Assembly: GCA_030710605.1 (NCBI GenBank)
Contig: CP092874.1
Span: 21,429,880-21,493,879 of the forward strand
Length of the DNA stretch: 64,000 nt
Direction: 5' to 3'
DNA from: Cordylochernes scorpioides
Lineage: Eukaryota > Arthropoda > Arachnida > Pseudoscorpiones > Chernetidae
Shown here: one piece after another, positions 1 to 64,000 of the stretch
Layout: every line of letters starts with the position of its first letter
Position numbering within the stretch: position 1 is the stretch's first letter
The notes under the pieces: model-generated
Database searches by the model: none
Seen by the model: the letters and a program-made list of their open reading frames with translations, nothing else
What the model was told of the DNA's origin: nothing
Translations under genes and position numbers: made by a program

Positions 1-1935
1 ATGACTGTCCCCATGTTGAGGACTGCTAGCTAAGCCTAATGAAAGCAAAGAGAAAGATCAGAGTGATGGTAGCTTCTAATCAAACAGCAGAATGCTGTGA
101 TATATCTGGCCATATCATGGACCTGAATCCAACAGACCTCAACGTCCTCTTTTCTTTGCTAATCGAATAAATCTAGTTCTCAATAAACACCGTCTTCAGT
201 GACTTGTTCACAGAATAATTCGAGTAAAAAAACTTATTTGACCATAAACTCATCACCGTCATTGACTTGCTCACATAATAATTATATAACAAATTAAAAC
301 ATTAAGACACGAATGTTTCTTTTTCACAAATAAATCAAACTTCTACTGTCCTTACTGTCAATACAGGATTAGAGCTCTAAAAAAACGGTCTGGAGGATTA
401 AATGGGCGAAACCGCTGGGAGGGTTTACCACTGATGAGCCAAGCCATCCCAATAATTTTTCATCGCAGTAAGGACAGCGAAGTTTGATATATTGGTGATA
501 AAAAAACATTCGCGTCTTAATGTTTTAATGTGTGTTATATATAAATGGCGCGTTATTTCTTTGTATTAATAGTATAATTACAGTAAACATATTTTTGACT
601 ATAGAACTCATGACTATCACCTTAAATACTTTCTCGAATATTAATTCCATTAAAATCATATTGGACTTTAAACTTTATTGCCATCAATTTCAATGACTGT
701 CTTACACAATAATTACAGTAGAAAGATATTCGACCATAAACCTCGCGACCTTCATTGATTTGCTTTGAATCCCCCCCCAAACCTCAATGAGCAGCGCCAA
801 CCACGCCATCAGCTTACAAAATAATCTCACACACAATCCCAGTAAAAATATCCATAACTTTTATTAGAGAAGACAAAGGTGCTAGTTTCTTGTACACCAA
901 TACCTCGCTTTGCGTCGTTTCGTTTTGCGTTTTTTTCGAAGTTGCGTCGCTGCTTAATTTTTACTAATTTTCACTGTGCGTCGTTAGATTTTCGAAGTTG
1001 CGTTTGTTTTGGATTCGAGTCTTTAATTTTTTTTTTCCTAAAATATGGCAACACCTTTGTTTTTGATTGCGCCTTCACATATTTTTCCCTTTGCATCGTT
1101 TCAATTTGCGTCGTGTTTTTTTGGAACGTAACCCCGGCGCAAAGCGAGGTATGGGTGTATTTAGCCTTCGATAGTACAAGCCTCTCTGTTTCACAGGTTA
1201 GATCTCACCTGACGATGTGAATAGCTATGTACGAAAACTTGTGATAATGAAACCCAGACGAAAGTAACTCACCACTTGCATCTTGGTCTTTGTCTCCATT
1301 TACAGTACTTCGGGGGATTATGAGACCTAACTAACTCTATTTAATTTGAGTCAAAGGCGATCCATCAATTAAGATTATAGGCGTACCTGGCGTCTAGTTT
1401 TGACGTCTATTTTGACGGGAGAGGCGACCTTTTTATCTTTAGATCAATATCCTCCCGGCAAAATTTCCATCTGTACCTGGATCTGTAAAGAAAAAATAGA
1501 GGGATATAAAGAGGGAACAATCTCTCGAAATATTTTGAGAACATTTTTTTTCTTTACAGATACAGGTACGCCCTTTCATATAACTCTATTTAGTTTTTTA
1601 AAAAAGGATATCCCTGGCTCTGTTAAAGAAAAAAAAAACTTTTTTTTTCAAAAATATTTCGAGGGATTGCTCCCTCTTTATCAATTTAATGCCCGCACAA
1701 TAAACTTAATTTACAAATTCTTGTAGACCACGATTTGTAAATTTATTATGATGCATTAGCGCGCCAATTTCGAATTTTCCCAAGTTTATTGGGAAATAAA
1801 TTGATAAAGAGAGGAAGCAATTCCTCGAAATATTTTGAGGAAAAAATTATTTTTCTTTAACTTAAGGGATAAGCCCTTAAATATATAAGGATATATTGAA
1901 TAAACCGCCTATTGAGACTCAAGCTCTGCCCCCAG
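1..1935. other. Upstream intergenic or intronic region, repeats only
   Basis: I see no exon here before the splice acceptor at 1931-1935. Since the DAAM exon that follows starts in the middle of FH2, this stretch should be intron of that gene if the assembly is right. It holds a foldback at about 300-556, a GATGGCG-family tail at about 1390-1470 and an inverted repeat at about 1495-1700 (GAGGGATATAAAGAGGGA facing its complement), plus AT-rich filler. The open frame at 879-1220 has no recognisable domain and low-complexity Phe/Ser-rich content. Confidence 0.6.
300..556. repeat. Foldback element with permuted hammerhead-like centre
   Basis: Arms containing ACGAATGTTTCTTTTT and CTACTGTCCTTACTG face their complements (GTAAGGACAG, AAAAACATTCG). 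The centre at about 402-443 carries GGCGAAACCGC followed by CCACTGATGAGCC, the same centre as in the foldbacks at 36.4-38.1 kb and 53.7 kb. It ends with ATGGCGCGTTATT. Related copies lie at 17360-17545 and 61170-61385. Confidence 0.7.
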
Positions 1936-2142
1936 ACGGAGGAGGACCCGGCCTCCCCCCCGGGCGGTCCCTCAGCCCCCGCCGCCGCCAACCGCCCCGC
2001 CGTGCTGACAGTCATCGACAGCCGCAGGGCCCAGAACTGCACCATTTTGCTGTCCAAGCTGCGCATGTCCAACGAGGAGATCTGTAGGGCCATCCTGGAG
2101 ATGGACCCGCGGGACAAGCTGCCCAAAGACATGGTGGAGCAG
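1936..2142 (+). CDS. DAAM: DAAM exon: FH2 knob
   Basis: Acceptor CTGCCCCCAG, donor CAG|GTCGGG, phase 0 at both ends, 69 codons. It begins with a Pro/Ala-rich stretch ([17 protein letters not shown]) that replaces the charged linker of vertebrate DAAM, then [19 protein letters not shown] and [15 protein letters not shown]. The preceding FH2 exon (lasso, the TVW region) is not in the window. Confidence 0.88.
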
Positions 2143-5100
2143 GTCGGGACGTCTTTCCTTTCTCTTTATACCACATCCTTTTTGTGGTTTCACGCACCTC
2201 TCTTTTAACGACTTTTTTTTTTTATTCTTTCTCCATACACTCATGGACAAAAATAAAGTAAGTTATACCTTTTAGCATGTATATTGGGACAATAACTCTG
2301 AAAGATATTACAGTGACCCTTATTGAAGACACACAAGATAACCAAGTGTGAACCAAATGTCTTCTTGAAAATAAAATTAAAATAGGAATCCAGCGACCCC
2401 CAAAGACTCGCCATTACCTTAAGTTTTGTCCATGAGTGTATGCTTCCCTTTATCTCAATGAAATGTCAAAAGTAAGAAGACATCGTGAATTTTCTTTACG
2501 ATCGGCATGCCAAGCACTTCTGTTTCACCGGATACCTTCCTTCGCCCAGTGTGGGTATATTGTAACCTATCTTGGAATTGCGATACACTGTCTTTCTTCT
2601 AACTATTAGTGGTTCTAGTATACTTCTGATAATCCACAAGTATATATTTATGTGTGTGTTGTTATAGATGTATGTTTTTGGTGGTGGTTAGAATTTGACG
2701 GGAAGAAGATCATAAAAAAAATCTTCAAAAATGTCCAACAAATGACCCACTGTCGCCCTTTTCAAGATGAACTACTTAACACAAAGTTTGAATTCTGTCG
2801 ATATATAAATCTTTGAAACACACACACATATAGTGTTTTAGAGGGCTTTTAAAGTTTTGATTTCGATATCACGTATGCAGGTGAGCATTTGTTTTTACAA
2901 ACATTCTGTATTTCTCCACCTGACATTGTTAATTAAGCCAGTAGGAGAGAGTCGTTGCTCGAAAGCTCACTTTTCCAATAAAATGAGATATACGTATTGT
3001 TATAATTAAAATTAATTTTATAACACAACTTCTCCTCAATTTTTTTTTTGTTCGTGAGGATATATACGCTCTTCTTAACAAATTGTACAACTATGTAGAT
3101 ATAGAAGTGCCATTAAACGCTAACAATCACAACGTTCTCACAATGTATGTGTGTGTCTCCAGTTACTGAAGTACATCCCCAGCCCAGAGGAGAAGACTCT
3201 ACTGGAGGAACACAGCGCTGAGATAGACACCATGGCCCGAGCCGACCGCTTCCTGTACGAGATTGGAAAGTATGTAAATACAGACCCTGTGTCAGTAGTG
3301 GGATCCCTCACGTTGGCATGTCGCAGGATCGTCCACTACGAACAACGGCTGAGGACACTCTTCTACAAGAAGAGATTCCACGAAAGGAACTGCGAGCTGA
3401 AGCCCAAAATGGAAGGTGAGGATATGTCCATTCGGATCACTCACTTCTCTTCTTCTTTCTTATCTCCACACTGGGTGAAGTAGAATGCGTCTGCCTTTGT
3501 CATTAAGACGGGGAGCACTACTCAGTGGCAGGCCGACTTAGCTCCAAAATAAATGGCCACCTTTGACATGAGGAACAGACGCCATGTGCAGCCACTCCTA
3601 ACATGGAGTACAAACGCTGCTCATCATGTATCTTTGGATTAGGAGCCCTTACAGGGTACTATCAGCCGGGCCAGCTGAGCCCAGGTTTTTTAGTGAGCTT
3701 GTTACTGCTCCTCCTCCTTTTTCATCCGGGCTTGGGACCGGCAAAGGCGGTGTTAGATTGATTTGTAAAATTAGTTATTTGTGTACCACTGGGTATTGAA
3801 GCTACCGGCTGTGCAGTGATCATGGAAGCCTCCAAAGAAGTCCAACGCAGCAAGCGGCTCAAGAAGCTGCTCGAGCTGGTGTTGGCAGTAGGCAACTACA
3901 TGAACCGCGGGCAGCGGGGCAACGCCTTCGGCTTCCGCATCTCCAGCCTCAACCGTATCTCAGACACCCGCTCCAGTATCAACCGCCATGTCACTCTGCT
4001 CCACTACCTGCTGGAGTTGATTGAAAAGAAGGTACTGACTACACTCTACTATTCTCTTGTTGTCGTCTTATTTGGTAAAAAAAAGCATCATGGGGGATAA
4101 GTTTCTTGTATAAATAGTTTATTAACTCACAAACACAAAATATTGAGGAACAAACCTCAAGACATCTACTGATTGATGGCCCAGCATTTCAAGATTATAG
4201 AATGAAGAATGAACTAGTTGTTTGTGAACTTAACGATTTGATTCCCGATAAAAAATCATATTTAAAGTTCAATTCATTTTGTAAATACATTCTAAACTTT
4301 CTACAAAATCTGGATCTCTAATGTTTTCATGCGTTGAATAATGTAAATAACTTATGTAAATAAACTTTTCTCCTTGTTTGGCGCAAGTATCCCTTGCGGG
4401 ATATACCGCTTTGGAAATAAAATAATTGATATTTGATAAACTTGTTCGGGCCTTGGAGTCCATCTTCAGGAATATTGCTCCTATAACAATACTCCTGTTG
4501 AAGAAAGGACCCCAAAACCCAAAAGCTTGAGTTAATAAAATATTTATTCAAAAGACGTATTCTTGGATGATTTTTTTTTTCTAAATGAGAGAGAGATACA
4601 AGGGATTATAAATTTTTGAATAGTTGTCGCCTCTTGGACGAGTTTTGAAACGGTTGTCGAATGACATCTATTTCACCCCCCTCCAAGTCGGAATTTTGTA
4701 TGTACGGTGAAACATTGAAATCTTTATATTGTTGGGAGAGAAGTGCGCTGCGCGCTGGAGTCTTTTTTATTGACATTTCACATTTTAACTTGTCAACATC
4801 TTTTGTCATATGTTTATTTGTAACTTTTATATATCTTATTTATTTTTTATTGACTTTTCATGTATAGTTATATTTTTACATAATTTTGGTTTGTATATTT
4901 ATTTTGCATACTTTTTGTATCGCTAATTTTGCATACTTTTATTTAAGACACAATAATATTTAGTTAAGAGAGTTATTTTTCAAACAATCAGTTTTTTAAT
5001 AAATGTAGAGACTTCTCGGATGTTTTCTCCAAGTACCTCAGGTCACCAACGCAACACTGGTGGAGATGCTGTTTCAAACCCTAGAAGAAGCTCGATATCT

Positions 5101-8100
5101 TATGATCTTCTGATTTTGATCTAACAGTTGTCCCCCTCCTCTGTTGCTATAGCTAGAAAACTCAAATCCTATGGCATCCGTACCATATATAAAAACTCCC
5201 CGAACCTTCTTTCATCCCTCCGTCACCCTCATACTAAGTCCTCAGCTCCCCCTGCCCCCCTTCGTTCTGTGGGTGCAGTCTACTCCGTCTCATGCGAACA
5301 GTGCCCTGCCACTTACGTTGGTGAGACGGGTAGATCTGTATCCATCAGGATGACTGAACATTCCCGCAATATTTCCCGTCAAGATACCAAGTCCCTTATT
5401 TATCAACATATGCAGACCACTGGCCACACTTTCAACATCAACAACCCCACCATACATTACAGCCACATACATATCTTGCACCAAAGACTCATTTTAGAAT
5501 CAATAGTATCCCACAAACTAAACAGCATCAATAGAAAAATAGAACTTCCTGAAGCCTATCATCCTCTCCTGTCCTTTATTTAAACTTCCCCCTTGTATTT
5601 AGCTGTGAAAGGTCGCCCTCCCTGACGCATAGTGAGCTCTCCTGGCCTTTATGTGTGGATCTCTCTTTTGTATACTGGATATTCCATTGCAGCCATATAC
5701 TGTGCCTCACTGATATTTCTTCCCATCAGCTGATGTTTTGGCATCTCTTCTATTACCCTATAGGATTTTTATTTCATCTTTATTTTTATTTTTACTTCTC
5801 ACTTTTTTACAAATAGTTAAATTGTTCATTTGCATGCTTTTTTCTATATTTATGTAAATTAATATGTGTATATATTCGCTACAGCCATCGATATCGCTCA
5901 CAGTGTCGTTATATCTTGCCCGTCGAAGGGATTTTTCCCGAAAGCTCGCTCTTATGCACCAATAAAGATACTCGTCTTCCTTCGCCTTGTTATTATCGTA
6001 TAAAAACTTTTATGAATGTCATTCCGTATAACCTCCATGAAGGAACACTCCCCTTAGAAGACACATCTCTTTCTACAAAGGAGAAGTTTTCATTGCTTAA
6101 ATGATTCTTTTTACCAATTAGCTGTTTCTCTCCAGTAAGAGGACATCTCTCTATAAAGGATTCTTTGGCTCTACAACTATGTGTTATTCTTTAGAACAAA
6201 CAACCTCTCTGTAATTTTACCATTGTTATATATAAGAAATAAGACCTTTTGTAATAATTTGATTAGGGCTTAATCAACAAACTTTTTTTGTGAAAGGTTT
6301 TATAGCGCACATTTATATAATTTTACATTTCAATTTTCTCTATTTGATTACCATTATAATGTATCCTTGCGTGGTAAGGATAAAATATTCAGGAGATAAG
6401 TTTCTTCATTGATTTATTAAGACATCAAGCTTTCGGGCACAGCGTGGCCCTTCTACAGGATCAATTGTATAAGAAAAATGATACACTATATACACGAAGA
6501 ATAAATCTGCATATGTATTATTAGAAAATTAGTTGTAAAATTTTTGAAATAATCGGTAATACTTAGGATTTTTGTTTAAAAAGAACATCGAGACTTAAGC
6601 AAATTAATAAAATTTGTTAAGAAGAAAAAATATACGAATATATATTTTTCTTCTTAACAAATTTTATTAATTTGCTTAAGTCTCGATGTTCTTTTTAACA
6701 AATTTTATTAATTTGCTTAAGTCTCGATGTTCTTTTTAAACAAAAATCCTAAGTATTACCGATTATTTCAAAAATTTTACAACTAATTTTCTAATAATAC
6801 ATATGCAGATTTATTCTTCGTGTATATAGTGTATCATTTTTCTTATACAATTGATCCTGTAGAAGGGCCACGCTGTGCCCGAAAGCTTGATGTCTTAATA
6901 AATCAATGAAGAAACTTATCTCCTGAATATTTTATCCTTACCACGCATGTAATTGGGAAGATTTTACCGTTTAGAAATAATGTATCCTTGTTGTAAAACT
7001 CAAGTTGAATGGAACAAGAGATGTTTTTAAACTAAAAAAAATCACTTACACCATCACTTGTGAATAGATACCTCTGTAATTTCCAAATTCAGATCCCAAC
7101 TTTCTCATTCTCAAGTGCTATCATTACAGAAAGTACTGACGTCCTACAGAAAGTACTGTGGTTAGTTCAAGTCGCAATATCGACGACAGTCTTTTTAGGT
7201 TATGTTAGGGGCGGGGGAGCATCCAGGGTCGGGGGATCCACTACGTTGATGATGATAGAGGGGCACTCCTGGATCGGAGGTTTGCTGGGGCCTTCCGGGA
7301 TTCCTGGTTCTTTTGCCGAAAGTCTGCAGAGGCAGAGTGTCATTGCGATGACACAGAGGACGGCCAGGGCCTTTATGAGGACATCGTCCCAGTGGGCGAA
7401 GAGGTAGTCGAGTTTCTCTCTGAAATCCAGGTGACCTGGGTCTGTGGCTTGGGCGCTGAGGGCGAGCAGAAGGAGTAAGATCGCATTGAAGAGCATTTTG
7501 ATTCGCATTGCTTTTTATAACTTTGAGCTTTTTTTTATCTTACTGTGGTCTCAAATGTGTGCGGTGTCCAGTTCAAAGACGTACTTAAACTGGAGAGCGA
7601 TCTTCCCAGCGTCAGAAAAGCTACGAAAGTGAGGTACGTACTTTTTGGTAGTTTTCCCTTTACCTAACATTTCTCTTTAACTGCTACCTCCAACCTAACT
7701 GAATGCCAACCTTTAAATAACACAATATTCTGTCCATCCAATATTGACCATCGGTATATTGCAGCATGGCCGAGTTGGAGAGTGAAATCTCCAGCCTCCG
7801 CTCAGGACTACAGGAGATACAGAGGGTACAGTATTCTTCTCACTTACATTACACTGAGTCTACGGGAACACGTTCTGTATTTGACAAAACTGGTGGTGTT
7901 TCTTTGGCATCGACCTGAGGTTATAGCGATGGTCATCAGATGGGACATTAAACCTAATAAACGTTCTGACTTATAATTTAATAAAATTGATAAAGCATCC
8001 ACAATACAGGGCTGAGTTTCTTGTTTACTTTTTATTTCTCTTTCAGGATAATATGACCTTTAACAGGAGCAAGTAGGAGTATAAATTCTAGCTAATACAG

Positions 8101-10913
8101 TTAGCTGGAGAACTAAAGCGAGGGAAATAAAAGAAAATTCGCTGAGGGAAGATTCTCTTTTTCTATAATGGCAATACAAGCTTTCAGGTGTAGCAACCCT
8201 TTAGCATAGTTATACTTGTTGATGGGCTGTTGCGCCCGAAAACTTGTAGTACCGTTGTGTTCTCTACCTAACAAAAATAGCACTTGACGAACACTATAAG
8301 GTATAAACTATTTATTTCTATAAATAAGATACTTTCACTCTCCTCTTATACTCTATATACATCCAATCATTTTTACATATTTAATTTTCTATCAGAAAAT
8401 TAATACATATTTACATATATGCTGCATTTTTTTTCTTTATGAATAAAATTTGCATATATGGAATCATTACATATATAAAAATAAACTCCCTTCTCAGTAA
8501 ATTTTCTTTTATTTTTAATTTTATCTATCTAAGGGATTATATAACAACACACAAATACAAGTATACAAGAAACTTAGCCCTGGATGTTTTATTGATTTTA
8601 TTAAAAAATAAAACCTTATAAAAAGAAAGGCTACCTCTGTTATTTAGATCAATCCCGGCAAAATTTATATTTATCGATGAAGCGCCTAGTTATTGCGTCT
8701 ATTTCGTTGGGGAGAAAGGTGTCTTTGTTCTTATTTTAGCGATTAATTTTTCCTCATAATAAAATTTCCACCTAGTGACTCCACTTAGTGATATGAAATA
8801 CGACCAGAGCAAATGTAACAGCCTAGGGCTAGATACCAACATAAATTCTTCTTCAAATTAAAATACACTTCGGCCTGTAAATATTAAAAAAAAAAAAAAG
8901 ATTTACTGGCTGAAGTGTCTTTAATTTGAAGAAATATGAAAGCCGGCCAGGCAGCCTCTATCTTTACGGTGACCAACACAAATGTTATCCCATAGGGACG
9001 GAGTGTACGTGCAGGAACTGGAGCACTACCGTAGCCACGCCTCGCCCCACGCCGGCGACCAGTACGTCCCCGTGATGCGGGAGTTCATCACCGGAGCCAG
9101 TTTCAAGATCTCCGAACTGGAAGACCAGTTTCAAGACATGAAGATCAGGGTAAGTCGTCAACCTCCTACCTACCACGACAAGTTGTCCAACCCCCGTACT
9201 GTCGTACAGTACGATAAGGTAGTGCGACTGTTCGGCGAGCTACCCACCTCGACACAACCCGAGGACTTCTTCGGCACCTTCGACAGCTTCCTGACGGCCT
9301 TCCGAGAGGCACATCTGGACAACGTCAGACGCCGGCGGGAAGCCGAGGAGAAAAAACCCAAGATGGACACAGAGGTAGCGTCCAATCTCTCCATAACATC
9401 TTTCTCTCTAATTCAATACAATAATCCTCTTTTATTAAGCTGAAAATATCAGGCTTTCAAAGATAAATTAAGAAAAAAGGTAATATTGATAAAGGCCAAC
9501 AAGCCGAAATGCGTACGTGGTTAGCTTTTCGTTATTAATAAAGAATGGATATTTGGCCGATTATGGAATAATTAAAAATCAACGTTTAGTTGATGTTTAT
9601 TCCGACAGATGGCGCAAGCCATCAGCAACTTTTAGTTGCATAATCAGGAGATACCTTTCTCTTAATTTATCAACCTAATCCCCAGTACAATTTCACTTGT
9701 GTACTATTTATTTTTTCACATTCCGGTGGATACGTTTCTTTTAAAACGTTTTTTAATTCATAAATCCCCAGCTTTCGGTATGAAAATTGATTCTACAGGA
9801 GAAAACACACTACAATAAACCGCCACCCACAATATAGGACAAGAGTTAAAACAAAATATAAGCATCAGAAACTTTTAGTTGCACGATCTGGAGATGTCCT
9901 TTTCTTTATTTACCTTAAATGGTTAGAATCCTTTGATCGCAATCAGAATCTACAACAAATCTCCAATTGTCTTCTTTTATCTACCTGATTGATTTCTACC
10001 CTCCAAATGACAGTCATTCCCTAGCCATGTATGTAAATATCTTTATTTACGGGGTTGCTAACCTCAATGAATGATTTTTGAGCAATCAGAAAAACAACAA
10101 GTCTCCAAGGATAAGTATCTTCTTTTATCTATCTGATTGCTTTCTTCCTTTCAAATGATAGTCATACAGGTATGGAAATATCTTTATTTACGGGGCACCA
10201 GAATGGATGATTTTTGAGCAATCAGAATTAACAACAAGTCTCCAAGGATAAGTATCTTCTTTTATCTACCTGATTAATTTCTACCCTCCAAATGACATTC
10301 ATTCCCTAACCAGGTATATGGAAAATCTTTATTTACGGGGCTTCTAACCAGAATGGATGATTTTTGAGCTATCACAATCAACAACAAAGTCTCCAAGGAT
10401 AAGTGTCTTCTTTTATCTACCTGATTGCTTTCTTCCTTTCAAATGATAGTCATACCCTAGCCATGTATGGAAATATCTTTATTCACGGTGCTGCTAACCT
10501 GAATGGATGATTTTTGAGCAATCAGAATCAGAAACAACAAGTCTCCAAGGATAAGTGTCTTCTTTTATCTACCTGATTGCTTTCTTTCTTTCAAATGACT
10601 ATCATACCTCATCCATCCAGACATCGAGATGATGTGTTCCCAGGGCCGCCGTAAAGAGCACCGTTCCTCGGTGTCCCTAGCCACCCAACGTAAGAGCGCC
10701 ACTCTCAACTCCTACAAATGTGCATCCATCGACTCCGGCATCTCCTCCGACAAGGGGGAATTCGACGACCTCATCAAGGCGCTCCGAGCCGGCGACGTCT
10801 TCGTCGATGACTTCGGCAAAAACAGACGAAACCGCCGTAACCGCTCTAGTCATTCACCCACTCACTCCTATGCCCCAGGTCGCGAGCGTAAAAGCTCTAA
10901 AATTAAATGTTAA
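1936..10913 (+). CDS. DAAM: DAAM-family formin, 3' half (FH2 core to DAD and stop), nine exons
   Basis: Spliced exons 1936-2142, 3163-3269, 3327-3415, 3817-4031, 7572-7633, 7765-7825, 9015-9149, 9210-9374 and 10644-10913 join in phase into 436 residues plus stop. Visible family marks are IDSRRAQNC and LPKDMVEQ (FH2 knob), [10 protein letters not shown], the formin signature [11 protein letters not shown] followed by [27 protein letters not shown] (post region), [12 protein letters not shown], and a C-terminal [19 protein letters not shown], followed by a basic NRRNRRNR tail. This combination is DAAM rather than Diaphanous, FMNL or FHOD. DAAM formins nucleate and elongate actin filaments; DAD binds the N-terminal regulatory region and is released by Rho or Dishevelled. 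The N-terminal part is not upstream within the window; a matching 5' part lies at 50054-62778. Two introns are tiny (57 and 60 bp). Family call is firm; exon edges rest on GT-AG and phase. Confidence 0.9.
2235..2440. mobile_element. MITE-like element with TACACTCATGG terminal inverted repeats
   Basis: A 206-bp unit begins TACACTCATGGACAAAA and ends TTTTGTCCATGAGTGTA. It contains the recurrent core ATAACTCTGAAAGATATTACAG and has no coding capacity. It lies in an intron of the DAAM part. Single full-length copies are also at 11682-11888 and 62800-63004. Derived tandem arrays are at 26150-26565, 47625-48200 and 58146-58840. The TA at each end suggests a Tc1/mariner-type insertion preference, by inference. 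Confidence 0.8.
2441..3162. other. DAAM intron, no gene seen
   Basis: AT-rich intron. At about 2935-2995 there is a decayed ribozyme-like stretch (GGAGAGAGTCGTTGCTC then GAAAGCTCAC, followed by AATAAAATGAG) of the type seen near Penelope fragments. A CA-rich run sits at about 2818-2832. No exon was found. Confidence 0.5.
3163..3269 (+). CDS. DAAM: DAAM exon: FH2, [10 protein letters not shown] segment
   Basis: Acceptor GTGTCTCCAG. Begins [17 protein letters not shown] and runs through ADRFLYEIG; ends in phase 2 at donor AA|GTATGT. Joining to 3327 gives [12 protein letters not shown], which matches the length of the family at this point. Reading straight through the 57-bp intron instead would insert 19 extra residues. 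Confidence 0.87.
3327..3415 (+). CDS. DAAM: DAAM exon: FH2, helix after the micro-intron
   Basis: Acceptor TGTCGCAG|G. Encodes [20 protein letters not shown] and ELKPKME; ends after the first base of a codon at donor GAAG|GTGAGG, and the next exon supplies the two missing bases. The YEQRL...FYKKRF pattern is the FH2 helix that follows ADRFL in DAAM formins. Confidence 0.86.
3484..3757 (+). repeat. SINE-like dispersed repeat, copy 1 of 3
   Basis: About 275 bp containing GCGTCTGCCTTTGTCATT, GGCAGGCCGACTTAGCTCC and GGAGCCCTTACAGGGTACT. Near-identical copies are at about 49170-49470 (reverse) and 62190-62475 (forward). The high copy similarity and GC content stand out from the intron around it. 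No coding frame is shared by the copies. Confidence 0.75.
3817..4031 (+). CDS. DAAM: DAAM exon: FH2 signature [11 protein letters not shown]
   Basis: Acceptor GGCTGTGCAG, donor AAG|GTACTG, ending in phase 0. Encodes [20 protein letters not shown] and [16 protein letters not shown], then [19 protein letters not shown] is the most conserved stretch of FH2, and the run to LLHYL is standard. This is the strongest single exon for the formin call. Confidence 0.95.
5128..5583 (+). pseudogene. Penelope-like element, C-terminal GIY-YIG endonuclease, 5' truncated
   Basis: The frame runs 151 residues to a stop at 5583 and has no credible start codon (upstream stops). It has a linker ending in LRHPH, then [30 protein letters not shown] and [13 protein letters not shown]. 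This is the Cys-containing GIY-YIG endonuclease that follows the reverse transcriptase in Penelope-like retroelements. No reverse transcriptase part is attached, so it is a 5'-truncated copy. The downstream part to about 6000 ends with CCCGAAAGCTCGC and AATAAAGATACTCG, typical of the 3' terminal repeat region. It sits sense to DAAM in an intron. Confidence 0.85.
5915..5965 (+). ncRNA. Decayed hammerhead-like motif at the 3' end of the Penelope fragment
   Basis: CCGTCGAAGGG, loop ATTTTT, then CCCGAAAGC. The stem GGG/CCC closed by GAAA matches stem II and the G12-A14 side of a hammerhead. The CUGANGA side is degraded (CCGTCGA), so cleavage is unlikely. Similar decayed versions occur at 8212-8250, 23422-23450, 31560-31592 and 35556-35592. 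Confidence 0.5.
6371..6945. repeat. Near-perfect 0.55-kb palindrome (foldback)
   Basis: The left arm from GTGGTAAGGATAAAATAT to about 6640 is repeated in reverse complement to about 6945. Each arm carries the CTGTAGAAGGGC...GCCCGAAAGC ribozyme-like motif and AATAAATCAATGAAG. The right arm has an extra duplicated block of about 45 bases (TTTAACAAATTTTATTAA). Very few differences separate the arms, so the inversion is recent. Confidence 0.85.
7200..7508 (-). CDS. Unrecognised small ORF with signal peptide and TM segment, antisense in a DAAM intron
   Basis: 102 codons from ATG at 7508 to a stop at 7200. The first 22 residues look like a cleavable signal ([17 protein letters not shown]). A charged stretch ([17 protein letters not shown]) is followed by a hydrophobic segment, [17 protein letters not shown], and a Pro-rich tail. 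I do not recognise a family. The frame is markedly more GC-rich than the intron around it, and a TATAAAAAG lies just upstream of the ATG, too close to be its promoter. It ends 64 bases before a DAAM exon on the other strand. It could be an intron-nested gene, one exon of a gene, or part of a mobile element. Confidence 0.4.
   Translation of the reverse strand: MRIKMLFNAILLLLLALSAQATDPGHLDFREKLDYLFAHWDDVLIKALAVLCVIAMTLCLCRLSAKEPGIPEGPSKPPIQECPSIIINVVDPPTLDAPPPLT
7572..7633 (+). CDS. DAAM: DAAM exon: FH2, [12 protein letters not shown] segment
   Basis: Short exon of 62 bp. Acceptor GGTGTCCAG, donor GTGAG|GTACGT. Encodes [20 protein letters not shown] plus two bases of a Ser codon completed by the next exon. 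It fills the gap between LLELIEKK and MAELES exactly as in the family. Confidence 0.85.
7765..7825 (+). CDS. DAAM: DAAM exon: FH2 post region, [15 protein letters not shown]
   Basis: Acceptor TATATTGCAG, donor AGAGG|GTACAG, 61 bp. Encodes [20 protein letters not shown] after completing the split Ser codon. The match to the DAAM post-helix is immediate. Ends in phase 0 and joins 9015. Confidence 0.88.
7826..9014. other. DAAM intron, repeats
   Basis: AT-rich. It includes a decayed ribozyme-like motif at about 8212-8250 (TTGATGGGC, loop, GCCCGAAAAC) and a short GATGGCG-family tail with CCCGGCAAAATTT at about 8650-8670. No exon was found; the open stretch at 8439-8621 is AT-rich filler. Confidence 0.5.
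9015..9149 (+). CDS. DAAM: DAAM exon: FH2 C-terminal lobe, [14 protein letters not shown]
   Basis: I chose the acceptor GTACGTGCAG (phase 0) over an upstream CATAG at 8991-8995, because the latter breaks phase with 7825 and adds about six residues. Encodes [20 protein letters not shown] and [17 protein letters not shown]. Donor AGG|GTAAGT starts a 60-bp intron. Confidence 0.86.
9210..9374 (+). CDS. DAAM: DAAM exon: FH2 end, [12 protein letters not shown]
   Basis: Acceptor TCGTACAG, donor GAG|GTAGCG, 55 codons, phase 0. Encodes [20 protein letters not shown] and [15 protein letters not shown], then a charged helix [12 protein letters not shown]. PxDFFGxFDxFL is the standard end of FH2 in DAAM. 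Confidence 0.9.
9470..9760 (+). repeat. Family-2 ribozyme-associated element, single orientation
   Basis: Starts with a decayed hammerhead (GATAAAGGCC, loop AACA, AGCCGAAATGCGTACGTGG). It continues to GATGGCGCAAGCCATCAGC and GTTGCATAATCAGGAGAT, and ends in a T-rich tail with CAGTACAATTTCACTTG. This is the only copy of the family that keeps the ribozyme end; the others at 12140-12415, 17870-18060, 23035-23190, 31190-31460, 41855-42166 and 43838-44020 are foldbacks or fragments. Confidence 0.65.
9900..10620. repeat. Imperfect tandem repeat of about 130 bp inside the last DAAM intron
   Basis: Five to six diverged units share AACAACAAGTCTCCAAGG, TCTTCTTTTATCTACCTGAT and AATATCTTTATTTACGGGG. Unit length varies from about 115 to 140 bp. 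The array ends a few bases before the last exon's acceptor. Confidence 0.75.
10644..10913 (+). CDS. DAAM: DAAM last exon: DAD and basic tail, stop TAA
   Basis: Acceptor TGTGTTCCCAG in phase 0; an alternative AG at 10627-10628 would add five residues (MMCSQ). Encodes a Ser-rich linker with [14 protein letters not shown], then [29 protein letters not shown] and ends SSKIKC. The DAD is the autoinhibitory peptide that docks on the N-terminal regulatory region. A possible poly(A) signal AATAAA is at 11031-11036. Confidence 0.93.
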   Translation, partial: GRRKEHRSSVSLATQRKSATLNSYKCASIDSGISSDKGEFDDLIKALRAGDVFVDDFGKNRRNRRNRSSHSPTHSYAPGRERKSSKIKC

Positions 10914-11681
10914 AAAAAAACAGCCATTTTTTCCCTTTCCTTTTCAATCATAAAAAAACATGAAAAATAATCTTTTTAATGTTAATAATCATTATATGAC
11001 AAACTCTTGTGTTTTCTTTCTTTTCAAAAAAATAAAATAAAATAATAATAATAATAAATAAAAGTTGACCTGAATTTTTTTTTAACGATTTTTTAAAATA
11101 AATATATATATTGTTATTGCTTTTTTTTCTATATTGATTATGTTGAAAGAATAATATTAGGGTACACTGTTTCCTTACCAGCTTCTATGATTTAAAAAAT
11201 CAATAAAAATCATATCGAGTGAAAATTTAACTGGTTAGTTAAAAATAGAACGGAATAGATATTTTCTTTCATACACGTTTGACAAAAATATATTTATATA
11301 TTTAAAAACTTTTTTATATATAATTTATATTGCTTTTTGATAAAGTTTGAACAGGAGAATTTTAAAAATCTCTATAAAAAAAAACACTACTTTTTAATAT
11401 ACAAGATTATTCCTACAAATAACAAAGTCTTTAAAAAAAAAAAACGTACATTCATATTGTATTTATATATTGTTTTGAAAGTCCTATACGTATCATGTTT
11501 TATCTCATCTATATCATATTTACCTGACATTATATAAAACATGCCTTTTATTTAAATAACGCTTTGTAGTATGCAAACTAAATATGTTCTTTTATAACCA
11601 AAAGATTCTTGATAAGGGAAATATGTAAATGAGCCTTCTATATTTTAGTCAATATAAATAGTTTTTTTTATATGTCTCAAT

Positions 11682-11888
11682 TACATTTATGGACAAAACT
11701 TAAGGAAGTTGTACCTTTTAGTTATATATCGGGATTGAGACAATAACTCTGAAAGATATTACAGCGACCTTTATTGAAGACACACGACATAACTGAGTGT
11801 GAACAGCCTCTGTCTCCTTAAAAAAAAAAAAATTACGACCGGCCACATCAAAGACTTTCCAATACCTTAAGTTTTGTCCATGAGTGTA
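11682..11888. mobile_element. MITE-like element, full-length single copy
   Basis: Same element as at 2235-2440. Ends TACATTTATGGACAAAACTT and AAGTTTTGTCCATGAGTGTA. Core AACTCTGAAAGATATTACAG present. No coding capacity. Confidence 0.75.
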
Positions 11889-12139
11889 TATCGCATAATT
11901 TTTTTAAAACGATATTTTATAAATCTTTGATAAATTTCTATATTAATACTAGGAGAAATTGTGTTAATCTTTAATAATTAAGTAAGAAAATTCACATCAT
12001 GAGTGTCTTCTTTTTTTTTTTATTATCGTGAAAAAGCGAGATTTCAAGTACAGATGCTTTCCTATTGACTTATCAAGTTTTAAATGGAGAACTATGGCAT
12101 TTGATAAACTAATACAAGAATTAAGAAAAGAAAAAAAAA

Positions 12140-12415
12140 AGGCATCTCCTTATCGGAAAACTGAAAATTGCTAATGGCTTGCACCATTTATCGGAATAAA
12201 TATCAACTATTCAAATAATCAAGAATGGGTATTTGGCCAATTCTGGAATAAATAAAAAATCAACGAATAGTTGATATTTATTCCGATAGATGGCGCAAGC
12301 CATCAGCAACTTTCAGTTACCCAATAAGAAGATGCCTTTTTTTTCATTCATTAATTTATGAATCTTATCCCAGTACAATATCACATTTGCACTATTTTTC
12401 CACATATTACAAGAG
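12140..12415. repeat. Family-2 foldback
   Basis: Arms contain GGCATCTCCTTATCG and its complement around a centre with TCAAGAATGGGTATTTGG. The right arm has GATGGCGCAAGCCATCAGC and the tail CCCAGTACAATATCACATT. The left arm has several differences (TGCACCATTTATCGG), so it is an older copy. Confidence 0.7.
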
Positions 12416-13059
12416 TGTCTATGCATGAAAACTCGCTTTTTCACAAAAAAAATTCATATTGTTAATTTTTTTATTATAAATTTCTATGATGTCATTAATA
12501 ATTTTGCCTAATATAAGAAAATTATCAATAAATAGTTAGGGTATAATCTAGTTAACCTATTTGCGCCTTAATAAATTTTACATATTTGTCCTTTTATTAC
12601 GCCACTTTTACATATATCACGTCAGATTTTTTTTTTTTTTTCTTTTGGTAAAAAAAAAAATCTGTGATCGTTTGATTTTTTCCGTCCGTTTATCTCAATG
12701 GGTTTGTGGTTGTAATGGCAAAAGAAAGAGAAATGGTCAAATTTATATTTATGGAGAAAACATTTCTATAGAAACTATTCCATATTTACCGAAATGATTG
12801 GAATTTCTAATTTAAAAACTGAAAAATCTTATAGTCTGAGAGAGATATGGATTAATTCAATACTGTAAACGTAATAATTTTGGTATTTTTTTTATAAAAT
12901 AGAACAAATTTCATGGATTTTAGGGTACTTAGTCCACAGAAAATATCTTTAATTGATAGTACGACAAAACTTTAGTGTTCGTCTCGAATATGGAAAAGAA
13001 GTAAAACCATTATAACCTTAAGTTTAAAAATTTTATTACAACAAACAACAACAAAATTA

Positions 13060-13390
13060 TTGTAGAACGACATTTGAAAATTATCCCGCATGTGTTTCTT
13101 TTAAACGAAAAATCGAAATTTATTTTAAAGGGGAGAAATAACGATTATTTCCAACCTTAGGGATGAAGTATGAATGGATGAATTGTGAAGAGTAATGATA
13201 AACGGAATGGGAATCTTTATGGACAAATTTATTTTTCCGTTTATCATCACTCTTCACAATTCTTCCTTTCATACTTCATCTCTAAGATTGGAAATAATAG
13301 TTATTTCTCCTTAAAAATAAATTTCGATTTTTCGTTCAAAAGAAACACATGCGGGATAATTTTCAAATGTCGTTCTACAATCATAAGCCG
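13060..13390. repeat. 0.33-kb palindrome
   Basis: Arms with AACGACATTTGAAAATTATC, GCATGTGTTTCTTTT and AGAGTAATGATAAACGG face their complements around TTTATGGACAAATTTATTT. No ribozyme-like motif was seen in this one. Confidence 0.75.
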
Positions 13391-15984
13391 CATTATATTG
13401 TATTATAAACAAAATTTATTATTCAATGAAATGAAATATATAAATTTGACCATTTTATTAAAGGGAATGATTTTTACGCCTTCTATTTTCAATGTGCCTG
13501 AAAAAAAAAAGTTGTTTTTCAGAATTGCTTCTATTCAATCTCACTGCCATTTTGGACTGATATGCAAATTATTAATTTTTACGCCATTTGAATTTTTTTT
13601 ACGCTCTCTAGTAAGTAATGTTTTTATATATAGAAATAATTTAACTATATGATTTTGGGACCAAATACTTTTAGATTCATAATTAATTTTGAGTTATAAA
13701 AAAAACATTTTACTTTTATTTGTATCGAAGCTTTTTCTAATATTCAAAATTTAAAAATTTTCTTAGCAATTTTTACAAAGATGATAAATAGATGAATTAG
13801 AACTTTCTTAATTCTAGATTTGCTTTTTTAATAATAATTGTGAAATAGCGTCTTTTATATATAAAAAAATCAATTTGGGCATTATATATACATACAGTTT
13901 TAGTGTATTAAGTGTTCTAAATATATTAGTCTTTTTGAAATAATTAATATCAATCCATTCTGTGAATATATTTACTTGATTAAACAATTTTTATATATAT
14001 ATCCTTTTTTATAATAAATATTATATCATTTTTTTACCAAAAAGATAAAGGTCGCTTCTTTCGTCAAGATGGCGTCTAGCTTTGACATCTATTTTGACAG
14101 GAGAGGTGACCTTTGTCTTATTTAGATTAATATCCTCCCGGCAAAATTTCCATCTATTTTTTTTTCTCTAAAAAAAAAAAAAAGGTTGAGGGGGAAAAGT
14201 TTTGAGTCACTTTTGAGAATTGTAAACCCTACCCAACAGGTTTAGAATGACTAAGTAAAATTTTGAAGAACTGAATGGATTTGAGATTCTATCCCATCCT
14301 TCCTATAGTCCTGACACTACTCCCTCTGATTAATGGTTTGTTTATATCAACGCAGAACTCTTTTCTATTCAACTTCCTATTTATTAAAAGTGAATCAAAA
14401 CACAACTTTTTTTCCCATCACAACCTTGTACACTAAATCATTTTTTAATAGAGAAATAACCAAAGCTATCAACAATTTATCCTCTCGTGATAACAATAAT
14501 AAAAAAATATCGTTTACCCCCATTTAAATAGGATTTTTTCAAAAGATGTTCTATAGTAAAATGTATTTTAAAACTTTTTAAAGAAAATATTAAAGCTATC
14601 TCTCTTTTTTATTTTGAGCTAATAAATAATATAGAGAAAATTGAACTAATATTTTTTTTTGGTATGAAATATAATTTTTTTTCGCGTTATATTATTGATA
14701 TATTTTTTAAAATAATTTAATAGTACTTTATGATATTAAATAGAGAAATTTTATTATAGAAAATATTTGTTTCAATAGATTATCTTTATAATAAGCAATA
14801 ATAGGCTCAAAATAGTGTATTTTTTAAAATATATATTTTTATAAGATATTAAATTTATAACACAATAACGTCTCTCCTAAGAATTCTACTAAATAATTAA
14901 AAAATACTATATTACTAATAGATTATATATGGAAGTATATTAAAGTAAATTTCTCGCTTTCTTCTAATAGAGATATATAAAAATGCTCAAAAAAAGGAAA
15001 TTCAAAGAAATAAAATTGTAAAACGAACTCTGAAAACAATCATTTTTCTGACAAATATATAAAGTCACTTTAAAAAACGGATAATTTGAAATATTTATTT
15101 TAAAAATGTGCGATTTTTAAAATTAAATGTATATGTGAAAAAATATTTAGAAATATATATATATATATTTAAAAATGCAAAATCGATTTTCAAAAGCTTT
15201 GTTTTCAATATTATAAAGAAAGGCATAATGAATCAAAAGATAATTTTAAACAACAAACATTTTTTTTTTTTTTAAATCGGCTGAAATATTATAACGTATT
15301 GTTTTAACATATTTTCGTTTTCTCTTTCATTATGGTATTAAAAAAAAGTACACTACACACATACACTAAGAAGTTGTAATATAATTACATATATATTAAA
15401 AAAATCTCGGCTCTGTATATATATATATTCGCAACCTAAATCTTATGATTTTCTAAAATTCGATTGTAATTTATATATAATCCTTATATATGAAATTTCT
15501 TCAAAATTTTATATAATATTGGCGTTTTGAATCACTTGCATACGCAATTTTACAACAAAGTTTTTTTTAAAAACCTCTAAAATAATATAGAATTGGCATA
15601 TATAAACGTTTCTTATAAAAAAAATAATTAATTATAAACAAAAACGTAACTAATTTGACATATATGTAGATAATAGCTGAGTGTTGAGAAGGAAAACGTT
15701 GAGAGAAAAAAAAATAGTTGTTAGTTTGTATTTGAGAATATAATATGCTTTTTAGAATTTTGTACATTTTGTAAATTATTATTATTGAAAATTTTTTTAT
15801 AATAAAAATTTTATAAAATTCATTGTGTGGATGTCTTTTTTTTTTGTTCCCTATTTACATATTTTTTACTATAAAATACTGAACTTCAATATGTAAATAT
15901 AAACTGTATGTAATCCACTTTATTTACATATAGGACTTTGTTGTTGAAACATTTGGATACTTTTAGTAGTTTAAATTTATTGAC

Positions 15985-17350
15985 TTTTTATACTGTTCTG
16001 TTGTTGTTGTGTCCAATGAAGAGCCTCAGATGTCTCCATACATCTCTATCACGACAATGTTCTCTATCTTGGGTGTGTAAAGCTGCTGTTCTGGGTCCTT
16101 GTCAATTTTCTGTTGTTGTTGTGTACAATGAAGAGCCTCAGATGTCTCCATACATCTCTATCACAGCAATGTCCTTTATCTTGGGTGTGTAAAGCTGCTG
16201 TTCTGGGTCCTTGTCAATTTTCTGTTGTTGTTGTGTACAATGAAGAGCCTCAGATGTCTCCATACATCTCTATCACAGCAATGTCCTTTATCTTGGGTGT
16301 GAAAAGCTGCTGTTCTGGGTCCATGTCAATTTTCTGTTGTTGTTGTCGTCTCTAATGAAGAGCCCAAGATGTCTCCATACATCTCTATCACAGCAATGTT
16401 CTCTATCTTGGGTGTTTAAAGCTTCTGTTCTGGGTCCATGTCAATTTTCTGCTGTTGTTGTCGTGTCTAATGAAGAGCCTCAAATGTCTCCATACATCTC
16501 TATCACAGCATTGTCCTCTATCTTGGGTGTGTAAAGCTGCTGTTCTGGGTCCATGTCAATTTTATGTTGTTGTCATTGTCGTGTCCACAATGAAGAGCCT
16601 CAGATGTCTCCATACATCTCTATCACAGCAATGTTCTCTATCTTGGTTGTGTAAAACTGCTGTTCTGGATCCATGTCAATTTTCTGTTGTTGTTGTGTCC
16701 AATGAAGAGCCTCAGATGTCTCCATACATCTCTATCACAGCAATGTTCTCTATCTTGGGTGTGTAAAGCTGCTGTTCTGGATCCATGTCAATTTTCTGTT
16801 GTTGTTGTGTCCAATGAAGAGCCTCAGATGTCTCCATACATCTCTATCACAGCAATGTTCTCTATCTTGGGTGTGTAAAGCTGCTGTTCTGGATCCATGT
16901 CAATTTTCTGTTGTTGTTGTGTCCAATGAAGAGCCTCAGATGTCTCCATACATCTCTATCACAGCAATGTTCTCTATCTTGGGTGTGTAAAGCTGCTGTT
17001 CTGGATCCATGTCAATTTTCTGTTGTTGTTGTGTCCAATGAAGAGCCTCAGATGTCTCCATACATCTCTATCACAGCAATGTTCTCTATCTTGGGTGTGT
17101 AAAGCTGCTGTTCTGGATCCATGTCAATTTTCTGTTGTTGTTGTGTCCAATGAAGAGCTTCAGATGTCTCAATACATCTCTATCACAGCAATGTTCTCTA
17201 TCTTGGGTGTGTAAAACTGCTGTTCTGGGTCCATGTCAATTTTCTGTTGTTGTTGTGTCCAATGAAGAGCTTCAGATGTCTCAATACATCTCTATCACAG
17301 CAATGTTCTCTATCTTGTTTGTGTAAAACTGCTGTTCTGGGTCCAAGTCA
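15985..17350 (+). repeat. 112-bp minisatellite, about 12 units
   Basis: Repeated block marked by AAGAGCCTCAGATGTCTCC, TACATCTCTATCACAGCAAT and AAGCTGCTGTTCTGG. Unit starts are spaced 112 bases in the right half and 112-118 in the more varied left half. Five central units (about 16680-17130) are nearly identical. Open frames of 63 to 108 residues across it are by-products of the repeat. The same family resumes at 63750-64000. Confidence 0.97.
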
Positions 17351-17359
17351 CTATTCAGC

Positions 17360-17545
17360 AATACACTATTAAAGCTCTAAAAAGCAATATGCTGGCTTAA
17401 ATTGGCGAAACCGCTATGTGGGGATCACTACTGATGAGCCAAGCCTTTCCAATAATTTTACATCGCAGCAAGGAACAATAGAAAGTTTGTCTTTTATATC
17501 AAAGAAACATTCGTCCTTTAAGTATTATTTCTCATATATAGATGA
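17360..17545. repeat. Permuted hammerhead-like element, single arm
   Basis: Centre at 17402-17442 with TTGGC, GAAA, CCGC, a small hairpin, CTGATGA, then GCCAA. Downstream are CATCGCAGCAAGGA, GAAACATTCGTCC and GATGACGTAATATG, so the GATGGCG box is mutated. The stem pairs here differ from the other copies on both sides. Confidence 0.6.
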
Positions 17546-18149
17546 CGTAATATGAATAAATCTTTAATAAATTAATTAACATTTCTTTAACTTTTCAAAC
17601 CAAATCATCACCACAGGTCTTCTTGAATGTTTTGTCTTGTTTGTAACCATCTTTAAAATCCATCGCTAAGTTTTCATTTAGGCAGATAGATGATTACAAA
17701 GAAATACTTAGCATCAACAAAAACATTTTGATAATACATCTTGAATTACATAGACTCGTATCGAATGCTAAGAAGAAGAAGAGAGAATAAGAAAAGGTAA
17801 ACAAAGCTAGAAAGTATCAATAAAAATATTGTAGCATCATATTTAACTTTTAATCAACATTAGATTCTATGTGAAAAAATAGTACAAGTGTGAAATTGTA
17901 CTGGGATAAGGTGCATAAATTAAGAAAAAGGCATCTCCTTATCGTGCAACTGAAAGTTGCTGATGGCTTGCGCCATCTATCGGAATAAATATCAACTATT
18001 CTCGTTGATTTTTAATTATTCCTTTCAGTTGCACGATAAGGAGATGCCTTTTTCTTAATTAGATTCTATATTTTGTTACTTAGTTCTTTTATTGTCTCTC
18101 TTAACCATTGTTAGTATTGATGGGTCTTTGTTTTGATTAAAATTAATTA
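17546..18149. other. AT-rich spacer with a family-2 foldback
   Basis: No gene. At 17870-18060 a family-2 foldback carries GTACAAGTGTGAAATTGTAC, GGCATCTCCTTATCGTGC and CTTGCGCCATCTATCGG. Its right arm is cut short after the centre and resumes at TTTCAGTTGCACGATAAGG. Confidence 0.6.
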
Positions 18150-19457
18150 CAAGGTATGTCCCATAAGTTCCCGGACTGGGTCCATAAAAAAAAAAGGTAA
18201 GATTTTTTAATTTTTTTTTTATTAAAACTTTTCAAAGTAATCCCCCCTTGCTTCAACGCACCAGCGCCATCGTTTCTCCCAATTGTCGAAACAGTTTTTA
18301 TAAGCCTCTTTTGGAATGCTCTTCAATACTAACGGCGATTTTTCTATTATGTCATCCCTGGTGTCAAAATGTCTTCCTTTTAGAACTGCTTTAAGTTTGG
18401 GGAACAGGAAAAAGTCATTTGGTGCGATGTCTGGGAAATAGGATGGTTGAAGTAGGATTTGTGTCCCGTTTTTCGCCATAAAGCTAGTCATCAAGTGCGC
18501 TGTGTGAGGGCGAGCATTGTCATGGTGTAGGATCCAGCCACCATTAGTCCATTTTTCTGGCCTTTTTTTTCGAATCGCTTCCCTTAGACGGCGAAGAATG
18601 CCCAAATACATTTCCTTAATAACTGTTTGGCCTGCAGGAAGATACTCGTGATGAACAATGCCCTTGTTATCCGAAAAAGCGACCAGCAACACCTTGTTTC
18701 TGGATTTTTTGGGTCTAGGCTCACCCTAACCTCTCCACTCGGCAGATTGAGGTTTGGTTTCAGGGTCATAGCCATAGACCCATGTCTCGTCGCCTGTGAT
18801 TATCTTGTCTTTCCATTCTGGATCCGTTCTTGTCATTTCCATCATGTCCTCACAGGTTGCAAGCCGACACAGTTTTTGCTCATTGGTGAGGAATCTTGGG
18901 ATGAATTTTGCAGGAGTCTTTTTGAGCTTCAAATCTTCGGTTACGATCCTTCCAATCGTTGTTTTAGAGATGCCTGTGTCTTGCTCTAGCTCCAGCAAAG
19001 TGGTTCGAGGATTTTCTTTTATCAAATCGGTGATTTTTGCACATTTTCATCAGTCCTTTGAAATTTTGGGCGTTCTTGACGAGGATCATCTTCAATGGAA
19101 ATTCTGCCAGCTTTAAATCTAGAATGCCATTCAAAAACAGTTGTTCTCTTTGGGGCGTCATTGGGGAATGCTTTATTAAGCATTTCAAAAGTTTCAGTTG
19201 CTGATATTTGAAGTTTCACACAAAATTCTATGCAAATCCTCTGCTTCAATTTTTGTTCCATCGTAAAATCGCCGCAGCGCTAGGTGTGACCTTTAAATAA
19301 ATTAGAATAACCTTGGCGCGCGCGCAAGTACCGCCTCGATATTGGTACCACCGTGTAGCCAGATATTTTTTCTATAATAAACAGTCAAATTCATTTACAT
19401 TTTTCATTTATTTATTTTTTTATGGACCCAGTCCGGGAACTTATGGGACATACCTTG
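18150..19457 (-). mobile_element. mariner-family DNA transposon, 1.3 kb, inactive
   Basis: Terminal inverted repeats CAAGGTATGTCCCATAAG and their complement lie at 18150 and 19457, flanked by TA at 18148-18149 and 19458-19459. The 1308-bp length is typical for mariner. One transposase lies on the minus strand. The element is in the intergenic region between the DAAM 3' part and ABCA. Confidence 0.95.
18222..19261 (-). pseudogene. mariner transposase (D34D), one frameshift and one stop
   Basis: Starts with ATG at 19261 (MEQKLKQRICIEF). The N-terminal helix-turn-helix region carries VFEWHSRFKAGRISIEDDPR. The frame shifts near 19022-19025, then continues with KTTIGRIVTEDLKL and TGDETWVYGYDPETK (first Asp). 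A TAG at about 18724-18726 interrupts WRG*GEPRPKK. The last part has HHDNARPHTAH (second Asp) and FPDIAPNDFFLFPKLK; 34 residues separate the second and third Asp, the D34D mark of mariner. The frameshift and the stop make it non-functional as it stands. Confidence 0.95.
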
Positions 19458-19739
19458 TATATTGTTATCCCTCATTTTTCTATATTATATTATATGCTAA
19501 TATATATTATTGATTCTCTTTTTTTATTTTTGATTACCTTTTCTTGTATAATATGTTTATAACTGTTTCTGTTTAAAAATGTAAATCGACTCAATTATTC
19601 CTAGCCGGGATATCGCGTTTTGTGTGTTGAAATAAATAAATCCCTCATTTTTCTACATGACATTATTTACATAGACAAAACTTAAAGAAGTGGAAAGTCC
19701 TTGATATCGCCAGTCGTCTATTTTATAAGGAGACAGAGA

Positions 19740-20065
19740 TAATTTTTAGATAATAAAAAAGTACATATTAAATTAAATAAAATATTTATTTGACAATATA
19801 TTTCGGTTGGCTGAACACCAACCTTTGTCAAGGCATTACAACGTATTTATTCTATATAAACAAACTCAGCGCCACATAACGTCAGGGATTACAGTAATCT
19901 GATTTACTTATCTGGATATAATCTGGATTACAGATTACTATAATCCAATAAGATATGTAGCGCTGAGTTTGTTTATACAAAAATGTAATACCTTGACAAA
20001 GGTTGGCATTCAGCCAACTGAAATATTGGCAAATCTTTTATTCAATCCAACATATGCTTTTTTAT
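19740..20065. repeat. Foldback with TTGGC...GAAATATT ends
   Basis: Arms carry CCTTGACAAAGGTTGGC, ATTCAGCCAACTGAAATATT and AACTCAGCGCCACATAAC with complements. Related copies are at 33385-33625, 52905-52990 (half), 55520-55815 and 57500-57720. The module TTGATAAAGGTTGGC...GCCAACTGAAA resembles a decayed hammerhead (stem II plus GAAA). Confidence 0.7.
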
Positions 20066-20394
20066 TATATAAAGATTTAAATTGGGATTGCTCTATTTTT
20101 TTTCAGAGGAAATTATGTTCACACTTGGTTATCTCGTGTGTCTTCAATCACTGTAATATATTTCAGAGTTATTGTCTGAATCCCGATATACATGTTAAAA
20201 GGTACAAATTCCTTAAGTTTTGTCCATGAGGGTATATACAGTTGGTTATCTCGTGTGTCTTTAATAAAGGTCACTGTAATATCTTTCAGAGTTATTGTCT
20301 GAATCCTGATATAAATGGTTCCTTAAGTTTTTGAGATTTTTGTTGAAACTTAAAAAAAATAAAGCCCTCTTCTGACCGAAGTGTTTGTTTTTGC

Positions 20395-20700
20395 AAGAAC
20401 AAATGAGGTCGGTGGAAGAATGGTCTAAACCATTGGTTTTCGACCGCGACGACCCGTGTTCAAATCCCGCATTGGGCACTTTTTTCTGATTAAAAAAAAA
20501 AAATTCTCCAATGGCCTCCGATTCTTGTAAAAGTCCAAACCCATCAGCAAGTGCAAGTAACCAAACAAGGCTCTGGCACATTTGTAAGTGAAAAGTCGAA
20601 CTGATTTCCACATATGTAGACATGTGGTGTACTTACAGTAAAAACAGTCACTAACCTCTACCCACCATGATTATCATGGCTTGTACTAGGGATAAACAAA
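20395..20700 (+). repeat. tRNA-related SINE-like repeat
   Basis: The head has a B-box-like GTTCAAATCCC at about 20458-20468, preceded by a weak A-box-like GGTGGAAGAATGG. After an A-run come body sequences AATGGCCTCCGATTCTTG, TACATATGTAGACATGTGG and CCCACCATGATTATCATGG. A split copy is at 51375-51475 plus 51945-52225, and a partial one at about 50690-50790. Confidence 0.7.
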
Positions 20701-20809
20701 CAAAAAAAAAAAAAGAACAGAGTATTCTTTATTGTGGGAAAATATCCTTTTGATTTGAAATAGAAGATTAGAAAGTCTTCAGTCATAACTGAATGTGGTA
20801 CAGCCTACT

Positions 20810-20849
20810 CCACGCTGACGAGCGCCAACAGCGCGAAACGCGTTCGTGG
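20810..20849 (+). ncRNA. Hammerhead ribozyme, intact minimal core
   Basis: Stem I CCACG/CGTGG, core CTGACGA (20815-20821), stem II GCGC/GCGC with loop CAACA, GAAA (20835-20838), a two-pair stem III (AC/GT, loop GC) and H17 = T at 20844. All nucleotides needed for the CUGANGA...GAAA...UH scheme are present. The very short stem III is the form described from Penelope-like elements, and it may act as a dimer. It heads a family-1 element with a GATGG-TGC box about 127 bases downstream and the tail TTTCTTTATTTTTAATAAC. Confidence 0.85.
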
Positions 20850-21354
20850 ATGGCTTTTCTTGATTTATCAAGAAATTGGGTTGGTCAAATATCAGGGAAC
20901 AAGTTAAATCAATGTTTAGTTGATTTCTGTTCCACCAGATGGTGCTCTGCCTTCTGTAAAGCACATGTGCTCCTGGTCAGGATATGCTTTCTTTATTTTT
21001 AATAACTGAATGTGTTTATTGTGGCTATAGGAGATGAGTTTACATAATTTTTAACTTGATAAAATAGATTGTTATATTGGTATTCATATATACTAAGTTA
21101 ATACAATAGCAAAAGAAAAACTCTACAAAAACCAAAATACTCCAGCCCATATACAACATTAACAGAGAATTAACAACAACAATTTCAAGAATCAGAACAG
21201 GACATTTTAAAGGAATGAAGATAAACCCAGACATGACTAGATCCTACAGGAACTGCAATAACTGTTACAACACCCAACTCACTCCGGACCATATATACCT
21301 GGCCATCCTTACAGTCCTCTATATGGCAGACATCAATCCAGAAGAGGACATCCA

Positions 21355-22755
21355 TACGGCACCTCAGTTGGCCGGTATTGTGATCTGGGTGTATGGACCG
21401 ATCTGATCTGCTCCAAGGACAAGACACCACCACCACCTCAGTTGGCTGGTATGGTGATCAGGGTGCACGGACCGATCTGATCTGTTCCATGGACAAAACA
21501 CCTCAGTTGGCCGGTATTGTGATCAGGGTGTATGGACCGATCTGATCTGCTCCATGGACAAAACACCTCAGTTGGCCGGTATTGTGATCAGGGTGCACGG
21601 ACCGATCTGATCTGTTTCATGGACAAAATACCTCAGTTGGCCGGTATTGTGATCAGGGTGTATGGACCGATCTGATCTGCTCCAAGGACAAAACACCTCA
21701 GTTGGCCGGTATTGTGATCAGGGTGTATGGACCGATCTGATCTGCTCCATGGACAAGACACCTCAGTTGGCCGGTATTGTGATCAGGGTGCACGGACCGA
21801 TCTGATCTGCTCCATGGACAAAACACCTCAGTTGGCCGGTATTGTGATCAGGGTGTATGGACCGATTTGATCTGCTCCATGGACAAAACACTTCAGTTGG
21901 CCGGTATTGTGATCAGGGTGTATGGACCGATCTGATCTGCTCCATGGACAAAACACCTCAGTTGGCCGGTATTGTGATCAGGGTGCATGGACCGATCTGA
22001 TCTGCTCAATGGACAAAACACCTCAGTTGGCCGGTATTGTGATCAAGATGCACGGACCGATCTGATCTGCTCAATGGACAAAACACCTAAGTTGGCCGGT
22101 ATTGTGATCAGGGTGTATGGACCGATCTGATCTGCTCCATGGACAAAACACCTCAGTTAGCCGGTATTGTGATCAGGGTGTACGGACCGATCTGATCTGC
22201 TCCATGGACAAAACACCTCAGTTGGCCGGTATTGTGATCAGAGTGTATGGACCGATCTGATCTGCTACATGGACAAAACACTTCAGTTAGCCGGTATTGT
22301 GATCAGAGTGTATGGACCGATCTGATCTGCTCCATGGACAAAACACCTCAGTTGGCCGGTATTGTGATCAGAGTGTATGGACCGATCTGATCTGCTCCAT
22401 GGACAAAACACCTCAGTTGGCCGGTATTGTGATCAGAGTGTATGGACCGATCTGATCTGCTCCATGGACAAAACACCTCAGTTGGCCGGTATTGTGATCA
22501 GAGTGTATGGACCGATCTGATCTGCTACATGGACAAGGCACCTCAGTTGGCCGGTATTGTGATCAGGGTATATGGACCGATCTGATCTGCTACATGAACA
22601 AGGCACCTGAGTTGGCCGGTATTGTGATCAGGGTGCATGGCCCGATCTGCTCTGCTCAATGGACAAGACATCGCCACCACCTCAGTTGGCTGGTATTGTG
22701 ATCAGGGTGCACGGACCGATCTCATCTGATCCATGGACAAGACATCACCACCATA
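21355..22755 (+). repeat. 65-bp minisatellite, about 21 units
   Basis: Unit marked by CCTCAGTTGGCCGGTATTGT, GATCAGGGTGTATGGACC and GATCTGATCTGCTCC, spaced 65 bases. First, second and last units carry a longer ACACCACCACCACCT spacer, which marks the original edges of the array. No gene. Confidence 0.96.
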
Positions 22756-24599
22756 TATTAAGTTTGGCATATCATTATTTGTACCATATCTTTCATTTTT
22801 ATTTAATAGAAACAAAACCTAGTTCAATAAAATAATCCTTTGTATCTCAATATTAAGGTGTGAAAATATCAGACTTCAAAGGATATAAGTTTCTTTTAAA
22901 ACATTTCAATTCACAGATCTCTCTAAGCCTTCAGGCATCAAAGCCCGTCTACAGGACAAATACAATAAATATAGAACAAGAGTAAATAACATATTGTATT
23001 TTTTTTATCTTGTTCTTAACTTTATTTGTATTAAGAATAAAAGGCATTTCATGATCGTGAAACTAAAAGTTGCTGATGGTTTGCGTCATCTATCGGAATA
23101 AATATCAATAGTTGATATTTATTCCGATAGATGACGCAAACCATCAACAACTTTTAGATGCACGATCAGGAAATGCCTTTTTTTTTCTTAACTTATATAC
23201 CTGATCCAAGTACAAATTCACTTTTACAAATATAGATAAAGAATTCTCCCTGAATTGATATTAGACGAAAAACATGGTGAAGGAAGACGAGTTTCTTTTA
23301 TTGATGCATAGGTGCAAGCTTTCGGGTAAAACCCCTTCAACAGGCGAGCAATGAAGCGCGACTTATAAGAACTATGATACAAATGGTACAATTTGTACCA
23401 TAGTTCTTATAAGTCGCGCTCGCCTGTTGAAGGGTTTTTACCCGAAAGCTTGCACCTATGCATCAATAAAAGAAACTCGTCTTCCTTCACCATGTTTTTC
23501 GTCTAAATTCACTTTTGTTCTATTTTTAACAATAATATTTGTATTGCTTTTTTTTTTTTTTACATTTGAAAATAAATTATTTTTTTCGAATAAATTAAAA
23601 TGCTTTTAAATTATTTTATTAATAATTCTTTTAATAAATTGATTTTTTTTAAAGCAAAAGACCCTTCGTTCAAATGAGTTTTATAGACCAAAAATTAGCT
23701 CGACAGTGGCGCACGAGTGGTAGAAATGGGAACTAAAATTTTCTCTTTGTTATTATTATAACCTGTTATAAAGGAAACTCGAAAGTGAGATATTACTTTG
23801 ATAATTGTCACACAATGTATTATTAATAATCCACATACATGAAAACCAACTTTAAACGAGAAAGTCTAAAATATTAATTGATTTTTATGGACCAAATATG
23901 AGCGCGACGGTGGCGCTCAAGTGGCAGAAATGAGAACTAAATTTGGTTTGTTATTTAGCTGGATTTAAATAAAAAACCTGATTGTGGTGTCACTTACATA
24001 TTTTTTATTTGTTATTATCAACCCCACATATATAAATATATCCACTTTAAATGGCAGGAGACAAATATAAAACTAATTTTAGTTCCCACTTCCGCCACTC
24101 GAGCGCCACCGTCGAGCTGACATTGGTCCATGAAGCTCGCGGGCTGAATGACTTGGTTTCCTTCCGAATTTGTTTTTATTTTTATATAAATATCACACTC
24201 GTGGAAAAACTAAAAAAATGGAAAGTCACTGATGTCGCCGGTCGTTTTTTTTTTTTGTTGTTCATACTTGGTTTTCTCGCATGTCTTCAATAAAGGTCAC
24301 TGTAATATATTTCAAAGTTATTGTCTCAATCCCGATATACATGGTAAAAAGTAAAACTTCCTTAAGTTTTGTCCATGAGTGTATTTAAATCAGTTTTATG
24401 GACCAAATATCAGCCCGACGGTGGCGCTCAAGTGGCAGAATTTGGAACTAAAATATGCCTTGTATTTTTTGCGCGTTATTTAAAAAGAAATTTTGATGTG
24501 AGGCTACTTAAAAATTGTATATTTTATTAACATCAGCTCCTAACGTGTGTCGGCATTCTTTAAAATTTAGTTTACACTATATAGGCCACTTTTTAAATT

Positions 24600-25020
24600 T
24601 AGCTCCTACTTCTGGCCTCCCATGCTTACCCCTCTGTACCTGGCCTGTGGGGCATTGTTGGGAGGAACAGTAAACCCTCTACACGATCAAGCCTTGTTCT
24701 GGTAGACTTGATGCTGTAACCAGGAGGGACACTCCCTCTTTAAAAACCCTGAGTTCAACTGACCCAGTTGATAGACCTCAGCAATGATCCCACTCCAGGG
24801 ATACAGAGGAGCTGCGTCTGTACTCATGTTAGAGTTGGCAGCAAATCCAGCTTCCATGTTAGGAACGGCCTCAAATTACAGCCAAAGTCAGACTTTCACC
24901 AAAGTGTGCCTGGATCATGGTGCAATGATCAATGAAAGCTGCACTCCTATACCCCATTCCATGAGATCATGAACTCATGGAATTCGTGTAATCTTTACCC
25001 AAGGGGATAAGAAACAACAA
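24600..25020 (+). repeat. Dispersed repeat, copy 1 of 2
   Basis: About 420 bp with TCCCATGCTTACCCCTCTGT, CACGATCAAGCCTTGTTC and CCACTCCAGGGATACAG. A reverse copy lies at about 43080-43455 in an ABCA intron. Its layout resembles the 3484-3757 repeat, suggesting related families. Confidence 0.75.
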
Positions 25021-25189
25021 CAGTTCCTATGACTGTCACTCGAGCGCCACCGTCGAGCTGATATGTGGTCCATAAAGTTCGCGGGTTGAATGAATTGTTT
25101 CCTTCCCAATATGTGTTTTTATCTAAGGATTAGAGGTAATTGTAATTTATATAAATTTAAAATTAACTTTTATTAGAACATTTATAATA

Positions 25190-25380
25190 TGATGCACTAG
25201 CGCGCCATCTGTTATCAAAATTCGAAACTATTTTAAAGGCGTAAGAATCTTTTTTGAAATTAAACAATATCTACTGCCCTTACTGCAATGGAAAAATTAA
25301 TCGGATGCTGCAAGGGCAGTAGAAATTGTTTAATTTCAAAAAGATTCTTACGCGTTTAAAATAGTTTCGAATTTTTTAAA
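25190..25380. repeat. Family-3 foldback, short centre
   Basis: Arms GCACTAGCGCGCCATCTG, ATTCGAAACTATTTTAAAGG and TTTCTACTGCCCTTACTGC with complements. The ribozyme-like centre has been lost here; only GGAAAAATTAATCGG remains. Confidence 0.7.
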
Positions 25381-25424
25381 ATTAACTACTTCACAAATAT
25401 ATATATATTTTTTTTTCTAATGTA

Positions 25425-25676
25425 TCTACTTATATAATTGCCTTATTCTGTCTGTGTGAAGTTCACTGTGTGAAGTTCACGGATAGATTTTGGTCAGAAT
25501 GAATAAAATAAAATAAAGTGTCAAGGGATGGGAATCGAACCCACGACCTTCCGCTTACCGGGCAGATGCCATGACCACTAGGCCACATGACCACAATTTA
25601 TAATTGTAACAAATAGTATTTGAATCTAAACATTAAATCGGGTAAAACACGGGCGTTGCCCGGGTCATTCGGCTAG
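25425..25676 (+). mobile_element. Short non-autonomous Helitron carrying a tRNA-like sequence
   Basis: Begins TCTACTTATATAATTGCC after an A, ends GGCTAG before a T, with a hairpin CGGGC-GTT-GCCCG upstream of the end. These are the Helitron hallmarks: 5' TC, 3' hairpin plus CTAG, A/T target and no inverted repeats. At 252 bp it codes for nothing. The interior holds the antisense tRNA-like sequence at 25518-25594. Confidence 0.75.
25518..25594 (-). pseudogene. tRNA-like sequence, loop reads GGT, degenerate
   Basis: On the minus strand it has an A box TGGCCTAGTGG and a B box GGTTCGATTCC in good form, a clean T arm and an anticodon stem TCTGC/GCGGA around loop CCGGTAA. The acceptor stem has two mismatches, and position 33 is C rather than T. 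It looks like a tRNA-derived or captured sequence, not a working tRNA gene. Pol III promoter boxes may still be active. Confidence 0.6.
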
Positions 25677-27159
25677 TGTATTATAATTGGCAAGCTATCG
25701 AGTTAAAGAGATCTTCCACGAAAGCTTATCAATTATAATATTGTGAGGTAGAAAATAAGGAAAGACAAACTTCAGAATGACACAAGGCAATTTATTTAAG
25801 GCAAGAACAAAATCAACATTTATAAGATACAAGATAAGTAATGAGGGAAGTTTCCTGAGTATCAAAATATAAATAATATAAATATAAGAAAATTAATAAA
25901 CTGTGTGTGTACATAAAATATAATAAATACTTTGCTACAATAAATTAGAAAATAAACCTTTTGCGTAGAAGTTGATTGAATTTCAAAATAATTTCTGAAA
26001 TTTCAAACACGATAGAGTCAATTGTATATATTTTGATTCGACTTTGTCCAAGTCATTTTTACTCCAATCACTTTTATTCTAATCATTATACTCTTGTAGA
26101 CATTATCATGATTATTTGTGATAATTTATTACTAAAAATTGGCATATATACATATGGACAAAACTTAAGGAAGTTGTACCTTTCAGCATGTATATCGGGA
26201 CAATAACTCTGAAAGATATTACAGTGACCTTTATTGAAGACACACCAGATAAACAAATGTATATACACTCATGGACAAAACTTAAATAGATTGTACCTTT
26301 CAACATGTATATCGGGACAATAACTCTGAAAGATATTACAGAGACGTTTATTGAAGACACACGAGATAACCAAGTGTATATATACTCATGGACAAAACTT
26401 AAGGAACTTGTACCTTTCAGCATGTATATCGGGATTCAGACAATAACTCTGAAAGATATTACAATGACCTTTTTGAAGATACACAAGATACCAAGTGTAA
26501 ACAAATGACGATCGGCGACATCAAAAATTTTCCACTTCTTTAAGTTTTGACCATGAGAGTGTATCTTAAATATGATCATTAAAAATCATCAAAATTGCGA
26601 AATATTCGTAAATACGAGTTCAAACACAATAGTATAGAACGGTATGGTATATTGAACTGGCGAAACCGCTGGAAGCGTTTTCCACTGATGAGCCAGGCCT
26701 TCCCAATATTATTCTCATCTCAGTATTAGAATTATATGGAGAATTGTTTTAATTGAAAAAAAAATTGTTTAAATAAAATCAATTCTTGATTATAGATGAC
26801 CTGTTAAAAACCTCAGATTCACAGTGTACAATATTATTTAAAATCTTATGAAAATTGTATCAAATTATTAACACGCTACTTTTTATATAGACAATAAAAA
26901 ACTAATTTCTATATATCCATTTTATTCTAAAGATATTAATAAAATTGAAGAAATATGGCAGAGTTTCGCCAGTTTAATCTCGTGACAGCTTTAAGGTAAG
27001 GACTATATAAGGTCTGGGTAGAGAAAATAGTTTTAATTATTTATATATTTTAAAACGTTGTGTGTTGAAAATCTGTTACAATTTTCAATGATATATGGTA
27101 CTAAGGGTTTAATGATGATATTTTAAAATATTATATAATACACACACATAAACTACTTG
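25677..27159. other. AT-rich spacer with MITE-derived array
   Basis: Contains the tandem MITE-derived array (26150-26565), a permuted hammerhead-like motif (26657-26696) and a complementary GTTTCGCCAGTTTAATC at about 26966. Otherwise AT-rich with no exon seen. Confidence 0.6.
26150..26565 (+). repeat. Tandem array derived from the TACACTCATGG MITE, 3 units
   Basis: About 120-bp units made of the left two-thirds of the MITE (ACTCATGGACAAAACTTAA to GAGATAACCAAGTGTATATA) repeat head to tail; the last unit continues to the true MITE right end (GTTTTGACCATGAGAGTGTA). Confidence 0.85.
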
Positions 27160-30100
27160 CCGCCATGATAATTTCATTGAAACTTCAGAACGGGCGGTTT
27201 CTGAAACCATCAGCCGGATCTTGTAGCCTTAGTGCGGCCATGATCAATTCATTGAGACTTCAGAACGGGCGGTTCCTAAAACCATCAGCCAGATCTTGTA
27301 GCCTTGGTGCCGCCATGATCAATTCCTTTAGACTTCAGGACGGGCGGTCCCAAAAATCATCAGTTGGATCTTGTAGCCTTGGTGCCGCCATGATCAATTC
27401 ATTGAGACTTCAGAACGGGCGGTCTCTAAAACCATCAGCCAGATCTTCTAGCCTTGGTGCCGCCATGATCAATTCCTTTAGACTTCAGGACGGGCGGTCT
27501 CAAAAACCATCAGTTAGATCTTGTAGCCTTGATGCCGCCATGATCAATTCCTTTAGACTTCAGGACGGGCGGTCTCAAAAACCCTCAGTTAGATCTTGTA
27601 GCCTTGGTACCGCCATGATCAATCCTTTGATTTTTTCAGAACGGGCGGTCTCTAAAACCATCAGCCATATCTTGTAGCCTTGGTGCCGCAATGATCAATT
27701 CTTTGATTTTTTCAGAACGGGCGGTCTCTAAAACCATCAGCCAGATCTTGTAGCCTTGGTGCTGCCATGATCAATTCATTGAGACTTCAGAACGGGCGGT
27801 CTCTAAAACTATCAGCTAGATCCTATAGCCTTGGTGCCGCCAAGATCAATTCCTTGAGACTTCAGAACGGGCGGTCTCTAAAACCATCAGCCAGATCTTA
27901 TAGCCTTGGTGCCGCTATGATCAATTCATTGAGACTTCAGAACGGGCGGTCTCTAAAACCATCAGCCAGATCTTATAGCCTTGGTGCCGCTATGATCAAT
28001 TCATTGAGACTTCAGAACGGGCGGTCTCTAAAACCATCAGCCAGATCTTGTAGCCTTGGTGCCGCCATGATCAATTCCTTGAGACTTCAGAACGGGCGGT
28101 CTCTAAAACCATCAGCCAGATCTTGTAGCCTTGGTGCCGCCATGATCAATTCATTGAGACTTCAGAACGGGCGGTCTCTAAAACCATCAGCCAGATCTTG
28201 TAGCCTTGGTGCCGCCATGATCAATTCATTGAGACTTCAGAACGGGCGGTCTCTAAAACCATCAGCCAGATCTTATAGCCTTGGTGCCGCTATGATCAAT
28301 TCATTGAGACTTCAGAACGGGCGGTCTCTAAAACCATCAGCCAGATCTTGTAGCCTTGGTGCCGCCATGATCAATTCCTTGAGACTTCAGAACGGGCGGT
28401 CTCTAAAACCATCAGCCAGATCTTGTAGCCTTGGTGCCGCCATGATCAATTCTTTGAAACTTCAGAACGGGCGGTCTCTAAAACCATCAGTTAAATCTTG
28501 TAGCCTTGGTGCCGCCATGATCAATTCATTGAGACTTCAGAACGGGCGGTCTCTAAAACCATCAGTCAGATCTTGTAGCCTTGGTGCCGCCATGATCTAT
28601 TCATTGAAACTTCAGAACGGGCGGTCTCTAAAACCATCAGCCTGATCTTGTAGCCTTGGTGCCGCCATGATCAATTCCTTGAGACTTCAGAACGGGCGGT
28701 CTCTAAAACCATCAGCCATATCTTGTAGCCTTGGTGCCGCCATGATCAATTCATTGAGACTTCAGAACGGGCGGTCTCTAAAACCATCAGTTAGATCTTG
28801 TAGCCTTGGTGCCGCCATGATCAATTCTTTGTTTTTTCAGAACGGGCGGTCTCTAAAACCATCAGCTAGATCTTATAGCCTTGGTGCCGCCATGATCTAT
28901 TCCTTGAAACTTCAGAACGGGCGGTCTCTAAAACCATCAGCCAGATCTTGTAGCCTTGGTGCCGCCATGATAAATTCTTTGAGACTTCAGAACAGGCGGT
29001 CTCTTAATCATCCGTTAGATCTTGTAGCCTTGGTGCCGCCATGATCAATTCTTTGAGACTTCAGAACGGGCGGTCTCTAAAACCATCAAGCATATCTTGT
29101 AGCCTTGGTGCCGCCATGATCAATTCATTGAGACTTCAGAACGGGCGGTCTCTAAAACCATCAGTTAGATCTTGTAGCCTTGGTGCCGCCATGATCAATT
29201 CTTTGAGCCTTCAGAACGGGCGGTCTCTGAAACCATCAGCCAGATCTTGTAGCCTTGGTGCTGCCATGATCAATTCTTTGAGCCTTCAGAAAGGGCGGTC
29301 TCTAAAACCATCAGTTAGATCTTGTAGCCTTGGTGCCGCCATGATCTATTCCTTGAGACTTCGGAACGGGCGGTCTCTAAAACCATCAGTCAGATCTTGT
29401 AGCCTTGGTGCCGCCATGATCAATTAATTGGGACTTCAGAACGGGCGATCTCTAAACCATCAGTTAGATCTTGTAGCCTTGGTGCCGCCATGATCTATTC
29501 ATTGAGACTTCAGAACGGGCGGTCTCTAAACCATCAGTTAGATCTTGTAGCCTTGGTGCCGCCATGTTCAATTCATTGAGACTTCGGAACGGGCGGTCTC
29601 TAAAACCATCAGCCAGATCTTGTAGCCTTGGTCCCGCCATGATCAATTCCTTTAGACATTAGAACGGGCGGTCTCTAAAACCATCAGCCAAATCTTGTAG
29701 CCTTGGTGCCGCCATGATCAATTCATTGGAACTTCAGAAAGGGCGGTCTCTAGAACCATCAGTTAGATCTTGTAGCCTTGGTGCCACCATGATCAATTCT
29801 TTGAGACTTCAGAACGGGCGGTCTCTAAAACCATCAGTTAGATCTTATAGCCTTGGTGCCGCCATGATAAATTCCTTGAGACTTCAGAACGGGCGGTCTC
29901 TAAAACCATCAGCTACATCTTATAGCCTTGGTGCCGCCATGATCAATTCCTTGAGACTTCAGAACGGGCGGTCTCTAAAACCATCAGCCAGATCTTATAG
30001 CCTTGGTGCCGCCATGATCAATTCATTGAGACTTCAGAACGGGCGGTCTCTAAAACCATCAATTAGATCTTGTAGCCTTGGTGCCACCATGATCAATTCC

Positions 30101-30745
30101 TTGAGACTTCAGAACGGGCGGTCTCTAAAACCATCAGCTAGATCTTATAGCCTTGGTGCCGCCATGATCAATTCCTTCAGACTTCAGAACGGGCGGTCTC
30201 TAAAACAATCAGCCAGATCTTATAGCCTTGGTGCCGCCATGATTAATTCATTGAGGCTTCAGAACGGGCGGTCTCTAAAACCATCAGCCAGATCTTGTAG
30301 CCTTGGTGCCGCCATGATTAATTCATTGAGGCTTCAGAACGGGCGGTCTCTAAAACCATCAGCCAGATCTTGTAGCCTTGGTGCCGCCATGATCAATTCA
30401 TTTAGACTTCAGAACGCGCGGTCTCTAAAACAATCAGCCAGATCTTGTAGCCTTGGTGCCGCCATGATCAATTCCTTGAGACTTCAGAACGGGCGGTCTC
30501 TAAAACCACCAGCCAGATCTTGTAGCCTTGGTGCCGCAATGATCAATTCCTTGAGACTTCAGAACGGGCGGTCTCTAAAACCATCAGCCAGATCTTATAG
30601 CCTTGGTGCCGCCATGATCAATTCCTTGAGACTTCAGAACGGGCGGTCTCTAAAACCATCAGCCAGATCTTGTAGCCTTGGTGCCGCAATGATCAATTCC
30701 TTGAGACTTCAGAACGGGCGGTCTCTAAAACCATCAGATCCCCTT
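27160..30745 (+). repeat. 75-bp minisatellite, about 48 units, open in one frame
   Basis: Unit marked by CTTCAGAACGGGCGGTCTCT, AAACCATCAGCCAGATCTTG and GTGCCGCCATGATCAATTC. As 75 is a multiple of three, frames stay open for up to 349 codons, reading a 25-residue unit with the consensus MINSLRLQNGRSLKPS then ARSCSLGAA. The ATG in each unit sits in GCCGCCATG, a strong start context. I treat it as a minisatellite, since there is no unique flanking coding sequence. It ends abruptly at about 30737. Confidence 0.96.
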
Positions 30746-32240
30746 TGGCATCAAGCCTATTAACTTGTCCAATATATAACACTATCTAATAAAGTTTCCT
30801 TTCATATAATTTTTTCTAATTGTTGTTAGCTTTGCTCTATGATTTTTAAAATACAAATATTATTTTACATTCCTATATTTTCTTTTTTTACCTTTAGCAT
30901 TTTATCCAAATTACTAACATCTACCTTTAAATTCAGAAATAACTACAAATGAATCGTCAAAATTTTTCAATTGATAGATTTATACAATGCACGAAGCTAA
31001 ACAATTTCAACCTTCTTATGCAGGAAACAACTACAAATTTGGAGAAATTTCATTCAGCTCTTTCTATTTATCTATAAACGCTTCAAATCTCAAAGCAATT
31101 TAAAGAGGAATGGTATTATGTCAAAGGGACGATCTGGGTTTGATTTATTTCTGAATTTTCTTCAGAATATCGCAAATGATCTTCTACTGTGAAAAAATAG
31201 TACAAGTGTGATATTGTACTGGGATAAGGTACATAAAATAATAAAGAAAACAAAAAAAGGCATCTCCTTATCGTGCAACTGAAAGTTGCTGATGGCTTTC
31301 GCCATCTATCGGAATTAATATCAACTATTTGCTGATTTTTATTTATTCCAGAATTGGCCAAATACCCATTCTTGATTCAACGAATAGTTGATATTTAATC
31401 CGATAGATGGTACCAGTCATCAGCAACTTTCAGTTGCACGATAAGGAGATGCCATTTTTTTTTCTTTCTGGTCTTTTACTATTATTAACTTAATATTGAA
31501 GATAACTCAAGACAAATTATAAAATATTCCTCTTTTTAAAGATTCGTTTTGTCATATACTCCTGCAGAAGATTTGTAATACCCGAAAGCTTGATATAATA
31601 TAAAATAAAGATAGATACTCGTCCTCGGAAGCCATTTTATATATTTATATCATTATGATTATTTTCCACTTTGTGGCTTTCTTGAGACGTCTCCTCTGAT
31701 GGAACATACGGGACAATCGTCCAGCTCGCCTTCCATGGCCTTGTCAGAAAAAACCTACTGAAATTCAAATTAGCCTTGTAACAACCTGATATACATCAAC
31801 AACAATCTATATAAATTATATATATTTATATATTTTTAACTACCACCATCAAACAATTAAATTTATATGCTCAAAAATAAAAGCGGTGGGAGAAGCACAT
31901 AATATATTGAATAAATAGCCAGAAAAATAGTGAAACCCGCTTAATGGCTGTTTCACGTTGAATTCATATTAAGGTCGAAATTCATTACGAGATTCGCGCC
32001 TCTTTTATTTTTAGTCCTAAAAATATATATATGCATCTCTAAATTTAGTTTCAAGGTAAATAAAATATTGAAATTTAAAAATAGAAGAGTATTAAAAAAG
32101 TAAAAATTAATATATTCTATTAAAAAAAAAAGAATTTGACCGTAATAATAATTTGTTAGCATAATCTCGCGCATATGTTTACAAAACAAAACTTTGATCG
32201 TTACATTTAAAAGAAAAAGCGGTTGAAATTATTTTTTAAA
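30746..32240. other. Spacer before the ABCA gene
   Basis: Contains a family-2 foldback (31190-31460), a decayed ribozyme-like motif (about 31560-31592, CTGCAGAAGATT...CCCGAAAGCTTG) and AT-rich sequence. The ABCA promoter should lie in the last few hundred bases, but I see no clear TATA box or CpG-rich stretch there. Confidence 0.5.
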
Positions 32241-32553
32241 ATGACATTTTATAGTGAATTTAAACTGTTAACCTGGAGGTTTTTAATACATCAACGACGT
32301 CATTATATTTCAACTTTTATCAAGATTTTTATCCCATTAATTTTATCGTTTACATTGGTATACGTTAACTACCGTATACCTCGTGTTGAAAATTTGGATC
32401 GGCTGCTAATTTATCCCCCATATAATCCTTTATATGAGGATAACGACATTTATGAAGCAAGCTTTAAAAAGATAATATTTTATCCAAATACAGCTCTAAA
32501 TAAGAAATTAATGCAAAGAGCATTAGCGTTGATTGATAGTAATGCAGAGCTAG
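32241..32553 (+). CDS. ABCA exon 1: start codon, TM1, start of ECD1
   Basis: ATG at 32241 is chosen because the upstream in-frame codons have no other ATG and MTFYSEFKLLTWRFL matches the usual ABCA start (short cytoplasmic lead, KLLxWK/R). Ends IDSNAELG with one base over at donor G|GTAGGT. Third positions are mostly A/T. Confidence 0.8.
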
Positions 32554-35500
32554 GTAGGTTAATTTTATATATTTATTATTTTCTATTTTTCTCGATTATA
32601 TTTCACGTCATATTATAATGTATTACTCTTTTAAATATTTTTTTTATTGACGAAAATTACTTATGTTAATTAACTTAGTGATTTAATAAAACGTTTATAT
32701 ATAAAAGCTCTATAAATTACATGAAAAATACTTTAAGTAGTAAAATGATATTCATTTAATTTTTTTTTATTAAAAATTTCGGTTGACATATTGTGTGTGT
32801 GAATACACTATTATATTAAAATTCGAAATTATTTTAAAGGCGTAATATTCTTTTTGAAATTAAACAATTTCTACTGCCCTTACTGCAATGGGAATTTTTA
32901 AAATTTTTAATTATTAATTTTTCCATTGCAGTAAGGGCAGTAGAAATTATTTAATTTCAAAAAGAATCTTACGCCTTTAAAATAGTTTCGAATTTTGATA
33001 ACAGATGGCGCGCTAGTGCATCACACTATTATATTATTCAGAAAAATATTTTGTACGGTAAAATTCACATAAGAAACTATATAAAGAGAAAAATATATTC
33101 CCTAATATACATTCGATACTTTTATTTTGCCGATAAATAATATACATTTTCTCTCATATCTATACATTTTTTTTATTTTATTAAAATATTTCTCAAAATC
33201 GTAAAATTATCTAAAAAACTATATACAGAAAAATGTATTCTTTAATATAATCCATACTTTATCTTTCGGAAAAGGAAATACATTTTAATTTCATATCTAT
33301 ACAATTTTTTATATTTCTTAAAATAATTCGAAATTTTTTTTTTTCAAATATTATTTTCTTTTTGAAAATAGAGCAATCCATAGATAAATCTTTAATTAAA
33401 AAGACATATAATGGATCAAAAAATCATTTATTTTACCAATATTTCAACTGGCTGAACGCCAACCTTTATCAAGGTGTTATAACATATAACATTTTAACCT
33501 TTATCAAGGTGTTATAACATTTAGACACACTTTAAAATGTTATAACACCTTGATAAAGGTTGGCGTTCAGCCAGTTGAAATATTGGTAAAATAAATGATT
33601 TTTTGATCAAATATATGCCTTTTTAATTAAAGATTATTTTCTAAATGATATATTCGCAAAATAATACGATGCTATTCGCGACCTTAAAAAAAAAAGGCGA
33701 ATATGAATATTTATTTTACTATCAAACATTGTATTTTAAAATTTAGCAGAAGAACGATATTTAAATTTAAGAAATGTAAGAATTATGGCTCGAATTTTTC
33801 TTTTTACTTTTTATTAAACATTCGTGATTTAAAACTTTCACTTCTTATATATAGATAAGCGTTATTGTCTTATATTTTATATATTAAAAATAAAGATGGC
33901 ATCTCTCCTGACCACGATCACATGTGCTTTTTAGATGGCAGAGCGCCATCTAGTGGAGCAAAAAAAAAAAAAAGGCGTTCTGCCATCTAAAAAAGCACAT
34001 GTGCTCGTGGTCAGGAGATGCCTTCTTTATTTTTAATATCAACACCTGACCCACTTATCTTTTATTTTTTCTATTGTTTTTTTCATAATATATCTTATAT
34101 GATAATTGTGTAATGAGTGTAATATATGGGTTTCGCTGTTTTTGGAATATATGCAGAACACATCATCAATATGTACCAAAAACAGTGAAACCCATATATT
34201 ATACTCATTACAGAATTATCACCCGGACATTTCATTCACCGCAGAAGCAGAACAGCACAACTCCATTCCATTCCTGGACTTACTCATTATCAGATCCACA
34301 TCCAGATACCCCCACACAGTTCATTACAAAAAAACACACAGCCCCTGCATACACCCATTTCACTTCAAGTTGCCCGACCAGTCACAAAATAAACACAGTT
34401 ATAACACTAACTAAACACATATACACTCACTGTTCTCTCCCTATTTTTAAAACCATTCAAAGATGCAAAATATATAACCATTTAATGGCCATGGGCTACC
34501 CCGAACACTTCATCCAGAGATATACCTATAACCCGAATATTCCCCGCCACCCTCATATATAAAGGTCAATATGTTCCATCCCATACTAACACCGTAATAG
34601 CCAAAACCCTTAGAAAACACGGGGAATATCAGTTTACTTCAAAAACCCTCCCAACATTGGCCATAGACTTAGAAACTCCATTAGTAAAAGCTCCCCTCCC
34701 GATCCACTCCTTCAAACTGGCCCCATATATTCTGTAAGATGCAACAACTGCAATGCCATATACGTAGGAGAAACCGGCCGCTCCATCTCCATCCGCTTAA
34801 CAGAGCACCAAAGATGCATCAACAACAGAGACACCTAATATACCAACATATCAATAGTACAGGCCACACTTTCAACCTAACCCAAGCTACTGCACATCAT
34901 ACGGGAATAAAAAAACAAACAGCAGCGCCTCATCTTGGAAGCAATTACATCCATCCAACAGTTTAAACAGAAAAATTGACCTTCCTCCACAATACCTACA
35001 CATATTGAATGACAATGGTACCCAATCTGTCCCCTCACCTTGAAAAAATTAAACCTCCCAAGTTTCTAACACCTTTTTGTCTGAGGGGTTTCGGATGGTT
35101 TTTTGCCTTTCCCTGCATCCAAAGTAATCATTCTTTTCCTAGATCAAATTTGTATACATAGATGTGGCGACCACACTTTGCTTCAGCGAGCGCGAACTGG
35201 GACAAAGCTCCACTACACACACGGGCAGTGGACGGCCTCGGCAACCGCGAGCGTCAACCTGACTACGCATGCGCGAACATTCAGACTCTGGCCACTCGTC
35301 GCGGTAAACAAGAAAGCTTGATCCCAACGGCCGTTACTTCTTTTCTCTTTATATATTTCTGGCTTTAAATAAATTAATTTTAATTATAATTTTATCAGCG
35401 GCCTTTCCACAAGCCACACCAACACATCACGCAACCATCCCACATAAATAAAGAGAAAAGAATTTTGTATAATAATCATTTATTTCGCTAACAAAAGTTC

Positions 35501-38500
35501 TAATTATGTAAATATTTACCTATATATGAATATTTTCGTTCAGTTTCTTGGAAAGTTGCCTGTCGAAGGACGTCAAAGTCCGAAAGCTTGCCGAATTTAC
35601 AGCACAAATAAAATAAACATGTCACCGTTAACTTTTGTTCCTTCTTCAAATGATGTCTGGCGATTCCTTCCCTTGTAATACATATATATATCTTTGTGTC
35701 ATAACTTGCTCTATTTGGTGTCGTGTCAAATTTATTTTATGTTAATAGGAGTATGATCTTTTTTATTCTTCAATAAGTGACTGGGTTTGGGAACTGTAGC
35801 TTATTAGACTGAACGTGTAGAACATAACCTTACAGAATGAAATATCACTAAAGTACAATTGGAATTGTAGATAAGAAACATAAAGCAACAAACCCAAATT
35901 CAACTATTTGTGTTTGTTTTCTTGTTACACAACTCATAACAGCACAAATGCTTAAAAACAAGGCCGAGAGTGCGATATTTTTTCCTCTCATTCAGTACTT
36001 TTGTTTGAAGATGGTAACAACGTTGTTTCTTCGAAAAAAACGTCACACAATTTATTAAAATTTGAAAATTTCGTCTTGTTACCTCAAGAATCAACAACCG
36101 GCACAGTTCTACAGAAAATTTTAAACCAGTCTTCGTATAGTAATCGTTAAACATTTTTGGTCGCATTGGTATAGCCTGCTCCACGCTGATGAGGGCCAAC
36201 AGCCCGAAACGCGTTCGTGGTTGGTTTTCTTGATTTATCAAGAAAATGGGTGGGTTAAATGGTTGGTTAAATATCAGGGAACAGGCTAAATCAACGTTCC
36301 ACCAAATGGCGTTCTGTCATCTAAAAAGTTCTTATGAGCGCGGTAAATAAATGCCTTTTTTATTTTTAATATAAGGTTATGTAATTACGATGCACTAGCG
36401 CGCCATCTGTTATCAAATTACAAAACTATTTTAGAGGCGTAATATTCTTTTTAATATAAAACAATTTCTACTGTCCTTACTGCAATGGAAAAATTAAAGG
36501 GAGGGCCTGGCTCATCAGTGGTGAACCCTCCCAGCGGTTTCGCCAGTTTAATTCTGCTGTCCTAAAAGCTTATGTCCATAGTTCTTCTAAAATACCCATT
36601 CCAAGAGTCTTACAACAGTCAACTATAAAAGGAAGTTCTAAAAATGCAATATAACAGCGGTATGGTAGATTAAACTGGCGAAACCGCTGGGAGAGTTCAC
36701 CACTGATGAGCCAGGCCCTCCCTTTAATTTTTCCATTGCAGTAAGGACAGTAGAAATTGTTTTATATTAAAAGAATATTACGCCTCTAAAATAGTTTTGT
36801 AAAAAGGTTATGTAAGGTTGAATATACAACAAATACAGAAAGATAGAAATGGTCTCTTATTAGAGGTTGTTATTAGATTGAGTCAAGTCAGGATTTGATA
36901 TGAAACAAGACAGCTATCTGGACTGTTCAGTGGGCGTCCTGTCAGAGAAAGAAGTGTACCACCAGCTGGATCAGGACTATCTGGCCAACACAGAGTCCCA
37001 CATCAGCGCGGTGGTCCATCTCCAACGTGCGGACCCCACTGCAGATCCTCCCGTTCTCTCCATGGCCATCAGGACTCGGGAGATGCAGTCCAGCTATCAT
37101 CTCTCTCTGACCGCCCCCAAGTACCTTCCAGTACTTCAGGACTCCTCCAAAGGTAGCTCCACTCAGATATATACAGTGGAATACTGGTTTTGACAGAGAG
37201 ACACTATTTTGTACAATACCATAGATGTTTCTGGAGAGATGAGTGTTTCCTTTAATTTTATTATTTCATATATTGTTTCCTTATATATATTTTTATATGG
37301 CATACAATTCAACAATTTTATACCGATATTGAAGACATTTCATATTTTTCACTCAAACTCTTAAAAAAATCGTACATGTTTGGTCTCTCATAATAATAAA
37401 TCAATAATAACAAATAGTATGATGCACTAGCGCGCCATCTGTTATCAAAATTCGAAACTATTATAGACGTGTATGATTCTTTTTAAAATAAAACAATTTC
37501 TACTGCCCTTACTGCAATGTAAAAATTAATGGGAGGGCCTGGCTCATCAGTGGTGAACCCTCCCAGCGGTTTCGCCATTTTAATCTACCATACCGCTGTT
37601 ATATTGCATTTTTGGAACTTCCTTTTATAGTGCTACTGATGCTGGACTATTTGAATGGGTATTTTAGATGAACTATGGACTTAGCTTTGAGGACAGCATT
37701 GTTTTATTTTTAAAAGAATCATACGCGTCTAAAATAGTTTCGAATTTTCATAACAGATGGCGCGCTAGTGCATCATAATATAAATGTTCAAATAAAAAAC
37801 TCAATTTTAATATTTGCGGAAGAGCGATTGCTCGAAGCATATTATATATTTATAATTGTATGTAATTCTACTGTCCTTAAAGCTTATGTCCATAGTTAAT
37901 CTAAAATACCCATTCCAAGAGTCTAACAACAGTATCGCTATAAAAGGAAGATCGAAAAAATGCAATACAACAGCGGTATGGTAGATTAAACTGGCGAAAC
38001 CGCTGGGAGGGTTCACCACTGATGAAGCCAGGCCCTCTCATTAATTTTTCCATTGCAGTAAGGGTAGTAGAAATTGTTTAATTTCAAAAATAATCATACG
38101 CGTCTATAATAGTTTCGAATTTTGATAACAGATGGCGCGCTAATGCATCATAATATACAGTGGACTTCTGGTTTTTGACAGAGAAACACTATTTTAAACA
38201 ATATACCACAGAAGTTTCTGGAAATGCGTTTATTTTTTAATTTTATTGTTTCATATATTGTATCCTTATATACTTTTATATGGCATACAACAGTCAATAA
38301 TTTCATACCGATGTTGAAGATGTTTCCCGTTGCCCCGTTAGTTAGCCACATTTCCCTGTTCACAGTTACCGTAGCGGCTCACGACACCGTACTACAGGGC
38401 AGTCCCTTACTTGTGTTGCTCCATGGAAAGGGAGGTGCCATTGCCCCGTTAGTCAGCCACATTTCAGAGTTCCCTGTTCATGGTTACCGTAGCGGCTCAC

Positions 38501-41500
38501 GACACCGTACTACAGGGCAGTCCCTTACTTGTGTTGCTCCATGGAAAGGGAGGTGCCATTACCCCGTTAGTCAGCCATATTTCAGAGTTCCCTGTTCACA
38601 GTTACCGTAGCGGCTCACGACACCGTACTACAGGGCAGTCCCTTACTTGTGTTGCTCCATGGAAAGGGAGGTGCCATTACCCCGTTAGTCAGCCATATTT
38701 CAGAGTTCCCTGTTCACAGTTACCGTAGCGGCTCACGACACCGTACTACAGGGCAGTCCCTTACTTGTGTTGCTCCATGGAAAGGGAGGTGCCATTACCC
38801 CGTTAGTCAGCCATATTTCAGAGTTCCCTGTTCACAGTTACCGTAGCGGCTCACGACACCGTACTACAGGGCAGTCCCTTACTTGTGTTGCTCCATGGAA
38901 AGGGAGGTGCCATTGCCCCGTTAGTCAGCCACATTTCAGAGTTCCCTGTTCATGGTTACCGTAGCGGCTCACGACACCGTACTACAGGGCAGTCCCTTAC
39001 TTGTGTTGCTCCATGGAAAGGGAGGTGCCATTGCCCCGTTAGTCAGCCACATTTCAGAGTTCCCTGTTCATGGTTACCGTAGCGGCTCACGACACCGTAC
39101 TACAGGGCAGTCCCTTACTTGTGTTGCTCCATGGAAAGGGAGGTGCCATTGCCCCGTTAGTCAGCCACATTTCAGAGTTCCCTGTTCATGGTTACCGTAG
39201 CGGCTCACGACACCGTACTACAGGGCAGTCCCTTACTTGTGTTGCTCCATGGAAAGGGAGGTGCCATTGCCCCGTTAGTCAGCCACATTTCAGAGTTCCC
39301 TGTTCATGGTTACCGTAGCGGCTCACGACACCGTACTACAGGGCAGTCCCTTACTTGTGTTGCTCCATGGAAAGGGAGGTGCCATTACCCCGTTAGTCAG
39401 CCATATTTCAGAGTTCCCTGTTCACAGTTACCGTAGCGGCTCACGACACCGTACTACAGGGCAGTCCCTTACTTGTGTTGCTCCATGGAAAGGGAGGTGC
39501 CATTGCCCCGTTAGTCAGCCACATTTCAGAGTTCCCTGTTCATGGTTACCGTAGCGGCTCACGACACCGTACTACAGGGCAGTCCCTTACTTGTGTTGCT
39601 CCATGGAAAGGGAGGTGCCATTGCCCCGTTAGTCAGCCACATTTCAGAGTTCCCTGTTCACAGTTACCGTAGCGGCTCACGACACCGTACTACAGGGCAG
39701 TCCCTTACTTGTGTTGCTCCATGGAAAGGGAGGTGCCATTGCCCCGTTAGTCAGCCACATTTCAGAGTTCCCTGTTCATGGTTACCGTAGCGGCTCACGA
39801 CACCGTACTACAGGGCAGTCCCTTACTTGTGTTGCTCCATGGAAAGGGAGGTACCATTGCCCCGTTAGTCAGCCACATTTCAGAGTTCCCTGTTCATGGT
39901 TACCGTAGCGGCTCACGACACCGTACTACAGGGCAGTCCCTTACTTGTGTTGCTCCATGGAAAGGGAGGTGCCATTGCCCCGTTAGTCAGCCACATTTCA
40001 GAGTTCCCTGTTCATGGTTACCGTAGCGGCTCACGACACCGTACTACAGGGCAGTCCCTTACTTGTGTTGCTCCATGGAAAGGGAGGTGCCATTGCCCCG
40101 TTAGTCAGCCACATTTCAGAGTTCCCTGTTCATGGTTACCGTAGCGGCTCACGACACCGTACTACAGGGCAGTCCCTTACTTGTGTTGCTCCATGGAAAG
40201 GGAGGTGCCATTGCCCCGTTAGTCAGCCACATTTCAGAGTTCCCTGTTCATGGTTACCGTAGCGGCTCACGACACCGTACTACAGGGCAGTCCCTTACTT
40301 GTGTTGCTCCATGGAAAGGGAGGTGCCATTACCCCGTTAGTCAGCCACATTTCAGAGTTCCCTGTTCACAGTTACCGTAGCGGCTCACGACACCGTACTA
40401 CAGGGCAGTCCCTTACTTGTGTTGCTCCATGGAAAGGGAGGTGCCATTACCCCGTTAGTCAGCCACATTTCAGAGTTCCCTGTTCACAGTTACCGTAGCG
40501 GCTCACGACACCGTACTACAGGGCAGTCCCTTACTTGTGTTGCTCCATGGAAAGGGAGGTGCCATTACCCCGTTAGTCAGCCACATTTCAGAGTTCCCTG
40601 TTCACAGTTACCGTAGCGGCTCACGACACCGTACTACAGGGCAGTCCCTTACTTGTGTTGCTCCATGGAAAGGGAGGTGCCATTACCCCGTTAGTCAGCC
40701 ATATTTCAGAGTTCCCTGTTCACAGTTACCGTAGCGGCTCACGACACCGTACTACAGGGCAGTCCCTTACTTGTGTTGCTCCATGGAAAGGGAGGTGCCA
40801 TTACCCCGTTAGTCAGCCACATTTCAGAGTTCCCTGTTCACAGTTACCGTAGCGGCTCACGACACCGTACTACAGGGCAGTCCCTTACTTGTGTTGCTCC
40901 ATGGAAAGGGAGGTGCCATTACCCCCGTTAGTCAGCCATATTTCAGAGTTCCCTGTTCACAGTTACCGTAGCGGCTCACGACACCGTACTACAGGGCAGT
41001 CCCTTACTTGTACTGCTTCATGGAAAGGGAGGTGCCATTACCCCCGTTAGTCAGCCACATTTCAGAGTTCCCTGTTCACAGTTACCGTAGCGGCTCACGA
41101 CACCGTACTACAGGGCAGTCCCTTACTTGTGCTGCTCCATGGAAAGGGGATGCCATTACCCCGTTAGTCAGCCACATTTCAGAGTTCCCTGTTCACAGTT
41201 ACCATAGCGGCTCACGACACCGTACTACAGGACAGTCCCTTACTTGTACTGCTTCTCCCGCCTGCCACGTAGAGGAGGACTTTTGGACAGGGTCCAAAAG
41301 ATTTAAAAATCAATTGATAAGAAACACTATTTGTTATTTGATAGAATTGATTTATTATTATATTATTATGAGACGCACCAAACATATACAATTTTTTTTT
41401 TTTTTAGATTTTAAGTACTGTAGTGTATTTGCATATTGAATTATGGATATGCAAATATCCTGTTTTGCATAATGTTTTTCATAGAAATTTTGTATATAAA

Positions 41501-44500
41501 TAGCGACAGTTTTTAGCTACCAGCAGTCAGTCAATTTATGTCAATAAACGAGATTACTGGAGTCCGTTTGCCTCAGTGAATCGACACCTCACTCTAGGCT
41601 ACCTCCCAACCTTCTAGGATAAAACAATTAGGAAATATCTTTAATATCGGTATAAAATTGTTGGATGTTTGTATGTCATGTAAACAAGATATAAGTAAAC
41701 AATGTATACGCGAGTTATATGCAAAATAGGAAATATCATCTTGTATCTTCAATCGGTATAAGACGATAACATTACATCCATATATATATAAGAAATGGAA
41801 GCACTAAAACACGAGTGTTTCTTTTTAAATATAAAACAAACTTATATAAAATTGTGAAAAAGGCATCTCCTTATCGTGCAACTGAAAGTTGCTGATGGCT
41901 TGCGCCATCTATCGGAATAAATATCAACTATTCTCGTTGATTTTTAATTATATCCAGAATTAGTCAAATACCCATTCTTGATCGTGGTTAGCTTTTCTTG
42001 ATTAATCAAGAATGGGTATTTGACTAATTCTGGATATAATTAAAAATCAACGAGAATAGTTGATATTTATTCCGATAGATGGCGCAAGCCATCAGTAACT
42101 ATCAGTTGCACGATAAGGAGATGCCTTTTTTATTATAATATTATATAAAATTATTGAATATTGTTATCTATATAAATAAAAATGAATGTTGTGTGTGTGT
42201 CTGTCCTTTATGCCTGACAAAACCACTCATTGGAACGCCATGAAACTTTGGGAAGTTATTTATTATAGTACTGGGAAGGTTTCTAGCAAATAAAATTTTT
42301 GAAATAACTTTTCGCCCAAAAATAATCAAGATAAATATTCTAATTTGTCTGTTATAATTCAACAATCTGCTCTAAATATTATCATGATGATAAGATGAAT
42401 TTGTAATGTAGAAAATTAGGAAAGAAAAAATTCAGGATGACACGGCAATTTATTTGAGACAAGAATAATGATACAATTCCAAGGCAAGATACTATTCCTT
42501 TAACTTTCAATTACCGAGGGAACCAATTAATATTGATTTTATTCAACTTATCGAGTATTTTTCAAGGGACCGGGAAAAAATGTTCACTTTATCAAGAGAT
42601 TCGTTAGGCAAACTTTTACTCGGGTAAAACCCGGGCGAAGCCGGGTACGTCCGCTAGTAGTTGATATTTATTCCGATAGATGGCGCAATCCATCAGCAAC
42701 TATCAGTTACACGATAAGGAGATGCCTTTTTTTATAATATTATATAAAATTATTGAATGTTGTTATGCCATATAAAAAATATTTAGAAAAACAACGCGAG
42801 TTACAAGATTTATAGAATAAATGTTTTTTAAAAAGTGAGAAATGGAGCGATTGATGAGTCGTCATGTTTCCAGCATATCTGACAAACGGCTTCATCAGCA
42901 TGCAGACAGCGCTAAGCCTCGCTTTCTTGGAGGAAACAGCGCCTTCTTTCAAGGCTTCCAACACCCAGGTAAAGCCCCCATCAAATTTCCACCTGATGTC
43001 CTCTTTACTCATTTCTAAAGACTTCCGTATTCAAACTCAATCCACGTTTGGTTTTTGTTGTTGTTTCTTATCCCCTTGTGTAAAGATTTCCACGAATTCC
43101 ATGAGTTCATGATCTCATGAAATGGGGTTTAGGAATGCAGCTTTCGTTGATTATGGCACAATGAAACAGGCACACTTTGGTGAAAGTCTGACTTTTTCCT
43201 GTAATTTGAGGCCATTCCTAACATGGAAGTCTTTGCTGCCGACTCTAACATGAGTACAGACACAGCTCCTCCGTATCCCTGGAGTGGGACCATTGCTGAG
43301 GTCCATCATCTGGGTCAGTTAAACTCAGAATTTTTAAAGAGGGAGTGTCCCTCCTGGTTACAGCATCAAGTCTACCAGAACAAGACTTGATCGTGTAGAG
43401 GGTTTACTGTACCTCCCAACAATGCACCACAGGCCAGGTACAGAAGGGTAAGCATGGGAGGCCACTTTTGGTTAATCCCCTTGGTTTGTTTTTCAATTCT
43501 TCGATGTTCTTTCAACTCTTTTCGATCCTTTTTTTCCCTTTCTTTCTCAACGGAAAATCTTCCTATCTCGGGAGATGAAGAATGTTGTATTCAGTGTTAG
43601 ACCAGTGGTTGATGCAGTTTCTGTTACGTCCCATGCCGTATCCTCTCTTCATCAACCTGGTGCCCATCACCCCGCTGATGATTGTCAACGGTTTGGCCGT
43701 TATCTGTCCACTCATCGTACATCTCATCGTGGTGGAAAAGGCCCACAAAATAACGGTAAACGGCTTTCTTCATTACCTTAGTAAATGATAAGGCAAAATT
43801 TATCTTACAGAGATTAGAAACATAAGATAACAATTATGAAAAAGGCATCTTCTTATCGTGCAACTGAAAGTTTCTGATGTCTTGCGCCATCTATTGTAAT
43901 AAATATCAACTATTTTCGTTGATTTTTTAATTATTCCAGAATGGGCAATAATACGGCGAGAATAGCTGATATTTATTCCGATAGATGGCGCAAGCCATCA
44001 GCAACTTTCAGTACAAACTACAAATGCGGAAAAAGAAAAATAAGAAATTTAAAACCTAGACAAATTCTCCATCAATTAAGCAAGAATGACGAAAAGTGAA
44101 AAAAAAAAAGGAAAAACAAACCCACCTTGAATATCAAACAAGCCAGACAAAACCTTCTCAAGAACAATATCCCCAAGGACCTGAGGACCCAACGAGACAT
44201 TAATATAAATTGTAAATGATCAAACCCTGTACATCCCCCACAGTAAATATGATGGTTGCTCTTTTTGAGCAGTGGCACCTAATAAAGTTATTTGGAACTA
44301 GAGCAACTTTCAGTTGCACGATAAGGAGATGCCTTTTTAAATAATGTATGCACCTTATTCCAGTACAATTTCACATTTGTACTATTTTTTCATAAGATAA
44401 CAAGTTAAATAATGCAACAGATTTCTGGAGACGAGTTTGTTTTCATTTCTATTAACACAATCTCGAGCTTTCGGGCATCTCTGCCCTTATACAGGAGTAC

Positions 44501-45173
44501 ATAAGAATGAATAAAACGCCGTTAACGAGATTGCGTTAATAAAAATGAAAAGAAACTCAATAAAACGCCGTTAACGAGATTGCGTTGTGATTTGCGAGGT
44601 TGCGAGATCTCCAGAAACGTATTGCGATTATAAAATGAAAAGAAACAAATCTCCAGAAACGTTTTGCATTATTTAATTTACATCCAAGAGATTTAAACCA
44701 ACTGATAAGGTAACAAGACTGTTTGAAGTTTATATGTTAATTTTGTAATTATTCTTTTTTTTTTTTAATTCATAGAAGCATTTTAGGGCAGACATATTCA
44801 TTTTTTTATCATCATCATTTATTATTATTATCATTGTTTTTTTTTTCCTTTGTTATCAAATCATTTGCAATTTTAGTTTCTTTTTTGTTTTGTTGTGTTC
44901 CTTTTTAAGCAATTAAATATATGTAAAACTAAGGTGTAATATTCAATTCAAGCATATGGAACCAATATCGATTCATTTTTAAAACAAAGCAAAATCATAA
45001 ATTTATACAACTTTCACTTTTTCATACAGACTCTAAATCCAAATAAATAAATTTACTTGGTTAACTCTGATATAGAGCGTGGAACCATTGGAGTGCACTA
45101 GCCTGAAGATAAATGAAGATCACACACATAGGAACATGGTGACCTCGGTTTACAGGGGGCAGCACCCAGTGAG
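32241..45173 (+). CDS. ABCA-subfamily transporter, 5' part (TM1, ECD1, TM2, probable NBD1 lead-in)
   Basis: Exons 32241-32553, 36892-37152, 42874-42968 and 43606-43755 join in phase to 273 codons; 45076-45173 is a probable further exon. Seen: N-terminal YSEFKLLTWRFLIHQRRH followed by TM1 (IFIPLILSFTLVYVNYRIP), an extracellular stretch with AVVHLQ, YLTNGFISMQTALSLAF, then FLLRPMPYPLF and TM2 ending IVHLIVVEKAHK. This order (KLLxW, long ECD, GFxxxQ, RxPYP, TM2 then EK) is characteristic of ABCA full transporters, which move lipids or sterols. I cannot say which member. TM3-TM6 (some 250 residues) should lie between 43755 and 45076 but are not there, and everything after the NBD1 lead-in is missing beyond the N gap. 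Exon 1 is AT-rich in codon use, unlike the others. It is either a broken gene or an assembly break. Confidence 0.8.
34106..34975 (+). pseudogene. Penelope-like element, reverse transcriptase end and GIY-YIG, frameshifted
   Basis: Frame 1 has HPDISFTAEAEQHNSIPFLD, the reverse transcriptase thumb stretch of Penelope-like elements, stopping at 34414. A second frame takes over to about 34562. At about 34729-34840 a third reads [19 protein letters not shown] and RLTEHQR, the GIY-YIG nuclease start, then stops. A further shift gives LIYQHINSTGHTFNL. Several frame breaks make it dead. It is a different subfamily from the copy at 5128-5583. Confidence 0.85.
36181..36220 (+). ncRNA. Hammerhead ribozyme, intact core with CTGATGA
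   Basis: Stem I CCACG (36181-36185) with CGTGG (36216-36220), CTGATGA (36186-36192), stem II GGGC/GCCC with loop CAACA, GAAA (36206-36209), stem III AC/GT with loop GC, H17 = T at 36215. Compared with the copy at 20810, stem II is GGGC/GCCC instead of GCGC/GCGC: a paired change that keeps the helix. Sense to ABCA, in its first intron. Confidence 0.87.
36380..36805. repeat. Family-3 foldback with permuted hammerhead-like motif
   Basis: Arms GCACTAGCGCGCCATCTG, ACTGTCCTTACTGCAATGG and complements; each arm carries the CTGGCGAAACCGC...CACTGATGAGCCAG module (plus-strand copy at 36675-36714). The spacer between arms has AACAGTCAACTATAAAAGG. The right end lacks its GATGGCGC box. Confidence 0.8.
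36892..37152 (+). CDS. ABCA exon 2: extracellular domain 1
   Basis: Acceptor CAAGTCAG|GA; the two first bases complete the Gly codon begun in exon 1, giving AELGFDMKQDSYLDCS. Continues LSEKEVYHQLDQDY, HISAVVHLQRADP and SMAIRTREMQSSYHLS; ends in phase 1 at donor AAAG|GTAGCT. ECD1 is poorly conserved in ABCA, so the call rests on phase, order and the AVVxLQ strand. Confidence 0.68.
37420..38155. repeat. Two adjacent family-3 foldbacks
   Basis: One foldback spans 37420-37775 (left end GATGCACTAGCGCGCCATC, right end GATGGCGCGCTAGTGCATC). A second, half-like copy spans about 37868-38155 with a plus-strand GAAACCGC...CTGATGA module at about 37991-38033. They sit just before the 118-bp minisatellite. 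Confidence 0.8.
38325..41265 (+). repeat. 118-bp minisatellite, about 25 units, inside an ABCA intron
   Basis: Unit marked by GTTACCGTAGCGGCTCACGA, CACCGTACTACAGGGCAGT, GTTGCTCCATGGAAAGGG and CCGTTAGTCAGCCACATTTC. Two linked variants occur in blocks: GCCATTGCCCC with TTCATGGTTACC, and GCCATTACCCC with TTCACAGTTACC. Open frames of 65-82 residues on it are by-products. The last units (from about 40915) are more diverged. Confidence 0.97.
41380..41640 (+). promoter_or_regulatory. LTR-like or promoter-like segment
   Basis: TATATAAATAG at about 41494-41504 is followed by CAGCAGTCAGTCAATTTATG, AATAAACGAG, and a run to CTAGGCTACCTCCC. TATA box, initiator-like CAGTCAGT and poly(A) signal in about 150 bp suggest a solo LTR. 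I cannot define its ends or a target duplication. Confidence 0.35.
41855..42166. repeat. Family-2 foldback, nearly symmetric
   Basis: Arms GGCATCTCCTTATCGTGCAA and GCGCCATCTATCGG face complements around TCTTGATCGTGGTTAGC, TTTTCTTGATTAATCAAG. The last part (42058-42166) is repeated at 42658-42766 on the far side of a Helitron. Confidence 0.8.
42167..42657 (+). mobile_element. Non-autonomous Helitron, 491 bp
   Basis: Starts TCTATATAAATAAAAATGAA after A; ends GGGTACGTCCGCTAG before T. The hairpin ACCCGGGCGAAGCCGGGT lies ten bases before the end. The 5' part with TTTATGCCTGACAAAACC is typical of animal Helitrons. No RepHel frame. Inserted in an ABCA intron. Confidence 0.85.
42874..42968 (+). CDS. 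ABCA exon 3: YLTNGFISMQTALSLAF
   Basis: Acceptor CATGTTTCCAG, 95 bp, donor CAG|GTAAAG in phase 0. Encodes YLTNGFISMQTALSLAFLEE followed by TAPSFKASNTQ. The GFxxxQxAxxxA pattern is the conserved helix before TM2 in ABCA transporters. Confidence 0.75.
43080..43455 (-). repeat. Dispersed repeat, copy 2 of the 24600-25020 family
   Basis: Reverse-oriented relative to the first copy; shares CACGAATTCCATGAGTTC and CTGGAGTGGGACC-type blocks. It separates ABCA exons 3 and 4. Confidence 0.72.
43606..43755 (+). CDS. ABCA exon 4: RPMPYPLF and TM2
   Basis: Acceptor GTTAGACCAG, donor ACG|GTAAAC, 50 codons in phase 0. Encodes WLMQFLLRPMPYPLFINLVP, a TM segment (MIVNGLAVICPLIVHLIV) and VEKAHKIT. The Pro-Tyr-Pro ahead of TM2 and the EK right after it are strong ABCA marks. 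Confidence 0.82.
43756..45075. other. Stretch where ABCA TM3-TM6 exons are expected but absent
   Basis: Holds a family-2 foldback (43838-44020), an unrecognised block ending AATAAAGTTATTTGGAAC (44030-44300), another family-2 fragment (44300-44395), a palindromic ribozyme-like repeat (44400-44680) and AT-rich DNA. I looked for hydrophobic exons with splice sites on the + strand and found none. Confidence 0.6.
45076..45173 (+). CDS. Probable ABCA exon: lead-in to NBD1
   Basis: Acceptor CTGATATAG, donor AG|GTGAGG. Encodes SVEPLECTSLKINEDHT and MVTSVYRGQHPV. The EP...LKI...VYR arrangement resembles the strand just ahead of the Walker A region in ABCA NBD1 (EP, then IxI, then K/TVY/FR). The family call is less certain than for the other exons, and it cannot directly follow 43755 in a working protein. 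Confidence 0.42.
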
Positions 45174-46781
45174 GTGAGGTGGACTATGGGAGTCCTGGGA
45201 TCTCTGGTTAATCAGGCAGCATGGCTGCTGTTTATACTGTGTCTGTGGGCTCAGAAGGAACCCAGCTTATATGCTAATGGTGACGTCAGAGAGAGCGGAT
45301 CTCTTTGGGTGTCTGTGTCCAATCAAGGACTGGCACGCTTCTCAGCTTCTTTGACAATGTCAATGACCTGTTATTAGACTTTACTGGGTCCCGCGCCCTT
45401 CCTTTCCAGTGTTAGATTTTATTGAACGCCATTTTGAAGTTACATCAGACTTTGTGTTTCTATGTAGGATATTCCTATGTACAACATTGTATATGTACAA
45501 TATATAATACGACAGTTATGTATACATATATGTGGTAATTTAAGAATAATAAAACACCTGTGTAAATACTCCCCACCTCTTCTTACACCCCCTACTCTAA
45601 TATTGACTTTCAATCATTGTACCCCATCCTCCTTTAATCCATTAACTTTGTATGTATTGTTTTGGTGTGTTCAAATAAATACAAAGGCATCTAGAGAACG
45701 TAGCAACCAAAACCAAACTATCGAAACCAAAACCTGAGATCAATCGCCAGACACCGCGGCGCGACGTCACGCTTGAGCTTATAAAAAGGGCTTGCCCCGC
45801 AGCCAATCTGTGTTAGTCGGAGAGTTAGTCAGTTGAGTGTTGCAAGATAGCAGACAGCAGCAGCAGATAGTTCGTTAGTAGGTGGCCCGCCGGCCGCAAG
45901 GTCGCTGCGTTCTCTCTCTCTCTGATGCCTCGGTTTCCCTTTGATTCGTCTCTGTGTGCTTTACCACTCACCACCATCACGACTGCGCAATCACCATCTT
46001 ACCCACGACTCAATACAGCAAACCAAAATACCACAGCAAAGGAATAGAGTCGACAGCATTTCCACATAAAGTCGACAAGCATTCCTCATAAAACCGACAA
46101 GCATTCCTCATAAAACCGACAGGATTTCGACAGTGAGTCGACGCGGTACATCACAGAGAGTCGACAGCATTCGACAGTAAAGTCGACAGGATTCCACATA
46201 TATATTTTTAAAATTACAGAATATTTTATCACAATGAGTTTCTTTTTATTACAAAACGCTAGCTCTCAAGTGATAATCGCTCTACAACGGGCTTAATAAA
46301 AAGAGCGATTATCGCTCTTGAAAGCTAGCGTTTTAAAAAAGAAACTCATTGTGAGAAAATATTTTGTAATTTTAAAACTTTTTCACAATTTTATTATGAA
46401 TACATATATTTTGCTACTTTCTCTGTAAACTTGCCTCATTGCCTCTTTGGTAGTTTATAACACTTAATATTTATATACATTAGAATATCTATGAGAGGAC
46501 ACTCCCACTAGAGGACACCTCTCTACAAAGAACAGTTTTCATTTGAAAAATTACCATTTTTACTATTTAGCAACTCTCCGGTAAGAGGACACCTCTCTCT
46601 CTAAATGATACTTTAGCTCTGCAATTAGGTGTCCTTTACAGGGAGGTTCTACTGTATATATATGTCAAATTATATACTCTTCCAGAAATAATGAAGCCAA
46701 GCTACAGACAACCCAGAGAGAGACGGGATGTAAAGTCCGGTCACTTGAGACACCAGCGACATTACAAGGGGAGACCACTGG
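45174..46781. other. Region after the ABCA 5' part up to the first N gap
   Basis: No NBD1 exon is found here (no Walker A such as GHNGAGKTT in any frame I could read). Contains a TATA-bearing GC-rich segment (45740-46200), a palindrome (46225-46385) with AAAACGCTAGCTC arms, and a short AAGAGGACACCTCTC block (about 46500-46640) related to one at 6040-6190. Confidence 0.6.
45740..46200 (+). promoter_or_regulatory. GC-rich TATA promoter-like segment with GTCGAC repeats
   Basis: ACACCGCGGCGCGACGTCAC (with TGACGTCA-like core) is followed by TATAAAAAGGGC at about 45780 and, some 30 bases on, TCTGTGTTAGTCGGAG, suited to an initiator. A CAG-rich leader and short GTCGACAGCATTCC-type repeats (46050-46195) follow. 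It could be a gene promoter or the U3-R-U5 and leader of an LTR retroelement; no coding frame follows before the gap. Confidence 0.4.
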
Positions 46782-46881
46782 NNNNNNNNNNNNNNNNNNN
46801 NNNNNNNNNNNNNNNNNNNNNNNNNNNNNNNNNNNNNNNNNNNNNNNNNNNNNNNNNNNNNNNNNNNNNNNNNNNNNNNNN
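46782..46881. other. Assembly gap, exactly 100 N
   Basis: A round-number run of N, normally a gap of unknown size between contigs. ABCA sequence stops before it, and the DAAM 5' part starts after it without its own first exons. Confidence 0.98.
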
Positions 46882-47624
46882 AAAAAAACACGTAAAAGAA
46901 ATAATTGCTTTAAATGTTACCTCTGAAGAAAGGCAACGGGAAAAAAACAACATAAAATGGCTATCATCAAAAAAAAAAAAAAAGAAACAAGAGCTTCAAA
47001 GGCCAGTAAAGACTTAACAATGTTTCAAACAATTCCACGCCAGCAATGATCAGACAAGATAACAATGAAGATTCATAAAAAAACACAATAATAATAACAG
47101 CTGAACCAGGAAATTAGCTCTCGCGGATATTTCAATTTAATTGGAATAGAAAGCAAGACTTGTGGGGGGGAAGGGATAGAAAAAGCCATTTTACACATGT
47201 GCCTTTTTTTAATCACGGAAATATCTTACAACGTTGCTAACAAGGTCGGTTTTTATAGCTTTCGATTGGTAAATGACGCATGTTAGCTGTGATTGGTTCG
47301 TTTTTTTTTCTAAGGAAAGCTTTTTGTTATCAGGAGATAATGGCTTGTACTAAGTGTTAGTGTGGTAGTATTACTGATATATCAGTGGAAACATTTAGAT
47401 ATTGGAGTTTTGGGTCAAGTATCTAATACAGAGATATATTTATAACCCAGGGAGCACAGAACTACCCGGGAAGTCACCAGTATGGAGTGATGACAAGCAC
47501 TTTTAATCATGTCCTGATTTGATTGCTGAGTTGAACCAGTTTACCAGAAAGTTCCATGCTGAGTTTGGCCATAGATGTAGGGTTGAGGTAGGAGTGAATT
47601 CAAGTAGGATAGCTCAATACATAC

Positions 47625-48200
47625 ACACTCATGGACAAAACTTAAGGAAGTTGTACATTTTACCATGTATATCGGGATTCAGACAATAACTCTGAAGATA
47701 TTATAGTGATCTTTATTGAAAACACACGAGATAACCGAGTGTATATACACTCATAGACAAAACTTAAAGAAGTTGTACCTTTTACCATGTATATCGGGAT
47801 TGAGACAATAACTCTGAAAGATATTATAGTGATCTTTATTGAAGACACACGAGATAACCAAGTGTATATACACTCATTGACAAGACTTAAGGATGTTGTA
47901 CCTTTTACCATGTATATCAGGATTCAGACAATAAATCTGAAAGATATTACAGTGATCTTTATTGAAGACACACGAGATAACCAGATGTATATACACTCAT
48001 AGACAAAACTTAAGGAAGTTGTACATTTTACCATGTATATCAGGATTCAGACAATAAATCTGAAAGATATTACAGTGATCTTTATTGAAGACACACGAGA
48101 TAACCAAGTGGGAACAAAATTGCCTCTGTCTCCTAAAAAAAAACAGACGACCGGCGAAAACAAAGACTTTCCATTTCCTTAAGTTTTGTCCATGAGTGTA
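47625..48200 (+). repeat. Tandem array derived from the TACACTCATGG MITE, 4 units and a full end
   Basis: Units of about 120 bp with ATCGGGATTCAGACAATAAC and TTATTGAAGACACACGAG repeat head to tail. The last unit runs on to CCTTAAGTTTTGTCCATGAG. Same family as 26150-26565. Confidence 0.88.
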
Positions 48201-49169
48201 TGATAAATATTATATAAGAAGGGGCCTGGCTCTTCAGTATGGGGAGTGAACCCTATCTCCATATAACGCTAGGTAAAATTAAGTTAATGTATGTAAGATG
48301 GATTTTATTAAGAGCTGTTTTTATCGTATTTGGGCTGTGAAGAAAGAAGACCTTTTTGAGGCTTGAAATCTCGTGGCACTGTTTTATCGAAAGAAAGAAA
48401 TAAGTTTAGTTCACGTGTTTTCAATAGCATCAACTAATGATGTTTGGTTTTTGTCATTAATAAGATTAACTTGTGTCAAAACTGACTTGTTTCTATCCAG
48501 TTTTTTCCCCGAGATCTGCTCGGAAACTGATGCATTCTGTTCTATTCATTGTGATACCAGCAAGCTTTCAAACCTCCCTATAACTCTGATGTTTCTTCTC
48601 TTAGTGTGTCTACTTTGTTCTAAAGAACTTATTTCTATTGACCTTCTATGATCTGTTTTACTCCAGATGAAAACATTAATGAATTCTTTGCAAGTTGATA
48701 TCGTTTTTTGATATATTTGTTAGTTCTTTTGAAACATTTTGGTTTTTGCATGGCTCTTACCACAATGAAGATGAAGTTTAGAGATTTACCTACAATATCC
48801 AGATTTCAAATTGATATCTTTTTATTAAAATAGAATTACCTGTCCTTTAAAGAATTCTTTACTTGTCCATTATAGATTTTTTTAACTTTCTAGATTAATG
48901 TTTCTAGTTCTACCAATTTATTTATTTTGTCCTACAGAGAGAATCCTGTATGGCACGAGTGCCCAATAAAGGCTATTGTTGTTGTTGTTTCTAGTTCTAC
49001 CTATTATCAACGGAATTACAATTTGTCTTTTTTGAAAGTGGTTGGTTATATTTTAGGATATATCTGTATGTCTTCTCTCTGATGTGTTCTTATAGATTAG
49101 CTTTTTCTTAGGTTTTTATATTCTCTTGTTAGATGTGTGTTACCATTGACTTTATGTTATTCCTGGTAG

Positions 49170-49470
49170 CTTTGAACCTACGGCCATTAAAGCATTTGCC
49201 GGTCCCAAGCTCGGATGAAAAAGGAGGAGGGGGAGCAGTAAAAGCTCGCTAAAAAACCTGGGCTCAGCTGGCCCGGCTGATAGTACCCTGTAAGGGCTCC
49301 TAATCTAGGGATACAGGATGAGCAGCATTTGTACACCATGTTAGGAGCGGCTGCACATGGCGTCTGTTCCTCATGTCAGAGGCGGCCATTTCTTTTGGAG
49401 CTAAGTCGGCCTGCCACTGAGTAGTGCTCCCAGTCTTATGACAAAGGCAGACGCATTCTACTTCACCCAG
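49170..49470 (-). repeat. SINE-like dispersed repeat, copy 2 of 3
   Basis: Reverse complement of the repeat at 3484-3757 (shares AGTACCCTGTAAGGGCTCC and CATGTCAGAGGCGGCC). Confidence 0.75.
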
Positions 49471-49714
49471 TCATGATGGTTGTCAAATCTCAAGCTTTAC
49501 AAACTTGATACCATAATATGATTGAGTGGAGATAAGAAAGAAGAAGAAGGAAGTATCAAATTGTCTCCCTCGAGATCGCTTGTTTTACGGCGCTTGTCTT
49601 TAAGTTGCTTTGTTTAATAGCTTTACTTGTTCTTCTTTTTAAACTTGTTCAACATACCTATCATCAATGATTAAATTGGTTCATTTCGAGATATACATAT
49701 TAAAGAGATTGTAT

Positions 49715-49930
49715 TATGATGCATTAGCGCGCCATCTCTGTTATCAAAATTCAAAACTATTATAGACGCCTATAGTTCTTTTTAAAATAAAACAATTTCT
49801 ACTGTCCTTACTGCAATGGAAAACTGATGAGCCAGGACCTCCTATTAATTTTTCCATTGCAGTAAGGGCAGTAGAAATTGTTTTATTTTAAAAAGAATCT
49901 TACGCGTCTATAATAGTTTTGAGTTTTAAA
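49715..49930. repeat. Family-3 foldback
   Basis: Left end GATGCATTAGCGCGCCATC, arms ACTGTCCTTACTGCAATGG and complement, short centre AAAACTGATGAGCCAGGACC. The right end lacks its GATGGCGC box. Confidence 0.75.
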
Positions 49931-50053
49931 GAGATTGTATGCAAGCTGATTTTCTTTTTTTCAAAGATGGCCGCCCTATTTATCATTGCAGCCACTGACT
50001 AAGGTGACATGTTCCATCACATGGAAGTTGTCCTATGGACTCTGTGTGTTCAG

Positions 50054-50171
50054 CTCCACGTTGACACGAAGAGTTCCCACAACATGTTCGAAGTTCTCAA
50101 CAAGAAGCTGTCTCACACCGCGGCTTTCCCACATTTCCTGTCCCTTCTGCAGCACGCCCTGCTCATGCCAT
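50054..50171 (+). CDS. DAAM: DAAM exon: FH3, HVDTKSSHNMFEVL
   Basis: Acceptor GTGTGTTCAG, donor CCAT|GTAAGT, ending in phase 1. Encodes LHVDTKSSHNMFEVLNKK, LSHTAAFPHFLSLLQH and ALLMP. This is the DAAM/Dia armadillo end where the family reads H-D-T-K-S and FPHFMSIL-like stretches. Confidence 0.88.
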
Positions 50172-53100
50172 GTAAGTACTCACAGTCTAGGTCGGCTTTG
50201 ACGTTATTGGTTGAATACTTTGTTTTCTCATACAGGTTTTTAATTTATTATATTTGTAGCTATTAGGGATTGCATGTGTTGGTATTTGAAGGAAAGTTAT
50301 CATCAAAGTTGATTAATAAAACACTAAAATTCTCGGCGAGTGTAAAAATTTCAGTTGTACATATATCCACGCCTACGCGTATATTAGCAAACACTTCTAG
50401 TAAGAGATAGTCGATGTTTTTTTAATTAAACCCCCGTTGAAAAGCGATTATCGATTAAAAGATATATATAGCCTTATATAAGAATAAAAAGGAAACTCAT
50501 TGTGAGAAATCATTGTAGTTTCAAACCTGCGCTTGGATTATATAGCCATCCAGATCTATAAATGGCCCTTACCTCGGTAGCCCTCCTTCTAGCTTAGCGC
50601 TTGATTGTTTGACTAATTGGCCATTAGGGAATGGTCTTAAAAATTGAGCCGGACGTGATACAGCCTACAGCTCCCTAGTAGACAGGAGGGAGAATTATAA
50701 TTCGTCACCTTGCAACCATACCAGGGGGGGATGGTGTACTTACAGTACAAGCTTTCACAACCCTCTACCCACCATGATTATCATGGCCTGGTACTACATG
50801 TGTAGACATTTTAAATACATGTGTAGGCATGTGGTGTACCTACATCCTAGGATTATATAGCCATCCAGATCTATCAAAGGCCCTTAAGTCGGTAGCCCTG
50901 CTTCTAGCATAGTGAAACCTGATAGGTAGGAGGGAAAATATCAATTCTTCTCACCATACCATGAGAGAAACCTGGGCAAGAAGAAATGAACGTAAATACA
51001 CCAATGGATAGTATGTGGGTTATCCCTAGACTGCACGTACTGTATGTAGCCAGGCTAAACTGTCTCTCCTCACCATATGTGACAGTTGCGACACCAGCCA
51101 CCAGCTGTGACATCTGTGGAATGACGACTCCTTACCCATCCACATAAACGACTTGTCTTTTTTTTTAAATCAATAATTCTTCTTTGTTTTGTCACTCCGT
51201 GGTGTGTCGTAAGTTCTCTCGCCCAGATGTACGTGTAGTGTATTGTAGAATGGTGTGTGAGATAATGTTTTTAATTTAAATATCACGTCATATTATAGTG
51301 GACAGTTATCTTACCACTGGGTGTGTGATATGTTCTACAGTTATAGGAGAATTGATTGATCCAGGGTGGTTGATGCAAGAGTGATAACAACCGCTGGCTT
51401 GGACAACCACGAACCGTGAGCGAATTCCCACATTTAGCTCTTTTTCATTAAGAAAGAAAAGATATTAAACTGTTCTATCATTCGACTCGTTGTGTCTGAA
51501 AGTGGCGAAGGAAGCAGAAAGATGTAGTGTTGTATTAGAAATAGTGATTATACCTGACCGCGCTGTACGTTGTATTAGAACGAGTGGTATAAAGCCCTTC
51601 GATTTCCTACAGCCATCTATGGCGATTTGGCCCAGCCACTTTGCCAGCTAAACACCTCTTTGGCAGATTGTCAAGATTCCATTAGATCCCGTATGGATCT
51701 CATGGAATTAAGTCCTCCCTACACTGACGAGGGCGATTATCCCGAAACCATGGTCTCTAGGTGGACGCTTTTCAGTTTTCCAAAGCTGATGTTGTGGCTT
51801 TGTCACCAACCCGAGACCGTTAGTTTGCGGTGACCGTCAATAGATGGCGTCTAGTTTTGACGTCTATTTTGACGGGAGAGGCGACCTTTGTCTCTTTAGA
51901 TCAATATCCTCCCGGCAAAATTTCCATCAACTGTTTTCTGAATTAAAAAAAAATGCGCCAATGACTTTCGATTCTTGAGAAAGTCCAACCAACCCAGTGA
52001 GTGTGCAAGTTATTAAACGAGGCTCTCTTTGGTACATTTGTAAATGCAATAGTCGAACTGCGCTTTCTACATATGTAGACATGTGATGTACTTGCACCAT
52101 TGGATAGTGGGCTACCGTGGGCTACTTAGACCGAAGTCTGTACGCCTGTGGTGCACTTGCAGTAAAAACAGTCACTAAATACCCACCATGATTATCATGG
52201 CCTGTACCATGTGTACTAGGGATAATTTATAATAATTAAATGATCCACCGCGGGTATTTATAGAGAGATCTTTCCGAAAAAAAAAAAAGAAAGAAACCTT
52301 TCCTGTCAAAATCGACGCATAAACTTTGTGTCTCTAGCAAATTCTGAAGATTTCATCAATTCCCTGTAGATCACAATAAAATCAAAGCCTGTCTTGGAAT
52401 GACAAGGGCCATTTGCCCGAAACTACAGGTGGGCGTTCTCATTTTGCCAAAGCTGGTGTTGTAGCTCATTCCTTATCTCACCACTGGCAAAGTTTTTACT
52501 AGGGTTTATAGACGTAATTCATTGTTCTAACGTATAATTAAAGGGGAATTTGCACGAATAACATCTTCCCGAAACTCAAAATTATATTTTAGCCTGAAAA
52601 TCGACCTTGTCACTTCACCAGCCTAAACACCTTTTTGGCCAATTCGACCGTTTTCATAATTCTTCTCGTAGTATGTTATAAAATAGAAGCCGTCCCTGTA
52701 CTGATGAGGGACATAGCCTGAAACCATGGTATACTGGTTGTTGGCTTTTGTCTGTATTTGTCAATACTGGTGTTCTGGCTTATTATTTATCATCTACGTT
52801 TTGTACTGGAGTGTTAACACAAAATGCGAATTGTTTCATTATTTTAATGCATTTTAAAAGAGAGAGAGGTGTGATTTTGGTATACATGTATATATTTAAT
52901 TAAAAAGGTATATATTGGATCAAAATATCATTTATTTTACCAATATTTCAGTTGGCTGAACGCCAACCTTTTTCAAGGTATTATAACATTAATCTATATT
53001 AAAAATAAAGAAAGCATATCCTGACCACAAGCACATGTGAATTTTAGATGGCAGAGCGCCATCTAGTGGAGCAAAAATAAACTAAACGTTTATTAACCTT

Positions 53101-56100
53101 GCTCCGTGATATTTGGCCAACCCAATTTCTTGATAAATCATAATCTTGATAAATCAATTCTTGATAATTAAATTCTTGATAAATCAATGGCTTTTCTTGA
53201 TTTATCAAGAAATTGGGTTGGCCAAATATCACGGAGCAAGTTAAACGTTTAGTTTATTTTTGCCCCACTAGATGGCGCTCTGCCGTCTAAAAAGCACATG
53301 TGCTTGTAGTCAGGATATGCTTTATTTATTTTTAATATTAACACCTGACCCACTTATCTTTTATTTTTTCTATTGTTTTTTTCATATTAATCTATATATA
53401 GTATGTGTGGTTAGATATGTTTTCTCAGTATCCACAAGTTGTATGCTAACCCTGTGGTGGGCAATATACAGTGGAGTCCAGCTCCCCCCAACACTGGCTG
53501 CTACTGGACCGTCTAGTTCAGCAGGTTGTCCTCCAGGGGGAGCTGGGGGAGGATCCTGACTGCACCCCCATTGCCATCAATGTCCGCGATGTTGTCCAGC
53601 TGTGAGTATCATAGTTGTGATTTTTTTAAATTTTATTATTACCGAAGCACTATCAGACTATTGTGCTATATTAGAATTATTTACATATATATATTCGAAA
53701 CTATTTTAAAGGCGTAAGATTCTTTTTGAAAATAAACACTATCTACTGCCATTACTGCAATGAAAAAATTAATGGGAGGGCCTGGCTCATCAGTGATGAA
53801 CCCTCCCAGCGGTTTCGCCAGTTTAATCTACCATTTACTGATGAGCCAGGCCCTCCCATTAATTTTTCCATTGCAGTTAGGGCAGTAGAAATTGTTTATT
53901 TTCAAAAAGAATCTTACGCCTTTAAAATAGTTTCGAATTTTGATAACAGATGGCGCGCTAGTGCAACATATATACCTTTAATTATTTACACGATGTAGTG
54001 ATTTATAAATCTGTGTACAAATAGCTCTAAACTTGCCAAAGTTTTCATAAGATTGAGTATATACAGAAAGATGGCATTATGTCAAAGTAAGCAAGTACAA
54101 TTTGGTTAGTCAGAGGGCAAACCAACAAAAGATGGTGTTTCAACATCTAGACAGCATGTTGGAACATTTATAACTCTCAAGTCAAAGACAAAACTTTAAA
54201 AGAGTCCTTTGCCTGTGAAGAATGAAGTAGTGTATTTATCAGAAACAATGAAGCTTGGTACATCTCTCAGAAAAAAATTCTTGAACGTTGCATTAGTTTG
54301 AGAAAGATAAAATATAAATTTTGTATTGATATATAATTTATTCAACTCATTTGTAAGGGGCTTATTTAGTGTGGATGGACGGATGGATTCCAGAATGTCG
54401 AGTAGCGGACATGTGATTTATCTTTGTCACCCCGCTCTAGAGTGGACACTAACCGCGGTAGACAACAGCCAATGTCTGTCTGTTTAGAGGGGGGGGGGGG
54501 GGGGGCACACAATAACCATTTAACACATCAATTAAAAACCAATCAATTAAACTATGTAAAAACATGTGGGTATGACGTCATATAGTGTAATTACTGGGGA
54601 ACACAGATGGTGATTTCACATGACTACCTGAACAACAATTTTCCATAAACTGACACATGGTAGTGAATGCCATGTTTATCACACGGTGTTTGACGGGGGA
54701 ATGTATTGGAACCTTGGTTTATACAATGTTTATAAGACAAATTCACAATGTTTAATCTCTTATATAGTTTTACACCAAACAACGCTTTAAAACATTTTGA
54801 AAGAACATTTAATAAAATGATAACTGAGATTGAAAATTCTTCTTATACACAGGGATTTCATTTTCAAATTGGGGAACTTCTTCCAATTTATAGAATAGGT
54901 TAGTAGGGACTTATGCTTGTAATATTTTTTGTTTATGTTTATTATTGATGAAAGATATATTTTTATATAAAAGACTTATTTATCTTAAGTGAACAACGTG
55001 CAACATACTAATAATGTAAAGTTAGATGTATATTACATATTTATAAAAACAACAATGGTGGTCGATGGTCAAATATATTTAAACATATTATATTACAATG
55101 CTATGTTCTGATCTTGTAGCGTTCTTTGATGGACCCATTCATCTAGGAGAATAGGGGATTGATATGAGGGGATTTGAATTACGCTGCTACACTGTGTTGA
55201 AATAGGTTATAATGACAGGAAGGGTATGAAGGCAGTATTATGTGGACTACGGCGTTTAGTGTTTGAACCATTCACTGTTCAGAGTACGATGTTTTAAAAT
55301 AAAAATTACCAACAAAATATATCACATGTGTCCGAATGTTGCTGATGTTTTGTACCATCCATCTGAATAAAACAACATAATCAGATGTTTTTTTTAATAT
55401 CTTATATATACATTTACCTCCCCGATATCCTACATTTTAGCCCTTTGTTCTATTTTTAGCATGTAGAGATTAGGGTTTGAAACGATGCTATTTTTATGTT
55501 ATACAGTATACAGATTAATTAAAAAAGGCATATATTGGATCAAAATATCATTTATTTTACCAATATTTCAGTTAGCTGAACGCCAACCTTTATCAAGGTA
55601 TTATAACATATTTAATGTGTGTCAACAACAAACTCAGCGCCACATAACGTCAACAACATGTTGCTGACGTTATGTGGCGCTGAGTTTGTTGTTTACACAC
55701 ATTAAATATGTTATAACACCTTTAACACCTTGATAAAGGTTGGCGTTCAGCCAACTGAAATATTGGTAAAATAAATGATATTTTGATCCAATATATGTCT
55801 TTTTAATTAAAGATTTATTTATGGATTGCTCTATTTTCAAAACAGTATACAGTGTAGGAGGTTTGATTCACAGGACTATCTCACTGTCAACAGCATTCAC
55901 CACATGTAGAAATTAGTGTTGTTTAAATTACCTGCAAAGGTTTAAGGTACTATGGTTTATAGACACATCCTAGAAGCAAATACGGCCACCCAGACCTTTC
56001 GGTCCATAAACCGGCATGCGATAGCATACCCATTGCTGCATTATAGACACATCCTAGAAGCAGTGGCCACCCAGACCTTACGGTCCATAAACCGGAGCAT

Positions 56101-59100
56101 ACGATAGCATAGCATAGACACAGAATAGAATAGAAATTTGGCTCAATCAAGGACTGAGCCAGGGACGATATAGGCGTAAAAGCCCTTGCATCCCCTGTCG
56201 GTCACAACAGCCAGAAAGGGAATGATGCATTCTCCATGCACCGAGCGGCCATTGTTTGGCCCCTCGCGCCCGCCATTATGGTCTGGCTACATGGGGTCGA
56301 CCAATCACCCACAGGCGTCTCCGAGAATTCATGGCAAGGTTGCTGACCGAGCCCTCTCGTTCGGACTTAGTTAAACCCGTCCTAAAGTTCCAATAGGACA
56401 CAGAATAAAAATTCGGCTCAATCAAAGACTGAGCCAGGGATGATATAGGCTTCTATGGCCCTTGCATCCCAGGCTTTCGCCGTAATCTAGGTCCACACAG
56501 CCAAAAGGAATGATGCATTCTCCATGCACCGAGCGGCCATTGGTAGGCCCCTCGCGCCCGCCAGTATGGTCTGGCTACAATGGGGTTGACCACTCACCCA
56601 CAGGCGTCTCCGAGAGTTCATAGCAAGGTTGCTGACCGAGCCCTCTCGTTCGGACTTAGCTAAACCCGTCCTAAAGCTCCAATAGGACTCCCCCCCTTTA
56701 GCCCTCGAACCTTTGATCACAGTACTCCCTGAATCTGCCGTCGAATCAAGGACCTCTGAGGTTCTGAGGTTGACGCGGGGAAACCAACGCGGAGGCGAGG
56801 GGGTGGTACTACTGTGTGCACCCCTTGGTTTTTCAACACCAGGCCTAGCCCCGGTGCAATTTTCGCGAACGGCAAGGTCGCTCCCAATGACGCACACACA
56901 GAGCGAAGACCCATGAGTTTCAAGTTGCCTCTCCACTCCCCTCAGGGTGATGGCGAGGGCGGGAATACTTCTCCCCGCTCCAATAGGACACAGTGCAGTA
57001 CGTACAGTTCACAGTGTTATCTCACTGTCAACTAAGTGTCTCTATCACATGTAGAAATGAGCGTTGTTTGAGTTCCCGGGAAGAATATGTCCACAGTGTA
57101 GGACGTACAGTGTAAGACAGTAGTTGTGTGGACGCAGGCTGGCGACCGAGGAGGAGATGCGGCGGATGTCAGAGAAGGTGGAGATCCTGGAGCAGGAGAA
57201 CAACGAGCTCACCACCAACTTGGCCAAGAAGGAACAGGAGCTCGACGTCCACGTTCAGGAGAAGGTAGTCTGTCCTCCGCCTTTCCTGTCTCAGGGACTC
57301 TCGTGAAGGTACAGGATGGTTCTTTGAGGAACACAACAAACCGCTCGATAGGGGAGTCCTCCAAGCTATGTTCAGGGATTGCCTTTCCAACACTGTACCG
57401 TTTATAACGGTATACAAGAGCCAATTTCCTTTGAAAAAGAGATTTCAACACAAGATAAAAGTAAATATATATGTTGAATATAGAGCAATCCATTTTTGAT
57501 AATTAAAATAGGGGCATATTTTGGATCAAAATATTTATTAAATTTCAATATTTCGACGAGGCTGTTCGCCTATCTTCTTCTCGGAAAAAATTCAAAAATG
57601 CGCATCACGCGGATAATAAGCTTACAAGGTTTTTGATTTTTTTTTTCGAGAAGAAGATAGGCGAACAGCCTCGTCGAAATATTGAAATTTAATGAATATT
57701 TTGATCTAAAATATGCCCTTATTTTTATTTAACATATATAGACGCCATAACTACGTTGAAGACCAGGTTTTATAAGACCAAGACCAAGTCTTCTTTTTTT
57801 AATTTTTGATTTCATACCTGAAGAATTCTTGTATCATCGCCGAAAGGAATATGGGAAAATTAATGGAAGGGCCTGCTGGCTCATCACTGATGTGACTCAA
57901 ACTGAAGACAAATGTGCAATAGTAATCAATACAGCACTGCTGCTGTGTAAAAAACACTCAGATAGATTTAACTGGGAACTTCTCGGAGGGGTTTCAAATG
58001 ATGAGCTACAGCCATTGCAATATCTTTCATCTTCTCTTTTCAGTAATTACTGGAGAATATGTTTAGTGTACTTGTTCTTAAAGACATTTCGGCCAGAATA
58101 GCTTTTATTTTTTCGACGTTTCGACAAAACAAACTTTTGTCTCCTACACTCATGGACAAAACTTAAGGAAAACTTAATTCTGATATCGCCGGTCGGCTTT
58201 ATTTTTGGTTTGTTTTTGAAATTTAGGAGACAGAGACAATTTTGTTCACACTTGGTTATCTTGTGTGTCTATAATAAAGTTCACTGTAATATCTTTCAGA
58301 GTTATTGTCCAGATATACATGGTAAAAGGTACAACTTCCTTAAGTTTTGTCCATGAGTGTATATACACTTGGTTATCTCGCGTGTCTTCAATAAAGTTCA
58401 CTGTAATATCTTTCAGAGTTATTGTCCAGATATACATGGTAAAAGGTACAACTTCCTTAAGTTTTGTCCATGAGTGTATATACACTTGGTTATCTCGCGT
58501 GTCTTCAATAAAGGTCACTGTAATATCTTTCAGAGTTATTGTCCCGATATACATGGTAAAAGGTATAACTTCCTTAAGTTTTGTCCATGAGTGTATATAC
58601 ACTTGGTTATCTCGCGTGTCTTCAATAAAGTTCACTGTAATATCTTTCAGAGTTATTGTCCAGATATACATGGTAAAAGGTACAACTTCCTTAAGTTTTG
58701 TCTATGAGTGTATATATACTTGGTTATCTCGTGTGTCTTCAATAAAGATCACTGTAATATCTTTCAGAGTTATTGTCTGAATCCCGATATACATGGTAAA
58801 AGGTACAACTTCCTTAAGGTTTGTCCATGAGTATATATAAATATATTAATACATATTTATAACGCCTTACCAAATGCTCTATTTCCCTGACGAGAACAAA
58901 ATATTTTGGTCGATACCTCGAATAAATAAAAAACTTTTCTGACCGAAGTTATTTCTAAGAACTATGAATGCAACCTCTATCTTTCAGATGATATTCTTAT
59001 ATCTAAAATAGCACAAAAATTTCCCTTTCAGCAAAATGGGTTGTAATATTGAAATTTATGCTAAGGAATCTCCAACATAGATTTAGAAGACGATATTTTT

Positions 59101-62100
59101 ATTGGTATTAGATGTCTGAGAGTAAAATTCTACAAGATGGGGGGTCGAGAACGGTGGATTGTTTGAGAGAGAATATATCGAGGAATTTTACATATTTCCA
59201 GAATAAAGTTGCATAAAAGCTCGACATATGCAATTAAGATAATTTTATATTTTATGAAACGTTGCGAGTGGAGAAAGGTTTATACGAAACTTGGCATCTA
59301 TAAAGATTGCCATAGGGACTTAATAATTGTTTGAGTTTACTTTGAATAAAACATAGTTTATACGTACATGTGTTTTATAACTCTTTTGATAATGATTTAT
59401 CATGCTAAATTTCATAAATGTATACATTATCTCTCTTATATATTATCTATCTTGATTTGTAAAAAGCTTTCTCTCTTTTTTTCAACTTTATTTTCCTCTT
59501 TTGCCCCCTTTATTTTTTGAGCTGCTTTCTTTAGGGTTTTATTTATTTTTAAATGTGGATTTTCATTTTCTATCTCTGCTTCTTTTCTGCTATCATCATG
59601 ATCGTCTGCAAAACTTCTTCTGCTATCATTGCTATCGTCTGCAAAACTTCCGCCAGAATTTTTTTTATCGTCACCCATCTTCTGCTCACTTTTTATTTTT
59701 CGTCTGCAACTTTTCTTCTGCTAGCACTATTATCGTCTGCAACTTTTCTTCTGCTGACTTTTTATTTATTTTTTCATATCTCTCTGCTCTTCTGTTTTTA
59801 TTTCTCTCAGCTTTCTCTTCAAACTCAAAATGATAAATTTTTCCTTTTAAAGTGTTTATTATTATTATTTTCCCCCAATTTTTGGACCATTTCTAGGAAG
59901 ATCNNNNNNNNNNNNNNNNNNNNNNNNNNNNNNNNNNNNNNNNNNNNNNNNNNNNNNNNNNNNNNNNNNNNNNNNNNNNNNNNNNNNNNNNNNNNNNNNN
60001 NNNTCCAATCCAAGAACGACAAGATGAAAGTTAAACTGGAAAAGGAATCTGTTGAAAATTTAGAAGCCAAACAAAAGATAGCTGAGCTTGAATTTAAAGT
60101 GAAAGAATATGCAGATATGGTAAGTTTACCCCCCTACTTCTCCTTCTTTTGTTTATTATTCCAATCCCCCATTTTTTGTTTGTGTTTTCTTTTATATTTT
60201 TTGGATTTCATTATAATATAATGATGATGTAGAAGAAGAAAAAAAATGAAACAGGTAAGTATCCATTGTAAAATCAGTGTAATATGCATGCCACTCTTAA
60301 AAAGATACGAGATTTTTTTTTGATAATACTATGATAACTTTAAACGAAATTGAAGATAATAAAAAATGCCACCATAGAAAGAGTTTATCATTATAAAAGT
60401 TTCAATATAAATATTTTTTTCACTGAAAATTTTTTGACTTTTTTTTAATTAAAAAAAAATAGGAAGAAATGTTTCTCTCGAAATATATTTAAAAATTACA
60501 GATGAATGTATGTCTCTTTTTATTCTTATTGTTTTTAGGTTTAGAGATTTTTTTATTGTGTACCCGGTTTTGTGAATATTTCCATTTATATAAATTAGAA
60601 GAGACAGAATTAAGTCTAAATGCTGTCTACATGGTCATGTCTATGTTGTGTTTGCGCTTTTAATCAGATACATTGAAAAATTAACTTCATTTTTCTATTA
60701 AACGGTTCGTTAGAAAGTTAAGAGTACCAATGTATATGGAATATTTGACTGTGTCAGTGGTAGACAGAGACTCATCAATCTACATTGTAGACGCGGTGTA
60801 GAGGTTTTTTGTTATAAAATCAACCATTCAGGAGTTTAAGGAGGTGTGAACGACGTATGTCTGTGGGGCTCCAGCTCTCCCAGCGGGGGAGACAGGGGGT
60901 CTCCTCTAAGGTGGAGACTCTACTCCAGAACGGCAGTCTCTCAGACGACATCAAGGCAGAGATCCACCAGTCGTCTGCTGGGGAGATCAAACCCCCGCCC
61001 CCCATGGTAAACGGGGACATGATGCCCCCTCCTCCTCCCCCACCGCCCCCGTCAGGTAACCCCACAATACTTTGAACACCCTTTGAACACAAGGCAATAA
61101 CTCGTCATCTGTAATCAAGAAATGACACTTATAAAGCACCGATTTTTTTTTAAATTTCAAACAGTTATAAAATGAAAGGATTTAAAAGCACGAATGTTTC
61201 TTTTATACATAATACAAACTTCTACTGCCCTTACTGCGATGAAAAAATATAATGAGAGGGCTTGGCTCATCAGTGGTGAACCCTCCCAGCGGTTTGTATT
61301 ATGTATAAAAAAAAAACATTCGTGCTTTTAAATCCTTTCATTTTATATGTATAGATGGCGCGTTATTACTTTGTGTTAATTTAAATAGTTAGCACACATT
61401 CTAGTGTTCTTATCTGCTATGAAATAATATAATGGGAGGATCCAGCTCATCAGTGGTGAACTCTTTCTGCTGTTTCGCCAGTTTAATCTACCATTACCGC
61501 TTTTTTTCGAGCACTACTATTGTATTGGATGATTATATATCAAACAATGAAGAGAGTTGAATCTTAGTTATGATGTTTAATCCAGCTATGGACATAGTTA
61601 CATATTGGCATCGAGCAAGGCTCTTCCTCATGCCTACCTTTCTTATACCCCAAATCACCACAGATAAATATCACAAACAATACCTTCTTCTGCTCACATA
61701 TCTTTATGTCGTAGAATTTACATAAAAACCTCGCAACTAATCTAAAAAATTACAATAAAACCTCCCATAAGCGACCCATCTGATGAACTCTACCTCCTTG
61801 AACGACCCACCTTTGTAAAATCAATTATTCAAAAGCCATTTAAAACCTGCTTAAGGAACCTTCAACAGGATCGTCTCCAAGGAATAAAAACCAGCAGTAT
61901 CGTTTTTAAGACAGTTACTCATGGGAAATTATATTATACTAGCTCAGGGGGTCGGCAACCTTTTGAGTGAGAAGAGTCACAAATTAAAATTTACAAAATT
62001 TCAAAGTTTTTAGAAAGCAACAATAAATAATACTCGCATAAATAAAAACTTTATATATGTATTATTGATATTATTGGACAAGACACTACCACCATTAAGT

Positions 62101-62778
62101 CTTCTTCTTCTTTCTTATCTCCACTCAATCATATTGGGATATCAAGTTGTGACCTTTGATGGTGTCTGTTTGACAACCATCATGACTGGGGGGAGTAGAA
62201 TACGTCTGCCTTTGTCATTAAGACTGGGAGCACTACTCAGTGGCAGGCCGACTTAGCTCCAAAAGAAATGGCCGCCTCTGACATGAGGAACAGACACCAT
62301 GTGCAGCTGCTCCTAACATGGAGTACAAAGCTGCTCACATCCTGTATCCCTGGATTAGGAGCCCTTACAGGGTACTATCAGCTGGGCCAGCTGAGCCCAG
62401 GTTTTTTAGTGAGCTTGTTACTGCTCCCCCTCCTCCTTTTTCATCCAGGCTTGGGACCGGCGAGGGTGGAGTTACCGCCATTAAGTTATTTATTCGAGTA
62501 CTCTCGACACGCAGCTTCACATCCAAAGAGCCGCAGATTGCCGACCCCTGTATTAGCTTGATATAAATTCGACACAGTGTTGTTACCAGAGAAACATAAT
62601 CGTTAGAGGATAGATGCAAATATCCAGTGACATCGTGATGTGTCCTACAGGCGCAGTGCCACCTCCACCCCCGCCTCTCATGCCAGTCAAACTGCTGGGC
62701 AGTGCCCCGCTCATCAAGAAGAACGTTCCTCAACCGTCCAACCCACTCAAGTCATTTAACTGGGCCAAACTACCTGAG
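50054..62778 (+). CDS. DAAM: DAAM-family formin, 5' part (end of FH3, coiled coil, FH1, FH2 start), six exons
   Basis: Exons 50054-50171, 53472-53601, 57138-57264, 60006-60119 (5' edge in the gap), 60875-61055 and 62651-62778 join in phase except across the gap. Seen: HVDTKSSHNMFEVLNKKL with AAFPHFLSLLQHALLMP (FH3), WLLLDRLVQQVVLQGE (end of FH3), a coiled coil with ILEQENNELTTNLAKKEQEL, an FH1 with PPPP runs, and the FH2 start PQPSNPLKSFNWAKLPE. All match DAAM in order. FH1 recruits profilin-actin for FH2. The start codon, GBD and FH3 beginning are missing upstream; the FH2 body is beyond the window. It stops just short of where the exon at 1936 begins, with only about 50 FH2 residues lying between the two parts. 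It could be the other half of the same gene or a paralogue. Confidence 0.88.
51718..51761 (+). ncRNA. Hammerhead ribozyme, intact core, longer stem III
   Basis: Stem I CCTACA/TCTAGG (one C-C mismatch), CTGACGA (51724-51730), stem II GGG/CCC with loop CGATTAT, GAAA (51744-51747), stem III ACC/GGT around AT, H17 = C at 51755. About 80 bases downstream is GATGGCGTCTAG (from about 51842), then the tail GTCTATTTTGACGGG and CCTCCCGGCAAAATTTCC shared with 1390-1470 and 14066-14160. It lies in a DAAM intron, inserted in a SINE-like repeat. Confidence 0.83.
52397..52440 (+). ncRNA. Decayed hammerhead-like motif
   Basis: AATGACAAGGGC, loop CATTT, GCCCGAAAC. Stem II and GAAA are kept, but the CUGANGA box reads ATGACAA, so it should not cleave. 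It lies between the intact copies at 51718 and 52695. Confidence 0.5.
52695..52737 (+). ncRNA. Hammerhead ribozyme, intact core
   Basis: Stem I GTA/TAC continued by CC/GG past a mismatch, CTGATGA (52701-52707), stem II GGG/CCT (one wobble) with loop ACATAG, GAAA (52720-52723), stem III ACC/GGT around AT, H17 = A at 52731. Same class as 51718 but with different stems. No GATGGCG box was found within about 150 bases downstream. Confidence 0.75.
52905..53385. repeat. Half foldback with TTGGC/GAAATATT, then family-1 foldback
   Basis: 52905-52990 is one arm of the TTGGCTGAACGCCAACC type. 53005-53340 is a family-1 foldback with AGCACATGTG, GATGGCAGAGCGCCATC and GATGGCGCTCTGCC ends around CTTGATTTATCAAGAAATTG. 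Its tail CACCTGACCCACTTATC matches the copy at 33890-34085. The ribozyme end is not retained. Confidence 0.75.
53472..53601 (+). CDS. DAAM: DAAM exon: FH3 end, WLLLDRLVQQVV
   Basis: I chose acceptor AATATACAG|TG, which keeps phase with 50171 (giving LESSSPQHW before LLLDR); the GTCCAG 8 bases on would break it. Encodes WLLLDRLVQQVVLQGELG, EDPDCTPIAINVRDVVQ; ends in phase 2 at donor CT|GTGAGT. The WLLLDRxxQQxV stretch is unmistakable DAAM. Confidence 0.92.
53690..53968. repeat. Family-3 foldback with two permuted hammerhead-like motifs
   Basis: Both arms keep CCCTCCCAGCGGTTTCGCC or its partner CTGATGAGCCAGGCCCTCCC. The right end reads GATGGCGCGCTAGTGCAAC. It lies 90 bases after a DAAM exon. 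Confidence 0.8.
53970..55500. other. DAAM intron stretch, nothing recognised
   Basis: AT-rich to moderate GC with no repeat family that I recognise, apart from a 17-base G run at 54489-54505. No exon found. Confidence 0.5.
55520..55815. repeat. Foldback with TTGGC/GAAATATT ends
   Basis: Arms CAATATTTCAGTTAGCTGAA, TTTATCAAGGTATTATAAC and AAACTCAGCGCCACATAAC face complements around AACATGTTGCTGACG. Same family as 19740-20065 and 33385-33625. Confidence 0.8.
56105..56690 (+). repeat. Two tandem copies of a 290-bp GC-rich repeat
   Basis: Each copy starts ACACAGAATA, has GGCTCAATCAA(A/G)GACTGAGCC and GCACCGAGCGGCCATTG, and ends CCCGTCCTAAAG(T/C)TCCAATAGGAC. The 149-residue minus-strand frame at 56487-56936 crosses the second copy and has no recognisable domain, so I do not call it a gene. 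Confidence 0.85.
57138..57264 (+). CDS. DAAM: DAAM exon: coiled coil
   Basis: Acceptor GGACGCAG|G completes the Leu codon from 53601. Encodes LATEEEMRRMSEKVEILEQE, NNELTTNLAKKEQELDVHV and QEK; donor AAG|GTAGTC in phase 0. Heptads of Leu/Ile/Val and charge fit the DAAM coiled coil between FH3 and FH1 that helps dimerise the protein. Confidence 0.88.
57500..57720. repeat. Foldback with CGACGAGGC/GCCTCGTCG arms
   Basis: Arms TTTCGACGAGGCTGTTCGCC and TTTGGATCAAAATATTTATT with complements around TTACAAGGTTTTTGA. The right arm GGCGAACAGCCTCGTCGAAA again ends on a stem followed by GAAA. Confidence 0.7.
58146..58840 (-). repeat. MITE-derived tandem array, 5 units and a full end
   Basis: Units of about 117 bp on the minus strand, with TTGTCCATGAGTGTATATAC and CACTTGGTTATCTCGCGTGT in the + direction. 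The left edge (58146-58180) is the true MITE terminus TACACTCATGGACAAAACTT. The frames of 141 and 171 residues read through it because 117 is a multiple of three. Confidence 0.9.
58845..59903. other. DAAM intron stretch up to the second gap
   Basis: No exon seen. At about 59575-59760 there are short repeats of CGTCTGCAA(A)ACTTCTTCTGCTA type. The minus strand there reads a charged frame with SFADDSNDSRRSFADDHDD. It is low-complexity and I do not call it a gene. Confidence 0.5.
59904..60003. other. Assembly gap, exactly 100 N
   Basis: Second round-number gap. It cuts directly into or just before the DAAM coiled-coil exon at 60006-60119. Confidence 0.98.
60006..60119 (+). CDS. DAAM: DAAM exon: coiled coil, 5' edge in the gap
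   Basis: Encodes QSKNDKMKVKLEKESVENLE, AKQKIAELEFKVKEYADM; donor ATG|GTAAGT in phase 0. Charged coiled coil that fits the DAAM segment before FH1. Its codons are AT-rich, unlike the GC-rich exons on either side. The true start may be within the N run, or an AG at about 60012-60013. Confidence 0.72.
60120..60874. other. DAAM intron, nothing recognised
   Basis: AT-rich; no repeat family or exon recognised. A homopolymer-rich stretch (about 60400-60470). Confidence 0.45.
60875..61055 (+). CDS. DAAM: DAAM exon: linker and FH1 (polyproline)
   Basis: Acceptor GGGGCTCCAG in phase 0; donor TCAG|GTAACC in phase 1. Encodes LSQRGRQGVSSKVETLLQNG, a linker, then KPPPPMVNGDMMPPPPPPPP. FH1 is short: two Pro runs here and one in the next exon, fewer than in vertebrate DAAM. 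Confidence 0.87.
61170..61510. repeat. Permuted hammerhead-like foldback plus partial copy
   Basis: Foldback with ACGAATGTTTCTTTTATAC and CTACTGCCCTTACTGCGATG arms, a minus-strand module (GCTCATCAGTGGTGAACCC then AGCGGTTTG, so GAAAC has become CAAAC) and ATGGCGCGTTATTAC. A second partial copy follows at about 61420-61510 with GCTGTTTCGCCAGTTTAATC. Confidence 0.75.
61511..62185. other. DAAM intron, nothing recognised
   Basis: Mixed sequence with ACCTCCCATAAGCGACC at about 61760, and CTAGCTCAGGGGGTCGGCAA at about 61940 that pairs loosely with GCCGATTGCCGACCCC-like sequence near 62530. The second is probably the outer boundary of a repeat carrying the SINE-like copy at 62190. Confidence 0.4.
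62190..62475 (+). repeat. SINE-like dispersed repeat, copy 3 of 3
   Basis: Shares GCGTCTGCCTTTGTCATT-type, GGCAGGCCGACTTAGCTCC and GGGTACTATCAGCTGGG blocks with 3484-3757. Confidence 0.75.
62651..62778 (+). CDS. DAAM: DAAM exon: FH1 end and FH2 start, NPLKSFNWAKLPE
   Basis: Acceptor TGTCCTACAG|GC, donor GAG|GTAACT, phase 0 at the end. Encodes AVPPPPPPLMPVKLLGSA and KKNVPQPSNPLKSFNWAKLP. The KxLNW/KSFNWxKLP signature begins FH2 in DAAM and related formins. The next exon should encode the FH2 lasso around TVW. Confidence 0.93.
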
Positions 62779-62799
62779 GTAACTCTATATATATGTGTA

Positions 62800-63004
62800 T
62801 ACACTCATGGACAAAACTTAAGGAAGTTATACTTCTATGCGTGTATATCGGGATTCAGGTAATAACTCTGAAAGATATTATAATTACCTTTATTGAAAAC
62901 ACACGAGATAACCAAGTGTAAACAACCTCTGTCTCCTTCAAAAAAAAAAAATAGATGACAGGCGACATCAAACACTTTCCACTTAAGTTTTATCCATGAG
63001 TGTA
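62800..63004. mobile_element. MITE-like element, full-length single copy
   Basis: Ends TACACTCATGGACAAAACTT and TAAGTTTTATCCATGAGTGTA-like. It starts only 22 bases after the FH1/FH2 exon's donor site. Confidence 0.8.
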
Positions 63005-63129
63005 TACTCCTTTTTTAAAATATAGATCAAACTGACATTTTTGGTTGGTTTAAGCTCTATCTATAGTCTTATTACATGGAGTCTGAAAAAATTAAAAGAA
63101 TAAAAATATAAAAGCTAATCACATTTAAT

Positions 63130-63365
63130 AGTAATAATAAAATATATTAAAAATGTCATATCCTGACCAGGAGCACATGTGTTTTACAGAAGGCAGAGCG
63201 CCATCTGGTGGAACAGAAATCAACTAAACATTGATTTAACCTGTTCCCTGATATTTGGCCAACCCAATTTCTTGATAAATTAAGAAAAGCCATCCACGAA
63301 CGCGTTTCGCGCTTTTGGCGCTCGTCAGCGTGGAGTAGGCTGAACCACTGCGACCAAAAAATAAT
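63130..63365 (-). repeat. Family-1 element, minus strand, with intact hammerhead
   Basis: Minus-strand order: hammerhead (63333-63294), TTTCTTAATTTATCAAG, GATTTCTGTTCCACCAGATG, GCGCTCTGCC, CACATGTGCTCCTGGTCAGG. It is nearly collinear with the + strand copy at 20800-21005. Confidence 0.8.
63294..63333 (-). ncRNA. Hammerhead ribozyme, intact core, minus strand
   Basis: Read on the minus strand: CCACG, CTGACGA, stem II GCGC/GCGC with loop CAAAA, GAAA, AC/GT stem III with loop GC, H17 = T, CGTGG. Only the stem II loop differs from the copy at 20810-20849. Confidence 0.84.
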
Positions 63366-63750
63366 TTTTGGTCCCAGTGGCTTCCCGAAAAAACAAGAAA
63401 TGGGTATTTAAGGCCAAACTTGCGTAAATACGCTTAGCACATTAAAAAAACTTAAATAAGAGAAAATAAAGCTGATAAATAGATGCCTAGGTAAATCCGA
63501 GGAAAAGCTCTATATGTTGTATTGCACGTTAACAAGCCTATTTCACAGAAATATCGATTTCTCAAAAGTTGAAAATAAATTTACAATCAAACTTCGTTTT
63601 AAGGATTCCTTATACCCAACTAGCTTGTCTAGATTAGTATGTGGGTTCATTTCTAAATAAATTATAGACTTTTGCGTCTTTTTTTTTATTTGCGGATGCA
63701 GTGTCTTATTTATATTTCTTTACCGTTTCTAACGCTCTAGGATTGCACAC
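63365..63750. other. Spacer before the last minisatellite
   Basis: AT-rich; no exon or repeat family recognised. It includes a polypyrimidine tract at about 63680. Confidence 0.4.
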
Positions 63751-64000
63751 GTGTTGTTGTTGTCGTGTCCAAAGACGAGCCTCAGATGTCTCCATACATC
63801 TCTATCACAGCAGTCGTTCTCTTTCTTGGATGTGTAAACCTGCTGCTCTGGGTCTATGTCAATTTTCTGTTGTTGTTGTCGTGTCCAATGAAGAGCCTCA
63901 GATGTCTCCGTACATCTCCATCATAGCTATGTTCTCTATCTTGGGTGTGTAAAGCTGCTGTTCTGGGTCCATGTCAATTTTCTGTTGTTGTTGTCGTGTC
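63750..64000 (+). repeat. 112-bp minisatellite family, second locus, runs off the window
   Basis: Two units with GAGCCTCAGATGTCTCC and TACATCTC(T/C)ATCA, the same family as 15985-17350. The first unit is diverged (CAGTCGTTCTCTTTCTTGG), as expected for the edge of an array. The spacing is about 115 bases, like the left half of the first array. Confidence 0.93.

What the first reader, a model, noticed from the sequence alone, without database searches (positions are those of the whole stretch)
9470..63365. Shared plan: ribozyme, about 120-150 bases, GATGGCG box, A/T tail, in at least four unrelated families
Family 1 (20800, 33890, 53005, 63130), family 2 (9470, 12140, 17870, 23035, 31190, 41855, 43838), family 3 (25190, 32815, 36380, 37420, 53690) and family 5 (51718-51930, tails at 1390, 14066) differ in sequence. 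Each has a hammerhead or hammerhead-like module at one end where this is retained, and a GATGGCG(C/T) box near the other. The plan is repeated with the same polarity. The box may be a binding site for a shared enzyme, for example a Penelope reverse transcriptase supplied in trans. I know of no description of this box.
Basis: partly seen in the sequence, partly recalled or inferred. Interest (0 to 1): 0.85.

Follow-up and report, generated by a model that had tools for sequence, protein, structure and literature searches.

The report
Ribozyme retrotransposons sharing one DNA box
This animal genome is littered with small ribozyme-carrying jumping elements of three unrelated lineages that share one ten-base box; one lineage carries a re-ordered hammerhead ribozyme of a kind so far reported from environmental RNA, and all appear to be copied by the same type of reverse transcriptase.

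Summary
The box is YAGATGGCGY: 25 GATGGCGY in the window against 1.2 expected; 318,763 YAGATGGCGY in the 2.6 Gb genome against 4,264 for the reversed pattern. It lies mostly 111-126 nt after CUGAnGA: 46,239 of 67,832 type I hammerheads have it at the set spacing, and 23,233 of 77,140 blocks of a second class. The elements are tandem units of 338-372 nt (retrozymes), in three lineages.

Family 3 fits a type-SGC hammerhead, a non-circular permutation; its discoverers report none from genomes of known organisms (PMC10085705). Here 34,075 intact S+G blocks occur. Cleavage is untested.

In head-to-head insertions the two outer 3' ends fall at two sites about 25-60 nt apart, one per arm, in 57 of 68 pairs (shuffled mean 34.8, maximum 51), also in the genome's active Penelope element. 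This matches the Penelope "tail", so Penelope machinery in trans is supported. The box is not at that Penelope's 3' end and has no fixed distance to the start sites, so it is probably not the enzyme's docking site; a published CTCF site has the same core.

The parts
36653..36714 (+). Family 3 type-SGC hammerhead, complete S, G and C blocks
37539..37600 (-). Family 3 type-SGC hammerhead, complete; its box at 37432-37439 (-)
37967..38031 (+). Family 3 type-SGC hammerhead, complete (one extra A in the C block); its box at 38131-38138
385..442 (+). Family 3b-like type-SGC hammerhead, weakened stem III
26639..26696 (+). Divergent type-SGC hammerhead
20810..20849 (+). Family 1 type I hammerhead; box decayed to GATGGTGC at 20938-20945
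63294..63333 (-). Family 1 type I hammerhead; box at 63198-63205 (-)
36181..36220 (+). Family 1/2 type I hammerhead; decayed box at about 36304
51724..51753 (+). Family 5 type I hammerhead; box at 51843-51850
52701..52729 (+). Family 5 type I hammerhead, no exact box downstream
9608..9615 (+). Box of family 2; degenerate ribozyme upstream (by eye)
12133..12405 (+). Family 2 head-to-head insertion, outer ends at unit positions 150 and 203; box 12289-12296
17869..18060 (-). Family 2 head-to-head insertion, ends 203 and 154, 12-base target duplication; box 17970-17977 (-)
25167..25367 (-). Family 3 head-to-head insertion, ends 194 and 136, 13-base target duplication; box 25202-25209 (-)
33883..34082 (-). 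Family 1 head-to-head insertion, ends 159 and 205; box 33943-33950 (-)
36385..36802 (-). Family 3 head-to-head insertion, ends 174 and 141, 12-base target duplication; box 36400-36407 (-)
37418..38153 (.). Family 3 head-to-head insertion with a box at both outer ends (exception to the A/B rule: 173 and 174)
41849..42130 (.). Family 2 head-to-head insertion with a box on both arms (41902 -, 42078 +), 12-base target duplication; exception to the A/B rule (155 and 147)
49714..49920 (-). Family 3 head-to-head insertion, ends 174 and 137, 15-base target duplication; box 49729-49736 (-)
53698..53965 (+). Family 3 head-to-head insertion, ends 136 and 168, 11-base target duplication; box 53949-53956
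61166..61383 (+). Family 3b head-to-head insertion, ends 148 and 184; box 61354-61361
5131..6003 (+). 3' part of the active Penelope-like element (PLE-A): endonuclease frame 5125-5583, degenerate hammerhead-like motif near 5922, 3' end at site A; no box

Best explanation
These are non-autonomous ribozyme retrotransposons (retrozymes) of three lineages, one of which uses a non-circularly permuted (type-SGC) hammerhead. Tandem or circular transcripts are cut by the ribozyme into 338-372 nt units (inferred). A Penelope-type reverse transcriptase-endonuclease then copies them in trans: it opens A/T-rich DNA with a stagger of about 12 bases and primes on both broken ends, one cDNA starting at template site A and the other at site B, roughly 25-60 nt further 3', and the two cDNAs meet head to head (the geometry is shown; the enzyme is inferred). 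The box YAGATGGCGY is a separate cis signal kept by every lineage. Because its pairing partner and its distance to the start sites vary while its sequence does not, I judge it more likely a double-stranded DNA site for a host factor (promoter or insulator type, CTCF-like) than the enzyme's RNA docking site.
For: Box enrichment. Ribozyme-box coupling, reversed controls 0; denominators. Hand-picked sample of box places: 21 of 22 boxes in 20 stretches assigned by eye to families 1, 2, 3, 3b or 5. Tandem units of 350-352, 338 and 371-372 nt; unit GC 0.345-0.411. Type-SGC blocks; 34,075 S+G blocks against 0 reversed. Stem II switches C-G to U-A between families 3 and 3b (10 and 10 of 23 copies). 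3' ends cluster, 5' ends scatter. A/B pairing 57 of 68, shuffled mean 34.8, maximum 51 in 10,000 runs; Penelope element 5 of 6 of these. Target duplications: mean shared word 9.2, mode 12, against 5.45 when flanks are permuted; flank GC 0.239 (71 pairs). PMC11167929 (main text read): a Penelope protein cuts and extends both strands and has two start sites, the sequence between them being the 30-40 bp 'tail'. In families 3 and 3b the box is the only stretch with 9 of 10 bases identical over more than 100 diverged columns. A published CTCF site has the core TAGATGGCGC (passage of PMC2921154).
Against: No RNA, cleavage or binding data. Covariation in the SGC fold is thin: one clear switch; the number of pairs changed on both sides is not above shuffles (417 of 500 reach it), although cells changed on both sides (7 of 500) and the covariation score (11 of 500) are; the fifth stem I pair forms in 9 of 23 copies. 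The stem I-II linker is 7-8 nt, where the published form has typically three. The A/B rule fails in 11 of 68 pairs, and the cut points between A and B were set by me after seeing the ends. 30 of 71 pairs share 7 bases or fewer at the flanks, and some longer shared words are simple AT repeats. Only 30% of SGC C blocks have an intact box at the set distance, though arms ending at site A lack it by geometry. 10-base windows as conserved as the box are not rare over whole units (50 of 343 in families 1/2, 118 of 378 in 3/3b). The base before YAG is A in four of five families, where the recalled CTCF consensus has C or G.
Confidence: 0.6

Rival explanations
1. The box is the RNA docking or initiation signal of a Penelope-type (or other) reverse transcriptase; lineages acquired it to be copied in trans.
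For: Kept in all lineages towards the 3' end at a similar distance from CUGAnGA; it forms a local hairpin in families 1 and 2, and CTAGATGGC/GCCATCTA against CCAGATGGC/GCCTTCTG suggests a compensated T-A to C-G change (read by eye).
Against: Distance to start sites A and B is not constant (A is 13 nt upstream of the box in family 3, about 66 nt downstream in family 1). Pairing context differs: local hairpin in families 1, 2 and, weaker, 3; partly unpaired in family 5; a distant partner in the one family 3b unit folded. Not on the sense strand of PLE-A.
Confidence: 0.3
2. The box is specifically a CTCF insulator site (or a YY1-like initiator) spread by the retrozymes over the genome, one per about 8 kb.
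For: A published CTCF site contains TAGATGGCGC (PMC2921154, one passage read); family 1 (CCACYAGATGGCGCT) also fits the recalled CTCF consensus CCASYAGRKGGCRSY at all 15 positions; sequence constant in changing RNA context. Raised from 0.35 because.
Against: No binding data in this species; the other families fit only the core of the recalled consensus; whether this genome encodes CTCF was not tested; YY1 motif recalled only.
Confidence: 0.4
3. The box has no function and is shared by descent or by recombination between retrozymes.
For: Families 1/2 and 3/3b are homologous pairs, and many other 10-base windows are as conserved within each pair.
Against: No long homology between lineages other than the ribozyme of families 1/2 and 5; in families 3 and 3b the box is the only conserved block in its diverged neighbourhood.
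Confidence: 0.12
4. The family 3 motif is a degenerate or chance arrangement, not a working type-SGC hammerhead.
For: Only one clear compensatory switch; no cleavage test; no Rfam hit on family 3 in L061, L039 or L071 up to E 1.
Against: All hammerhead core bases, stems I-III and the stem bracketing the C block are present in the published SGC order; 91.5% of cells pair against 32-54% when slid; 34,075 S+G blocks.
Confidence: 0.12

Closest known systems
Metazoan non-LTR retrozymes (Cervera and de la Pena 2020, PMC7229834)
   Same: Small tandem units within 170-400 nt, low GC, type I hammerhead, many copies, Penelope elements in the same genome.
   Different: Family 3 uses a type-SGC hammerhead. 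The box and the paired ends are not mentioned in what I read (parts 1-3 of 6 and found passages); the word 'inverted' does not occur in the main text.
Type-SGC hammerhead ribozyme (Eckert et al. 2023, PMC10085705)
   Same: Block order S-G-C, core bases, stems I, II, III and the stem joining the other sides of stems I and II.
   Different: [quoted passage not shown] here the motif is in the DNA of an animal, tens of thousands of copies, inside a retrotransposon; linker 7-8 nt instead of typically three.
Penelope-like elements, Poseidon PAc (Frangieh et al. 2024, PMC11167929)
   Same: Ribozyme upstream of two reverse-transcription start sites 30-40 nt apart, A/T-rich targets, cutting and extension of both strands.
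   Different: Retrozymes code for no protein; in vitro the start sites did not appear to differ between strands, whereas here each insertion tends to have one A end and one B end.
SINE-LINE pairs sharing a 3' tail (recalled)
   Same: Short non-coding elements of different bodies sharing a 3' cis signal and borrowing an enzyme.
   Different: The shared box is not found at the 3' end of the presumed partner and is not at a fixed place relative to the 3' end.

Membership tests
Type-SGC hammerhead ribozyme | S, G, C block order with all conserved core bases | tested here: met
   23 aligned copies (6 of 29 distinct rows without an intact S block were dropped); single core departures occur, e.g. CTAATGA in L006
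Type-SGC hammerhead ribozyme | Stems I, II, III and the stem bracketing the C block | tested here: met
   stems III, I, II and the bracketing stem 95.7, 85.2, 95.7 and 90.1% paired; stem I robust for 4 of 5 pairs
Type-SGC hammerhead ribozyme | Covariation in the stems | tested here: inconclusive
   one clear switch in stem II; number of pairs changed on both sides not above shuffles, two other measures above (7 and 11 of 500 reach them)
Type-SGC hammerhead ribozyme | Linker of typically three nucleotides between stem I and stem II | tested here: not met
   7-8 nt; the paper calls three typical, not fixed
Type-SGC hammerhead ribozyme | Self-cleavage at the predicted site | not testable with these tools
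   needs in vitro transcription
Metazoan retrozyme | Type I hammerhead in tandem units of 170-400 nt with low GC | tested here: met
   families 1 and 2: arrays of 350-352 and 338 nt, GC 0.400 and 0.411; family 5 ribozyme type I, no tandem array seen
Metazoan retrozyme | Type I hammerhead, for family 3 | tested here: not met
   type-SGC instead; unit 371-372 nt
Metazoan retrozyme | Target-site duplication longer than 4 bases | tested here: met
   41 of 71 pairs share 8 or more bases, mode 12; mean 9.2 against 5.45 permuted; some are AT repeats
Metazoan retrozyme | Circular RNA in tissue | not testable with these tools
   no transcriptome here
Insertion by Penelope machinery | Two reverse-transcription start sites 30-40 nt apart | tested here: met
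   about 30-50 nt apart in five retrozyme families, 11-60 nt in six PLE-A pairs
Insertion by Penelope machinery | A/T-rich target | tested here: met
   30-nt flanks of 71 pairs, mean GC 0.239; window bins 0.239-0.436
Insertion by Penelope machinery | Element encodes RT and GIY-YIG endonuclease | tested here: not met
   units of 338-372 nt are too short; non-autonomous
CTCF binding site | Match to known CTCF sites | tested here: inconclusive
   core TAGATGGCGC occurs in one published CTCF site; family 1 fits a recalled consensus, the other families its core only; no binding test

The most novel reading that the evidence does not exclude
A class of animal retrotransposons runs on a non-circularly permuted hammerhead ribozyme, in tens of thousands of copies. 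Together with two classical-hammerhead lineages it has converged on one ten-base code, YAGATGGCGY, and on one insertion mechanism: paired target-primed reverse transcription from two template sites, one per DNA end, by a Penelope enzyme in trans.
Probability: 0.6. Interest if true: 0.9.

Novelty: new variant of a known kind. Interest (0 to 1): 0.8.

Why it matters
It would give the type-SGC ribozyme an animal host, a DNA home and a biological role. It would link animal retrozymes to Penelope enzymes by a physical signature (two paired start sites). It offers a testable 10-base signal that ribozyme retrotransposons of different descent keep in common, present about once per 8 kb of this genome; if it binds an insulator protein, retrozymes would be seeding such sites across a genome.

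Tried and rejected
Rfam: the window scan gave no hammerhead at gathering score; a permissive scan of five loci gave sub-threshold HH9 on family 2 and nothing on family 3. The Rfam hammerhead search of the genome rang in no control genome and was not informative. Literal text search for GATGGCGC: 641 papers, the 15 listed unrelated by title. tRNA primer-site and Pol III A-box readings of the box: considered by eye, only short or partial matches, rejected. Family 3 as a type II hammerhead: rejected by eye, no stem I or cleavage site between GAAA and CUGA. Box as PLE-A's own terminal signal: the PLE-A reference has no GATGGCG on the sense strand and one antisense position in the coding part (seen twice because the reference spans the repeat); in the 3' region only one-mismatch words; among 20 PLE-A loci the GATGGCG hits inside PLE-A matches sit at that coding position, the others lie outside. 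A first spacing window for family 3 was set too short (849 matches) and repeated. IMG/VR: exact family 3 stretch 0 hits; loose type I + box pattern 47 hits, at chance level by my rough estimate made without a call, not followed. Ribozyme cleavage site as a 5' end of genomic copies: 5' ends scatter, no support. Species not identified.

Full report
What was checked. GATGGCGY occurs 25 times in the window against 1.21 in shuffles. The window lies in a 2.62 Gb genome of 24 contigs, with FH2 (formin) exons. Genome-wide, YAGATGGCGY occurs 318,763 times against 4,264 for the pattern read backwards. I fetched 20 stretches around box places picked by hand from the first 100 listed (contig 1, + strand, first 2.1 Mb; not random). 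They hold 22 boxes, which I assign by eye: 4 family 1, 5 family 2, 6 family 3, 3 family 3b, 3 family 5, and 1 (L075) to none.

Coupling to ribozymes. CTGAYGAG-N9-15-CGAAAC occurs 67,832 times against 26 reversed; followed by N80-105 and GATGGCG it occurs 46,239 times against 0, about 68%. Variable-gap patterns can count one place twice (seen). In the loci of an earlier pattern (44,555 against 5; the first 30 places listed) 20 of 30 distinct ribozymes have GATGGCG within 60-400 nt, 17 at 119-126 and 3 at 96; three control words have it in 0, 3 and 0. For family 3, CACCACTGATGAGCCAR occurs 77,140 times, and 23,233 of these have YAGATGGCG after N85-110, against 0 reversed. In 15 family 3 or 3b copies the spacing from CUGAnGA to GATGGCG is 111-118 nt.

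Families. Families 1 and 2 form tandem arrays of 350-352 and 338 nt, families 3b and 3 of 372 and 371 nt. Families 1 and 2 align end to end at 65% identity, 3 and 3b at 67%. In both pairs the box is 9 of 10 identical. In 3/3b it is the only such block between columns 94 and 210; in 1/2 other blocks lie at columns 71-84 and 136-146. Over the whole units 118 of 378 and 50 of 343 windows are as conserved, so only its isolation in 3/3b is telling. Between lineages no hit is better than E 0.01 except a 25-nt ribozyme match between families 1/2 and 5; the best hit between families 3 and 1 is the box (13 nt, E 0.026) and so is the one between 3b and 2 (11 nt, E 0.48); three other comparisons give short non-box words, and one none (two best hits printed). 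Circular folding of one family 1 and one family 2 unit gives a rod with the ribozyme at one end and small hairpins, one made by the box, at the other. In family 5 the box is partly unpaired inside a hairpin (and my reading); in the one family 3b unit folded it pairs with a distant partner. So pairing context varies and sequence does not.

A permuted ribozyme. Family 3 has CUGAUGAG and CGAAA in an order that fits no classical hammerhead. Upstream lies [C]AGCGG-U-A-UGGU (family 3) or AGCGG-U-C-UGGUG (family 3b), which supplies the missing cleavage-site block: AGCGG pairs with CCGCU (stem III), UGGU with ACCA (stem I), YUGGC with GCCAR (stem II), and GGGAGGG with CCCUCCC brackets the C block. This is the type-SGC order of Eckert et al. 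(PMC10085705; outline, sections 13, 15 and 17 and found passages read), including the stem that joins the other sides of stems I and II. On 23 of 29 distinct copies (6 without an intact S block dropped) 91.5% of pair cells form, against 32-54% when partners are slid; stem II shows C-G in 10 and U-A in 10 copies; the number of pairs changed on both sides does not exceed shuffles, while cells so changed and the covariation score do (7 and 11 of 500 reach them). S+G blocks occur 34,075 times against 0 reversed. [quoted passage not shown] A full-text search for type-SGC in this library finds that paper only; a search for hammerhead, non-circular permutation and retrotransposon (two of three terms, from 2022) gave 49 papers, of which the 15 listed show no other relevant title.

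How they insert. Copies in the window and L001-L120 were aligned to genuine array stretches: 5' ends scatter, 3' ends concentrate in two zones (60, 70, 47 and 28 3' ends for families 1, 2, 3, 3b, with outliers). Counted from the cleavage site: family 1 about 151-166 and 202-208, family 2 about 146-157 and 198-207, family 3 about 127-151 (peak 136) and 159-184 (peak 174), family 3b about 123-157 and 180-186; family 5 about 130-151 and 176-188. 145 of 244 retrozyme arms lying wholly inside fetched DNA, and 17 of 22 PLE-A arms, are in head-to-head pairs. Of 71 pairs with both outer ends inside the fetched DNA, 3 were removed as duplicates (L022, L031, L085). In 57 of the remaining 68 one arm ends in the first and the other in the second zone (families 1, 2, 3, 3b, 5: 13/16, 14/18, 13/14, 4/5, 8/9; PLE-A 5/6), against a shuffled mean of 34.8 and maximum of 51 in 10,000. 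The cut points between zones were chosen after seeing the ends. Flanks share words of mean 9.2 bases (mode 12; 30 of 71 share 7 or fewer), against 5.45 (maximum 6.0 of 200) when flanks are permuted among all 71 pairs; some are simple AT repeats. The 30-nt flanks have mean GC 0.239.

The partner. The window carries the 3' end of a Penelope-like element, PLE-A, whose endonuclease frame has at least 150 genome copies (the number scored) of 99-100% identity. Its 3' ends in 20 loci and the window lie mostly at 2374-2394 and 2401-2444 of the reference, about 80-100 and 105-150 nt after a degenerate hammerhead-like motif (2295). Frangieh et al. (PMC11167929, main text read) show that a Penelope protein cuts and extends both strands and starts at internal sites; the sequence between the two start sites corresponds to the optional 30-40 bp tail of genomic copies. 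The retrozymes carry this signature. That a Penelope enzyme copies them is an inference from shared geometry; which Penelope family does so is unknown. PLE-A has no box on its sense strand, only an antisense GATGGCG in its coding part.

What the box does is not settled. Constant sequence, changing pairing, changing distance to the start sites and absence from PLE-A's 3' end favour a double-stranded DNA site over an RNA docking site. A paper describes a CTCF site with the core TAGATGGCGC (one passage of PMC2921154; the other 8 papers were not opened); the wider CTCF and YY1 consensus is from recall.

Known work compared. Animal retrozymes are described in PMC7229834 (parts 1-3 of 6 read; passages), with units of about 170-400 nt and type I hammerheads; the box and the paired ends are not mentioned in what I read.

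Noticed in passing
window 5131-6003; L001-L020: A very young Penelope-like family (150 scored copies at 99-100% identity), in several loci tandem at about 2.82 kb and head to head.
   Followed up: partly
window 34230-35010: A second, degenerate Penelope-like endonuclease (45% identical to PLE-A over 34614-34952) with a hammerhead-like motif downstream at 35562.
   Followed up: partly
L053 300-1000 and 2600-3501; L067; L069: A further Penelope-like family; a canonical hammerhead (CTGACGAGGACAAAAGATTTTTGTCGAAACGTCGAGG) precedes an ATG by eye; in L053 a retrozyme array sits between its 3' end and that hammerhead.
   Followed up: partly
L032: A full retrozyme unit inserted inside a Penelope-like reading frame (by eye).
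   Followed up: no
window 26145-26490, 47621-48110, 58248-58839: Three short arrays of one 117-123 base repeat (TATACACTCATGGACAAAACTTAAGG...), on both strands.
   Followed up: no
window 27158-30737: About 48 copies of a 75-base repeat that stays open in one frame over hundreds of codons (up to 366).
   Followed up: no
window 803-810 (-) and L075 at 190: Two boxes not assigned to any retrozyme family; L075 looks like a DNA transposon by eye.
   Followed up: no
window 46782-46881 and 59904-60003: Runs of 100 N: assembly gaps or withheld stretches.
   Followed up: no
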